Assembly (NCBI GenBank): GCA_963922205.1
Contig: CAWUHX010000135.1
Coordinates: 372,001 to 436,000 of the forward strand
Source of the DNA: Romanomermis culicivorax
Lineage: Eukaryota > Nematoda > Enoplea > Mermithida > Mermithidae
Direction: 5' to 3'
Length of the DNA: 64,000 nucleotides
This document shows positions 1 through 64,000 of the stretch, piece by piece. The position numbers were made by a program, and so were the translations under genes. The notes beneath the pieces are model-generated. The model saw only the letters and a list, made by a program, of their open reading frames with translations. It made no database searches and was not told the DNA's origin. Every line of letters starts with the position of its first letter. Position 1 is the stretch's first letter.

Positions 1-564
1 AAACTTATCGTCCGCGATTATATAATTTTCGTAGAATAGAAGGTCGAGTGAATAAAAGCACTTTCTAATATGTTTATGATTTGTTGCTGAATTCCATGTT
101 ACATAAGACTAAGAATTTGTGAGCATGCATCTAAGTAACCTAGAAAATTTGGCTGAGATTTTCATTATTGATGATTTATAAGCATGATACAAAAAACATA
201 CTACAATGCTGAAAACGAGATGACAAAGAATAAGGAACATAAATTTAGACCGTTTTGAGACAAAAGTCTCGGACATCTTACGGGACGAAGCTTTATTCAA
301 CGTAAAGTATGACGACAATTACCAGCTTAAACGTTAACGAAGCTACTCGAAATTTTTAGCTAAAATTTTTACATGTTGATCCACTGTGAAAATCGAAATA
401 TTCTGGAAATTTTTTTGTATATAATGCATATAATTTTAATAAAATTCTGTCTTTTTGAATCGCGAAAGCGAATTTTTCACAACAAGATATTTCATTAGCA
501 CAGTTAGCATGGTTGACAAATGATAGTTTGTTGGTCTGAAACTAATGTGAGAGTCTATCGCTTC
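1..564. other. No gene seen
   Basis: AT-rich sequence without family-like coding; probably ALDH4A1 intron. Open frames here are short and show no homology I recognise. Confidence 0.5.
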
Positions 565-1609
565 CAGCCTTTTTTATTCATATTAAGGGCCTGGGCGCCT
601 AAAAATTTGGAAATAGCTCCTGGAATTTGGGCCTAGAAGCCATTTTGGCTCCCAAAATTTTGATTAATATATTTATATTTTAATGAATTATGGATATTTT
701 TCATTGAATATTAAATTTAAAGTAAGTGTTTTGCAGACTCTAAAATCCGAAAACATTGAACATTTTTCGGCGCTTCGCGCCGGACTTCATTCTACAGTTC
801 TTCGGGTTGGTCTGTCCGCTGTTCTTCCACAAATCAAACTTTTTGGAGAAAAAGATTTTCGAAAAAGGGAAAAATACGGTTTATCATGGAAAAGATGAAT
901 TTTGGTGCATTTAAGAGGTCAAAATCCCAATTTTTCCCAATTTATTGTAACTATAATTTTAAACATGGAGCCGAGTTTGAATTCATATCCGTCATAGATG
1001 TGATTCCAAGAAATTTGAAGTTTGTCCTGCAGTTTTTCAAACTTACGAAAGTATAAAATTTTTCTAAATTGTATAATGATGAAGACATGTTTTTGAACAG
1101 AAACTTTGAACCTTAAGCTTACTGAATAAGTTATCGTTAAATTGATTTTCCAGCATTTTAGAATGTCAGAATCTTTAAATTTTTCTTGTGCTACGCATTG
1201 GAGAGACGGGAGACAACGGAAGGAATGAGAACAGAAGCTGCATTCTTCAACGCGCTATACTTTTGTGTCACAACGACATGAACTCAAGTGGAACCTTCGA
1301 AGAGGGTTTCTGCGAAAATTAATGGAATATTGTGGTTTCCTGCATATACATAAATTTTCTCAGCACGAAGATTTTTCTGTCGATCTTTAAACATGTACGA
1401 ATACGCCTATACCAGAAAAATACTTGTTGAAAATAAGATTTTGAACATTTATTTTTTTGAACACGTTATCGACTGATTGCGTGTTACAAGCCCATTTTTC
1501 GATATTCTTCAATTATAAATTTTTGGCCCTCAAAATTTAAATTTGGCTCCTAAAAATTTAGGCCTAGGAGCCATTTGGCTGATGATTTTCGAAGCAAAAA
1601 GGTAGCCTG
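565..1609 (+). mobile_element. hAT-like non-autonomous element A1 (TIR CAGCCTTTTTT)
   Basis: 1045 bp, starting CAGCCTTTTTT and ending ...AGCCTG, flanked by near-identical 8-mers ATCGCTTC (557-564) and ATCGATTC (1610-1617). Contains the palindromic hairpin CGGCGCTTCGCGCCGG near 769 and a degenerate one near 1190. Homologous along its length to 39256-40226 and 60990-62040. No transposase frame. Confidence 0.78.
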
Positions 1610-2826
1610 ATCGATTCTAATAACCTGCTTTTATTGTATCATCAGTTTACGAAATCATGCTTGATGTTGTACTTTCAAAAGGATCAACGAAAAAGAAAGC
1701 ATTCAGAATGAATTTTTTATTTTTTGGAAGTTATGGAATAGATGTTAGAAAATGACGATTTTTGATTCTTTATCATATTTGTCGATATTTTTCATCTAAT
1801 TTTCTTCTCAAACTCGACTTGAAAATTTCTTTTCCAGTCATTAGTACGCGTGCTAACGTCTGAAATTTTCACTAGCACGGCACAGCTCTGGCTTCATTAG
1901 CACCGTATTAAAAAGCATGAACTTCACTCAAGTCAGTGCCTAAGAAATCTGGCTGAGGAATTGACTTAATTTTTCAAAGTGCTGATTCATCCGTTGTGTC
2001 GTAACAAACTAGTTCTTTATTCGACACAAAGTATTCATTCTGAACTCGCGCGATAACATTTTCCATAAATGTTGAACAATGATATTTATATATTAGCTTA
2101 TCGATTTTGAAGCTTGTGCATACTTTCCATAAGCAAACTGTTATCACTTCAAAACATTTTTGGTGCAATGCGATAGAAATATTTTATCAACAAACAAGGT
2201 AACATTTTAATAGAGAACGGACTGGACGTCTAACAATTAAAAATGAACTAGTTAAATCTAGTTTTTATTTTTGTGTTTAATTTAGCAGAGGGAAAAATGA
2301 AAATTGGCAGAACTAATTAGTTATCGCGACTGTTTCTAATCGGAGATTGAACGCGCTTCTTCGAAATTAAATCCGAATCCCCAGATTATATGATCGACGA
2401 TTTTTCGAATTACTCATTTGAGCGTTGTTAATCACCAGGTTTTGGTTGAAATTATCGTTTTGGCATGCAAATTGAAAAACTTATGCAAGATTATGAAAAT
2501 TTCCTTGCAAATAAGAGGGAGTAAACTCCTGAATTTAAGGTGATCACTAAACATAGAGCCCTCGACTTGAAGAACGATTACACATGTTACAATGTGATTA
2601 GTATAGAAAACTATTCTTTCACATTGTTTTTTAAATATCCACAGAATCGACTACTGAATAAAAAGCCAAATCCAAGAAAGCCGAATTTAACATAATTTTC
2701 AGTTGCAACAGTACTGTGCAACAGAAATTTCTTCGAAATTAAACAAGCAATGCAAATAAGAATGAAATGAAATGTTTGAACAACAGACCCGCATATCCTA
2801 TACCTCAAAACGCGACTAGTCCTTAC
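1610..2826. other. Probable ALDH4A1 intron sequence
   Basis: AT-rich with no recognised repeat and no exon matching the missing C-terminal half of ALDH4A1 on the minus strand. Confidence 0.45.
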
Positions 2827-4538
2827 CTCCCACCAGCCTGGGAAACCCTTTGTAAATATCGATATTCTGTCCAACTTGACTCCAAATACGCCTAAACGTC
2901 GGCACGCTACCCGTGAAATTCACAGCAATCAATTCGGGGTGACTAGTAATAGAATCACCAAAGATCGGGCCATCCGATGGTACGAAATTTATAACTCCTG
3001 CTGGAATGCCGGCTTCACGTAGGACTTTATAGGTTATATAGTTGGCTAGAATACTCGTGTCCGACGGTTTCCAAACTACGACGTTACCCTGGATGAAAAC
3101 GTTTCCAGGATCAATGCTTGTTGAAAGCATAAACGTACATTGTGGGTGAAGCCTTTCCCCAAAAAGTTCCTCATAGTTGTCGATGACCCTCTAAACCCCA
3201 ATTTACAACTGTCCCATTAGTCTGAAAATCAAGGAAAATATCATTTTTTTAGTCGAAATTAACTTCTTTTGAGCCAAAAAATTCGTGGTTAGTTATGAGC
3301 GTTTTTGCTATTTTTCGAACGGAAAATACGAGTACCATACCAGCGATTGCTGACCGCCTTCCCTGAAATTGACATTTATTTCCGAAGTGAACTGGTCGGA
3401 GCTCTAGCTACAAGGCAAATTTGGTTAAAAATGAATTTCAAATTCTGAAGATTTAATATTTTGGGGTTATGGATCAATTTTGAATTTTTTGAATAACTTT
3501 GACTGAAAATCAATCCGTAATTTTTATTTTAAAAAACATCCCATAATTAACAATATACCATCAAGGCTGGCGCAGCACATAAGTTCCCTCCGATAGCCGT
3601 AAAATTGAACGGAGAAACGGCTGCTACAAAACCTTCTAACCCTCTGTATTCCATCGTATTTCTTATTCCTTTCGGGCTGATAGGTTGATAAGAATCTGCC
3701 AACTTCAAGGCAAAGCAAGCGTTGAAACGAAAAAAATCGGCCAATTCACACGCTGCGTCAATCTCAGCCTGGATATAAGTTTTAGCCTGAAATAAACTTC
3801 AAATTAACAACTACAGGTTTGCGGTAAGAACTACTGGTTTGCTTTTTTGAAGGAAATCAAATATGAAATATTCGATTCTCCAAAACATTGGATGGAATAC
3901 GAAACATATGATTCTACACTAAAAATAGCACGGTCGAACTTGCCTGTCCTAGCATAGTAGCAGCATTCAAATCGGCTCGATATTTGGTGGCAACTAGGTT
4001 ACCTGCTTTAAATAAAATTTCGGCTCTTTCTTCAAGTGGACGATGCTCCCACTGTTTTCTAACCCGTAAACAACTTTCTACAGCACTTTTGATGATATCC
4101 TTAAAAATTCACAGGTTTTATCTAGGATTAAAACTGAAAATCACAAAATCTGTATCGTACTTCGCTCGCATGGCTGAACTCAGCTAATACATGTGAATGT
4201 TCTGACGGCTGAAATTAAATTGAAAGTTTCACTTCGAATAAATGTCCACCAGGTACAAACAGCAAATCTTTCGATTCGAATAGATATTTACGCTTTACAA
4301 AAAGTGAATATAGGGAATAAACTACTCAAAGTTAGCAAGACTTACTAGAACTTGGAAGCATTTTTGCTTGGTACGTATTTCCTTATCGCCGATAATGATA
4401 GGAACGTCGACAATTTCTTTATAGAACTTATTGATCGATTTATCTACATCGTTACGTTCACTACTATTTGGCGCATAATCTAAAACAGGCTCATTTTCCG
4501 GATATTTGCAAAATTCGGATAACGATGTAGTAATCATT
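2827..4538 (-). CDS. ALDH4A1: Delta-1-pyrroline-5-carboxylate dehydrogenase, N-terminal half (partial gene)
   Basis: Mitochondrial aldehyde dehydrogenase that oxidises glutamate semialdehyde/P5C to glutamate with NAD in proline breakdown. Five exons read on the minus strand: 4538-4346, 4208-4161, 4099-3944, 3786-3559 and 3088-2827, joining in frame. The order of family motifs is clear: NEPVL near the start, an AEIDAA-like stretch, YRGLEGFVAAVSPFNFTA, IGGNL, WKPSD, FVPSDGP, NFTGSVPTF and FPRLVGG. The reading stops before the catalytic cysteine and the C-terminal half; matching exons were not found at 1-2826, so they are probably beyond the left edge after a long repeat-filled intron, although gene truncation is possible. 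The mitochondrial leader exon beyond 4538 was not identified. The intron after 3944 has a GC donor. The family call is secure; the completeness of the gene is not. Confidence 0.9.
3942..3943 (-). other. Non-canonical GC splice donor in ALDH4A1
   Basis: On the minus strand the exon ending at 3944 (last codon CAG, Gln) is followed by GCAAGT instead of GTAAGT. The next exon begins at 3786 after a normal pyrimidine-AG acceptor, and the protein continues in frame as GQ|AKTYIQAEIDAA, as in the family. CAG|GCAAGT is the usual context of GC-AG introns. Confidence 0.75.
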
Positions 4539-4874
4539 CTGAAAATGTGAGTCAAATTTTAGATTTTATGGTTGCGGTTTAAGCAGACTGTTATTTTCGC
4601 ACGTTTTGGCACAAAAACCTTTAACATTTGTGCTAAATAGCACTACTTTTTTGATCACTCAGATGTTGACCGTCCTTGATTTTAGAGCATTTTAAATTGG
4701 AAATTTAAAATTTTCTAGGCGCTTCGCGCCAAAATTATGAACTAAATCTATTTCTATTTGGTTCAGCCGCAAAATTTATGTATTCTACCTGTATTACCAC
4801 AACAAATTTATAATTTGTCACTGAAACGAATGTAAAAATCATAATTTGCGATGAAAAATTGAAATTGTTGGCAT

Positions 4875-5095
4875 CAGACATGCACGGCAAGTATTTTGCA
4901 GGGGGGGGTCCTTGGACTTTTAATCCAAAGGGGTCGGGGGTGGGCGAGCAAAAAAACAAAAAAAAAGTTCTGAAAGCTTGTTTTTCATACAAAATATGCA
5001 CAAAAATCATCAAAAAAAGCTGTCTTGGAAAAAGTTCAGAGAGTGCTTGACGATCTTTTTGGGCCAGGAGGGTGGCCAGGGTCTCAGGTAAGGGG
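4875..5095 (+). repeat. Repeat family H, copy 1
   Basis: Begins CAGACATGCACGGCAAG, then a G-rich tract, CAAAATATGCACAAAAATC and a GTAAGGGGG end. The same order recurs at 26192-26365 and, reversed, at 33290-33455. The 208-residue minus-strand frame across it is a by-product. Confidence 0.6.
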
Positions 5096-5394
5096 GTTTG
5101 TATGTACTGCATTTGCATAAATGATTTTGATGTGAGAAAGTCTAAAAATAAACAGGTGTACTTTTTGTAAAGACAAACATTTTTGGCTCTCCTCGAAGAT
5201 TTTTGTGGTATGTTTGTAGGAAGTAGAAATACATTTTGTCGAGATTGCAGTTTTCTGGCGCCTTGCACGGAGTCTATGTTGCAATTCTTGGGATTGGGAA
5301 ATTCTCTGTTTTCTTCCAAATTGTACTTCTTTTGGAAAAAAATATTCAGAAAAGGGGGCAATGTTGATTATTGGACGCACCAAAAACAATTTTG

Positions 5395-5776
5395 ATGCAT
5401 CCGAGGTCACGGAGTGGCATGGGAAAAGTACTACCCGTACTATGTAAGATTTTACCCCTATCTAGATTTTCGACCTTGGGAACGTCTGGTATACCACCCG
5501 GATTTTTTAGCACGAATCTCATTAGCATAGCCGCTAACTTTCCTTAATTTGTATTACTTTTTCTTCGCACGAGGTCCCCAAGGTCGAAAATTTAGGTAGG
5601 GGTAAAATCGTAAATTTTAAGGGTAGTACTCGAAATATGCCGTGACCTTTTTTTTGCTCCCAACCTTTTTGCAGAGGGGGGTGGTGTAGTACTCTCATAA
5701 CTAAACAATTCTCAACTTACAAAAATGAATAATGTCCCTACTTTACGCTTTTTACGGTCAAACACCATTTACTATA
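5395..5776 (+). repeat. Repeat family I, copy 1
   Basis: Contains two inverted runs of ACCCCTA(C/T)CTA(A/G)ATTTTCGACCTT about 170 bp apart, so it is partly foldback. Positions 5573-5776 reappear reversed at 50268-50468, and part recurs near 23937-24110. Confidence 0.6.
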
Positions 5777-5789
5777 TCAACCCCATTTT

Positions 5790-6040
5790 TCCAGCTCCCA
5801 ATCATCAAAAAGGTCGAAATTTTTCCCCAAAAAGGCCAAAAACAAACACTTTTTTGCCAATTTTTTCCAAACTGAGGGAGGAGTTGGGTATATGGTTGGC
5901 CAAGTTCGGGGGGTCCCCCTCCACCCCCCCCCCCCCCCAATTACTGGTATGGGAAAAAATAGCTTTTTTCGGTCTTTTCGGAAAAATTTTCGAAATTTTG
6001 GGATTTTTTCGATTCCCCTAACTAGTTGGATCTCTTACAG
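5790..6040 (-). mobile_element. G/C-run MITE family E, degenerate copy
   Basis: Carries the E-family order: TTGCCAATTTTTTCCAAACT, TTGGGTATATGGTTGGCCAAG, long C tracts, AATTACTGGTATGGG. The right part is decayed. The apparent proline-rich and glycine-rich frames come from C/G homopolymers. Confidence 0.6.
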
Positions 6041-6044
6041 ATAT

Positions 6045-7289
6045 TCATATGATTCGAACTCTCTGTATTTTGCTCACAGAAAGATTTGAAATGCAAAAAT
6101 TTGGACGCATCTACATCTTCAATGTTTATGTGTGATTTTAAACTGCAAATTTTTTTAATATCTATCAATTCAAAATCTTCTTATAGAAACATAAATTTAA
6201 CTTATTCATTAGTTTTCTGTCATTTCAGCCTTTCTGTTCATTCATATATGATGCGTTGATACAATTTTGCGGTTAATTTCTTATGGGTTATGACTTATGA
6301 TTACATACATTACATATTGTTTCCCTTTATTTGTCATTTTTCTTTTTTGTTGTTTTTATATCACATGATCTCTTCTTTTTACTTTTGTCACATTTTCTTT
6401 TTATGTGGCTACTTCTGCGTCCTATGGATTTCCCGTAGCATCAAGTGGTGACGCTTTCAATAAGATTATTACTTTTAGTTGATAATTTCAGACTCTCTAA
6501 TTAGTTTAAGATGATAAAAAGAACTTTAAGCAGTTTTCTACGTCATTATTTTGATGTATCGAACGTTCTAAAGAATTAAGTCAAAAAAACCATAGAAAAG
6601 CCAAAAAAACCATTAAAAACCAGAAATGTTGGGCACCCTGTTGCTGGCAAGCTGCGATGGGAAATCGACATGCAAATCGACGAATTGGACGACCAGCGGC
6701 GCAGACATTTGCATAGAAGTGGAGCGCCACAAAGAGAAGGAAGTGATAGCGAAAAATCATTCTTCACTATTATCGTCTTTTTATTATATTTTTCGACAAA
6801 TATTGTGCTGGCGTCCAATAAGCCTTTACCCAGCAAACTAGCATCTAATTTACATAAATTATATAGTGGTGTACCCACATTTGTTTTAATATTCGTCGTA
6901 TATTATTTATTGATATATTGTTTATTATTTAGATTCGATTGATCGTCTGGAGCAAAGGGCCAAAGGCCCAGGCGCCCCGCTTGCTGACAGCAAGCCCAGG
7001 AAGACCTTACAAGGGATCCTGCAGGTAAGTCTATCCCTGAGGGGAAACCTTTCTCTCCTAGGAGACTTTGAGGGCTCTGTTGTGAGGCCCCACGATTAAA
7101 GGTAAGTTATTAATTGTTGTTGCCATGTCTGGGGGAACTGGACTGTTGCGCGATCTCCCAGACATAGCCAAGGAATTACATCTAACAGGTCAGTTCAGCA
7201 GATCAGAATCAATCTTTTCTTAAACCCTTAAGGAAAGACCTGCACAACAGAAAGCCGAGTGTTCAAAAGTTTGGTTTTTGTCACCCCTG
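6045..7289 (+). mobile_element. hAT-like element B2, 5'-truncated, carrying a solo LTR
   Basis: Positions 6060-6622 and 7254-7289 match the right part of the intact element at 47398-48760; the end GTCACCCCTG corresponds to GCCAACCCTG there. A 623-bp LTR-like insertion (6627-7249) splits it. The left end is missing. Confidence 0.65.
6627..7249 (+). mobile_element. Solo LTR (TGTTG...CAACA)
   Basis: A 623-bp segment with LTR-type inverted ends TGTTG/CAACA, flanked by 4-bp duplications GAAA (6623-6626 and 7250-7253) and absent from the homologous position of element B1. The ends and 4-bp duplication fit a Ty3/gypsy-type solo LTR. The reading frames inside are not convincing genes. Confidence 0.68.
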
Positions 7290-7720
7290 ATCATAGGTTA
7301 ACTGACAAGTGATAGTAAACGCTAATCATTACAAAATTCTTATGTAAAAAATGAACACCACCCACCACATGACGAAAAAACAGTGATTTGATTAAGCAGG
7401 GCAGGATTAAATAGATTTAGATACGAAAAGTTACCTAAACGACTGGTATTTTGAGATGGAATTCGAGGTAAATTTGGATAACATGTCGAATAAATCCGAA
7501 ATCTCGAGTAAGCAAGGAAACAGTACCAGGCACAAGCCTAGCGAGTTGATTGATGACGAAGTGAAGAGAGAAAACGACGAGTTTATGCAGTGGAGAATTT
7601 GTTTTCAGATTTTTCCACAGTAATTATTCGATCGGGTTTAATATTTTGTGTGACACGAAGCACTTGTTTATATAATCATGGTCATTTTTCACTAATCGTG
7701 CACTTATTATAACTTATTTT
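7290..7720. other. No feature recognised
   Basis: AT-rich sequence between B2 and the foldback element; a short AACAGTACC/GAAAGACC-type sequence is seen but nothing assignable. Confidence 0.4.
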
Positions 7721-7734
7721 GGCGTCCACAATAG

Positions 7735-10150
7735 AGCAAAACGCACAACAGCGATGCTCATTACAGCTAAATCTCAATACAGCGATTCTCAAAACAACGA
7801 GGTCTCAAAACAGCGTAGTCTCAAAACAGTGATTCTCAAAACAGCGAAGTCTCGCTACAGCGAATTGTAAACAGTTTTATGCATCAGAGTAAACACCCGC
7901 ATCATTTTTAAAAAATATGCAAGTTAGGTATATTAAAAGGGTTTTTGCAAGATGAGATAGTCAATTTTTTCGGCATTTGCATTTAGTCATCTAATTTTCA
8001 CATGCTTTTGTGCTCCAGTTGCAGTAGGTTTGCACGAACGAACCATTCCAAAATTACAAAAAATAACCGTCAGAAAAACAATTTTGCAAAACGATTGAAA
8101 AAAAACAAAAATAAAAAATTATCATAAGAATTTCCGGGTAAAATTGTTTTGTGTGGAGCTTAATTGCAAAAAAATAAATTAATGACAAAAATAAATCATA
8201 ATGAAATGAATAAAATAAGCAGTAAAGGCAAAAAAAATAAGTAAAAAAGAAATGAAAAGTGAAGTAATGTAATAAAAAAGGTAAACGTAAAAAACAGAAC
8301 AAAAGTACACAACCTGAAAAATCAAAGAAAACGTGTCTCAAAATAAGAAGAGTTTAAAAGGGAAATAAGTCAATAAAGGAGAAAACAAACTAAAAACATG
8401 CGCATAGAAATGTTTATGGTTTCATCCCTATTCAGCGAAACACACAACAGCGATGTCACAGAACAGTGATTCTCTAAACAGCGAAGTCCCAAAACAACGA
8501 TTCCCAATTCAGCTATCTTAAGAATGAAAAAAATGGAGATTGGGCGGGGTAGACGTTTTGGCACATGACCTAATTGGTCCTCCTTTTCGATCTGGTAGAT
8601 GCTGGTCGTCACACATTTTGGCACCAATCACCGGACTTCTGACATAGCATTATAGCACGTGTTTTCCCGATATTACAGCTTTTTATTGTCGTTTGTCAAT
8701 TATTCACATATCATTTCCATGCATGTTTCTTGTGTCCTTTTTCTTTTATAGATTTATTTGTTTGAATATTCTTATTTTGTGCTACTTTTTGTATAATTTT
8801 TTCAGGTTGTATACTTTTGTTCGGTTTTTTACCTACTTTTTACTACGTTATTTTACTTCTCATTTCTTTATCATTCGTTTTTTGTTTTGCCTTTACTGCT
8901 TGATTATTTTATTCATTCCATCTTATTTCTTTGTTTCATTTTCTTGTTTCATCAATTTAATTTTTTTTTCAATGCAATTTAGCTGCCTACAGGACTACTT
9001 TAATGGAGAATCCTTATGATAATTTTTTGCTTTTGTTTTTTTCAAACGTTTCGAAAAAATGTTTTTCTCACAGAAATTTGTGATTTTGGAATGGTCTGTT
9101 CGTGTATAACCAACCGCAACTGCAGCTCAAAAGCATGTGAAATTTAGGTGGGCAAATGCAACTAAGAATATCTCAACTAGCAAAAACGATTTTAATTTAC
9201 CTAATTTACATATTTATCATAAAAAGAACGTGCACGTTTACTCTAATGCATAGAAATTTTTAGTATTCGCTGTACTGAGATCCGCTCTTTTGAGAATCGC
9301 CGTATTGAGATTTGGCTGTATTGAGAATCGCTGTTTTGAGACTTCGCTGCAATGAAAACACATCCCATAGTGAAGTCCCGATAAAAAATCGACATATGGA
9401 CCCTTATAAGGGCACCCCATAAAAAAACATAAGGTCAAGGAACGGACAGCATGTGGACTATTTATGGATCATATAGTGGACCTTTTGTCGATTTATAACG
9501 GTATATATATGTTGTGTGTTTTTCTGAATTGGGGTGAAACCAGTATAAACACATCCTTGAGACTTGGGGGATGGGGTTTCTGGTGAGGTATCCGAAAGTC
9601 GGCAGAGAGTTTGAAAGTGTTTGTGTGTTGCTAGCCTGTGGTTGAACTGTTGCAACTTCCTTTGTATTAATCCAAAGGTCAGTCTCATCTTGCCAGCTCC
9701 ACGGCAGCCTAACAAAAAAATACTTACAATCGATTAAAAAATTCAGGCCACAATAATTAGTCAATTTTTCACTGTTCATATTGACAAAATTTCAGCTTTC
9801 ATTCAATGAAAAAATTAAACAAAAAATGGCTCAAAGGAAAAAAGAAACAAAAAACACGCATGTAGATATGTTAATAATAAACCAGAATAAAAAGCTGTAA
9901 TACCGTGAAAACACATGCTATAGGGCCATAATGTGAGAAATCTGGCGATTCGTGCCAAAATGTGTGACAACCAGCATCCACCAGATCGAAATGGAGTTAC
10001 CAAATAGGCCTTGCGCCAAGAAGCCTAATTCTAATGATAAATTTTTTGAAAATTCGTCATTTTGAGAATCTGTTCTGAGACCTCGCTCTTTTGAGAATCG
10101 CTATTTTGGGGTTTGCTGTTGTGTGTTTCGCAGAATAGGGGTGAACTCCT
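7735..10150. mobile_element. Composite foldback element with 15-16-bp tandem units
   Basis: Left arm 7735-8365 is repeated inverted at 8750-9365 (for example CACATGCTTTTGTGCTCCAG at 8000 versus its reverse near 9120). The outer ends are arrays of a 15-16-bp unit, roughly CAGCGATTCTCAAAA. A second inverted pair is 8430-8700 versus 9826-10146. The two open frames at 8054-8341 (minus) and 8693-9019 (plus) are the same sequence in the two arms and not genes. Confidence 0.7.
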
Positions 10151-10227
10151 TATTTTGGGTATACTGGCGGATAACATTGCCTGAGCATACTTTAGGTGCA
10201 CAGCATCCAGCTGTGTTCGAGGTTTGT

Positions 10228-11095
10228 AGGCCCCGATTTTCAAGTGCGCCATTTTTATATGCGCCCTATGCATTTGTGCCATGTGTATAATGCGCCAACA
10301 TGCAATTGCGCTTTTTGCAAATGCGCCTTGGTCTTCCCATTCATCATAGAAAAGGCAATGAATAAACCGGTAATAAAAAAAGTGACGAAGATGACTATTG
10401 TCTCAAGAAATTGTTAAGGCAGCATTTTTTGCACAGAAATTTTCCGATCCAAAATTTTTGCAGTATGTTTATTTTTCTCAGACTTATGTAGTTAATCTAT
10501 CAGAGTTTATCTACTGTAAATGATTCTATGATCAGATAATCCTGTGACCAGCACCTTCATAATTCGAATTTGTTCAGAAGCAGCAAAAGTAAACATTTGC
10601 TCCAGATCTTACCACTTTAGTTCGAAAGTCAAAATAAGCAACACATAAATGTATAGTTACATAATTTAATACGCCAAAGGATCAGCCAAATTATGAGCTA
10701 TGCCGCTCATAAAATCAATAGCATTAATTTCACCCTGATCATACCGTAGCTTGAGTGTAAAAAATTCTGAAGTTCCAAATGCCACATAATTTCTTTCTGA
10801 TAATTTACAACCCTGTGGCTATGTGACTAGCTGTGTGGTCCTGTATGATTGTACAATAATTTACAATGCTGTTTTTGCCTAGTTTGTGTTGTCTTCAATA
10901 ATGATTGCATTTCTCATATTTTGATACTATGTTTTCACTGTCCAATTAGAATTATGGCGCGAATGAACAATGGGCATTTGCAAACGGCGCATCTAAGACA
11001 CGGCACATTTGCCAATAGCGCATATGACATGTGACGCATTTTGATCGGCGCAATTGGCAAAAGCCCATATGAAAAAAGCTCAATTGGCTATACAC
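10228..11095. mobile_element. Foldback element with 15-bp GCGC-phased arrays at both ends
   Basis: Left end 10228-10330 has repeated GCGCC blocks every 14-16 bp; right end 10952-11092 has the inverse, GGCGC-(A/T-rich 10-11 bp) repeated about nine times, for example GGCGCATCTAAGACAC and GGCACATTTGCCAATA. The middle 600 bp is AT-rich without a frame. Confidence 0.62.
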
Positions 11096-11691
11096 CCTGT
11101 GTGAGATTCCACAGAGACAGTTTGGTACATTAAGCTACAGTATATGGTCGCTTCTTTTTTTCTGCTATCACTGCACCCGCTTCTATATTTTTCAAACGTC
11201 CCCTTCCATGAACTCATCGATTTTTCGTCTCGTTTCATCGTCCACATCATACGATAAATATGGAAACCAGAAATCATAGTCGACCACGATAATAATAAAA
11301 AGTCATCAGGCTCAATTTTAACGTCGGCAACGACTGAGACTGTGGGCAAGCATTGAAGATGACACTTTTTTCGGATTATGATTAGTCCGACAATGAACGT
11401 CCTTCAAAACATTTGAAAGTCCTCGATGACGACAGCGTGAAGAAATTTTTGCCTCAGAACTACGAATCGTCCAGAGATAATGAGAAAAATTCGAAAAGCG
11501 TAAAAACTTGAGTTTTTCACTTAAATCGGCCGGAGTCAACTGGAACGGCTAAGGAAATCGAGGGAAACCAATTGACGCGGTCAATTGCAGAACAGGAGAG
11601 ATCGATAACTTTCTCAGTTCAAAAGTTTGTCCAGCTGTCTGTTGGTGCATGCGAGAACCTTATTTACTGTATCAGAATAACTCCTCATCAA
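11096..11691. other. No gene recognised
   Basis: Less AT-rich sequence with short overlapping frames; I could not match any to a known family. Confidence 0.4.
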
Positions 11692-11699
11692 CTAAGCAT

Positions 11700-13266
11700 C
11701 ACCGTTTTTTTTTCCTCGAAGATTTTTTCCACATGAGAACCGGACCCAAAATTTTTTTCCTCATTTTCCAAAAATTTTCCACATTTTTAAAAACGCTTAC
11801 AATGTGGCTACGGATGCTTTTTTATGCATTTTAGGAGCATACCCACGCATTTTTTTGTATTTGGAGTCAGAAACCTGCAAAAATGAGAAAAAAATTGATA
11901 AAATTCTAGTTATATTAGCCAACATGAGCTCATGAAGAATATATTGGTGTTCTACAGGAGCGGGTGAAGCATGTTAACGAATAACGATAGAGTTCTCAGG
12001 AATTTATCCGCTATTAACATTTCTATGGCTCTAGAAAATACTAAATTGGTAGAAAAAGTTCAACGAAGGTTTACAAAAAGACTTTTTGGATATAAAGATT
12101 TAAGCTATAAAGAGCGCCTCAACAAATCTGGCCTTGATGACCTTGAATTTAGACGTACGTGTATCGACCTATCTTACATGTTCTTAATTTTGAAATTTAA
12201 AGTTATTCCACCCGACTTATTTTTCACTTTGAGTCCATTCAATTATCGCGCGTCTAACTTATTTAAATTGTATAAATCGAAACATAACTCTAACGCTTTA
12301 AAACATGATTTTTGCTCGCGAAATATTCATGTTTGGAATTCCCTACCTAATGATATCATTCATTCAAACAACATGCCCTGTTTTCGGTCTAAATTGAGTC
12401 GTTTTTTAAAGCTCAATTCGCACGTGCTTTTGTCACGTCCATGAGCTTTTCTGTATTAGTTGCATTTACTCGTGTATTTATTCGCATTTAATAAATTTCT
12501 TTCTTTTCTTTCAAAATGATTTGGAAATTTTATCAAATTGGTCAGAAGTTTTGCAAAAATGAATATATCAAGAATCATCTAATTTTATTTAGTTCTTGGT
12601 CCGGCGCGGAGCGCCGGAAAAATTTTTGGATTTTCACTTTCTACAACGCTGGAAATTGAAACTTCACAACGTTGGGAAATAAACTAAAATCCGACTCATG
12701 AAGTATAATTTGTTTCCCATTCCGGCGCGAAGCGCCGGGAAAATTTTTCAGTTTTTATATTCTAAAACGCTGGAAAATAAATCTCTCCAACAGATATTCA
12801 TACACAGAAGTTCTAAAATCGCAGTCTAGAATGATGTCTTCAATTTCTATCTTCAATAAACGCAAAAGTTCAGGTTGCAGACGTTTAAAAAATTCCAAAC
12901 ATCTCGAGAGAAAAAATTGAGAAAATTGATGAAAAATCTCAATATTGGGCGACATAATTGACTGTTAACGATTAGAAAATGAAACGAGCTAACTTGATTG
13001 ATAGAAACTGTTGACCATTAATTAGTAAGTCGAAGTAGATATGCTAATGGCCGCGCCTGATAGAAAATAGTCAGGATTGTACCCGTGACCGGCGCGAAGC
13101 GCCGGAAAATTTTGAGATTTTGACCCTTTTTAGTCCACCAAAACGCATCTTTTCGGTTTGGAATTCCCCAAAATTTTTTCCTCAATGAGAACCATACCCA
13201 AAATTTTTTTCCTCATTTCGAAATTTTTTTCCTCAAAAGACCCCATTTGAGGAAAAAAAAACGGTG
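11700..13266 (+). mobile_element. hAT-like element G1 (CACCGTTTTTTTTTCCTC) with LINE insertion
   Basis: 1567 bp with ends CACCG...CGGTG and a perfect 8-bp duplication CTAAGCAT (11692-11699 and 13267-13274). Three copies of the CCGGCGC...GCGCCGG hairpin, at 12601, 12721 and 13089. Positions 12031-12560 are a LINE 3' fragment absent from sister copies. Sister copies: 13595-17080 (reversed), 22030-22449 and 24640-25770. Confidence 0.82.
12025..12520 (+). pseudogene. 5'-truncated LINE reverse transcriptase C-terminus
   Basis: The open frame 11971-12444 (157 residues) shows the end of CR1/Jockey-type LINE ORF2: LVEKVQRRFTKRLFGYKDLS, YKERLNKSGLDDLEFRRT and WNSLPNDIIHS. The first ~18 residues are element G sequence, so the apparent start is artificial. 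The stop is followed by an AATAAA-containing tail. Not a functional gene. Confidence 0.82.
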
Positions 13267-13566
13267 CTAAGCATTAGGGACCAAGTGTTAGCCCTCTTTT
13301 GATTGGCCGAAATTACCGCCCCCTTGTTGATTGATCAAAATTTTTGAGATGTCGAAAATGCAGTATATGCGTTTTAAATAGTTTTAACTAGCAACTTCAT
13401 TTGGAAGAGCCTCAACAGCAGCTGCGCCCAAGCCTAAGCCTAAGGAAAATTTTAAAGGAAAAATTAAATGAAAAATACGTATTAGCCGAAAAACCGTCTG
13501 GGGGGGGGCGGTAATTTCGGGCAATCAGAAGAGGGCTAACACTTCCTCCCTAATGCTTAGTACTCC
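13267..13566. mobile_element. Small foldback MITE interrupted at its left tip by G1
   Basis: Inverted ends of about 55 bp: CTAAGCATTAGGGA...GTGTTAGCCCTCTT at 13267 and the reverse at 13505-13563. The G1 target duplication CTAAGCAT is the outermost part of the left repeat, so G1 landed in this element. Confidence 0.65.
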
Positions 13567-13763
13567 TCAACCTTCAAGTAAGTGGCGCCGCCACCCTTTT
13601 TTTCCTCAAATGGGGTCTGAATTTTGTTTTGAAATTTTGAAATGAGGAAAAAAATTTTGGGTATGATTCTCATTGTAGAAAAAATTTTGGGGAATTCAAA
13701 CCGAAAAAATGCGTTTTTGGACTTAAAAGGGTGAAAATCTCGAAATTTTCCGGCGCTTCGCGC

Positions 13764-14746
13764 CACTGTTTTTTTCCACGAACTTCTTTCCACAAATGTG
13801 GAAAGGGGTCAAATTTTTTTCCACATGTGGAAAAAATTTTTTTTCGTCTTGAAATCCCCGTTTTCTCGCTTAAAATGCTCACGAACGCTTTATCGCACTG
13901 TTTTTGAGCTTTTTCAAGCCTGTGTTTTTATAGATCAAAATTGAAGAAAAAATTGAAATGTTCGACTTTATAGCCTAATCTACAAGCGTTGTTGAACAAA
14001 TTTTCTAGCAAACTATCCAAGAGCATAATGGATTTGAATTACACGAGAAATCGGTGGTCAAGTCTTCTATGAATTGATGACAAGTGAAAGTCCCAGAAAG
14101 ATGGTAGTCTTTCTGGGTATATTGACATTCTGGGATGCTGGAAAATCAATTTTCCGAACATTTATTTCAAGAATTAGATTCCAATTTTGTGTTCGAAAGT
14201 CCTAATTTCTAGAATTTCACTTGAAAAATTTTGAAATCTGTAATTTATTTGTAAACTCTCATGAACTTGGTCGAAAATATATGAGTAAGAAGAGTACAAA
14301 TTTCCGAAAGATATTTCCGTGAAGCTTTCGAATTGATTTTACGTTAGCAAAAAGCATAGAGACTTGACGTATTGATCTTTCTCAAAAGGAAAAAAATGCG
14401 AATCTTCATTAAATATTATTATGATAAAATATTGAAGATTACCAATTAAAACATGAAATAATACGTTTAAAATGATGAAAACTATTATAGATTAAGTGAT
14501 AAATGAAGGTAGACATGATAAGAGCCGCGCCTCAGCTACTTAATAAATAGTGATGATTATTAAAGTTATAACCGGCGCGAAGCGCCGGAAAATTTTGGGA
14601 TTTGGACATCCTAAAATGCACCAAAATGCATCTTTTCAATATGAAAACCCCAAATTTTTCTTCCACATTTGTGGAAAGACCTCATAAATTTTTTCCACAT
14701 TCCAGATTTTTTTCCACATTATAGTGCAAATGTGGAAAAAACAGTG
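13764..14746 (+). mobile_element. hAT-like element F1 (CACTGTTTTTTTCCAC), motif type CCACA
   Basis: 983 bp, CACTG...CAGTG ends, perfect 8-bp duplication CTTCGCGC (13756-13763 and 14747-14754), inserted inside the GC hairpin of G2. Subterminal regions repeat CCACA/TGTGG about ten times. Right hairpin at 14573-14590. Homologous to F2 at 47061-49443. Confidence 0.85.
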
Positions 14747-14772
14747 CTTCGCGCCGGCCTTGGTTTATAATC

Positions 14773-14990
14773 CATACCTGTACTTGGAGGTGGGGGGGGG
14801 GGGGTTGGGGGGAGACCCCCCCCCCCCAACTTGGCCAACCATATACCCAACCCCCCCCCCCCAGTTTGGAAAAAATTAAAAAAATTTGCAAAAAAGTGAA
14901 TGTTTTTTGGGAAAAATTTCGACTTTTTTCGACCCTCTCCCCCCAAATTTCGGATTTACCCCCCCACTGGTCAGACCTCTTACAGATATG
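14773..14990 (+). mobile_element. G/C-run MITE, family E
   Basis: 218 bp, CATACCTG start and CAGATATG end, flanked by TTATAATC and GTATAATC. Contains long G and C tracts, ACTTGGCCAACCATATACCC, AAATTTGCAAAAAAGTG and AAATTTCGGATTTACC. Non-coding. Confidence 0.75.
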
Positions 14991-15335
14991 GTATAATCTT
15001 GACTATTTTCTATCAGGCGCAGCCGTTAGCATATCTACTTCGACTTACTAATTAATGCAGGACAATTTCTATCAATCAAGTTAGCTCGTTTCATTTTCTA
15101 ATCGTTGACAGTCAATTATGTCGCCCAAAATTGAGATTTTTCATCAATTCTCTCAATTTTTTCTCTCGATGCTTGGAATTTTGTAAACGTTTGTAACCTG
15201 AACTTTTGCGTTTATTGAAGATGGAAATTGAAGACATCATTCCAGACTGCAATTTTAGAACTTCTGTTCACGAATATCTGTTGGAGAGATTTATTTTCCA
15301 GCGTTTCAGAATATAAAAACCCGAAAATTTGCGAA

Positions 15336-16420
15336 AAATGCGGAACAAATTACACTTCATCATATTATCTCTCGAAGTTGTGGTATGCATCCATTTTTTG
15401 TAAGGTCTCACCAGGTTTCGTAAAAAACGTTGAACGATCTTCTGCAAGTTTCATTTGGGCAACATCTAGCCGAAGGAGTTTTGTTGCAATTAAAACGTTA
15501 AAACTACCAGTAGAATTGGGAGGCATAAATCGTACTGATGTTCCTGCGAAAATTGAAGCCATGAGCTTGATGCTTTTATTTAGATACAGAAGGTTGAAAA
15601 TGACAGACATGCAAATTTTTGAATACTTTTATGAAAAAGTTAGGAATGCTTCTAAAAGGCGATTGAACACACTAAATGTTCCAGAATTGTACAAAAAAAT
15701 TAGATTAGCAGAAATTAAAACTGGTCTCAGATAGTTTGAATAAAGTAACCACAAAACTGTTGTATTTTTGTATTGAAAATTGAAATCTGACCAATGAAAA
15801 GCCAATGTCCTATTGGGTAATAAATTTAAATGAAAGTTTATTGGATATAAATAAACTTTTAAGCTTATCAAGGTGCAAATTTTTGGATGGTGGTACAAGA
15901 AATCTTCATTTTGCAATTGTACATCGGTTACTTCTAACTAGATCCAAAATTAATCATATGAATAACTACCAAGATCCAAACTGTAAATTTTGTATATCAC
16001 AAAATGAGTCCTGTAGAGAAGATGTTTCGCACGCAATAGTCTTATGTCCAAGATTGATAGATTTTTGGGTAAAGATTGTACAACTGTTGAAAAAAATTTA
16101 TAAAAATTCCAATGCAGATATACTCAATTTTGTCTTTGGTTTGAAACTAGATTCTTGTAGTAAGGAACAACTGACTTTTGCCAATATTTTCTTATATACA
16201 TGGCACAAAATTGTATATGGCTGACGAGACAACGGTATGAAAAGAATGATAGCTTAGTAGATATTTGGGAGTTGTTTAGGAAAAATATGCAAAAAACTGT
16301 GCGTCGACTTTTTGAAATCATGGACCAAAAAGCTTTTGAGAATTACTTTTTGAAGCATAAGATTGTCAAAATTAGTAAGCTTGATAAACCTGTGATTAAT
16401 TTTTGAATTAAGAACCTTAT
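15336..16420 (+). pseudogene. 5'-truncated LINE (L1/Tx1-like) reverse transcriptase C-terminus
   Basis: Frames to 15734, 15805-16224 and on to 16405 together give the post-RT region: YYLSKLWYASIF, FVKNVERSSASFIW, LPVELGGINRTDVPAK, then a CX2CX12HX4C knuckle (CKFC ... H-AIVL-C) and DFWVKI. Frameshifts and stops separate them. It interrupts the G2 element and is a different LINE from the one in G1. Confidence 0.8.
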
Positions 16421-17088
16421 TTTCCTTACTATATATTTTTCAATTCATATAAAATGTGTTTTATTTTTCGTTCGTTAATCATTATTTAAAAATCAGGTCG
16501 TACTTATTTAATTGCATAATATCGTTTCCGGCGTAAATTATTTTTTAGGTCGTCTTAAAGTTGATTTTTGTGCATGCTTTATTTTGCTCTTTCAGGACAA
16601 AAAGTCGTCGAGAAAAAAAATCATCAGTCTGATTTTAACTTATTTCCCAGCGTTATGAAGGTTCATTTTCCAGCGTTTTAGAAAGTTAAAATCTAAAAAA
16701 ATTTCCGACGCTCTGCACCGGACCAATAACTAAATAAAATTAGATTATTCTAATTGGAACCACAGAAATGTTAATAGCGGATAAATTCACGAGAACTCTA
16801 TCGTTAACATGTTTTATCCGCTCCCGTAAAACACCAATACATTCTTCATGAGCTCATTTTGACTAACATAACCAGAGTTTTCTCAATTTTTTCCTCATTT
16901 TTGCAAGTTTCTGACTACAAATACAACAAAATGCTTGGGTATGCTCCTAAAATGCATGAAAATGCATCCGTAGCCACATTATAAGCGCTTTTAAATATGT
17001 GGAAAATTTTTGGAAAATGAGGGAAAAAATTTTGGGTCCGGTTCTCATGTGGAAAAAATTTTCGAGGAAAAAAAACGGTGGCCGCCAC

Positions 17089-17313
17089 ATTGTATGTTTG
17101 TGAAGTGTACTCCGTATTCTTTGATTTCGTTTGATTAGTGTGTATAGGCCGAATTTCAATGTTCCGGTTAGAATAGTTCAACGGAGAAAATGGCATTAAC
17201 CACATTTAACGGCGACAATAATGACAAAGAGCTGGAATTCAAATGTCGTCGATGTAAGTCTTACTCCTACAACCAGTGTTTTTTTGTGCTCGGACATCTG
17301 TGATAATTGGCAC
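17089..17313. other. No feature recognised
   Basis: Spacer between G2 and repeat J1; short AT-rich sequence, no frame of note. Confidence 0.4.
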
Positions 17314-17674
17314 AAGAGGCAGGCCCGTATTTAGAGGAGGAAGGGGAGGGGAATTCACCTCTAAATTTTTTTACATTTTTTCGGTATTTTCCAAAATCCG
17401 CGCCATATACGATTAAACTGATTATCATAAATGTTAGATTAAACGTAAATCATAAATTTTAGAATAAAATTTTCAGGAATATTATTGTACTTATACATCA
17501 CAATTCTCAAATTAAATTATATTTACATACTTTTCGTCAAACATAGAATTTAGCCACTACTGAAAATAAGTCGTCTTTACTGCAAAAATAATTTTCTTTA
17601 TTCAGTAAATTCTGAAAATTTTTTGGAAAATCCCCCCTTTTTTAAAATTCCTGGGTACGGATATGACAGGAGGT
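17314..17674 (+). repeat. Repeat family J, copy 1
   Basis: Starts CAGGCCCGTATTTAGAGG and ends near GGTACGGATATGACAGG. Internal landmarks (TCGTCAAACATAGAA, TTAGCCACTA, GCAAAAATAATTTTC) recur reversed at 32530-32815. Confidence 0.65.
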
Positions 17675-17689
17675 CAAAAGAATTTTTGT

Positions 17690-18185
17690 CAATGGCACAC
17701 AAAGTTTTTTTCTACTAGAAACATACTGAAAACTGCGGAAAGGTCATAGGTCAGGTCAAAAGTTTGATAAAAATATAACCTCATTGAAGCTACGTTTAAC
17801 GCATTAATTTTTTGTAAAAATCGTGCCCAACTTTTTTTTCAGCCAACTATGTCAGTGAGATAAGAAAAAACTCTGCCGGAAAATGGTTTACATACGACTC
17901 AAAAAAATTGAAATAATTTTTCAAGAATTTCATATTAATTCAACTACGAATCACTTTTTCAGGGTGTCAAGCAAACCTGAGAAACCTGGAAAAGTCAGGG
18001 AATTTTGCCTACGATTCTTGGGATTAGTTGATTTTTGTTGGTTTTTTAAATTTATTTTTCGCAGCCCGAAATTTGATTTCTGTGCAAAAAAAGCCTGATT
18101 CGTAGCCGAAAATTGAATTAAAATATGAAGCTCCTGAGCAATTCTATAGAGTTATTTAAATTCTCGCAGCACTCCATACCTGTAA
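17690..18185 (-). repeat. Partial copy of element C with an embedded short repeat
   Basis: 17740-17860 and 18090-18180 match the reverse of 30000-30190 of element C (CGTTTAACGCATTAATTTTT, CGTGCCCAACTT). A segment near 17955-18050 (AGGGTGTCAAGC ... CTGGAAAAGTCAGGGAATT) also recurs near 23245-23306. Confidence 0.5.
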
Positions 18186-18850
18186 TTGTTGGGGGTGGTG
18201 TTGAGGTGGACACCCACCCACAGTGGCGGACCCAGAAATTTTTTCGGGGGGGGGGGGGGGAAGTTTTGGGGACGGTTTTAAAAATTGGTTTTTTGCCTCA
18301 AAAACCATGCCTACTGTGATAAAAACGTTGTTTTTCGACATTTCTCGACGTATAATTTCTGGCTCAAAATTAAGTATTTCTCCAAAAAAAATTCAAACAT
18401 TTTCCAAATTTACCTGTAGGTAGAGAAAAAAATCGTATTTCAAAATTTTCGGGAGGGGGGTGTGAATCAGACAAAGTCAACATCGTCAAACGTTTCTGAG
18501 CTTTTTCAAATAAGTTTGACGGCAGTATCTAACTAATCGCGCTGTCGTTTAGCCAAAAAGTATATTTTTAGCTAAACCGCGTGGCTGTATAGTGAAATTG
18601 GCCAAATTGCCGCCCGGCTGTTAATCAAAAATATATATTTTTGGCTAAAAAGCTGCGCGACTGCGACGAATTCAGTTGAGTGAACAGTTCTTTCTGTCCA
18701 AAAATTAAGAAAAGGCACGAGTCCATCAATTACACAACGAAGCATGCTTACAGTTTTTTTTGCTGGAGGCAAACGAAATTGGGGTAGTCATTTGTACATG
18801 TACAAACGAAAATAGTATTAAATTTTATCAACGCATGCTAGTATTTTGTA
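18186..18850. other. G-rich repeat debris, no gene
   Basis: Includes an E-like half end (ATACCTGTAATTG), a GTGGCGGACCCAGAAA tract with 15 G in a row near 18246, and two near-inverse AGCCAAAAA(G/T)TATATTTTT runs at 18550-18650. Confidence 0.45.
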
Positions 18851-18854
18851 GAGA

Positions 18855-20640
18855 TGTTTCGGGTACCCGGACCCGAAATTACCCGGCCATTTTGTTGGGC
18901 CCGGATCCGGACGCTATATTCTCAAAATTTTGGACCCGGACCCGGTATTCTTATAATTTTGGACCCGGACTAGAGCTTCACACGACAAAAATTTCGTACC
19001 CGGGTACCTGTTTATTCATTACCCGGGTACCCGAATTACCCGGGTATACTGTAATGTTAATGTACATATATAATATTAGACAGATACACTGTGAAAATAG
19101 AATGATGCATTACACACACTCCGTAGTCTCTACTACATAATATTTTTCAACACTTGTGTTGAAACACTGGTTGTGTTGTTGTATACAATAGGCTGCATAG
19201 GTAGGTATATTGCGAATATAATGCTAGAGATGATGATTGATACACATCATCGACGCACCTACGCTGCAAAATACTACACATCACATCACGATAGCTCAAT
19301 ATTATTGACGAGACAAAGCAAAATTTGCACACCTCCAGGGTTTTTTTTTGACCTACGAGTCACAAGCCAAGTGGCTTGTTGACCTTAAATTTTACAAGCC
19401 ATTCCAAATTTTTGCAAGCCAATTTTATAATATCAGTATACGTGAATAAATTCCAATGCTAGGTTATTTTTTAAAGAAATGTTATATTGAGCACCACGGC
19501 AATCGATCAAAAAAGAGATGTCATTCAACATTTATTCAATAACATTTTAGAGCCGTTAATTCATTAAAATTCAGGAAGCGTTTGAAATTTTTGTGTTTGA
19601 TCGAAGTCTAATCTGCAAGCATTGTGGAAAAAATTTTTCAGCAGACTATCCAAGAACATAATGACTTTGAATTACATGAGAAATCGACGGTTAAGTCGTC
19701 TATGATGACAAGTGAGAGCCCAAAAAAGCTATTAATCTTTCCTGCCTGAAACGCCGGAAAATTTTTTTGGGTATTGACATTCTGCGATACTGGAAAATCA
19801 GTTTTCCAACCACTTGTTTGAAGAATTAGTTTCGAATTTTCTGTTCAAAGGTCATAATTTCTGGAATTTCATGTTTGAAAAATTTTAAAATCATCAATAT
19901 ATTCACACACTGTAGTGAACTTGGACAAATAGATATGAGCAAGAAGAGTAGAAGTTTCCGAAAACTACTTCCATGAATCTTTTGGATTGATTTTACGTTG
20001 AGAAAGGAATAATCACTTCAAAAAGTTTACAGACTTGACGTACCTATTGATCTTTCTCAAAAAATGTGTCAAGGGAAAAATATGAATCTTTATTAAATAT
20101 CAAAATGAAATATTGAAGATTACCAATTAAAACATGAGATAATACGTTTAAAATGATTAAAACTATTGAAGATTAAATGATAAATGAAGGTAGACATGTT
20201 AGAAGCAGCGCCTGAGCTAGGAAATAAATAATAATGCTTTTTTAAGTTATAACCGGCGCGAAGAGCCGGAAAATTTTGTGATTAGGACCTTTTAAAATGC
20301 ACCAAAATGCATCTTTTCTGTATCCGATATGATCAAACACATGACTCAAAAAATTCTGACAAGCCATTTTTGCTTGTTGGACTAAAATTCTACAAGCCAT
20401 TTTGTCAGTCCAACAAGCCATGGCTTATAAAAGGCTAGAAAAACTATGCATAGACCTCTACTTTCAAGTCTATATATTATACGTGATACAAAACGGGTAC
20501 CCGAATTACCCGGGTATACCCGGGTACCCGCGAGTACCCGGGTAATGGTTTTCCTTTTGTACCCGGGTAATTCGGGTACCCGGTGTGAAGCTCTAACCCG
20601 GACTCGACGAAATTGTCAGAATTCTAATTCGGGTCTGATG
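18855..20640. mobile_element. Foldback element with GGGTACCC arrays, holding nested repeats
   Basis: Left arm 18855-19055 and inverted right arm 20495-20640 are built of overlapping GGGTACCCGG / ACCCGGGTA units and share AGAGCTTCACAC. Inside, CAAGCCA-rich edges at 19335-19430 and 20345-20432 enclose an F-family relic. Confidence 0.65.
19545..20330 (+). mobile_element. F-family relic (F3), ends lost
   Basis: Parallels F1/F2 from CCGTTAATTCATTAAAATTC through ATGACAAGTGAGAG, GATATGAGCAAGAAGAG, AAACATGAGATAATACGTT, to a hairpin CCGGCGCGAAGAGCCGG near 20252. The CACTG ends are missing. Confidence 0.65.
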
Positions 20641-21094
20641 TATAACATAGTAATTCAGCTGAAAACAAATACCCATGTTAAAGCATGTGATGACACATCA
20701 ATTAACTGATGAAATATAATAAGTAACAAATCAACGCTTAATTGTTTAGAGCATCTTGAGACTGACTTAGATTTAAAATGTACAGCATCCAAGTTATATT
20801 TCATAAGTAGTTTTTCGGCCGTTTTCCTTGTAGTCGTCGTCTTTTCAATCTTGATTTTTATTTATAACATTAATCTTAGAATCAAAAATTAAATTATAGA
20901 GATGCTTACTCACTAATATTTCACGAGAGATTAGTGACTCGAATCGGTTTATTGTGTCTCAATCAAACCGTAGGATTTCAATATGATGTTGTTTCTCCCA
21001 CATCCATTTTGAGATGCAGTTGTGAGAAGTTCGAATATGAATATGATAAGTTGAAAATGAATCGTATATTGTATGGTTTTACATACTGCGTTTG
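20641..21094. other. No feature recognised
   Basis: AT-rich sequence with no convincing frame or matched repeat. Confidence 0.4.
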
Positions 21095-21880
21095 AAAATT
21101 TTTTTCTGATGTTGCACTTTTCACGTTCTACACTTTTTAGAGTGTCCAAAAGTAGGCGGAAAAAAGCCGAAAAAGTCATTTGGAACTCTTTCCGGACACC
21201 TTACCATAGGATGCCGCAGAATATTTTCATCATTTTTGTAGGGACTAATGTCCGACAAATTATGTTAAGATTTCAACACGAGTTGTGTGCCGTTTTTTGA
21301 GTTGTTGCGATTGGTACACATTGCACTGCCATTCAATTATATTTTTGAATCCAAATGAATTCCCAACCGAAAAGTTCTGAGAAAACAGGATTTGCCATCA
21401 CCTATATAATAAATAAGAAAAAAATGTGGCTTCAAAGCTAGATAAATTTTGATTCATCTAGCTTTGATATTTGCTGAACGACATGCTTCAAATGAAAAGT
21501 CAAAAAAACTTAAATTTTTTTATTAAAGTTGAGATTGAGCCATTCTGACGTTTCTTTACAGGAAAACGCGAGAGTTATCCCAATGAACGTTTTTAATGTT
21601 TCCTGCATCTCGTTGATGGCATATTTAATGGCAGCAAACAGCATTTTTGTACCAATTTTCAAGATGTGCAGACATCTACAGCTCCCAAAAAGGTATAGAA
21701 ACCTGATTTAAATTTTAACACAATGTCTTGGGCACTAGTGACTATAGAACTAGAGGAAAAATTCCGTGGCATCTTATAAGAGGGTGCCAAAAAAGCTTCA
21801 AATGACTCGTTTAGGTTTTTTGGACTACATTTTTGACACTTAAGAGAGTAAAATGTCAGCAAATTTCTTTCACGCCTATT
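21095..21880. mobile_element. Foldback repeat, decayed arms
   Basis: 21095-21330 and 21620-21880 are imperfect inverted copies: AGTCATTTGGAACTCTTTCC versus the reverse of a run reading AGTCATTTGAAGCTTTTTTG; both continue through an AGTGTC(C/A)AAAA stretch. The 149-residue minus-strand frame at 21659-22108 spans one arm and is not judged a gene. Confidence 0.5.
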
Positions 21881-22029
21881 GCACACAATCAACGTTTGAA
21901 GATTTATATTTCCAAACAGGCATAGTGATTGAAGAATGCCAAAAAGTGTAGGACTTCCAACTTTTGCAGTGCTGTAAGTATGCGAATTTTGTTTTTCTGC
22001 CGAATATATGCTGTCACAATATTCAGCAT

Positions 22030-22449
22030 ATAAAAAAAATTTCTTGTCGTTGTGGAGGTTCATTTTCCAGCGTTTTGGGAAGTGAAAATCCGAAAATGTT
22101 CCCGGCACTCTCTGCCAGACTAAGAAATGAATAAAAATGGATAATTCTAATACTAACTACAGAAATTTTAATAGCGGATAAATTCAGGAGAACTCTATCG
22201 TTGAAATATTTTCTGCTTCTGTTGAACGCCAATACATTACTCTTCAGCTCAATTTGAGTGACCTGACTAGAATTTTCTCAATTTTTTCCTCATTTTTGTA
22301 GGTTACTGATTTCGGAAACATCAGAATGCTTTGGCCTGTGGCCACATTATAAACGTTTTTAGAAATGTGGAAAATTTTTGGAAAATGAGGAAAGAAATTT
22401 GGGGTTCGGTTGTCATGTGGAAAAAACGCCCAGGAAAAAAACGGTGGCT
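22030..22449 (-). mobile_element. G-family fragment (G3)
   Basis: Ends ...AAAAAAACGGTG; shares TTAATAGCGGATAAATTCA, CAATTTTTTCCTCATTTTTG and AATGTGGAAAATTTTTGG with G1 and G2, reversed. The far half is missing. Supports absence of the LINE in the ancestral G element. Confidence 0.7.
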
Positions 22450-22717
22450 TGAAGCATCATGATCAATCAAATAAAGCGCACCCTAAAGCTGTCGAAAATC
22501 GAAAACTTATACCATAGAAGAACACAGATTACTTAATTTATATATATTTTTGCTATGTACAAATTGTACAAATGAACTATTGGCTGCCGTTTATACGTGT
22601 GCAAATAAGTCATGTTCAAAAAAATGAAAAAAAATATTTTCCTTCACAACAATTGAAAAAAGTGTTGTGAAAATTTTTTAAAATCAACTTAATAAAATTT
22701 TGTCACGATCATGTGTG
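22450..22717. other. No feature recognised
   Basis: Short AT-rich spacer. Confidence 0.35.
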
Positions 22718-22725
22718 CTTTATAC

Positions 22726-23137
22726 CATACATGTGTAACGGAGCCCCGAGGTCTGATGAGGGGGCCGTCGGGCGTCTTTTTTTGGGCCGGGGGTCAGTAA
22801 TTCCCACAATTTTGGGGGAGATGTCTCTCAAGGAATAAAAACCGATTTTCTTCATAAAAAAAGTCCGAAAAATAGTTCAAAAAATTGTAATTTTTTCCTA
22901 AAAAGACCGAAAGAATGCATTCATGGCGTGGAGCGCCCAGAAAATTCACGTTTTCGACCATTTTTTGTTCAAAAATTGACATTTTTCTGACCAAAAGTAT
23001 GGGGGTTCCTACGGCTACCATATGGCTAGCTATAGGATTGGAAAATCCTGGGGGCTGTCGCCCAATGGCTAGCCATATGGTCGACGATTTCCGGGGGGGG
23101 TTCCCATAGCAGTTCCCCCCCCAATTATACATGTATG
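22726..23137 (+). mobile_element. hAT-like MITE, family D, copy 1
   Basis: 412 bp, CATACATGTGTAACGG to ATACATGTATG, with perfect 8-bp duplication CTTTATAC (22718-22725 and 23138-23145). Contains two inverse copies of ACCATATGGCTAGC(T/C)AT and a degenerate GC hairpin near 22923. Confidence 0.82.
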
Positions 23138-23306
23138 CTTTATACATGTCTATTGTCTCCGGTACATATGTCTTTTACAATTTTATGTGGGAATTACTGT
23201 TAGTTTTCATTCTGAAAAAAACCTGGAAATTTCTGGGGAATTGACCTGGAAAACCTGGAAAAGTCAGGGAATTTCATGTTGGGAAACTACTTGATACCCT
23301 GGTTTT

Positions 23307-23922
23307 TTTCGCACAGACCCTTTCGCCATATGGCGAAAGAGGTCAAAATTTTTTTCGCTATTTTCTCCATATCGTTTTTTCGCGTTAAAATGCCACTATA
23401 ATCTATATTTATTCATTTTTGAGCTTTTCTGAACATATTTATGCTTTTGCTGTCAGTAAATTATCAAAAATGGAGAAAGAACAAAAATTTTCGATTTTTG
23501 GGCAGGTTAACAAAAAACCAGATCGAGGAAAACACAAAGTGCATACAAGTTTGACGGCTGACATATCTGTGCTTAGCCAAAATGAAGAATCATAGACTGC
23601 ATATGAATCATTCTTTCTTCCGACGCGAGCACTGCAAAATTTTCGTATCCCGTTACTCTAGAACGTTGGAGGATGAACCTTTCCAGACTGATTTCGTGAT
23701 TTAAAATTCGATTTTTCCGGCCTAATGATATTCATGCTTGAACGACCTGCAGATGTTTTCAACCTAACCTGCTAACCAGATGAAAAATCAGCTTGAAGTG
23801 AACGATGTTTCATAAATTTTGGCGGAACAACAAAGTTCGTAAATTGACGAAAGAGCCCAAAGTTTTTCGCATTTCCAGATTTTTTCGCCAAGAACACCGA
23901 TTTGGCGAAAAAGACAGTGCTA
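23307..23922 (+). mobile_element. F-like element M, motif type CGCCA
   Basis: Same scaffold as F1/F2 but the repeated motif is TTTCGCC/GGCGAAA: GTTTTTTTCGCACAG, CCCTTTCGCCATATGGCGAA, GAGGTCAAAATTTTTTTCGC at left; TTTTTCGCCAAGAACACCG and GGCGAAAAAGACAGTG at right. The target duplication is not clear, so ends are approximate. Confidence 0.68.
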
Positions 23923-23936
23923 CGAATATCTATTAA

Positions 23937-24110
23937 AAAGGTCCCCAAGGTCAAATGCTTCAGGTTGGGGTAAATTTGAGAATTTTCGGGGGTAGTATAG
24001 CTAAATGTCCACTAAACACGTCATTTTGTCTCAAAATTAGGCAACCAGTGATCAATTTTAAGGACTTAGATAGGGGTAATACTCCACTCATACCCCTTCC
24101 CAAGAGGTTG
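23937..24110 (+). repeat. Repeat family I, partial copy
   Basis: AGGTCCCCAAGGTCAAA, GGGGTAAATTTGAGAATTTT and GGGGTAGTA recall 5575-5630. Confidence 0.5.
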
Positions 24111-24132
24111 TCTATTATATATGTATATATAT

Positions 24133-24580
24133 ATAAACAATGTAAAGACTGTCGAAAATTGTTTAAATGTTTGGTCGAAACATTGTACCAACGATATCGA
24201 TTTTTCTATTTGAATCAATCAAACACAAAAAGTAAGAATCTCAGTTTTAAATCTGAATTTGGCTTTAATAAACAGAGAATATTCCGAATTTCTTCTCATT
24301 AATCATTCATTGACGGCATATACAGTTTGCTGCGACGATACTAATACAATGTTCGAAGAGAACTCGTTCGTGTTCTGGTCATACTAGGTAATATTATATT
24401 TATTGACTCGGCGCCCGAAGAATTTTCGCATTTCCAGCACCTAAAACGTCTAAAAATTATGGAAATTTAGTGTTTGACCAGCCAAAAGTTTAGTGCCAGT
24501 TACAACAAACGCTCAAAATTCGTTGCGTCATTCCAAATTTTTATGCACAAAAAACCATGTTTTGGCACAAAAAAACACTG
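24133..24580 (-). mobile_element. Element C half-copy (C2), motif type GTGCC
   Basis: Right tip GGCACAAAAAAACACTG; colinear, reversed, with 29508-29950 of element C, including the AATTTTCG/GGCGCC-like hairpin relic near 24410 and CTAAAACGTCTAAAAATTA. The other end is truncated at an AT microsatellite (24110-24140). Confidence 0.65.
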
Positions 24581-24639
24581 CCTACAACGATCAAAAAACC
24601 ACGATCCTTTGAAACAACCACTCTGCCAGCTGCATCATT

Positions 24640-25770
24640 TTGTTCCTTAAACATTTTTTCTACATGAAAACCATGCCCAAAATTTGTTTACACATTTTCA
24701 AAATTGTTTGTATTATGGTCACATGGATGCTTTATTTATGTATGCATTTTTGGGGCATACCCAAACATTCTGACGTTCCCGGAGTCAGTAACCTATAAAA
24801 TTAGGGGAAAAACAAAAAATTCTAATCAGGTCAGTCACATTGTGCCGATAAACTACACAACCGGTGTTCTGGTATACAACAGTTGAAAGCATATTAACGA
24901 TATAGCTTTGTGGGGAGTTCAGCTGCTACTGATCTTTAATTAGACTTATCAAATTATATTTATTTCTTATTCCGATGTGGAGCGTCGGAAAAATTTTAGG
25001 GTTTCTACATTTTAAAACCTTGGAAAATAAATCTTCACAACAACGAGAAGTGAATTAAAATCGAACTGATAGATTTTAATCTGTTTCTTTTTTCAGGGCG
25101 TAGCAGCGGAAAATTTTCGGATTTTTTTATTCTTAAAAAAAAAGAATCTTTGCAACAATTATTCCTGAATAGAATCTCTCTTAATTTACAGTCTGGAATA
25201 ATGTTTTCGTCATTTTTTCGTGCGCAAAAGTTCGCGAGCAAGCGAGAAAAAAAGTTGTGAAGATTGATGAAAAATCTCAATTTTCGGCAAAATACCGACT
25301 GTTAAGATGGTGGTGATGATTTTTATTCTCGGCAGCACTAAACAATGTTAAAAAACACAACGACATTGAACGATGCTAATAAATATGGGATAAATATGTG
25401 CGATATCAGCGAATATACTGGACATGATCAAAAAAGCATATATCTCTAACAGTTGGCCATGAATTTAACCAATTTATAACAGAAAATTTTACTGTTTCTA
25501 AATGTGATTATTGATTCACGAAGTTTATTCCAGTCCAGATATGAATAATTTTATTAAGAAGTGTTTCTTAATATCAGTTCTCGGAATATGAGGAGATTCT
25601 ATTGATATAAATTGTGGAAGCGCAATTAGTAAGTGGAAATAGATATGCTTGGGAAACAAGAAATTTTGAGGTTTTGACCTTCTGAAGTTCACCAAAACGT
25701 ATCTTTTCGGTTTTGAACTCCCGAAATTTTTTTCCACAATGATAACCATGCCCAAATCTTCTTCTCAATA
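24640..25770 (+). mobile_element. Decayed G-family copy (G4) with LINE remnant
   Basis: Follows G1 order: TTTTTTCTACATGAAAACC, GGAGTCAGTAACCT, three weakened hairpins (near 24971 and 25097), AGATTGATGAAAAATCTCAA, then after an insertion at 25310-25615, AGTAAGTGGAAATAGATATGC and AAAACGTATCTTTTCGG. Confidence 0.6.
25400..25615 (-). pseudogene. LINE ORF2 C-terminal remnant
   Basis: On the minus strand RTDIKKHFLIKLFISG, with a shift to an HIWTGINFVNQ-like reading, parallels the remnant at 26420-26560 and the WNSLP end of CR1-type LINEs. Confidence 0.45.
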
Positions 25771-25779
25771 TACCTTTTT

Positions 25780-26190
25780 AGAGTAAAAAAGTCGTGTAAC
25801 CTGGGCTGTAAAACGCTTTTTTGAAAATGTTGATTTTTTCCGAGTTTTTAAAGTTTTTCGTGGGTTTTGGATGAATTTTTGTTGTCATTTAACTCTAGAA
25901 CATTGTTGAAGGCTTGAAAATGACCTATTCCAAAACCAATCAAAAATGAAAAATATTGAAAATTATTAAAAAAATATTCAAAAATTATTTTAAAAAATCT
26001 TCATTACTTTACTGGCGAATGTCTGAAACAGTACTTTACTTTCCAAGGGAATTTATTTACATAGAACCAAATTTTCAATACCTCAATGATGATGATGATG
26101 ATAATTCATTCGCAGCAGCACGAAGCTTTATGCTGAACAAAATACAACGAAAATATACGATGTTATTAGATCGGGGATAAATACGCGTAA
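25780..26190. other. No gene seen; GAT microsatellite
   Basis: AT-rich; a short (GAT)n run at about 26086-26102. The 74-residue frame at 25956-26180 has no recognisable homology. Confidence 0.4.
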
Positions 26191-26191
26191 T

Positions 26192-26365
26192 CAGACATGC
26201 ACGGCAAGAATTTTCCCGAGGGAGGCCCTTGGATTTTTTATCCTTGGGTTAAGGGGTAGGCGAGCAAAAGTTCTTAAAGTTTGTTTTTCATGCAAAATAT
26301 GCACAAAAATCTCAAAGGTCTCACAGGTAAGGGGGTTTACCCCCCCCCCCCCTACGACCCTTATG
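26192..26365 (+). repeat. Repeat family H, copy 2
   Basis: CAGACATGCACGGCAAG, CCTTGGATTTTTTATCC, TGCAAAATATGCACAAAAAT, GTAAGGGGG and a C tract, as in 4875-5095. Confidence 0.6.
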
Positions 26366-26419
26366 TGTATGTATGCGCGTAATACAAGCAAAAATACTGT
26401 GCATGGTCAAAAATTCATA

Positions 26420-26600
26420 TAGCTCTCACAGTTACCAGAATTGAATTTAACCTATTCAGAACGCAATATTTTATTATTTCTGGATGCGATTAGTGATTCA
26501 GGAAGTTTGTTCCAGATAGGAATAACCCTGCTTATAAAGAAGTAGTTCTTCATATCACTCTTCAGAATATATGTTTTTCACTTCAGATTATGGCTGAATC
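26420..26600 (-). pseudogene. LINE ORF2 C-terminal remnant
   Basis: Minus strand reads SDMKNYFFISRVIPIWNKLP and then ESLIASRNN, the typical end of CR1/Jockey LINE proteins. The frame is interrupted upstream. Confidence 0.6.
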
Positions 26601-27562
26601 CGATCTGCCGCTTAATTTTATATCAATGTGCCTATAATTTCACGACTTTTATTCAAAATGTTGCAGGCTGTAACTAATACTGTATCTTCAACTAGAAAGT
26701 AATCAATTAAGGCCATTCTGCTGCTTTTTGACCGACCTTCACTGAAAATCGACATGTGCTTATGCACCAAAAACTGGAAGGTGTCATATGAAATGTACAA
26801 ATATGGGCCCCATAATTTATCAGGTATGATCTTGATTGAGATGACCATACTTCGCAATACAAATTGAATTAATATAGCCACGATATAAAATCAACTTAAA
26901 AAATGCAGAATATCAGATAAAAAAACACATATTAAGCGTAGCAAAAACCCAAAGGCCTGCCCTCGGCCAGCCCTGCATATGACAATTATTTGCAATTCAC
27001 TTACACGGGGGGATGCAAAAAGAATCACTGGTATTAGTGCGTGGAGGCCCATCCTCAAAAAGTTTAATCGTATAGGCAGTTGTCGACAATTCTCGTCCCA
27101 GCTTTTGACTTTTCGGCATCTACCTCATCAGGCTGGCGGAAATCGATCAAAATTACCAATTTTTTAATTGAAGATAACTTTCTGGAGCAAATATAGATTA
27201 AAAAATGAAAATTTTTCGGCGCTCCGCGTCGAAATAATGCTCGGATCACTTTTAAAGCAAAAAAATCATTAATCATGAATATGGCTTCAACATTTCTGAT
27301 TGAAAGAGCGCATTTTTTCTGCAGTTGCTGATCTCTTTCCCTGAAATTTTAAGTAGTCGTCTGCTACAACGGCTAGGGCAAGCCGAGCTAGCCGGTTGTT
27401 GATCATATACGCTACCCGAATATATTCCATCCTGGCATAAAGTTGTTAGGCAATCTCTCCGCACGCAAGTCGACTAGATTCAAAATCACTATGGGAAATA
27501 ATTAGAATTGACAACCGCTTTCTCTCGTACTGGAATTTTAAACGGAATTTTCTTCTCTCTAG
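26601..27562. other. Upstream region of BORCS8; first exon expected here or further left
   Basis: Contains a degenerate hairpin (CGGCGCTCCGCGTCG near 27219). No exon fitting the BORCS8 N-terminus (phase-1 donor after an initiator Met) was found with confidence. Confidence 0.4.
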
Positions 27563-28845
27563 TTACAGAAGGCATTTCTGAAAGCTTGCATTTATTGAGC
27601 AACGACCCATCGTTGGCCTTGTATCGAATTCAAGAACACGTGAGGAAGTCATTGCCACAGTTGGTTCAACGACGGTTAGAAGTTTGCAAAGTACAACAAA
27701 GCATTCAAGGCGCATGTTTCGACGTCGAAAATGCTATTGGGTAAGTGAAAAGTAATTGTCTTCTTAGGACATAATATGCGCAATTTCGAAACCGTATAAT
27801 CGTGTTTCAGCGTCGTTCAAAATATGAAAGCGTCGATACCAACGTTCCAAAACATATACGAACTTTTGAGAAGTACGATGTATTATAAGCAGCAACTCGA
27901 CTATGAAAAATCTAGACGGTATGCCGCTAGTGAATATAATTCAATTTTTACGATTCCAAAATGAGTGTCTTATAGTGATAGAGCCAAGCAAATGATGATT
28001 CATTCGATTTCTAAAGACTCGATCGCTCAAGAATTACGTAAAACAAAATCTATGGGCCATATAGGTTCGAAAACCGATTTAATGAGCGAATCGGTTATGA
28101 CGCGTAGTACCGCCTCCACTCCTTGTTCCGAATATCCGGATTTTCAAAATATCAACGATCTCGATAGCGAATTACTTTTAAGTGCTTTAAAAGAGCAAGA
28201 GCGTCGAGGTGGAAATGGAGAAGACGACGATAAGTAATTTTGACGCCCAAGTGTTCAAATTGACAGCTACACAATGTTTATTTCATTTTTTCCAAATCAG
28301 CTTCACGGAGAAAAAAAGATTGAAATAGAACTTACCCTGTCGTTTATTAATTAGATTGATAGTTGCAGTTATTACCAAACTTCAGAAAAGAAAATTTTGA
28401 CTTTTAATGCATGGTCATCAATTCCTAGTCTCATTTGAAAATTAATAGACTGCAGAAGATCTTAGAAAAAGTTGGTAGACATGATCAATTTAGCGTAGAA
28501 TGTGCATAAATTTTGCGATTTTTCAGAAGCTTTCGATTTTTTACATTTCTGTGGAATCAATCTTGTATATAAGATTTTTAAAACGTTATTAAATATCATT
28601 GAAACTCATTAGTCGTCAATTTTCAACAATTATAAAAATCTCAAATTTAATTGTTTTACAGATCAAGCACAACGACCAGCGGTGCCGATAGCCACGTTTC
28701 CGAACAAGACGGCGTTTTCGACGAAATTGAACAAAATGCCGGCAATCCGCAACATGAAGCTCGATCTGCCACCAAATCATCGAGAAAACGGTCAACAGCC
28801 GTCAAGTTCGAAATTTCCGAGAAAAATGACAAAGAGAAAGGATAG
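27563..28845 (+). CDS. BORCS8: BLOC-1-related complex subunit 8 (BORC), 5' end not found
   Basis: BORC is a lysosome-surface complex that recruits ARL8 and kinesin for lysosome positioning. Exons 27563-27740, 27811-27918, 27976-28233 and 28662-28845 join in frame. The family core is clear: SNDPSLALYRIQEHVRKSLP, then a QGA segment and an amphipathic helix. The first exon, with the initiator Met, lies upstream and was not recognised; 27563 follows a strong acceptor and starts in phase 1. The product has a Ser/Thr-rich, then basic, tail of about 145 residues that the short vertebrate protein lacks. If the donor at 28234 is not used, translation ends at TAA 28235-28237, giving a form with a shorter tail. 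The core identification is firm; the tail splicing is inferred. Confidence 0.82.
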
Positions 28846-29300
28846 ATTTAGTGATCTTGATGTGACTTTATTATGTTGTCGCTTTTGTTGGTTTTTTTGT
28901 ATGTCTTTTTCGAAACTTATTTATCGCACGACACGAATCCCGTGATCTCCACAAATGTGTAATCAAATTTTCAGTAGATCGTGGAATTTTCCGATTCTCT
29001 CATCTACGTACAACCATTTGCGAAGTAGTGTCTCTCATTATGAATTTTTGTAGAGGATTCTCCGATCGAGTGTGCAAGCTCTGTCTGTAAGTTGGATAAT
29101 ACTGATTACTGTATTCATGAAAATTTTCGAACACCGGAAAATTACGAAAAATTCTGACAAAAGGTATAAAATTTTCGTGTTATCATTTGGATTGTCGCTA
29201 AATTCATGCTCCATCTGTTTACTGCAGTATGATTCCAACAATATGCATCAGAAACAGGTGGGTTTTCGACCAGTGTTTTCATTTTTGCACAGGTATGGCA
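28846..29300. other. BORCS8 3' flank, nothing further seen
   Basis: AT-rich, no repeat match and no clear AATAAA close to the stop. Confidence 0.4.
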
Positions 29301-29507
29301 TACCTGGCTGCAACCTTTTTTTGCACACAGCAACCTAATTTCGGGCTGTGCAAGTGCAACCAATTTTTTTCTGCCAAGTTGCACAGTGCAACTAGGCCTG
29401 ACTGCCCTTTTATTAGGTTATAGGCTTTTCTGTCTGGATATGCATTTTTATGCGTTCTAAAATAGAAAAAAGTGAAAATTTTGCGGCGCTTCGCGCCGGG
29501 TTTCCAT

Positions 29508-30304
29508 CAGTGTTTTTTTGTGCCAAAACATGGTTTTTGGCACAAAAAAATTTGGAATGGCACAAAAAATTTTAAGCGTTTGTGCTAATTGACACAAATT
29601 TTTTGGCTGGTCAAACATTAAATTTCTTTGATTTTTAGACGTTTTAGGGGCTGAAAATGCAAAAATTTTTCGGCGCTTCGCGCCGAATCAATGAATATAA
29701 TATTTCTTATTCGTATATTTGACCCGAACGCAAACGATTTCTCTTCGAACAATGTATTAGTATCGTTGCAGCAAACTTTATAGGCTGTCAAGACTGATGA
29801 GTGAAAAGAAATTCTGAATATTCTCTTTTCATTCAGTCAGATTCGGATTTAAAACTAAAATTCTTTTTGTGTTTGATTGATACAATAAGGAAAGTCGATA
29901 TCGTTGATCCTCTACTTTATTTTCTCTAGTCTTTACATGGTTGTTTGTTAAATAAACATAGATATTCGTTCGTAGTCGAAAATTGAATCAATTTGAAGTT
30001 CCTGAACAATTCTAGAGCTATTTAAATTGTCTCAGCATTCCATTTCTTTTTGGGATTTCGTGAACTATTTTGTTGCACAGTTTTTTCTTTTCTCACTGAC
30101 ATGGTTAGCTGAAAAATAAGTTGGGCACGATTTTTACAAAAAATTAATGCGTTAAACGCTAACTTTTTATCAAACTTTTGGCCTAAAACTTTTCCACAGT
30201 TTTCATTATGTATGTAGAAAGAAAAAATTTTTTGTGCCATTGGCACAAATTTTTTTGGCCCCTTGTGCCAATTGGCACAAATGTCCGTGCACTAAAAAAC
30301 GCTG
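29508..30304 (+). mobile_element. hAT-like element C (CAGTGTTTTTTTGTGCC)
   Basis: 797 bp, flanked by GTTTCCAT (29500-29507) and GTTTCAAT (30305-30312). Subterminal regions are full of GTGCC/GGCAC motifs. Hairpin CGGCGCTTCGCGCCG near 29670. The sister arm (near 32050) keeps the empty site GAGTTTCAATTCAT on its reverse strand. Confidence 0.82.
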
Positions 30305-30331
30305 GTTTCAATTCATTTATAATTTTTTATA

Positions 30332-30527
30332 AGGTAAAGTGGAGCGACTTTGATCAGAGCATGGCATTTGATAATTATTTGAGATCAGCAGGTCATTTTT
30401 GCTGTGAAGACAAACCCCGCTGTGTTAGGTTGTCTACACAGCAAAAACGACCCGCTAATCTCAGATAGTTATCAAATGCCATGCTCTGATCAGAGTCGCC
30501 CCTGATCAAAGTCACCCCACTTTACCT
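30332..30527. mobile_element. TA-flanked palindromic MITE
   Basis: 196 bp, almost a perfect hairpin of two ~75-bp arms starting AGGTAAAGTGG and ending CCACTTTACCT, flanked by TA (30330-30331 and 30528-30529). The sister arm of the palindrome lacks it. TA duplication fits a Tc1/mariner-type MITE. Confidence 0.82.
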
Positions 30528-30866
30528 TATTATTTTAGTGCACGATTAGAAAATGCCATTCTAGTTAGTGCATATAGGTTCTAATTATCAACATATTATG
30601 GATAAATGTTTGGTCCCCTAAGTATTGTTTTTTGAGGAGTTTGATTAAAACTAACATTTTTCTCGGTCATTTTCCCAAAATTTTGTTGCGATCTTCAAAA
30701 AAAATCTGAGTTTCCTGTGATTAAAGCATTTCGAGTGTGAGGCAGTGCTAGAAATTATTCCCGGTTGAAAGATTGAAAGATTCTTGGTCGCTTGCCTAGT
30801 TTTCTAATTTTAGTTTGTCCGACTGAAAATTCATTATGTTTACCGCGAGATCAAACCTCCTGTCTG

Positions 30867-31141
30867 CATACCTGTAAGAGGTCCGACCAGTTGGGGGGGG
30901 GGGTCGAAACTATCGTACGCTGAAATTGGTTGTTTCTTTGCTGAGATATATGTAATTAACCGACCGAAATATTTTTTAATTCACTATTACTGTAGCAACG
31001 GTATAACGAATTTTAATTTCTCCGCTGATGAATTTACGTGATACACTTTTTTGCTAATTTTTTCCAAACTGGGGGTGGGTTGGGTATATGGTTGGCCAAG
31101 CTGGGGAGGGTCCCCCCCCAACCCCTCAATGTGCAGGTATG
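30867..31141 (-). mobile_element. G/C-run MITE, family E, with foreign centre
   Basis: CATACCTG...CAGGTATG ends; duplications CCTGTCTG (30859-30866) and CCTGTCTT (31142-31149). The middle 140 bp (30907-31049) differs from other copies. The empty site is in the right arm near 31725. Confidence 0.78.
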
Positions 31142-32232
31142 CCTGTCTTTTAAATGAAAGGTAGAAAGATTCATTTACCAGCGTTCTAGAATATTGCAAT
31201 TCAGAAAATATTTTCACATTACTCTAGTCTAGTCATATTAATCTTTTCAATTTCTCTCCAATATTCAAAAAATTGGATTTTAAAAAATGCCTACAACCGA
31301 CGCGGATCGAATGAAATACAAGAAAACTAATTTGCGATGGTTTTTCCGCCAAGTTCAAGAAAATTTATCGATTTTAGAGTGAGCAATCAAAAATTTATCT
31401 GTGGGACAAGAATTTTTCCCCAAGTTGCACATTGCAACCTTTCCTGCGCAAAAAACCCTGCTTACAGCCAGGCAGGGTTGCACAGATAAATTTTTGGTTG
31501 CTGACTCTAAAATCGATAGATTTGCTCAAATTTATCGGGAAAACCATCACAAACTAGTTTTCTAGTATTTACTTCGATCCGCGTCAGTTTTAGACATTTA
31601 AAACCTAATTTTCTGAGTTTTGGAGAGAAAATGAAAAGATTAATATGACTAGACTAGAGTAATGTGTTTTCAATATTCAAGAACGCTGGAAAATGAATCT
31701 TTTCATCTTTTATTTTCCAGACAGAAGGTTTGATTTCTCCGTGAATGTAATGAATTTTCAGTCGGACAAACTAAAATTTAAAAACTAGGCAAGCCATTGA
31801 GAATTCCTTCAATCGGCAAAAATTTCTACAGTCAAAATGTTTTAATCACATGAAAGTCGAAATTTTTATGAAGATCGCAAAAAAATTATGGGAAAATGAC
31901 CGAGAAAAATGTTAGTTTTCATCAAATTCGTCAACAAACAATACAGGATCAAACATTTATCCATAATATGTTGATAATTAGAACTTATAAGCACTAAGTG
32001 AAAGATCTTTTCTAACCGCGCACTAGAATATTATAAAAAATTATAAATGAATTGAAACTCCGCCCGAAAATTTTTTCTTTTTTCCATTTTAGAACGCATA
32101 AAAATGCATCTCCGGACAGAAAACCCTAATACATAATTGAAAGAGCAGTCAGGCCTCAAGTTGCACTGTGCAACTTTTCAGAAAAAATTTGGTTGCACAG
32201 CCCGAAATTTGGTTGCTGTGTGCAAAAAAACC

Positions 32233-32385
32233 TGCCTGTAAGAGATCCGACCAGTTAGGTGGGGGGTCGGAAAAAAGTCTAGAATTTTTCCAAAAAAGGC
32301 ACTTTTTTTCCAATTTTTACAAGTTAGGGGTGTTGAGTATAATGTTGGCCAAGCTGGGAGTCCCCCCCCCCCCCAATTACAGGTA
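32233..32385 (-). mobile_element. G/C-run MITE, family E
   Basis: CCTGTAAGAGATCCGACCAG at left and CAATTACAGGTATG at right, with the usual G/C tracts; internally shortened. Confidence 0.65.
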
Positions 32386-32529
32386 TGTGCATTGGATAGG
32401 TTGCAATGTGCAACTTGAGGCTAAAGTTCGATTTCACGGATAAATTTTTGTTTGCTTACTCTAAAATTGATAAATTCCTCAGCTTTTATCCGACAAACGA
32501 CGAAAATCAAGTTATTCTGTATTGCATTA

Positions 32530-32815
32530 TTGCAATTCGCGTCAGTTACGTACCCGTATGCAGGATTTCTAAAAATGGGGTGAATTTAATGAATAAAAAG
32601 AAAATCATTTTTGCAGTAAAGCTGACTTATTTTCAGTTAGTTCATGTTTGCTTCGATTAGTGGCTAAGTTCTATGTTTGACGAAACGTATGTGAATAAAT
32701 GATTTAATTTGCGAATTGTGATGTATTAATTAAAATGATATTGCTGAAAATTTTAAATGTGAATAAATTCAGGGAAAATTTCCCCATTCCCCCTCTAAAT
32801 ACGGACCTGGTTTTA
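32530..32815 (-). repeat. Repeat family J, copy 2
   Basis: Reverse of J1: ends CCTCTAAATACGGACCTG; shares TTCTATGTTTGACGAAA and the AGTGGCTAAGTTC block. Confidence 0.62.
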
Positions 32816-33189
32816 GACATTTAAAATTGAATCACCTGAGCTCTAGAGGAAAAATTTGAAACGACTGGCTATAATAGCTTGATCAGTGTGAAGCGCTAAA
32901 AAAATTTGATTTGGAAACTTCTAAAACGTCAGAAAATTTTTTTTTTCATCTTATTCTTCCGCAATTATTGAATATCGACTACGGTATTTTCAATATTCAG
33001 AAAAAAGGCCAAACATTCGACCATCTACCATTATACCGATAATAATTATAAGACTAAAATAATTGTTCTTAATTCTCATTTCGGATTTAAGCACGCATTT
33101 GAAATAGTGAAATTGTATGAATTATCTGAAATTAATTTCCCGCTTTAAAACGCATAAAATTGCATTTTCGGACAGGAAACTCTATGACC

Positions 33190-33455
33190 TAATCATAAGG
33201 GCCGTCAGGCTCCAAGTTCCACTGTGCAACTTTGTCGAAAAAATTTGGTTGCACAGCATGAAATTCGGTTGGTGTGCAAAAATAAAAACGCTGCCCTGTA
33301 CACCCCTCCCTGGCCCGAAAAAATCGTCAAACACCCTTCCCTGAATTATTCTGAACACAGTTTCTTAATGATATTTATGTATATTTTGTATGAAGAACGT
33401 GCTCATGGAGCTTTTTTGTTTTTTTTGCTCACCCACCCTTCCACTCCCCATCGAT
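33190..33455 (-). repeat. Palindrome-arm end fragment followed by repeat H, copy 3
   Basis: 33195-33285 repeats the GTGCAACTT...TTGGTTGCACAGC end seen at 32160-32220. 33290-33455 is family H reversed (CATACAAAATATAC..., TTTTTTGCTCACCCACCC). Confidence 0.55.
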
Positions 33456-34386
33456 GAAATCTTTGCATCATTTCAGTGATCAGCCAGTATACCTGCTAGA
33501 GGTCAGACCAGTTAGTGAGGGATAATCCATTTGTGGAATGAGGGCGCCCAATTTCCCCTAAATCTCGGGGCTCCTTAAAAAGCCAAAAATTTTCCCAAAA
33601 GAGCTATTTTTGTCCAATTTTTCTGAGTTGGAGGTACCAACATTAGGGTACAAGGTCCGAGTAAGTTGATGGGCTCCCCCAACATCCCCAACGTGCACGT
33701 CAGCCTGACGTGAAGAAATGCATTCTTCTTAATTTATCCTTCCAGCGTGAAACGTTCGAAAATCTTTTCTATCATTTCGTAGATTCAATGTTTATTTTTT
33801 CAGTATAGAATAATGTTTAGACTACAGAAATATGTTGTTGTTTTCAATCAGTTAAGAATGTCGGCTTCAAATTAACGTGTTTCTATAAATTCATGCTAAG
33901 TGGCTAAAATCATGCCCATAAATTTGGAACTGAAAAATAAAATTATCATGCAAAAATCAGGTATCAAAAGTTTGGATTCCTCAACTTTAACATCTTCTGA
34001 AAAATAAAAATTCCTCGAAGCTAGGAAAGAGGCTTTGTCGAACTTGACCGCAAAAATTTTAATTTTCGTCAAATATTCCAATAAATTATGGAACATTATT
34101 ATGAAAAAAATATTAGACAAGAAAACTATTACATAGAAGTAAACTTATAAGTGAGCTTGATTATAGTTAATAATGATTATTAAATTCACAACCGGTGCGA
34201 TGCGTCGCGAAATTTTGAGGTTTTAACTTTGAAATGTACTAATTATGTACATGCTTTTTACCTTGAATGCCTAAAAAAATTTTGGTGGAAGGGGACTGAT
34301 TAATTTTTCAAATTTTGTTTCATTTACTAATCAATTTATTAGACTGAATACAATTTTTATGCAATTATTTTCTGTTTATGTACTAG
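33456..34386. other. DMGDH upstream region with decayed repeats
   Basis: 33480-33720 keeps E-like ends (TACCTGCTAGAGGTCAGACC). A worn hairpin (CGGTGCGATGCGTCG) lies near 34195. The DMGDH first exon is expected here but was not identified. Confidence 0.4.
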
Positions 34387-37300
34387 TTGCTTGGCAACTT
34401 GTCGTTGTCGGTATTTATTGGGTGCTCCGTCAGTTTCGACCAGAAATTTTTCGCCAACGAGCAGCAGCGACGCCGTCAATGCGATCGTTTTAGGCGGTGG
34501 AGCTGTCGGCACCAGCATAACCTATCATTTGGCTAAAAATGGTCTGAAAAACGTAATTCTTCTAGAGAGTAAAACCATTGCCTCAGGTTCGACTGCGCAT
34601 ACGGTACTACTTATATAATGTTATTAAACGAATTCCAACTGGTTTAAAAATGTTTTAGCCTGGCCTTATTAGCTATTTTCACCCTGTTCCTCGCTTTTGG
34701 CGGATTTTGTCCTATAGCATAGATCTTTATTCAAGAATAGAAAGCGAAATTGGTCAAGTAAGTTTGCACTGTTTACTCAACACTTTTATACACTTTTCTA
34801 TAGTATATATTGTATATTTAGAGTGTCAAATTTCCAAAACCTGGAACGATCAGGATTACTCGTGATCCTAAACGCGTAGAAGAATTCAAATATTTCATTT
34901 CTAGACTTGATACGGAGCACGCCGAATTATTAGACGTCAATCAAATTAAGGAACAATATCCGTTTATAAACACTGACAAAGTACTTTATATATTTTTTAG
35001 ACCAGTACCTGTAGCTTGCGTTTCTCATGAAAAAGTTATATGTTTCGAAACTAGAATTTTTAGTCATCAAGTTCAAAAGATATTCATCTGTAATCCTATG
35101 GAGTTCTTTCTTGAAGTTTTACGTCCATTGGAAGTTTTAATCAACCATATTTGAGCAAATAAGTTTTTATTTAGATTTTGTGCGGTTTAAAAACCAAAGG
35201 AGACGGTTACGTGGATACGGCCGGACTTGCCGTAGCCTTATCCGCCGCCGCACAACGTTTCGGTGCCAAAGTTTTAGAAAATTGCGGCACCAATATTAGA
35301 ATGAAACAACGGCAGGACGGCCTCTGGGATGTGGAAACTGACCAGGGAATTATTAGAGCCAAGCATTTGATCAACGCATCAGGTGATTTTGTTTGTTTTT
35401 ATGATTGCCAATAATACATCAATGAGGTCTGTAAATTTGAGAGGTTGATCGATAGTACCGCGATTTTTTGTAGTCGTCGGCATGTTCTAAGGGGTGGGAT
35501 AATACCTCCCCGTACCCAGTTTATTGTTGTCTATCGTCAGTGCCCTTAGAAATTCGCTAAGCGTCTGTCCTTGCAGCAGTATTCATTAAATTGAACATGG
35601 TTATCTTAAGGATTTCTAAAAAAAAATTCACGGATATTACATGATCAGCATTTTTCATGAAAGTAAACCTGCTTATGATAGAAATTATTTCGGTACTCAT
35701 ATTTATTGCAGGTTTATGGGCGAAAGATACTGCGAAGCAGATTGGCTTGGATTTGTCTCTTGTTCATGTGGAACATCAACACGGACTATCCAAGCCCATT
35801 TCCTCGCTAGCAAATGTGAATTTGCCTGTATTGCACGATATGGACGACAGATATTACGTGCGTCAAGAAGAGTTAGTTCAGTTTTCACTTTATGTGGCTG
35901 TGCATACATAAGCGTACTGGTAATGTTAGGTAATGCATTTGTACTTACGGGTCATTGAATACAATTTTTATACAAAGAAAGCGTTTTTTACTTTTCTTTT
36001 CCTATCCTCCAACATGTCTCTAAAGAGTCGCACAAAAATGTGCAATAACTGGTTTTAAAATTCCTCTCGATGACCATTGTCATAAAAATTTAGTCAATCG
36101 TGAATGAAATTCATAGTGTGTTGTACATTTTTATTAATCAGCGCGCATAAATCGAAAATTTCTTTTCTTTAGAGATAAATTTCTGTTCGGAGCCTTCGAA
36201 ACGCAAGAAAACGTTCGCCTTCTCGAATCATGGACGCAACATGGCGTACCAAAAGGTGAGATTTCATACGTCCTTTTGCACGTATAAGTTTCTAAATTTT
36301 TTATCTGATGAGTCTAATACCTCAGACCTGTAAAAAGCTGGATTTTCTTATTTTTGTCGAGAAAAATCGTTCTACTGTATGTTCGCTTCCGGCAAAACTA
36401 CGAAGATTATCATAGTGCTTTTTTAGATGTTTTGAAAACTTCACTGAGGGAACATTTCGACAGCATCAAAGAAAATTACGATTCTGCGGCCAAAACTATT
36501 CCGCTCCTCCAAGAATGTCCTATAGTCGAAAAATATACAGGCGTCGTTTGTATGTCACCCGACTGCATGCCCATGGTTGGCCCCGTTTTGGGCTATCCAA
36601 ATTATTGGGTCGCAGTGGGATTTTTGTAAGATTTTCCCATTCCAGCCGCAACGAACTTTTTAATTATCTACAATTTTAGCGACGGTTTATCGACGGCTGG
36701 TGGAATAGGCAAGTATTTGGCCGATTGGATCGTGAAAAATGAGCCATCATACGAGTTAGTCGAAACTGATCCGAATAGATTCGACTTTTGGGCGGAAAGG
36801 TATATACAACCTGCCCTTTATAGCTTAGTACTTGAATCATATTACGCAAATTATCATCTGCTAAAATTTATTGCGTTTACATTTTTAATCCTGTGGGAAG
36901 TGTAAAGAGAAATAAATTATGCGTAAGAAAAGAGTATCTTTTCGTTATTTGTCGTTTATAGAAATTTTCGGACCGAAAAAACAAAAGAATCGTATGCCTT
37001 CACCTATGCGTCAAATTATCCAGCTACGGAGAGGCCGGCTGGAAGACCAACTTGTCGCGTTAGCGGCGTTTACGGGGCTTTGATGGAACGAGGGGCGAAG
37101 ATGCAATTTACTTGCGGTACATAAGTCTTCAGTTAAAAAAAGACATTTCTTGGCTCACATAAAACATTTCTGAGGAATAGGCCAAGTTGTGTGTTGTTTT
37201 CGCGTGCGAAAAAGGATTAAACACTTTAATATTTAATTTTTTAAAATTCACTGATTGGCGTTACACAGGTTGGGAAAATCCTATATATTTCGGCGACAAT

Positions 37301-40300
37301 ATGCGAGAAGCCGTTCGCGAAGAATACGATCTTATCATGAATCGAGGTGGTCTTATGGATCTAGCTTGGCTAAGTAAAATCGAAATTCGCGGTCCAGATG
37401 CTGCCAATTTTCTAAACTACGTTTTATCCAATCGACCGCCCGAAGTGTGAAATTATGTTTTCTTCAACAAGTTTTTTTTTGAGTTGCAATTTTCTATAGG
37501 TTAATCGCGTCCAACCGAGTCTCATGTTGACGCCAAATGGTCGAGTTCTATCTTTCGTAAGATGTATTCATCACGATCAAAATCAAAGTGTCTATTTGTT
37601 AGTCGGCAATCCTGATCAGGAAAACAGGAATATGAGGTAAAAAAGCAAATATAAAATGTTTTGGCCTGCCGTTGAAACTCAACTGGATCAGTTGGACTAG
37701 GAGTTGTGCTGGACTTTCGGTTTTCTATTTTAATTCTCATTTGGGTATTGAAAAAAATCGATTTTTTCGTTCTCAAAATTACTCTTGCTCGGTTAGAGGC
37801 TAAATCACTCTAGATGAACACTTCCATTGGCGTTTTTTGCATGATTTCAACTTTTAACAGAAAAAAATCTCGACAAAAAAGTTTCTTAGTGATTTCCACA
37901 CGCCGTTGATAGACATTGCACTTGAATTGTAAATTTTTCGTTCGCTTTTTATGAGGTTTCGCAAAAACACGGACTTCATCTGTTATTTACGCAAAAATTC
38001 TGCTGAATATTTCTCAGTTTTACTCGCTTTTATAGATGGCTCTTATCGGTTGCTCAGGAAAAACATTATAAAATCGAAATCAATAACGTGACGGAATATT
38101 TAGCTGTGATTGGCACCGGTGGTCCGCATAGTCGATCGACCCTGAGCGAATTGACAAAAGAAAATTTGGATGATAGCATATTTCCTCACATGTCCACAAA
38201 ATTGCTAAGAATAGCGGGGGTTCCGGTTATTGGTTGTCGAATGGCGGAATCCGGTACTATTTTAACAATTTTTTGTTTTGGTAGATATGTAATGTCTTGC
38301 AGATTTTTCTGTGCGTTGCGTGAAAAATCACCAAAGTTTTGAAAAATTTCTCCAATTTCTATCTTTATAGGTGAAAATGGTTGGCAATTATATCATAATC
38401 GAGCCGACAGTTTAAGGATCTATGAAGCCTTGATGAAAGCAGGTCGTTCCCACGGATTTAAACCGATAGGTTGGGAAGCTTTGAACGTCCTAAGATTGGA
38501 GAAAGGCTACAAACGCTGGGGAGTCGAGGTAGTTGCCTACTGTTACAGCTTTTCTTGAATCATTTTTAACGCCCAAGTCAGAAAATTCCAAAATTTCAAT
38601 TCTGAAATTCTTAAATTTTTCTTCTATGAGAAGAAAACAATTGACTTGTATTGTCAAGCCCTTCACTTTCGGTTAAAATTCGGTCAAACATTAGCGATAA
38701 TTGATTTTTTCTAATTCTTGATTTTTCAGCTCAATCTCGATACGCATCCTTACGAAGCGGGTATCGAAGATATGATCGACTTGTCCAAAGTATGTATTTT
38801 CGTTTTGAATTTTTCATTTTTCTCATATAAATTTTGACATCGGATAAATTTCTCTTTTCTAGGGCGGATTCATTGGATATGAAGCGATGCTTAAATTGAA
38901 GAATCAACCCTTGAATAAAAAGCTTGTGCTATTAACGATAGACGGCGACTTACCTGTCGATTACAAATTCGGACACGAAAAAATCGACGTAGATGGAAAA
39001 GTACGAATATACCTTAATTGAATCTTTGTCAACTTTCGTCCATGAATATCATTTGTTAGCGGCTTCATTAAGTTGATCTTTGTTTTTCTTTTTTTAGACT
39101 GTTGGTCGTATTACCTCGGGGTGTTTTAGTTTCGCAATTAACAAGTATTTATGCTTTGGCTTCGTTCAACCTCATCTAAAAGCTAATGATGTGGTAAGCT
39201 ATAAAAAATCATTCCTAGGATTTATACATTTTCGACATGTTTCTTGAATTAGAACCAGGCTTTTTTGAGCCAAATTGAAATTTTGGAAGCCAAAATTTTT
39301 TGATTGAAGGATATCGAAAAATGGGCTTTTGAGACACTATGGAACGTATATATAATTAAATTATATGAATATTCAATCAGTTGATACGTGTTCAAAAAAT
39401 TAGTGTTCACATTTTGATTTTCAATCAGCGTTTTTCAGTTACAGGCTTCTTTCTACATGTTCAAAGATCGACTAAAAAATCTTTGTACAAAGAGAATTTT
39501 TCGTGCAAGAAACAAGATATTTCGCTTAATTTTGCTAAAACCTTCTTTCAGGATAGCACTTTAGTTCATTTCCTTCTGACACAAAAGTATAGGGTTTTAA
39601 AAATGCAGCTTCTGTTCTTATTGTTTTCGTGTTTTCTATATCTTTTCTGCGCCACGCAGTGAATATTTTTAAGATTTTGACACACGAAAATGCTTTAAAA
39701 TATATCATTTTACAAATTAAAAAATGTGTTCATATTTTCATAAGTTTGAAAAATTCAAATGAAACTTGAAATTTATAAAAAATCACCTCCAATCTGATTA
39801 TGAATTCTAACTCGGCTCCATATTTAAAATAATAGTTATAAAAAATGGAAAATTAAGATTTTGATCTCTTAAATGCGCCGAAATTCATCTTTATCTTGTA
39901 GAGCCCCCATATTTTTCCCTTTTTCGAAAATTTTCTTCCCCAGAAAGTCTGATTTGTAGAAAAACAGTGAATAGACTAATCCGAAAAATTACAGAATGAA
40001 ATCCGGCGCGAAGCCCCGAAAAATTTCCGGTGTTTGATGATTTTAGAGCTTGTGAAACACTAACTTCAAATCTAAAATTATATAAAAATAACTATAATTC
40101 GCTAAAATAAAATAGTAATAAATAAGTCGAAATTTTAGGAGCCAAAATGGCTCCTAGACCTAAACTTTAGGAGTCATTTCCAAATTTTTAGTGGCCCAGC
40201 CCCTTAGAATGACTAAAAAAAGCCTGGTCAGAACCTTTTTCTTCTTTTTTTGTCATGATTTTACCTGATTTCTGCTGTTCACAGTCAGAAAAATTGACTA

Positions 40301-40472
40301 TTGTTGAATTTTCAATATATGAATTTCATGCGTCGTGCATTTTAATTTATGTATTGATTTGTTTTGTGATTTATCGTTATGTACTTTTTAGCTCAATGTT
40401 GAAGTTGTTGGTCAAAAATATGAAGCGGTCATTTTGGAAAAGCCGCCAATCAAGCCTTACTACGAAAGATGA
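34387..40472 (+). CDS. DMGDH: Dimethylglycine dehydrogenase-type FAD/folate enzyme, mitochondrial
   Basis: Oxidatively demethylates dimethylglycine to sarcosine in choline catabolism, using covalent FAD and tetrahydrofolate. Exons: 34387-34603, 34659-34757, 34822-34980, 35175-35382, 35712-35871, 36173-36255, 36427-36625, 36680-36799, 36962-37116, 37269-37444, 37500-37636, 38036-38253, 38371-38528, 38730-38789, 38863-39000, 39098-39193 and 40392-40472, about 820 residues, all phases consistent. Seen: an Arg/Ser-rich leader, the Rossmann motif VLGGGAVGTSITYHLAKNG, the flavin-linking His context SGSTAHTPGL, DAO-fold motifs (YYVRQEE, MSPDCMPMVGP), then the GcvT-type folate domain with GENGWQLYHNRADS. 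The last exon (LNVEVVGQKYEA to stop) follows a 1.2-kb intron holding a transposon at 39256-40226. No in-frame ATG precedes 34387, which follows an acceptor-like AG, so a short first exon is missing. Sarcosine dehydrogenase and PDPR are relatives, but the FGAFETQE and DPNRFDFW stretches fit DMGDH best. Confidence 0.87.
39256..40226 (-). mobile_element. hAT-like element A2 in the last DMGDH intron
   Basis: 971 bp, CAGGCTTTTTT...AAAAAAAGCCTG, flanked by ATTAGAAC and GTCAGAAC (6 of 8 match). Orientation is opposite to A1. Hairpin relic CCGGCGCGAAGCCCCG near 40002. It lies 5' of the final 81-bp exon. Confidence 0.72.
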
Positions 40473-41950
40473 TTATTTTAGTGAGTCATCATTCAAGCGA
40501 CAAATGTCAAAATTATTCTCAAATCAGGTAGAACTAAAACATATATCAGGCTTTCTTGACTGACGATTTAATAATTGTAAGACACGCGTTGTTTTTACAA
40601 CTGAAAAATTGAAAAGATGTCTTCACAGCTTTTGCTTTATAATCTTATAATGATTTGAAGTTACAGTGTATCAGAGACTTGTATACGTCTATAATATTTA
40701 ATTGATTTTTCATTTTTCAGGATTCGTCTAGAAAATGTTGTTTTAGGTAACAATTTTATTTGTTTTGGAGTATGTAGTCTGACAACTGATGGATTTATAA
40801 ATCTTCTATTGTTCTCAATCCGAAAATTCTATATTTGTCGATAACAAAAATGTTCGTGCTGATTTTTGGAAGCGTGACAATTGTGCAAATTCTGTTGTAC
40901 ACACTGCCATTTTATTTTTAGAATACGATCGTCTAATTGCGTTATTAACATAATCTAGTAGTCAGGTAAGTTAATTTTTCACGTTTTCTGTTTTTTAATT
41001 TATGAGGATGATTAGAATCCAAATTTCTGCTGTTCACAGTCAGAAAAGTACATTTGCTGATCAAAATTATTATGATTTCTGTGCTATACTCTTTCGTTCC
41101 TGAGCTTCATAATTTCTTTTGCTTCTAGAATCGACTTTTTTCAGAATTTGCTGTAAATATCGTTGGAAAATATTTGTTTCAAGTATGCAATTTTTGATGC
41201 AGATTAGCACTGATTTTCTGTTTTCGCCATTCCCATAATTGATTTTTATTTTTTCAGAATGTGCACGATTTATTGGTGAATGTTCAGTTCAAAGTGAGAT
41301 TCTTGTATTGCTTTGTCAATTTTGCTGACAAGAATTGCGAAAATTCTTAGTAACCTCAATTGGATTTTGAGGTCTCGGAAAAAATCTAAAATTTTTCTTG
41401 GAATTTTCGAGAATGACGACGGAGCTTCGATATGTTGCAAAATAACTTGTTTATCTATGATTAACTGTTTTAGCTTAATATTCATTCCCGATAGTCCGTT
41501 CAGTCTTGAAAATGATCTGAAACTTCTGCTTCATGTTTCTTTCTTCTTTAGATGGTGATCTACGCACGTGGCATGTAATCCAGTGGTTAAAAGTATAAGA
41601 ATATTATTAATTGATTTTTCCGTTACGTAATATAGTTCACATTATTACGATTTCTAAGTTATTTAATCAGAAGTTGACTTTATTTTATCGTCGGCAACGA
41701 AGATGAAAATACGAATCGTGCTTTACAAGTTTGCATTTTTCAGTTGGCATGTTAATATACATGTTTCATTAATATTGTGTTAATAGCGTTTTTAATTCTC
41801 CCAGGGTAGATTCATCGAGTTAATAAATCATCTGTTATAGATCCGTGTTTTTTCTTTTACTCCGTTACAAACCGATTCTCTACAAATATGATTAATTAAA
41901 TAGAAGTTTTATGAACATATTTGTTTTCTTCTAGGTATTTTGAAGATTTT
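40473..41950. other. DMGDH-SREK1IP1 intergenic region
   Basis: AT-rich; two GCTGTTCACAGTCAGAAAA runs at 40274 and 41028 are direct repeats. No exon recognised. Confidence 0.4.
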
Positions 41951-43698
<1,748 letters not shown>

Positions 43699-43995
43699 TA
43701 TTACGTGTATTATTTTGTAAGTTTTTATATCTTCAAGTGATGATTTCTTCCATAAAATATCATTTCGTGTCACTCTTCAGGCAAACCTAATTGAAAAATT
43801 GGGTAATGAAGTTAAATTAATAATTATGAGTAATTAGTAACATTCGATTATCCAAGCTAACTTTTCCCTCTTTTATGCTGTTTTGATTTCTCAAAATCGT
43901 ATGTAAATTTTGCTTGAGGTTGTGTCTGAATTTGAACATAACAGTTCGGTAGAAATTTGAAAAAAACAAATAATTGAATTTTGCATCAAGTAACT
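43699..43995. other. SREK1IP1 3' flank
   Basis: No canonical AATAAA close to the stop; an ATAAAATA run near 43755 could serve. No repeat recognised. Confidence 0.4.
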
Positions 43996-44244
43996 TATAG
44001 TCTGTTTTCCATGAAATGCTTCTAAATAATGAAAGTGGAAAGCAAGTAGTATTTCAGATTTTTACGATTTTCTGACAAACAATATATCAGAGAGGAATGA
44101 AAATTTGTGAGTATACTGTCCTAACTTTTAACAATTTTTCCAGTGAAAAATTTTACAATAAGATCTCTATGTACGTGATTTTGACGACGGTACTGATTTG
44201 TGTCACTTTTCTATTTAGAAGCATTTTATAAAAAACAGACTATA
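43996..44244. mobile_element. MITE K1 with 33-bp inverted ends (TATAGTCTGTTTT)
   Basis: 249 bp with ends matching at about 30 of 33 positions (TATAGTCTGTTTT ... GCTTCTAAATA and its reverse). A second copy from about 44985 to 46730 carries a piggyBac-type MITE and a mariner; this copy gives the empty sites. Confidence 0.75.
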
Positions 44245-44249
44245 GGAAG

Positions 44250-44984
44250 CATTTTTAGAATGAGCAGCTTGTTTGTTATTGCATATTCGATTTGAAATGG
44301 TAGACCCATCAAAAACCAAAAAAAAAGATTCAATTTTATACGCATATTTTCACTTAGAGGAAATTTTTATACTGTAAAAATACGCTAAATTTCCTCATGA
44401 GAATGGGAAAATCCAAAGTACCGAAGAGCATGCTTCTCCACTGTCGACTTGGACGGATCTGCATCGATACATCGGTGCTCCTACAAGTTTTTATCACACC
44501 AATTTATTGAAAAAAATTTTCGGCTTTTCTATTTGCCGCTCACTAAAGAAAAAATTCGTTCATTAATTACAGTAATTAATTTATTAGCCTTTTCTGCATT
44601 AATTTCATGACGTCGCTGTATCGATCATTTCAAAATGAATGGAGTATTGATATTAATTTCAATTTTTTTCCGTTGCACAGAGAAAAATTTCCGAGTCGAT
44701 AGAAAACATGCTGGGGATTGCAAAGAAATTCGTGAAATTTTCAGGGGGTTTCTTCAATAATGATGTGAAATGGGCCAGTAAATGCAAACTAATTCATTTG
44801 AATCTGTGGCAGAGATAATATATTCGCATATTGCGGAAATTTCTATTTGAACTTGTTCCCCTAACTGCTACGGTCAACTAGAGAAAAAAGGCTCTGTGTA
44901 CGCAGGTTGTTTACTTTTCGCACCAGAAGCTAGACAGTGCCACACGCTATCAGAATAAATTTTAATTCTCCAAATACCTGCTCT
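44250..44984. other. No feature recognised
   Basis: AT-rich sequence between K copies; no convincing frame. Confidence 0.4.
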
Positions 44985-45112
44985 GCTTTTCATAGCTTCT
45001 AAATAATGAAAGCCGAAAGCAAGTAGTATTTCAGATTTCCATGATTTGCTGATAAACAATATATCATACAAGACTGTAAATTTATTAGCATACTGGAAAA
45101 TGTTACAGTTAA

Positions 45113-45408
45113 GGCCCTGCTATACTTCGACAGCTGGCGCCAGCCGTCACTATTAGAAGTATAGCAGCTCATAGCCGGCGCCGGTTTCGAGCTGCTACAC
45201 TTCGCCTTTTTGATGACGGCCGGCGCTGGTTGTCATTCGATTCATTAGAAATTTCTGAACTGTCGCGTATGTTATAACATATGAATTATGGTGCAACCAA
45301 TGCATTTTGGTGTTTTATCATTTTTTGTAGGCCAGTGCCGGTTTAAATATATTTCATCCGGCGCCGTTCAGCCCCGACTGGCGCCGGCCATCGAAGTATA
45401 GCAGGGCC
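45113..45408. mobile_element. piggyBac-type MITE (TTAA duplication)
   Basis: 296 bp beginning GGCCCTGCTATACTTCGA with an exact inverse at the right end, flanked by TTAA at 45109-45112 and 45409-45412. GC-rich inner repeats (GGCGCCGG). Absent at the same site of K1. Confidence 0.85.
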
Positions 45409-45464
45409 TTAAGAGCTCCATGTAAACGACTTTGACGACGGTACTGATTTGTGTCACTTTTCTA

Positions 45465-46694
45465 TACCCCTGGCAAGAAAGTAATGTCGAAAATTAGACT
45501 ACATTTTCAAAGTTTTATTACATTTGCTTGAGGCATGATTAATCATCAAAATAATGCCCCATTACTATCAATCACACTTTACCATCTCGCAGGTAGCTTT
45601 GCGATGCCTGCATAATAAAAGGCTTGTGACTTTGAATCATAACAGTCTGGATGAACGCGAAATGGCCATATTGTTTTCAAATTCCATATCAACAATGCTA
45701 TTCTGCGATGACTGGAACAAATAATAATCTGATGGTGCAATATCTGGTGAATATGGTGGATGGAGAAACAACTCCCAATTTAACTCCTGGATTTTTGCCT
45801 GGACGACAGCGGTGGTATGTCGACGGGCATTGTCATGGAGCAGAAGTACTCCTTTGCAGTTTACCAATGCAGGCTGCCTTTTAATCAAGGCATTTTGTGC
45901 ACGATCAAGCCGGTCTTAATAGACTTTAGCAGTGATTGTCAAACCAGGTCGAAGCAACTCAAAGTGGATGATTCCCTAGGTTGACCACCATACACATAAC
46001 ATGGCTTTGTGTGGGTGTAGATCAGGCATTGGCACTTGTGCTTGTTTAGAGCCTTTGCTGACCCCTTGTCATCTCTGGATGATCTTAACATCCACAACCC
46101 ACATTTCATCTCCAGTGATGATTCGGTCAGGAAACTGTCGATATGATACTGTGAAAGCAATAACATGAAATCATAACATGCTGTTGCATAGTGTGATCAC
46201 TCAACTTGTGAGGCACCCATGTTTGGAGCTTTCTAACCTTGTTCAACTGCTTCATTGTGTGAGTAGCGAGGACTTATGCTGATTGCTAATGGTTGCTTTT
46301 GTATCGAGGCCCAGCTGTTCTTGAATGCGTGCTTCTGATACTTCCCCTGGCCATCCACTATTACTACTGTGGGTGCCAATCCTGAACTTTGCAAACCACT
46401 GTTCGACTGCATATCCAGACACTGCAGGTTCACCATATGCTTACCATGTTTCCTGTTGCTTCAGGCGCAGGTCTGCAAAATTCAATGATGTATATGGTCG
46501 AGGAGGTAACATTTTGTTTTACGTATCAAAAAATGGACAGTATGAGCACTGAAAACCGACCCTATTTTTCAAAACAATAATGTTTGCTCTCCCAAACAAA
46601 CAATCAACAACCCAATTTATTGGGCAGGATTTTGAGGAAAAAGTTGATTGATAACACATGACCAAAAATCGACATTACTTTCTTGCCAACCCAA
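45465..46694 (-). mobile_element. Mariner transposon relic, transposase broken
   Basis: 1230 bp, inverted ends around TTGGCAAGAAAGTAATGTCGA, TA duplication at 45463-45464 and 46695-46696. Minus-strand fragments: an N-terminal HTH-like piece (46233-46436), ESSLEMKCGLW..., and HDNARRH with YSPDIAPSDYYLF. Spacing between the last two catalytic Asp is D34D, as in mariner. Frameshifts and stops make it inactive. Absent from K1. Confidence 0.9.
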
Positions 46695-46730
46695 TATTTA
46701 GAAGCATTTTATAAAAAACACACTATAGGT

Positions 46731-47060
46731 ACTGGATATTTCTACGACTTTCTGTTGGGCAACCATGTGACATAAGGCTAACTTCTTCAAAATTGAAAAA
46801 AATTGTGTAAGCGATTTCAATGACCATGATATTTTATCACTCGGACTTACAAAGATTTTATGAAAAACAGACTATAAATATCGCTGCTATCTAGTATTCA
46901 TAAGGATTAGTATGTTATGTACCAGGCGTGTGGTTTCACTTCGCATCTTTGATTAATTTGAAATTCGATCCGCAAGGCTCTACTGTTGTTTGGATGGCAG
47001 CGTAGAGTGCTCTATATTCTGTTTAACTGAACACTTATTTGAATAAACCAGCGTGCGGGC
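46731..47060. other. K-like fragment, otherwise empty
   Basis: 46840-46885 ends GATTTTATGAAAAACAGACTATA, a worn K end. Nothing else seen. Confidence 0.4.
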
Positions 47061-49443
47061 CACTGTTTTTTTTCCCCCGGGCCTTTTCCCCAAATGGGGA
47101 AAGGGGTCAAAATTTTTTTCCCCATTTTCCCGGAGTCGTTTTTTTCGCTTAAAAATGCTCACAGACGCTTTATTTAGGTGTTTTTGAGCCTTTTCAAGCC
47201 TCCTGGTGTTTTTAGACCCGTTAATTCATTAAAATTGAGGAAAAAATTGAAATTTTCGAGTTCAAAATTTAATCTACAAGCATTAGAACAAATTTTCAAG
47301 CAAACTATCCAAAAGCATAATGACTTTGAATTACATGAGAAATCGATGGTTAAGTTCTCTATGATGACAAGTGAGAACCCAAAATGAATGTTAATGTCAG
47401 GGTTGGCAAGGCTTTGGTTTTTTGGTTTTTGGTTTTTTTGGTTTTTTAAAAAAACCAAAAAATTGGAAAATCTCTGGTTTTTTGGTTTTTTTGGTTTTTT
47501 TCCAAAATCATTGGGAAACTGTTTTTTCACATTAGTCGATCTTCTAGGCATGTTTTGGTGTCTATCTAAATCAACAAAACAATTAATCTAGTTGAATTGA
47601 TTTCACTATAAAGTAGAAAAAAGTTGTATTTTTATGCTACATTTTGTACTCAAAAGATGTAATATAAATTATCCTTTGCATCTATCTTGCAAGCACACAT
47701 TTAGTACATGAGTCAATTTTGCTATAATTTGCTCACAAAAAAGTAGATGCTAAATCTTTTGTGGAGTGTACTTCGACCATACGGGGTGACATCCATTGAT
47801 CCATATCATCATCAAAATGTTATAGAATTTGATTGAGTTTAATATCCTGAATCTATTGTTACAGTAACCTTTTTAATTTTCTTAGCTCGAAATTTCAAAA
47901 TATAAATGAGACAATAATAATAAAATTTTATACAGATCAGTTAAGCATACTGTAGGTTGACAAAGAGAAGAGCTTCTGAGTGGCTCATTTTTATGTGACT
48001 TGATGTTGCTGCTAAGTAGAAAAAGTCTTACAAAAATATGTATCTATCATGCAAACGAGAATAATAATAAGACCCATTTGCTGTAGTTGTAGCTCGCAGA
48101 CAGGTTTCAAAAGCAAAAATTTGGAAACATCTGAAATGTCTATGTGTGACCTTCAACTGCAGTTTGTAATATTAATAACATATGTAATAATCTATCAATT
48201 CAAAACCATCTTATCGAAAACGGTATATACTTAAAAATTGTGTCATTTCAACTTTTCTGTGCATATGTGATGCATATGCATTGATACAATTCTGTAGTTG
48301 ATTTCTTTTGAGTTTTGATTACGTACATTGTGTATTGTATATTTCTCTTTACTTGTAATTTTTCTTTTTTTTCTTGAATTTACCCCTTACATATCGCATG
48401 CTCTGTTCCATTTTTACTTTTCTTATGTTCTTCATTCATGGTTCCTCTCTTGTGTGCCCACTATTACTGTATTTCTATTGCTATAATAGGGATTTCCTAT
48501 AGCATAAAATAATGACACTTCCGATAAGATTAATACTTCTAGCTGCCATTTTAAGGCTCCCTAACTAGTCTTAGATGATACAGGGAGCTTCCAGCAGTTT
48601 TTTTTCATAGTTATTTTGATGTATCTAACATTCTAAAGAAATAAACCAGAAAAAAACCACTAAAAAACCATAGAAAAACCAAAAAAACCATTAAAAAACC
48701 ACTAAAAAACCAAAAAACCAAAAAGTCGAAATTTCAAAAGTTTGGTTTTTGCCAACCCTGGTTAATGTTTCCGGCGCGTAGCGCCGGAAAAATTTTTTGG
48801 TTATTGATATTCTGCGACGTTGGAAAATCAATTTTCCGAACATTTATTTCAAGAATTAGATTTGAATTTTGTGTTTAAAAGTCGTAATTTCTAGAGAATT
48901 TTACCTAAAAAATTTTAAAACCAGTATAATTTATTTGTAAACTCTCATACTTGGTCGAAAATATATGAGTAAGCAGAGTATAAATTTCCGAAAGACATTT
49001 CCAAGAAGCGTTTGAATTGATTTTACGTTAGAAAAGAAATAATCGCATCAAAAAGCTTAGAGACTTGACGTATTGATCTTTCTCAAAAGGAAAAAATGTG
49101 AATCTTCATTAAATATCATGATAAAATATTGAAGATGACCAATTAAAACATGAGATAATACGTTCAAGATGATGAAAACTATTATAGATTATATGATAAA
49201 TGAAGGTAGACGTGCTAAAAGCCGCGCCTGAGCTAAGTAACGCATAATAATGATTATTAAAGTTAATCGGCGCGAAGCGCCGGAAAATTTTGAGATTATG
49301 ACCTTCTAAAATGCACCAAAATGCATCTTTTCTGTAACCGATCCCCAAAATTTTCTTCCCCAAATGGGGAAAGAGCCCAAAATTTTTTTCCCCTTTCCGA
49401 ATTTTTTTTCCCGAAAAAGCACGATTTGGGGAAAAAAAACAGT
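47061..49443 (+). mobile_element. hAT-like element F2 (CACTGTTTTTTTTCCCC), motif type CCCCA, split by B1
   Basis: Flanked by GTGCGGGC (47053-47060) and GTGCGGGA (49444-49451). Without the 1.37-kb insertion it is about 1.01 kb and colinear with F1, but CCACA/TGTGG positions read CCCCA/TGGGG. Hairpins CCGGCGCGTAGCGCCGG at 48772 and TCGGCGCGAAGCGCCGG at 49267. Confidence 0.82.
47398..48760 (+). mobile_element. hAT non-autonomous element B1 (CAGGGTTGGCAA)
   Basis: 1363 bp with perfect 12-bp inverted ends CAGGGTTGGCAA / TTGCCAACCCTG and perfect 8-bp duplication GTTAATGT (47390-47397 and 48761-48768). Edges are packed with GGTTTTTT/AAAAAACC runs. No transposase. Its right half recurs at 6060-7289. 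Confidence 0.92.
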
Positions 49444-49485
49444 GTGCGGGACTAGCGTTTTTTGTGTTCGTGGACATTTGCATAC

Positions 49486-49714
49486 CATACCTGAACTTGG
49501 GGGGGGGGACCCCCCCCCAACTTGGCCAACCCTGTACCCAGAATCATTTACCCCCCCCCCCAATCCCCCCCAGCTTGGAAAAAATTAAAAAAATTTGCAA
49601 AAAAGTGTATGTTTTTTGGCCTTTTTTGGGAAAAATTTCGACTTTTTTCTACCCCCCCCCCCCAAATTTCGGATTTACCCCCACCCCCAACTGGTCGGAG
49701 GTCTTACGGGTATG
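49486..49714 (+). mobile_element. G/C-run MITE, family E
   Basis: CATACCTG...CGGGTATG, perfect 8-bp duplication TTGCATAC (49478-49485 and 49715-49722). Long G then C tracts. Confidence 0.8.
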
Positions 49715-49717
49715 TTG

Positions 49718-49912
49718 CATACCTGTACTTGCGGGGGACCCCCCAACTTGGCCAACCGTATACCCAACCCCCCTAGTTTGGAAAAAATTGAAAAAATTTG
49801 CAAAAAAGTGTATCTTTTTTGGCAATAATTTCGACTTTTTTCGACCCCTCCCTCCAAATTTCGGATTTAGCCCCCCCCCCTCCCCCAACTGGTCGGACCT
49901 CTTACAGGTATG
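49718..49912 (+). mobile_element. G/C-run MITE, family E, adjacent copy
   Basis: CATACCTGTACTTG...CTTACAGGTATG, beginning inside the neighbour's target duplication. A shorter E end fragment follows at 49943-49990 and another at 50470-50537. The 215-residue proline-rich frame across here is homopolymer artefact. Confidence 0.75.
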
Positions 49913-49990
49913 GATATTTGTGCCAATGGACACAGCACAGGCATACCTGTACTTGAGGGGGGTTGGGGGGGGTCCCCCCCCCCAACAACA

Positions 49991-50262
49991 TTCACCGCAG
50001 TTTTTTTCTCAAATGGAGTCTTTTGAGGAACAAAATTTCGGGTATGGTTCTCATTGTGGAAAAAAATTTGGGGAATTCAAAATCGAAAAGATGCGTTTTG
50101 GTGGACTTTAATAGGTCAAAATCTCAAAATTTTCCGGCGCTTCGCGCCGGTCATGGGTGATAACTATTTTTTATCAGGCGCGGCCGTTAGCATATCTACT
50201 TCGGCTTACTAATTAATGCTCAACAGTTTCTACCAATCAAGTTAGCTCATCTCATTTTGTTG
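49991..50262 (-). mobile_element. G-family end fragment (G5)
   Basis: CAGTTTTTTTCTCAAATGGAG, GAGGAACAAAATTTCGGGTA, GATGCGTTTTGGTGG, hairpin CCGGCGCTTCGCGCCGG at 50134 and TAGCATATCTACTTCGGCTT match the right end of G1 reversed. Cut at both sides. Confidence 0.7.
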
Positions 50263-50267
50263 AAATA

Positions 50268-50468
50268 GTAAATTTGAAATAGTAAATGGTGTTTGACTGT
50301 AGGGGCATTTATCATTTTTGTAAGTTGTAAGTGGTTCTGTGGTGAGAGTACTACACGACCCCCCTCCGCAAAAAAGTTGGGAGCAAAAAAATGGTCACGG
50401 CATATTTCAAGTACTACCCTTACAATTTACGATTTTACCCCTACCTAAATTTTCGACCTTGAGGACCT
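50268..50468 (-). repeat. Repeat family I, copy 2
   Basis: Reverse of 5573-5776, including GAGAGTACTACAC and TTACCCCTACCTAAATTTT. Confidence 0.65.
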
Positions 50469-50539
50469 CATGTTGGGTATATGGTTGGCCAAGTTGGGGG
50501 GGGGGTCCCCCCCAACCCCCCCCCCCCAATACAGGTATG

Positions 50540-51165
50540 TTTTGGCTTCAGGAATTTCATCAGCTGTCGAAATGTTGTTCAACAGAATGCAGTTAACACT
50601 CTGAAACATACAGCGAGGAAAAAAGTTTCCTGGGTGGGTTGGGTGGCTTTCGGCCAACATTGTTTTCGAATACGTTTGCTAAGTATATATTATCATGTGC
50701 TGAACCATATTACCACAATTTTTCCGAAAATACATCTTTTTAATACTTCACCCTCATCATCGTTCCCCAATAAAAAATTGTGTTAACGATATTCGGAAAA
50801 GATAATGCGAGGGAAGAAAAGTGGCTCATTGATCCAGTGATTGGCATCTTTCTTGAGCATGAACCTAAAATATTAATAGGATTAAGTAGTAACTCGACAC
50901 CCTGACTTTCGATTGGACTGTTTCTCATACATGTTTCATTTTTTTCAGACAGTCAGATTAAGGGCCAACCAAATGTTTCAAAATTTAAAACATTTTTTAT
51001 TATTTACCGGGAACCTTATTTTAGTCCTTATCAAAAACGAAAAAAATCACTATTATTCAAAACATGTTTTCAACAAAGATCGTTCCAAAAAGTGTGATTT
51101 CCTCCCAAATATACAGTATAACGTTTACCATCGAATCTCCAAAACAGTGCTCTACTTTCGTAATG
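50540..51165. other. No gene recognised
   Basis: Mixed AT-rich sequence with no repeat match and no convincing frame. Confidence 0.4.
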
Positions 51166-51173
51166 AATTTCCT

Positions 51174-52079
51174 GGCATAACTATAGAATCGGGGACCCAT
51201 ACTTTCTGCAGCAACGGTTAAGCATATAGGCGGTTAGTAAAGGGGGTGTGGTTAAATATCGGCCATTACCCAGCACTTTTTAACAGATATTTTTATCATG
51301 TCTCAGATACATACACCAAAGAGCCGTGTATAAAAAAACAGTTAATGGACCAAAGCATGTCTTGTTATGCCTCTTAAGACAGATAATTATGTTAATAACC
51401 TAAAACAAAAGTGCGTCCAGTTTCCAAACGCCTAATTTGCATAATCAGTTTGAAGATTTTTCTACTAATTTTATACTAATTTGCTACATTTTATGCACTG
51501 GCGAGTTTTGCAATTTTTTACTGATGGAATGAGTATTTTTTGCATTTAAGCTGTACAAAAAATGGAAAAGTCGAGAAGTAAGGGTACAATACCCTTATTT
51601 TGTGTGCTGTATTGCCAATTAAGAGGGTGCCAATCGTATGCCATTGCTATATCAGATGTAGGAGGAAAGGTTATAGATTGAGAAAAGAATGTTTGATGCA
51701 AGGGACGTAAAAATATCCATCTGATCAGACAGATGCCGGCTTCAGTACTTTACAATACATTATTTAGCTTCATTCATTTGAAAAAATTTTAAAGGTCTAA
51801 AAAATTGACAGAGTTATCCTGGTAAAGACAGCATTGATTTGCATTTGAAAATTGAAAATTTGAGTTTGTTTGTGACGAATCGAAATCAATTGAATTTCAT
51901 AATCTTGTTGTAATTATATTTCTTAATCAATAAAAAGCACGCAAAAAGTGATGCAAAGAAAAAGGTGCGGTAAAAATAGAACCAGATTGGCCGATATTTA
52001 ACCACGCCCCCTTTACTAACCGCCTAAATGCTTAACCATTGCTGTAGAAAGTACGGGTCCCCGATTCTATAGTTATGCC
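51174..52079. mobile_element. Foldback element with ~90-bp inverted ends and 8-bp duplication
   Basis: 906 bp, GGCATAACTATAG...CTATAGTTATGCC; perfect duplication AATTTCCT (51166-51173 and 52080-52087). Inverted ends run about 90 bp through GGCGGTTAGTAAAGGGGG. The middle is AT-rich and non-coding. Confidence 0.85.
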
Positions 52080-52087
52080 AATTTCCT

Positions 52088-52703
52088 TACATAAAACCAA
52101 TTTGTAAGTATCAATGATACTTGAGTCATGACAAGATGTGCAGTATTTATATTAGAAATGTCATCAGTCATCACTAAGCTTCTAGGCTTAACTATAATGC
52201 CGTGTCTAGCTCCCGTCCAGTTCAACCAGAAGACAGTCAATTATGGCTACTCCTCTGCTTTTTGACTGCTGCTTTTTTTACCTTATATTATGCACTAAAC
52301 ATGAAAGGTGTCTTTGTGCCGCGCATGGGTGGGGTCAGATTTTGATGAAAATCACAATTATTTTTGAACAGTGTGAGATGCCAAAAAACGCTGCGATTTT
52401 GATATCCTAAAGTTCATCGAATGTGATTTTTGCAGTTTCGGCGGCTGATTTTTTCACGTTTATATGAAAATTCCAATTTTTTGTGGATGCGAAGAATAGA
52501 TATCTTCACTTGTGCGAATTAAGTATATTTGTTTCGTGACAGATATTTTATCAAAAATTACCAAAAAATGATTTTGATGTGCTGTAATGTGCTCATATTT
52601 GAAATTTGAATATTCATTAAATTTGAATTGAAACTTACTTATCGCAAAATTTCAGATTTTCGTCGAATCTCAAAACATTTTTTAGTAATCGATATCATTC
52701 ATC
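52088..52703. other. JARID2 upstream region
   Basis: No frame or repeat recognised; ends directly at the ATG of the JARID2 N-half. Confidence 0.4.
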
Positions 52704-54959
52704 ATGAAGCTGCGGAGCAAAGAACGCCGACGTGTTAAACCGCTTGAAACACAGATTTTTGTAAGTTAATATAGCATCAAGTTTTCAAAAGCACCTTATT
52801 GGCGCAGACCTCGGGCTTTTATGAGATTTTGTATTTATCTTAATGATATTCGTAACCTTCATTATCTTCCTTCAGGATCCCGAAGAGGAAAACTTGGTCA
52901 CAAAAGCTTTATACGCTTCGTTACAGTCCACGAAAAGAAGACAGTCTTCCGACCAGAATGACAACGGACAAACTACGAGCAATGACGATACCGATTTCCT
53001 TGGTTCGTGTAGTATGTTGCCCAATAAAAGGAAGTCCGACCCTAACATGTAAATCATTGAAATTGAAGTCCTCTTACGGATGCTTTCTTTGGTTAATTCT
53101 TAGGTTGTCCCGGGCCGGGGCTAGGGTTGCCCCGGTTCGGGGCAAGACTACAAAATAGTATTTTTGATAGTATAACAGGCTCGATTTATAATAAAATTGA
53201 AGTTTAGACTGTGACAAGTAAATATTCAGTAGTTAGTTTGATAGTAATACTTTTAGGAATCACTAAATTCATATTCTATTTGGATAAATGTTTAAAAGTT
53301 TTCATTATACCCGGAACTGCACTTCAACTTCAATTGATTTTTTCAGAATACGTACAATTATATTAGCTATTCATTATTACCGATTTGCCTACACTTCAGC
53401 ATACATGTCAAAACATGTTTTCAAATTACCTAAGTAGTGTCCAAGAAGTTAGAGATGAAGCGAATTCAGATTCGAGCCACAGTCATTCACTATGCAAAAG
53501 TCACAAAGAGAATGAGGATGTTGACAAAGTTGTTATTTGAGAAAATGGTGATTTTTGATTTTTCACCACAATTTTGTAATATCTCCAACTTTTTTCTCGA
53601 GCTTTTTTCATAAGTTTCTCTCTTTCAGCTATTAGAATGCATGCTAACATCCAAAAATTTCCATTAGCAAGGCTCTGGTTCCATTAGCATCAGGCTAAAA
53701 AAACCTGCGGATGAATCAATACAAGTTCATGTATGCAATGCAGTTTCTTCGGGAAAAGAATGAGTTTCCTAATACTTAGTAATGACAATTATCTTAAAAA
53801 TTTAATTTTTTTGTCTGCATCAGACCCTATCTAACCTATCAATCAATGCAGTATCATAGCTGACATGAAATAAAAAGAAAAAGAATCACCTTAAAAATTT
53901 TTCGATGTGATACATGAAGTGTGGTACCACTAGTGACGTATATGTTAATATGTTATATGTCTCCCCCGGCCCCGGGTAAAATGTCTGCCCCGGGAAAAGC
54001 CTAGTTAATTCCAATGATTCATACTTCATACTATTTGTTAGATTTTTAAACTTTTTGAGTCGAAAAAACCGTTGTCTCCTAAATTTGCTGGATTTTTTAT
54101 GCAAATGAACAAAAAATATGATTTTTGGCGGAAGCAATGATACACTCCAAATTCAAAATACACATTTTATTCAAAGATTTAATACAAAAGCGTGGAAAGT
54201 TGTTGCTCAATTATCACGCGAAGTATATGATGACGGATCTTCCCATCAGTCTTTTAGCCCATTTTCCAGGGAAAATCTCTTCGAAAAGATGCATTTCGCG
54301 GCGAGAAAAACTGCCAGTATTGTTCCACCAGGCTTGAACTCGTCCATTGAATCAAGATCTGTCGATAAGACAACAAAATCGCCCCCAAACGCGAAATCGC
54401 CATCATCGCCGGCCAAAAAACCGAAATACGACGACGGAGATGTTTTCATCAACGGTTTGCCTTCGACGGAAAAATTTATTCAATTTTTAATTTTACGCGG
54501 TAAATTTGCTCGTCGCGAATTTTTCCACCCTACTGTAAGCACACAACTTATAGGAACACCTTGCATGACTGAAGAGTTAAAGATCTTCGAGAATTTGCCT
54601 TGGGAGCCGGCGTCAAGACCTAGAGCAAGATCGAGTGTGTCAAAAGCGAAAACCTGCACTCCGAAAGTTGTTAAGGTATATGCTAATTTTATTTAAATTA
54701 TAAAATGTGTTTATCGAGTCTAAACAGGTTGCCTCAAGTTTTTTGGTCAATCAAGGAAAACTGTTTCGAGTAATTTTCTCGATTTACACATCGTCAATTA
54801 CTTTTTGTTTAGAAAAGCGTGTCGAACAATTCCAAGAATAATTCGACACCTACTCCGGCGAAGAAATTAGCGAACTCGGCCGCCAGTCCAGCGAAGAAAA
54901 TGGCAATGAAGCTGATTTCAAAGTCTAAAAAGCCCAGCCCTGTAAAATCGATGACTTAG
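52704..54959 (+). CDS. JARID2: JARID2 N-terminal half (UIM and basic region), ends at its own stop
   Basis: Exons 52704-52760, 52876-53048, 54270-54675 and 54813-54959 encode 260 residues. JARID2 is the PRC2 cofactor; its N-terminus has a ubiquitin-interacting motif that recognises H2AK119ub. Here residues about 20-36 (DPEEENLVTKALYASLQS) fit the UIM pattern of acidic triplet, Leu, Ala and Ser, and sit where the JARID2 UIM sits. A later LPSTEKFIQFLILRGK matches the conserved JARID2 TEDFLTFLCLRG region. The tail is rich in Ser, Pro and Lys. The frame ends at TAG 54957-54959, followed by AATAAA signals, while JmjN-ARID-JmjC homology resumes at 55.3 kb. So this is either a separate gene or the upstream half of one gene joined by an exon I could not find. 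Intron 2 (1.2 kb) contains a G/C-rich repeat. Confidence 0.66.
53049..54269 (+). other. JARID2 intron 2 with GC-rich repeat debris
   Basis: GCCCCGGTTCGGGGCAAG and CCCCGGCCCCGGGTAAA stretches near 53130 and 53960 suggest an inserted repeat with CCCGGG-type ends. The 78 codons open upstream of 54270 are intronic in this model. Confidence 0.5.
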
Positions 54960-54988
54960 AGCCTGAGTTTTTCTTCTCCGTGTTATCG

Positions 54989-54994
54989 AATAAA
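54989..54994 (+). other. Polyadenylation signal AATAAA after JARID2 N-half
   Basis: AATAAA 30 bp after the TAG at 54957-54959; a second at 55192-55197 lies before the C-half start. Two canonical signals between the halves support a transcript end here. Confidence 0.5.
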
Positions 54995-55310
54995 TATTGT
55001 TATTCCGAAGTGACGACGATTTCTACTATTAACCGAATTTTCATATGTGAGTCGTGAAAAAGCTTTTGCCGTACTTTTTGGAGTTTCAAGAACAATCTTT
55101 CAACAACATCTCCCCAAGAAATGTTGAGTTCTTTTAATTTTCATTCCTCTATCAATTTTTCTGATACTGTAGCATTCCAGTTGATTATTGCAATAAAAAC
55201 TTTTCGTTTGTTGCTTTCTATTCTAAATTATGTAATTTTGAATATTTGAATATATATTTTTTACTATCTGCAAAAAATGAAATAGTTCTTTTTTCCAAAT
55301 TACAGATTTG

Positions 55311-58300
55311 ATGGACGAAGATTGTATAACTATCGAGAATCTAGTCGATGTTTTCGACATTTTTAGTGGGAAAGGTGTCAAAGTTCGGCTGAAGAATTCG
55401 GTTAGCTCATTTTGTAAAACCTTTCTTGTTTTCTAGTCAATGACTATTTTAGCTGGACGTTTTCGATGAATGGAAAAGCGTCCAAAAATGCCGAATATTC
55501 CTTCAAAAATTACATTTGTTAGCCGGCGATGAAGCTGCAACAGTTAGGAAGTACTTGACGGAAATTTTGGGCAAAAACTGGAATGATAGATTAATCGTAA
55601 GTTCACGAAATTTAATAACATTTGCTATCTTAGATGACCGGTTGAAATTGAAAAAATATTGTATTATATAGTATGCCCAATTTTTGCCTAGATATCAAGC
55701 TGTGGAATCACGAAATCGATCGATCTTTATCTACTTTATTTGGTCACACACGAAACAAGTTTGACTTACGATTACGACTTGAAATCCGTTTGCGAATTAT
55801 CCAATTCGTTGAATAAAAATTCGAACCCAAAATTTTGGCGACAAGTGGTTGTCGATATGGGTATGGAAGATGTTGCTAATGTACGGAAGTAAATTTTTTC
55901 TAATTTTAATAAAACCTCTCCGTATCTTACTTGGAGAATCTATTCATTCAATGGTCCCTGATTTCCTTCTTACTTGAATATAATTTCTATTTGATTTTTA
56001 TTTTTTTTCACTTTAGGATCGGTATTTCGTCGGTCAAATTAAATCATTGTATCAAGGTTGTCTACGATATTTGGATTTATCGTCTTATCATCCTGGGAAT
56101 GTCGTTAATTACATGCAAGAAAATCCGTCCGAATTTGAAGATACAAAACCATCTTGGCTAGAGGTTCTATTTCTTATTTGTTTCGATATATACTGGTGAG
56201 ATAATCGGTTTTTCAAGCTTAAAGAATCCGACATAGCCCCCGAAAATTTAGTTGTCGAAATTTTATCCACTAGCGGATCAACGGCCGCCCAATCGAAAGT
56301 TACTTGCGAACTTTCCGCTGAAGTAATGATTTTCTTCATTTTTATTGAATTCAGAAGCTTCTTTTGACTGTAATATTTTCCTTATGATCTCCAAAATATT
56401 ATCAAGATTTAAATTCTAGTATTTTCCTTATGATATCCAAAATATTATCAAGATTTAAATTCGAATTAGGAGCCTGTTTTACCGCCAGTTCTGTTTGCAA
56501 GGAATTCAGTGTTGAGTCTATCAAAAATTAGTTCTAAAAATCTGTCTCTTCTATTTCTTTTTATAGCACTACTTCCTTAATGTTCTTAAATACGGTTATC
56601 CAGCTGTGAATGGTCTCAAAGCATCTTTTTTTCATTCGAAAAGCGATGGGCTGTCGTGTTTGGCATTTTCTCGAAAATGCTGCTTGAATTTTATAGCTGA
56701 TAGTAAGGATGCGTTTTTTACGCTTCTTCTCTTTTGATTGAAATACTTTAATTTTTAGGTGAAGTATCTATGAAATCTCAAATTTTGATAGAATCTCTTT
56801 TGTGCTATCAGCCGTGGACGTGTTCCAATTTATTGCTAGATTCCGCGTTCTATCTCCATAAGTCTCTTAAATCGAAAATATGGTAGTGTTAGGTTGTGAA
56901 AAATTCGACTTTATGTGAATTTTTCTTGTCTTAGGTTTGTAACTGATCCAGGCGACTTTTTCCGAATACTAGATGTTTTAAAATTGAACGTTTCCCATAA
57001 TAATCCGGTATGTAATGTATATCTTCGGCGAAATCATTCTACAATATTATCACTATTTTCATTATTGTAGATCAGTCACCACATTTTTGAAAATGCAGGA
57101 ATCAACATAACGAAAATTAAACAAAAAGAAGGCGAAGTGTTGATTATTCCGGCTTTTTCGTTTTATTCTTCTTTGACAAGCGAATTTTCTATATCCGAGT
57201 TTATTCATTTCGCCAACGATTTATGGTTCAATAGAATATATTTGAGACAGGTATACGAATGGCAAAGCTGGTTGAGGCATTCGATTTTGAATTATTCAAT
57301 TTATTTTCCTTGTTCGACTTTTCAGGACAAAATCAGACATTCAATGGAATACTTGGATACTATTTCCGAATTTTTAAAAATGCCAAATTACGAAACGTTA
57401 CTGTGCGAAGCATTTGACTTGAGTTCTGATTTTTCTATATTCTCCGAAAAGGCTAGAGAATCGATTAGAAGATCTTATCTTCGACTGATGTGAGTTAAGA
57501 AGCTAATATGGTTTCAAACATTGGTTCAAATACTGAAAAATCAAGGCATCATAGCGCATTAATTTCAGATGTATAGGATTCTCAAGATGAAAGATATCTG
57601 CTTTCGTCATCTGGTCATGAGTTTTTTATTAAAGGTTTTGTGAAATTATTTTTGAGACAATCACAAGTCAGCATCAATTACTAGGGAGCTAGTATTTAAT
57701 GTTTGCATAATTAGCTGTTCAGTTCATTACAAAATTATAACGCTTTAATAGTGTTACCCTCATGTAATGCTGTAATTTTCGTAAAAATATGCCCAATTAT
57801 GCACGGATTTTTAACCACTTCGTGCGGTTTATCAATTTTTATCACTTCTACATTTTTACACAGTAAAACAATCAGTATGCTGCCGAATCAGCTGCGTCCA
57901 GTCAGCCTGGTTGTTAAAAAGACGCCGGACAACGTTGACTGTTGGATTTGCAAAATTCAATGTAAAACGCTATACGTAAGTTAAAATTGGTGGTATTTCA
58001 TTTTTTATTTATTGTGAAGAATGGAATCACAAATCCCGCTAATGATTCGATGCTGATCACACATTCAAACCCTGAATTTATTAGTTTCTTTATCTGAGGT
58101 ATATTAATCAAATGATACGGTCAAGTTCTCTTTGGAATAGAAAATATCAAGTTTTGATTCGACATTATTAGATTTTTTATCCCGCTTTTATCGATTTACT
58201 TTTTACACGGTGACAGTTTCTGTTTCGAAGTCTAGTTTCCGCAAATTTCTCCATTCAATTTGTGTCCCCTTTAAACTGTAGTCTATTTATTTTGGTATGA

Positions 58301-58732
58301 TAAATGTAGCGGTATCATGAAACACGGAAACACTAAGTAAAGCTCATAATTGTGGTTAATGGAAAATGAGCGGCAAACGAAACAGCAAAATCCCATAACT
58401 TGGTTCAAATGAACAAAATTTTTTGAGAAGCACTCTTGCTAAGACACAATTCTATCTAAGTCAAAACTGAATAAGATTTATGACTTCCATGGTTTCTGCC
58501 CAGCGTCGCGAAGAAAAGTTTTTCGCCTCGTGGAAGTTGTATGTCAAATTGAACCAAGTTTTTCTGTTCTAGCTGCGTTTGTCATTTCAAAGTAAATGAA
58601 CTATAGTTAAAACGATCATTTTTTCAGCTTTATGATCAATGTTCTCAACGTTACTACTGTTATTTACACGCCAAAGCTCAAAAACAAAAGTGGCCCGAGC
58701 GAAATTATTTTCTCTTGAAATCTTTAGATTGA
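55311..58732 (+). CDS. JARID2: JARID2 C-terminal half: JmjN-like, ARID, inactive JmjC, C5HC2 zinc finger
   Basis: Twelve exons (55311-55400, 55453-55596, 55692-55880, 56017-56163, 56218-56322, 56567-56702, 56759-56882, 56935-57007, 57071-57250, 57326-57489, 57864-57975 and 58628-58732) give 522 residues with every phase fitting. In order: a weak JmjN; an ARID helical region (RKYLTEIL ... WRQVVVDMGMEDVAN, DRYFVGQIKSLYQ); a JmjC domain (PWTCSNLLLDSAFYLH ... KEGEVLIIPAFSFY ... SEFIHFANDLW); then CWIC...C and a C..YYCYLHA cluster matching the JARID2 C5HC2 finger. The HxD/E and distal His iron ligands of active JmjC enzymes are absent, as expected for JARID2. Divergence is extreme. The ATG lies 5 nt after an acceptor-like TTACAG. 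An AATAAA follows the stop at 58773. KXD1 starts 173 bp downstream. Confidence 0.72.
56374..56465 (+). repeat. 46-bp tandem duplication in a JARID2 intron
   Basis: Two copies of TATTTTCCTTATGAT(C/A)TCC...AAATTC in direct tandem, nearly identical. Confidence 0.85.
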
Positions 58733-58772
58733 GTTTCTATTTTTTCAGATTTTCATTTTTTATATTGTCCAG

Positions 58773-58778
58773 AATAAA
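58773..58778 (+). other. Polyadenylation signal AATAAA after JARID2 C-half
   Basis: AATAAA 41 bp after the TGA ending at 58732, followed by T-rich sequence, and well before the KXD1 ATG at 58906. Confidence 0.5.
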
Positions 58779-58905
58779 TTTTTTTGATATTTTTGGTTAT
58801 TTTTTTGTCATTGGTCGTTTTTCGACGTGATAACTTTTCATCAGTTTTACAACCTTCTGTTGATTCATGAAAATTAGTCAATGTTTTTTACGTAGTAGAT
58901 TAAAT

Positions 58906-59803
58906 ATGGAACCGAATGAAGAGGCGAAAGAATCAGCGTGCGTAGAATTCGTTCAAAATTTAACTAGTCAACTGGATGCTGATCAAATCGACGAAATTAT
59001 TGGATTGCAAAGGGAATCGTGAGTTAAATAGATGAACATGTTTATCATCTTGAAATTATAAAAAAGTCTTCTTCCGAATTCTAAAAAGTGGTACTAAGGC
59101 CAAAATCTGGAAAACTTATATCAATTTAAATCTACAGATGTTTTTTAAAACACGTTCCTTTAAATGCCTCTTTTTCTCAACTGTGTATCGTATGCAACAA
59201 GATTCATTTACATATGTTTTCTCGTTTTAGCTTGTTTCGTTTCGAAAAAACGAACGAAATGTTGGCCAATTGTTGCTCCCTGTCGGCCGGTCGGCTGGCT
59301 TTAGCAAAAAAGGAAATCAATTTCTATTGCGCCATGATTTTGGAGATGAAAAACGACCTCGATTCAATTTTTCGACGACTAAGGTAATATATTTATGCAG
59401 ATTCATAGATTAATACTTCATGGGCATCAGTTTTCCAAAAATTAAGAAATTTGAGGTACACTACGGAGAAAATCTTCTCCGAACAGTTAATTACTCGATT
59501 TCATATGCATGTAGCTTTTTTTGTGCAGCGTTGTAGCATAGATTTTAAAAATCGTTGACTCTTAAATTTGTGAAATGGACCATTTCATTTATTTTCCGTT
59601 CCAGTTTTTAGTACCTTCATTCTTAGGAATCACAAACAAAATTTCTCGCATTGTTATTCGAGCGAAATTAACCCATCAACCTCGGAGGCTGGTATGCAAT
59701 ATTTCGAATATTCTGTCGATCCAACGTTGCGGTCATTCACATAATTTCAGTACTCGACGAAAAGCCAGCGGGCGAAGAAGAGGAATCGAGTACCGAAAAA
59801 TAG
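58906..59803 (+). CDS. KXD1: KxDL motif-containing protein 1 (BORC subunit)
   Basis: BORC subunit that, with BORCS8 and others, links lysosomes to ARL8 and kinesin. Exons 58906-59018, 59231-59383, 59627-59691 and 59751-59803 give 127 residues. The family core is unmistakable: RFEKTNEMLANCCSLS followed by LEMKNDLDSIFRRLR, which includes the signature K-x-D-L (KNDL). The C-terminus is short and acidic (GEEEESSTEK), as in relatives. The small third exon is needed to reach the acidic frame; reading directly into 59751 from exon 2 gives a basic, non-family tail. Stop-to-start distance from the JARID2 half is 173 bp and to RTCA 355 bp, all on the plus strand. AATAAA at 60048. Confidence 0.92.
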
Positions 59804-60047
59804 TATTGTGGGGATGCTTCAATCCGAAATAATTTTTCCTACGACTTACAACGTGTTTTGAAAGGCGAATTTCCTGGTATAGGGACGTAAATTGTTGTCG
59901 ATCAAAAATAGCGTTCTTGAGTTGATTTTTGCAGATTTCGAACGTTGAATACTTTAATATGAGAATTTTTTTTAATTTTTCACCAGCAGGAAAGTCTGCC
60001 ATTTCAATTGTATTGATGTACATGCATTTTATTTATAATCGTGCTCT

Positions 60048-60053
60048 AATAAA
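60048..60053 (+). other. Polyadenylation signal AATAAA after KXD1
   Basis: AATAAA about 245 bp after the KXD1 stop and 105 bp before the RTCA ATG. Confidence 0.5.
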
Positions 60054-60158
60054 CTTGTAAAATATTTTTCTTGCCTTTTTCCTTTCGCTCCGTTTATTCA
60101 TCTTCGATTTTTCACTTTTTTTATTTTTTCTATATCATGTTTGAAAATTTCAAGATCG

Positions 60159-63100
60159 ATGGCGGAAAATACGGGTATTATCGAAATCGATGGCAGCACT
60201 TTAGAAGGGGTAAATTTCTGTTTTTTCGTGAAACATGGAGACAATTCGCCAAATTCAGTTTTGTAAAAAAAAATAGCTTTGTTTTTTTCAGGGTGGTCAA
60301 ATTTTACGCAACGCCATTAGCTATAGTGTCATTTTGAAGAAATCCATCAGGGTTTTCAATATACGAGCTGGTAGGAATAATCCCGGTTTAAGGTAATTTT
60401 TTGATATTTGTGATATCTTACTTTGCTTTCTTTTTTTGCTATTACTTTGCTTACTTTGCTTACTTTGCTACTTGAACTTGAACTCTAAAAGCTACTTGAA
60501 CTCTAAAATAAACAGTTTTTCGAAAGTTCCAAAAGATATGCGTTTTTGATTTGAGTTTTAAGTTTTAACCATTATCCTCATAGAAATACTCTGAAATTGA
60601 CCACGAATTCTATCCGTTATCAGGCTGATCATGCATGTAATTGGCGGGGGAGTGCTATGGGAACCATCCCCCCAGTTATCGTCGACCGTATGGCTAGCCA
60701 TTGGGCGACCGCCCCCAGCATTTTCCAATCCTATGGCTAGCCATATGGTAGCCGTAGGAACACCCATACTTTTGGTCGGAAAAATACTAAAAAATGTCAA
60801 TTTTTGAACAAAAAATTGTCAAAAATTTAATTTTCTGGGCGCTTCACGCCATGAATACATTTTTTCGATCTTTTTAGAAAAAAATCGCTATTTTTTGAAC
60901 TTTTTTTCGGACTTTTTTCGTGAAAAAAAATCGATTTTTTTCCCTGGGAGACCTCTCCCCCAAAATTTTGGGAATTACTGACCCCCGGCCAGGCTTTTTT
61001 TTAGTCATTTTAGGAGTCTGGGCCCCTAAAAGTTCGGAAATAGCTCCTAAAATTTTGACATATTCATTTATATTATAGTGAATTGTAGCTGTTTTCATTC
61101 AATTTTAGATTTGAAGTAAGTGTTTTACAGGCTCTAAAATCATAAAACTTCGAAAATTTTCCGGCGCTACGCGCCGGATCTTATTATATAATTTTTTTAA
61201 TTAGTCTATTCACTGTTTCTCTACAAATCAAACTTTCTGGAAAAAAATTCTCGACGAAGGGAAAAAACATGGGGGTTCGACATGGAAAAGATGAATTTTG
61301 GTGCATTTGGTGCAAAAGAATTCTGGTGATCAAAATCTCAATTTTTCCATTTTTGTTACTATTATTTTAAATATGGAGCCGAGTTTGAATTCATGATTGT
61401 AATAAATGGAGGTGATTTTCATAAATTTCAAGTTTAATTTGAATTCGCCAAGCTTATGAAAGTATGAACATATTTTTTCTAATTTGTAAAGTGATATATA
61501 CAAGTTTTCGAACCTTGTATGTTCATCGAATAAGTTATCCTTGAATTGATTTTCCAGCATTTAGAGTGTCAAAATCTGAAAAAAATCGTTGCATAGCGCC
61601 GGAAAGATATAGGAAACATTAGAACAATGAGAGCAGAAGCTGCAATTTCAAAACCCTATACTTTTGAGTCGGAAGGAAATGAACTCAAGTGCAACATTGG
61701 ATGAAGATTTGTGTAAAATTAAACGAAATATCGCGTTTTTTGCATAAAAAATTTTCTTTGCTCAAAGATTTCTCGGCGATGTTTGTACGTGTGGAAATAT
61801 GCCTGTAACTGAAAACGCTGGGTGGAAATCAAATTTTGAACAGTGATTTTTTAAAACTCGTATCAACTGATTGAATATCTACATAATTTAATTATATAGC
61901 ACGTTCTACAGTGTGTTACAAGCACGCTTTTCAATATTCTTCAATTAAAAATTTTTGGCTCCCAAAATTTTAATTTGGCCCCTAAAAATTTAGGCCTAGG
62001 AGCCATTTAGCTCGTGGTTTTCAAACCAAAAAAAAGCCTGCCCCCGGCCCAAATAAATTCGTTCGACCCCCGGGGCTCCGTTACATGTATGAAGCTGATA
62101 CGATAAATGGCCACCCATAGTTACAGCAGGCGGCGATAATGTATGACTCCCGGTTTTTAGCATTCAACCTCCAGATTCCATGTTACATTACTTCGCGCGT
62201 GTGTTTGAAATTCACAAACTGATCTATGAAATTGAACTGTGGAAATTCATATTTTGACGTGAAGAAGATTTCTTCGGATTATTATCAATAATGTCTACCA
62301 CAACATATGCATTTGAAATGTAATAAGTTTGAATCATACATGTAACAGAGCTCCGGGGTTAGGGGGGTCGGACGACTTTTTTGGAGTCGCGGGTCACTAA
62401 TTCCCCAAAATTTTGGGGGAGGGGTCTCTGAAGGGAAAAAATGCGATTTTTTCGCCAAAAAAGTTTGAAAAACTGTTGAAAAATAGTAATTTTCGTCTAA
62501 AGAATCGTAAACAATGTATCTATAGCGTGAAGCGCCAAGAAAATTGATGTTTTTGACCATTTTTTGTTCAAAAGTTTACATTTTTCATCAAAAAATTGAC
62601 ATCTTTTAATCTTTTTCCGGCCAAAAGTATGGGGGTCTACGGCTACCATATGGCTAGCCATAGGATTGGAAAATCCTGGGGAGAGGGTCGCTCAATGGCT
62701 TCTCATATGGTCGACGATTTCTGGGGTGGGGGATTCCCATAGCATCCCCCCCCCAATTACATGTATGCTTCCCCCCAAATCACATGTATTGTGTGAATTT
62801 CATTTTTTGCTTCTTAATCACCAAAATAAATGACCACAGCTTTGCGAATTACAATATTTTACTGTTTACTCCAATTTTGTAAATCTTTTTATTGTGAAAG
62901 GTGCATACTATTAGCTAGAAATCAAAAATCAGTGTCTGTGTGCTACGTAACGTTCAACTATTGTTTTAGGTACGTACAAAATTTAGTTCTTGGAAGCAAA
63001 ACTCAGGAACCATAGCATGACTGCCTCGTGTATAACAGTCATTCTAGAGATTCAGTATGTTGAGCTTAATTTATTTTCACTTGATCTTCGTCAGAAAATA

Positions 63101-63904
63101 ATTTTTGTCGTATTTTAAAAGGTCGCTGATCGATTTTGGTATGCCTCGCTATTTTTAGAACGAGGTTTCCGTCCGACTCTTTCTCAGTTTATGAAAATTC
63201 TGATATACTTGTTTTTTTTCCTATTCATAAGTATCGATCTTTTTCCAAGGCCGCAACATTTAACGGGACTGGAATTAGTTCGCGATATGTGTAAAGGTGA
63301 ACTCGAGAATGCCGTTATTGGATCAACCGAGGTTACTTTCAAACCTGGTGATATTTGCGGACGAACTTTAGTCGCCGACACGAAAACTGCAGGGTAAAAG
63401 AACGTTGTAAAAAAACTTTTGCAGCTGCGTCTAAAAACCAATCAGAAAAATAATGAAAAATGTGTGATTTAGTTTTTCAAATAGAAACTGAGTAAAAATA
63501 TTGGTCAAATCCTAAAAATTTATTGAATTTCAATAGAAATATTTTAGGCGTATCAGATTTTATGGAAGTGAAAACATTTCTTGTTAAAAATGACTTGAGA
63601 TTTTTCCTCAATTTTGTCACCATTTACCGCTTTTCAAACGAAATTTTGAACTTATTATTCTATATTTCCGCCGAATTTTAGGTTATGTACTCTTACAACT
63701 TGACTTTTCCATATTTTTAAGGAGTATCGTTCTTTTGATGCAAATCGCCTTACCCTGTGCCTTGTACGCTCGTCGACCTGTCCAAGTGACGCTTTGCGGC
63801 GGCACCAACGTCGACAATGCGCCCCAAATCGATTATTTTTTACGCGTAACCAGACCGGTGCTCGAAAATTTTGGTGTCAAATTTGACTGTGATATGCTGG
63901 GCAG
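60159..63904 (+). CDS. RTCA: RNA 3'-terminal phosphate cyclase, N-terminal part (continues beyond window)
   Basis: Nuclear enzyme that converts RNA 3'-phosphates to 2',3'-cyclic phosphates using ATP, with an enzyme-AMP intermediate. Exons 60159-60209, 60292-60392, 63250-63393 and 63722-63904 join in frame; the last ends at a GTGAAG donor in phase 2. Family motifs: [78 protein letters not shown]. Intron 2 (2.86 kb) contains element D2 (60630-62091), with A3 nested inside it, and the related copy D3. The catalytic His and C-terminal half lie off the right edge. Start: the first ATG in frame, giving a normal-length N-terminus. Confidence 0.95.
60421..60490 (+). repeat. TTACTTTGC microsatellite-like run
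   Basis: TTACTTTGC repeated at the start of RTCA intron 2, then a duplicated ACTTGAACTCTAAAA. Confidence 0.75.
60630..62091 (-). mobile_element. hAT-like MITE, family D, copy 2, interrupted by A3
   Basis: CATGCATGTAATTGG...CCGTTACATGTATG, flanked by AGGCTGAT (60622-60629) and AAGCTGAT (62092-62099). A3 sits at 60990-62040. Lies in RTCA intron 2. Confidence 0.8.
60990..62040 (+). mobile_element. hAT-like element A3 (CAGGCTTTTTTTT)
   Basis: 1051 bp with perfect 8-bp duplication CCCCCGGC (60982-60989 and 62041-62048). Hairpin CCGGCGCTACGCGCCGG at 61163. Colinear with A1. No transposase. Confidence 0.88.
62335..62788 (+). mobile_element. hAT-like MITE, family D, copy 3
   Basis: CATACATGTAACAGAGC at left, ...CCCAATTACATGTATG at 62768 and a second ACATGTATT at about 62788 that makes a near duplication (GTTTGAAT/GTGTGAAT). 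Colinear with D1. Confidence 0.7.
62789..63249. other. Rest of RTCA intron 2
   Basis: No repeat or frame recognised apart from the acceptor at 63249. Confidence 0.5.
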
Positions 63905-64000
63905 GTGAAGAAAAGTGCTGCAGTTTATAGGAAAAGTTATAATATTCGTAAATGCCGGGAAAACGTAATCGAATTATTTTGAAGTTTTGAAAAGTTTTAA

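Follow-up and report, generated by a model that had tools for sequence, protein, structure and literature searches.

The window analysed here is a stretch of 64,000 nucleotides on contig C135 of the Romanomermis culicivorax genome (359 Mb in 595 contigs). When nine of its reading frames were compared with Pfam, only aldehyde dehydrogenase, JmjC and GCV_T (the last just below the cut-off) were matched, and these look like eukaryotic host genes. The remaining features discussed below are repeated elements (Table 1). F1, F2, M and G1 have a common end scaffold in which certain places, called slots here, hold a short motif specific to the family. No long reading frame was seen in F1. G1 contains a reading frame at 11,968–12,444 that has no Pfam match and presumably resembles the tail of a non-LTR retrotransposon protein.

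Table 1. Repeated elements of the window, with their ends, motif slots and flanks (window coordinates)
Feature	Coordinates	Strand	Ends and slots	Flanks	Remarks
F1	13,764–14,746	+	CACTG..CAGTG; CCACA slots at both ends	CTTCGCGC, 8/8	Without genes
F2	47,061–49,443	+	CCCCA slots at both ends		F1-type core; interrupted by an inserted element
Insert in F2	47,398–48,760		CAGGGTTGGC..GCCAACCCTG; A-run + CCA repeats	GTTAATGT, 8/8	Read by eye
F3	19,336–20,448	+	CAAGCCA slots at both ends	8-bp target duplication ambiguous	F core
G1	11,700–13,266	+	CACCG..CGGTG; left slots CCTCG, CCACA, CCTCA, CCACA; right slots CCTCA	CTAAGCAT, 8/8	Related ends
M	23,297–23,919	+	CGCCA-type slots at both ends		Left terminus decayed
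C	29,508–30,304	+	GTGCC(A) slots at both ends	7/8	Scaffold loosely F2-like
Partial C relative	24,189–24,580	-			82% identity
Partial G-type right end	13,597–13,764	-	Third slot CTACA		Adjoins F1; 88% identity to that of G1

The termini of these elements read CACTG, CACCG, CAGTG or CAGGG. A blind scan of the window for T-run ends bordered by matching 8-bp sequences picked out F1, G1 and C and nothing else. The target duplication of F2 was read by eye as 7/8, provided that the last base of F2 is counted in the duplication too, and none was seen for M. F2 owes its length to the other element sitting inside it; without this insert it measures about 1,012 bp, against 983 bp for F1. The two align at 84% identity over 14,110–14,713 and 48,793–49,408, and at 73% in their left part. 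The preliminary description of this DNA had overlooked F3, a third copy of the F core. It had placed M at 23,307–23,922: the slots at both its ends were found, the right limit was moved to 23,919, and the left terminus is degenerate. C had been named as a looser case of the scaffold, and its alignment to F2 is only loose. The insert in F2 is possibly another motif variant; a hAT gene family elsewhere in the genome has ends CAAGGCTGG with A-run + CCTA repeats (L150, L154, L157–L159).

Palindromic pairs of motifs between T and A runs occur 16 times in the window, compared with 0 to 3 times in 20 first-order shuffles; nine of the 16 lie within F1, F2, M, G1 or C and seven outside. In the genome, the scaffold word GGTCAAAATTTTTTT has 539 matches, against 14 for its reversed control, and among 30 of these loci that were fetched, eight were judged by eye to be unrelated repeats. 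The scaffold that had been proposed for F1, F2, M and G1 stands, with the slots confirmed and the F1 and F2 cores alignable at the identity given above.

hAT elements typically duplicate 8 bp of their target and carry short terminal repeats of the CAGNG type. The elements described here have 8-bp duplications (8/8 for F1 and G1, 7/8 for C) and a repeated subterminal motif. Their ends depart from CAGNG in having C at the third position of CACTG and CACCG. They also have the features of MITEs, being about 1 kb long, without genes, bounded by terminal inverted repeats and abundant, as seen from the number of core anchors reported below. The elements are likely non-autonomous hAT elements. The Herves transposase, a member of this superfamily, binds a short subterminal motif, according to the available part of the report (PMC3143072).

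A search for hAT dimerisation domains yielded 150 scored matches among 1,837 candidates. Of the 150 scored hAT loci, 48 were examined (30 from this domain search, 11 of which were covered by word and palindrome scan only, and 18 other hits), and none of them showed a transposase whose own ends are of the F, G, M or C type. Ends of the F, G, M or C kind do lie near the hAT genes at L060, L061, L065, L072–L074 and L076, where they were read by eye as separate insertions. The P-type transposase domain PF21787 had no match in the genome, nor in the control genomes. Several hAT genes are followed by a repeated motif of their own, such as GGATCC, GGATATCC, GAGTCC or AAAAAACCTA. Moreover, hAT genes with TAGGGATG-like ends (L053–L082, L143–L162) show differing motifs in similar places (GGATCC, GGATATCC, GGTTCC, GGGTTC, GAGTCC). 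This variety of motifs downstream of hAT genes may be the same turnover in transposase-bearing elements.

For the comparison of F1 with F2, majority end sequences were derived, those of F1 resting on 21 copies and those of F2 on 10 left ends and 16 right ends; the F2 ends were chosen by motif, so these sequences show the typical slots of each family. Every one of the nine aligned slots shows the same difference in the third base of the motif (A to C, or T to G), compared with 22 of the 149 other end columns that differ (4/58 on the left, 18/91 on the right; Fisher 1.5e-7, the slots having been picked after the sequence was seen). One extra F1 slot without an F2 counterpart was left out of this comparison; the F1 left end has an additional reversed slot and an insertion relative to F2. 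On the core side of the left end, 14 of 114 columns differ. Non-slot divergence being similar to this core-side divergence, it seems that the ends were inherited along with the core, their slots being re-coded on the way. Between M and F2 the second motif base is changed at eight of nine places versus 17 of 149 other columns; the ninth place, a CCC, is probably not a slot.

Within families, a word scan that detects motif-like words only counted CCACA 171 times in the 21 F1 copies (20 fetched as the best matches to F1), CCTCA and CCGCA once each and CCCCA not at all. A pattern left open at three left slots of F1 and F2 has 1,233 matches in the genome and none for the reversed control. In 100 matches listed of the 1,233, the triplet was all A in 77, all C in 20 and had one odd base in three, with A and C mixed in none. 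The matches listed, here and for G below, are the first in contig order with zero mismatch, so that younger copies are favoured. Among 35 of the retrieved copies, this triplet consisted of A alone in 21 and of C alone in 13, and one copy was odd; L001 and L002 were excluded from the scoring of flanks and triplets because they repeat other loci, L001 duplicating the G1 copy of the window. The scaffold-word loci, the junctions described below, the 100 listed triplets and the G slots were counted by eye, the last two twice.

F1 and F2 are sister families, each clean in its motif. That the motif marks the family was borne out. The claim that slots change together agrees with the comparisons of F1 and M with F2, but it is not a general rule, as shown below. 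As no mixed A/C copy was present among the 100 listed, the steps of an in-place change were not witnessed for F1 and F2.

The same core is found with other ends. A 20-base anchor in the F core, beside the right end, has 9,052 matches in the genome at up to two mismatches, compared with two for the reversed control. Forty copies were sampled, these being the first 42 listed exact anchors on contigs C1 and C2 minus two already in hand. Their right ends belong to the sets CCACA (17), CCCCA (9), CAAGCCA (8), TTTGCAC (4) and TCTGCAC (2). Flanks matching at 7 or 8 of 8 positions were seen for 6/17, 4/9, 3/8 (one in poly-G) and 2/2 copies of the CCACA, CCCCA, CAAGCCA and TCTGCAC sets, respectively; in the four sampled TTTGCAC copies no duplication was seen. 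The end sets cluster on a tree built from 43 cores, in which long rows with inserts cause some disturbance: 8 changes are needed, compared with 22.1 for shuffled labels. CAAGCCA forms a single clade; CCACA and CCCCA require four changes each and are not single clades. This one core occurs with at least five end sets, and which motif set an element carries depends on its family. The CAAGCCA relatives of F3 among the sampled copies are L089, L092, L093, L103, L107, L117, L121 and L122, and the left body of F3 has 832 matches in the genome.

For the two TGCAC sets we were able to trace the origin of the ends. Their left end comprises about 84 bp of TGCAC-tagged sequence terminating in CCTGTTAC; in several copies an older left end of the form CACTG..CCCC comes next. 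A genome search with the junction word GTTTTCTCCTGTTAC gave 398 matches, and its control gave none. Twenty of the 398 junctions were read: eight are empty, nine have a CCCCA-type left end (some with mutated slots) and three have a shortened form. L151 is an intact empty TGCAC-tagged element of 369 bp with flanks of 8/8. The composite L104 agrees with it in 68 of 84 columns on the left and 95 of 105 on the right, and between these L151-like ends an F2 left end begins exactly at CACTG, with 185 of 224 columns matching. The composites lie between 8-bp duplications of their own (AGTGGAGC, 8/8, for L099; 7/8 for L104), and they were therefore moved by the outer ends. Of their inner ends, the right one has been lost and the left one is in decay. 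The genome contains empty, filled and re-transposed forms side by side, and in this one case the switch from CCCCA to TGCAC is the capture, by nesting, of a ready-made pair of ends. F3 has the right junction of the composites, as read by eye, and is therefore probably derived from a composite.

The G family differs from F1 and F2 in mixing motifs. G-type left slots read CCTCG or CCTCA, then CCACA, CCTCA, and finally CCACA (in the window and in L073) or CCTCA (in L041). On the right, a pattern open at two neighbouring slots has 1,749 matches in the genome and none for the control. Among 100 matches listed of these 1,749, A occupies slot R4 54 times, T 45 times and G once; slot R3 holds T 99 times and C once. 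The motif had been described as uniform within a family; strict uniformity in every family is ruled out by the mix of CCTCA and CCACA in G left ends and by the polymorphism of R4. Similarly, mixed motifs within single elements, named previously as the observation that would speak against concerted exchange, are present in G and absent from the F1/F2 left triplets (0/100 listed). We read the G family as a switch in progress, although it may be a stable mixed code and not a transition.

Taken together, these elements are gene-less cut-and-paste families, probably of hAT type, which switched motif sets in one traced case by nested capture and, as the F1/F2, M and G comparisons suggest, probably also by changing slots in place. 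Their ends carry roughly 8–10 units, each a T-run with a short motif, and the units face both ways. Each motif is a putative binding site for one kind of transposase; a switch of motif would then be a change of helper enzyme. In the nested route, a CCCCA element inserted right after CCTGTTAC in the 369-bp TGCAC element, and the outer ends then mobilised the composite. In F1/F2, M and G, base changes would have been gained in place, slot by slot, favoured perhaps by a helper whose preference had changed, and would have spread when one copy founded a family. We extend this tentatively, as a possibility somewhat short of probable, to competing transposases whose shifting DNA preferences drive the one-by-one re-coding of slots: G would be caught in mid-switch, nesting would be a helper change in a single step, and the core lineage would have serially changed the enzyme that it parasitises.

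It is unlikely that F1 and F2 differ by end capture too, both ends having been exchanged by recombination with a related element of another motif. Capture did produce the CCCCA-to-TGCAC switch, the two families differ outside the slots as well (including the extra reversed slot and the insertion in the F1 left end), and the non-slot columns differ more on the right (18/91) than on the left (4/58). The pooled non-slot divergence of the ends is nevertheless similar to that of the core side (22/149 versus 14/114), and neither F1 nor F2 shows traces of an older end further inside. We consider it improbable that the reader of the motif is not a transposase but another protein, for instance a host factor or a VANC-like anti-silencing factor encoded by an element. 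VANC proteins do bind short motifs whose copies vary among related elements, as described in the available part of PMC5735166, but here the slots lie close to the termini and face both ways, and binding to short motifs in subterminal positions is a property of hAT transposases, as the Herves report describes in the part available (PMC3143072). More doubtful still, and very improbable in our view, is the mechanism put forward in the preliminary description, in which copying or conversion spreads one motif over all slots together and so creates families. The absence of A/C mixing in the 100 listed F1/F2 copies would fit it, but G slot R4 is polymorphic beside a fixed R3, the G left slots alternate, and one switch is a nested capture. 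The description of the motif as exchanged in a set holds only in part, and a single concerted event as a general rule is ruled out by the nested capture and the single variable G slot. Finally, it is hardly credible that the shared scaffold is mere T/A-rich convergence: T and A runs are frequent here, C aligns loosely and eight of 30 scaffold-word loci are unrelated, but for F1, F2, F3, M and G this was rejected by the core identity of 84% and by the counts against reversed controls (539/14, 9,052/2 and 1,233/0).

To our knowledge, the acquisition of a new helper enzyme by gene-less elements is poorly documented. Here, one core can be traced through at least five end sets, and the empty, filled and re-transposed forms of one switch are found in one genome. 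With the nested switch and the single-slot variation in G, it becomes directly testable how new element families are born and how transposases and their sites co-evolve. The closest parallels known to us are the CMITE families of corals, which are piggyBac-like and insert at TTAA sites (Wang et al. 2010, PMC2872659, as far as its available text goes). In the same text, their interiors are better conserved between families than their ends, and CMITE-IN is a new mobile element formed when one element inserted into another, its likely prototype being an insert-free element. Unlike the present elements, the coral CMITEs are without repeated motif slots and without in-place slot change in the part of that paper available (PMC2872659). 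Beyond them, the three forms found here reveal a change of ends on a conserved core, which may explain families with conserved cores and variable ends, a question left open for corals in that part of the text (PMC2872659).

Like hAT elements with subterminal binding motifs, of which Herves is an example (PMC3143072), and like the hAT genes of this genome, the elements have short terminal repeats and a short motif that differs between families and is repeated near both ends. Their 8-bp duplications also have the length typical of hAT elements. Unlike these relatives, they have several motif sets on one core and are known without their enzyme. A further likeness is with the VANDAL elements of Arabidopsis, in which a multi-copy short motif differs among relatives and evolves together in a way that is hard to obtain by simple substitution (PMC5735166, available part). 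The VANDAL motifs stand in tandem repeats and are read by the anti-silencing protein VANC, according to the same part of that source, whereas the motifs here occupy scattered slots whose positions near the two termini are fixed. We found no paper on slots re-coded in place at both ends of hAT-like elements, or on both routes together, in a search that was weak on subscription journals.

Some further repeats were noted. Seven of the 20 fetched F1 copies (L004, L009, L012, L013, L017, L018 and L019) have the identical flanks ATCAAAAC on both sides and perhaps lie at one site of an abundant repeat. L029, L045 and L049 contain another element with CCCCA-type ends and a different body, flanked by CTGATCAA on both sides within a larger repeat. 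The palindrome CCGGCGCGAAGCGCCGG recurs within F, G and C elements and outside them (window positions 12,600–14,600 and 29,480–29,690, and elsewhere).
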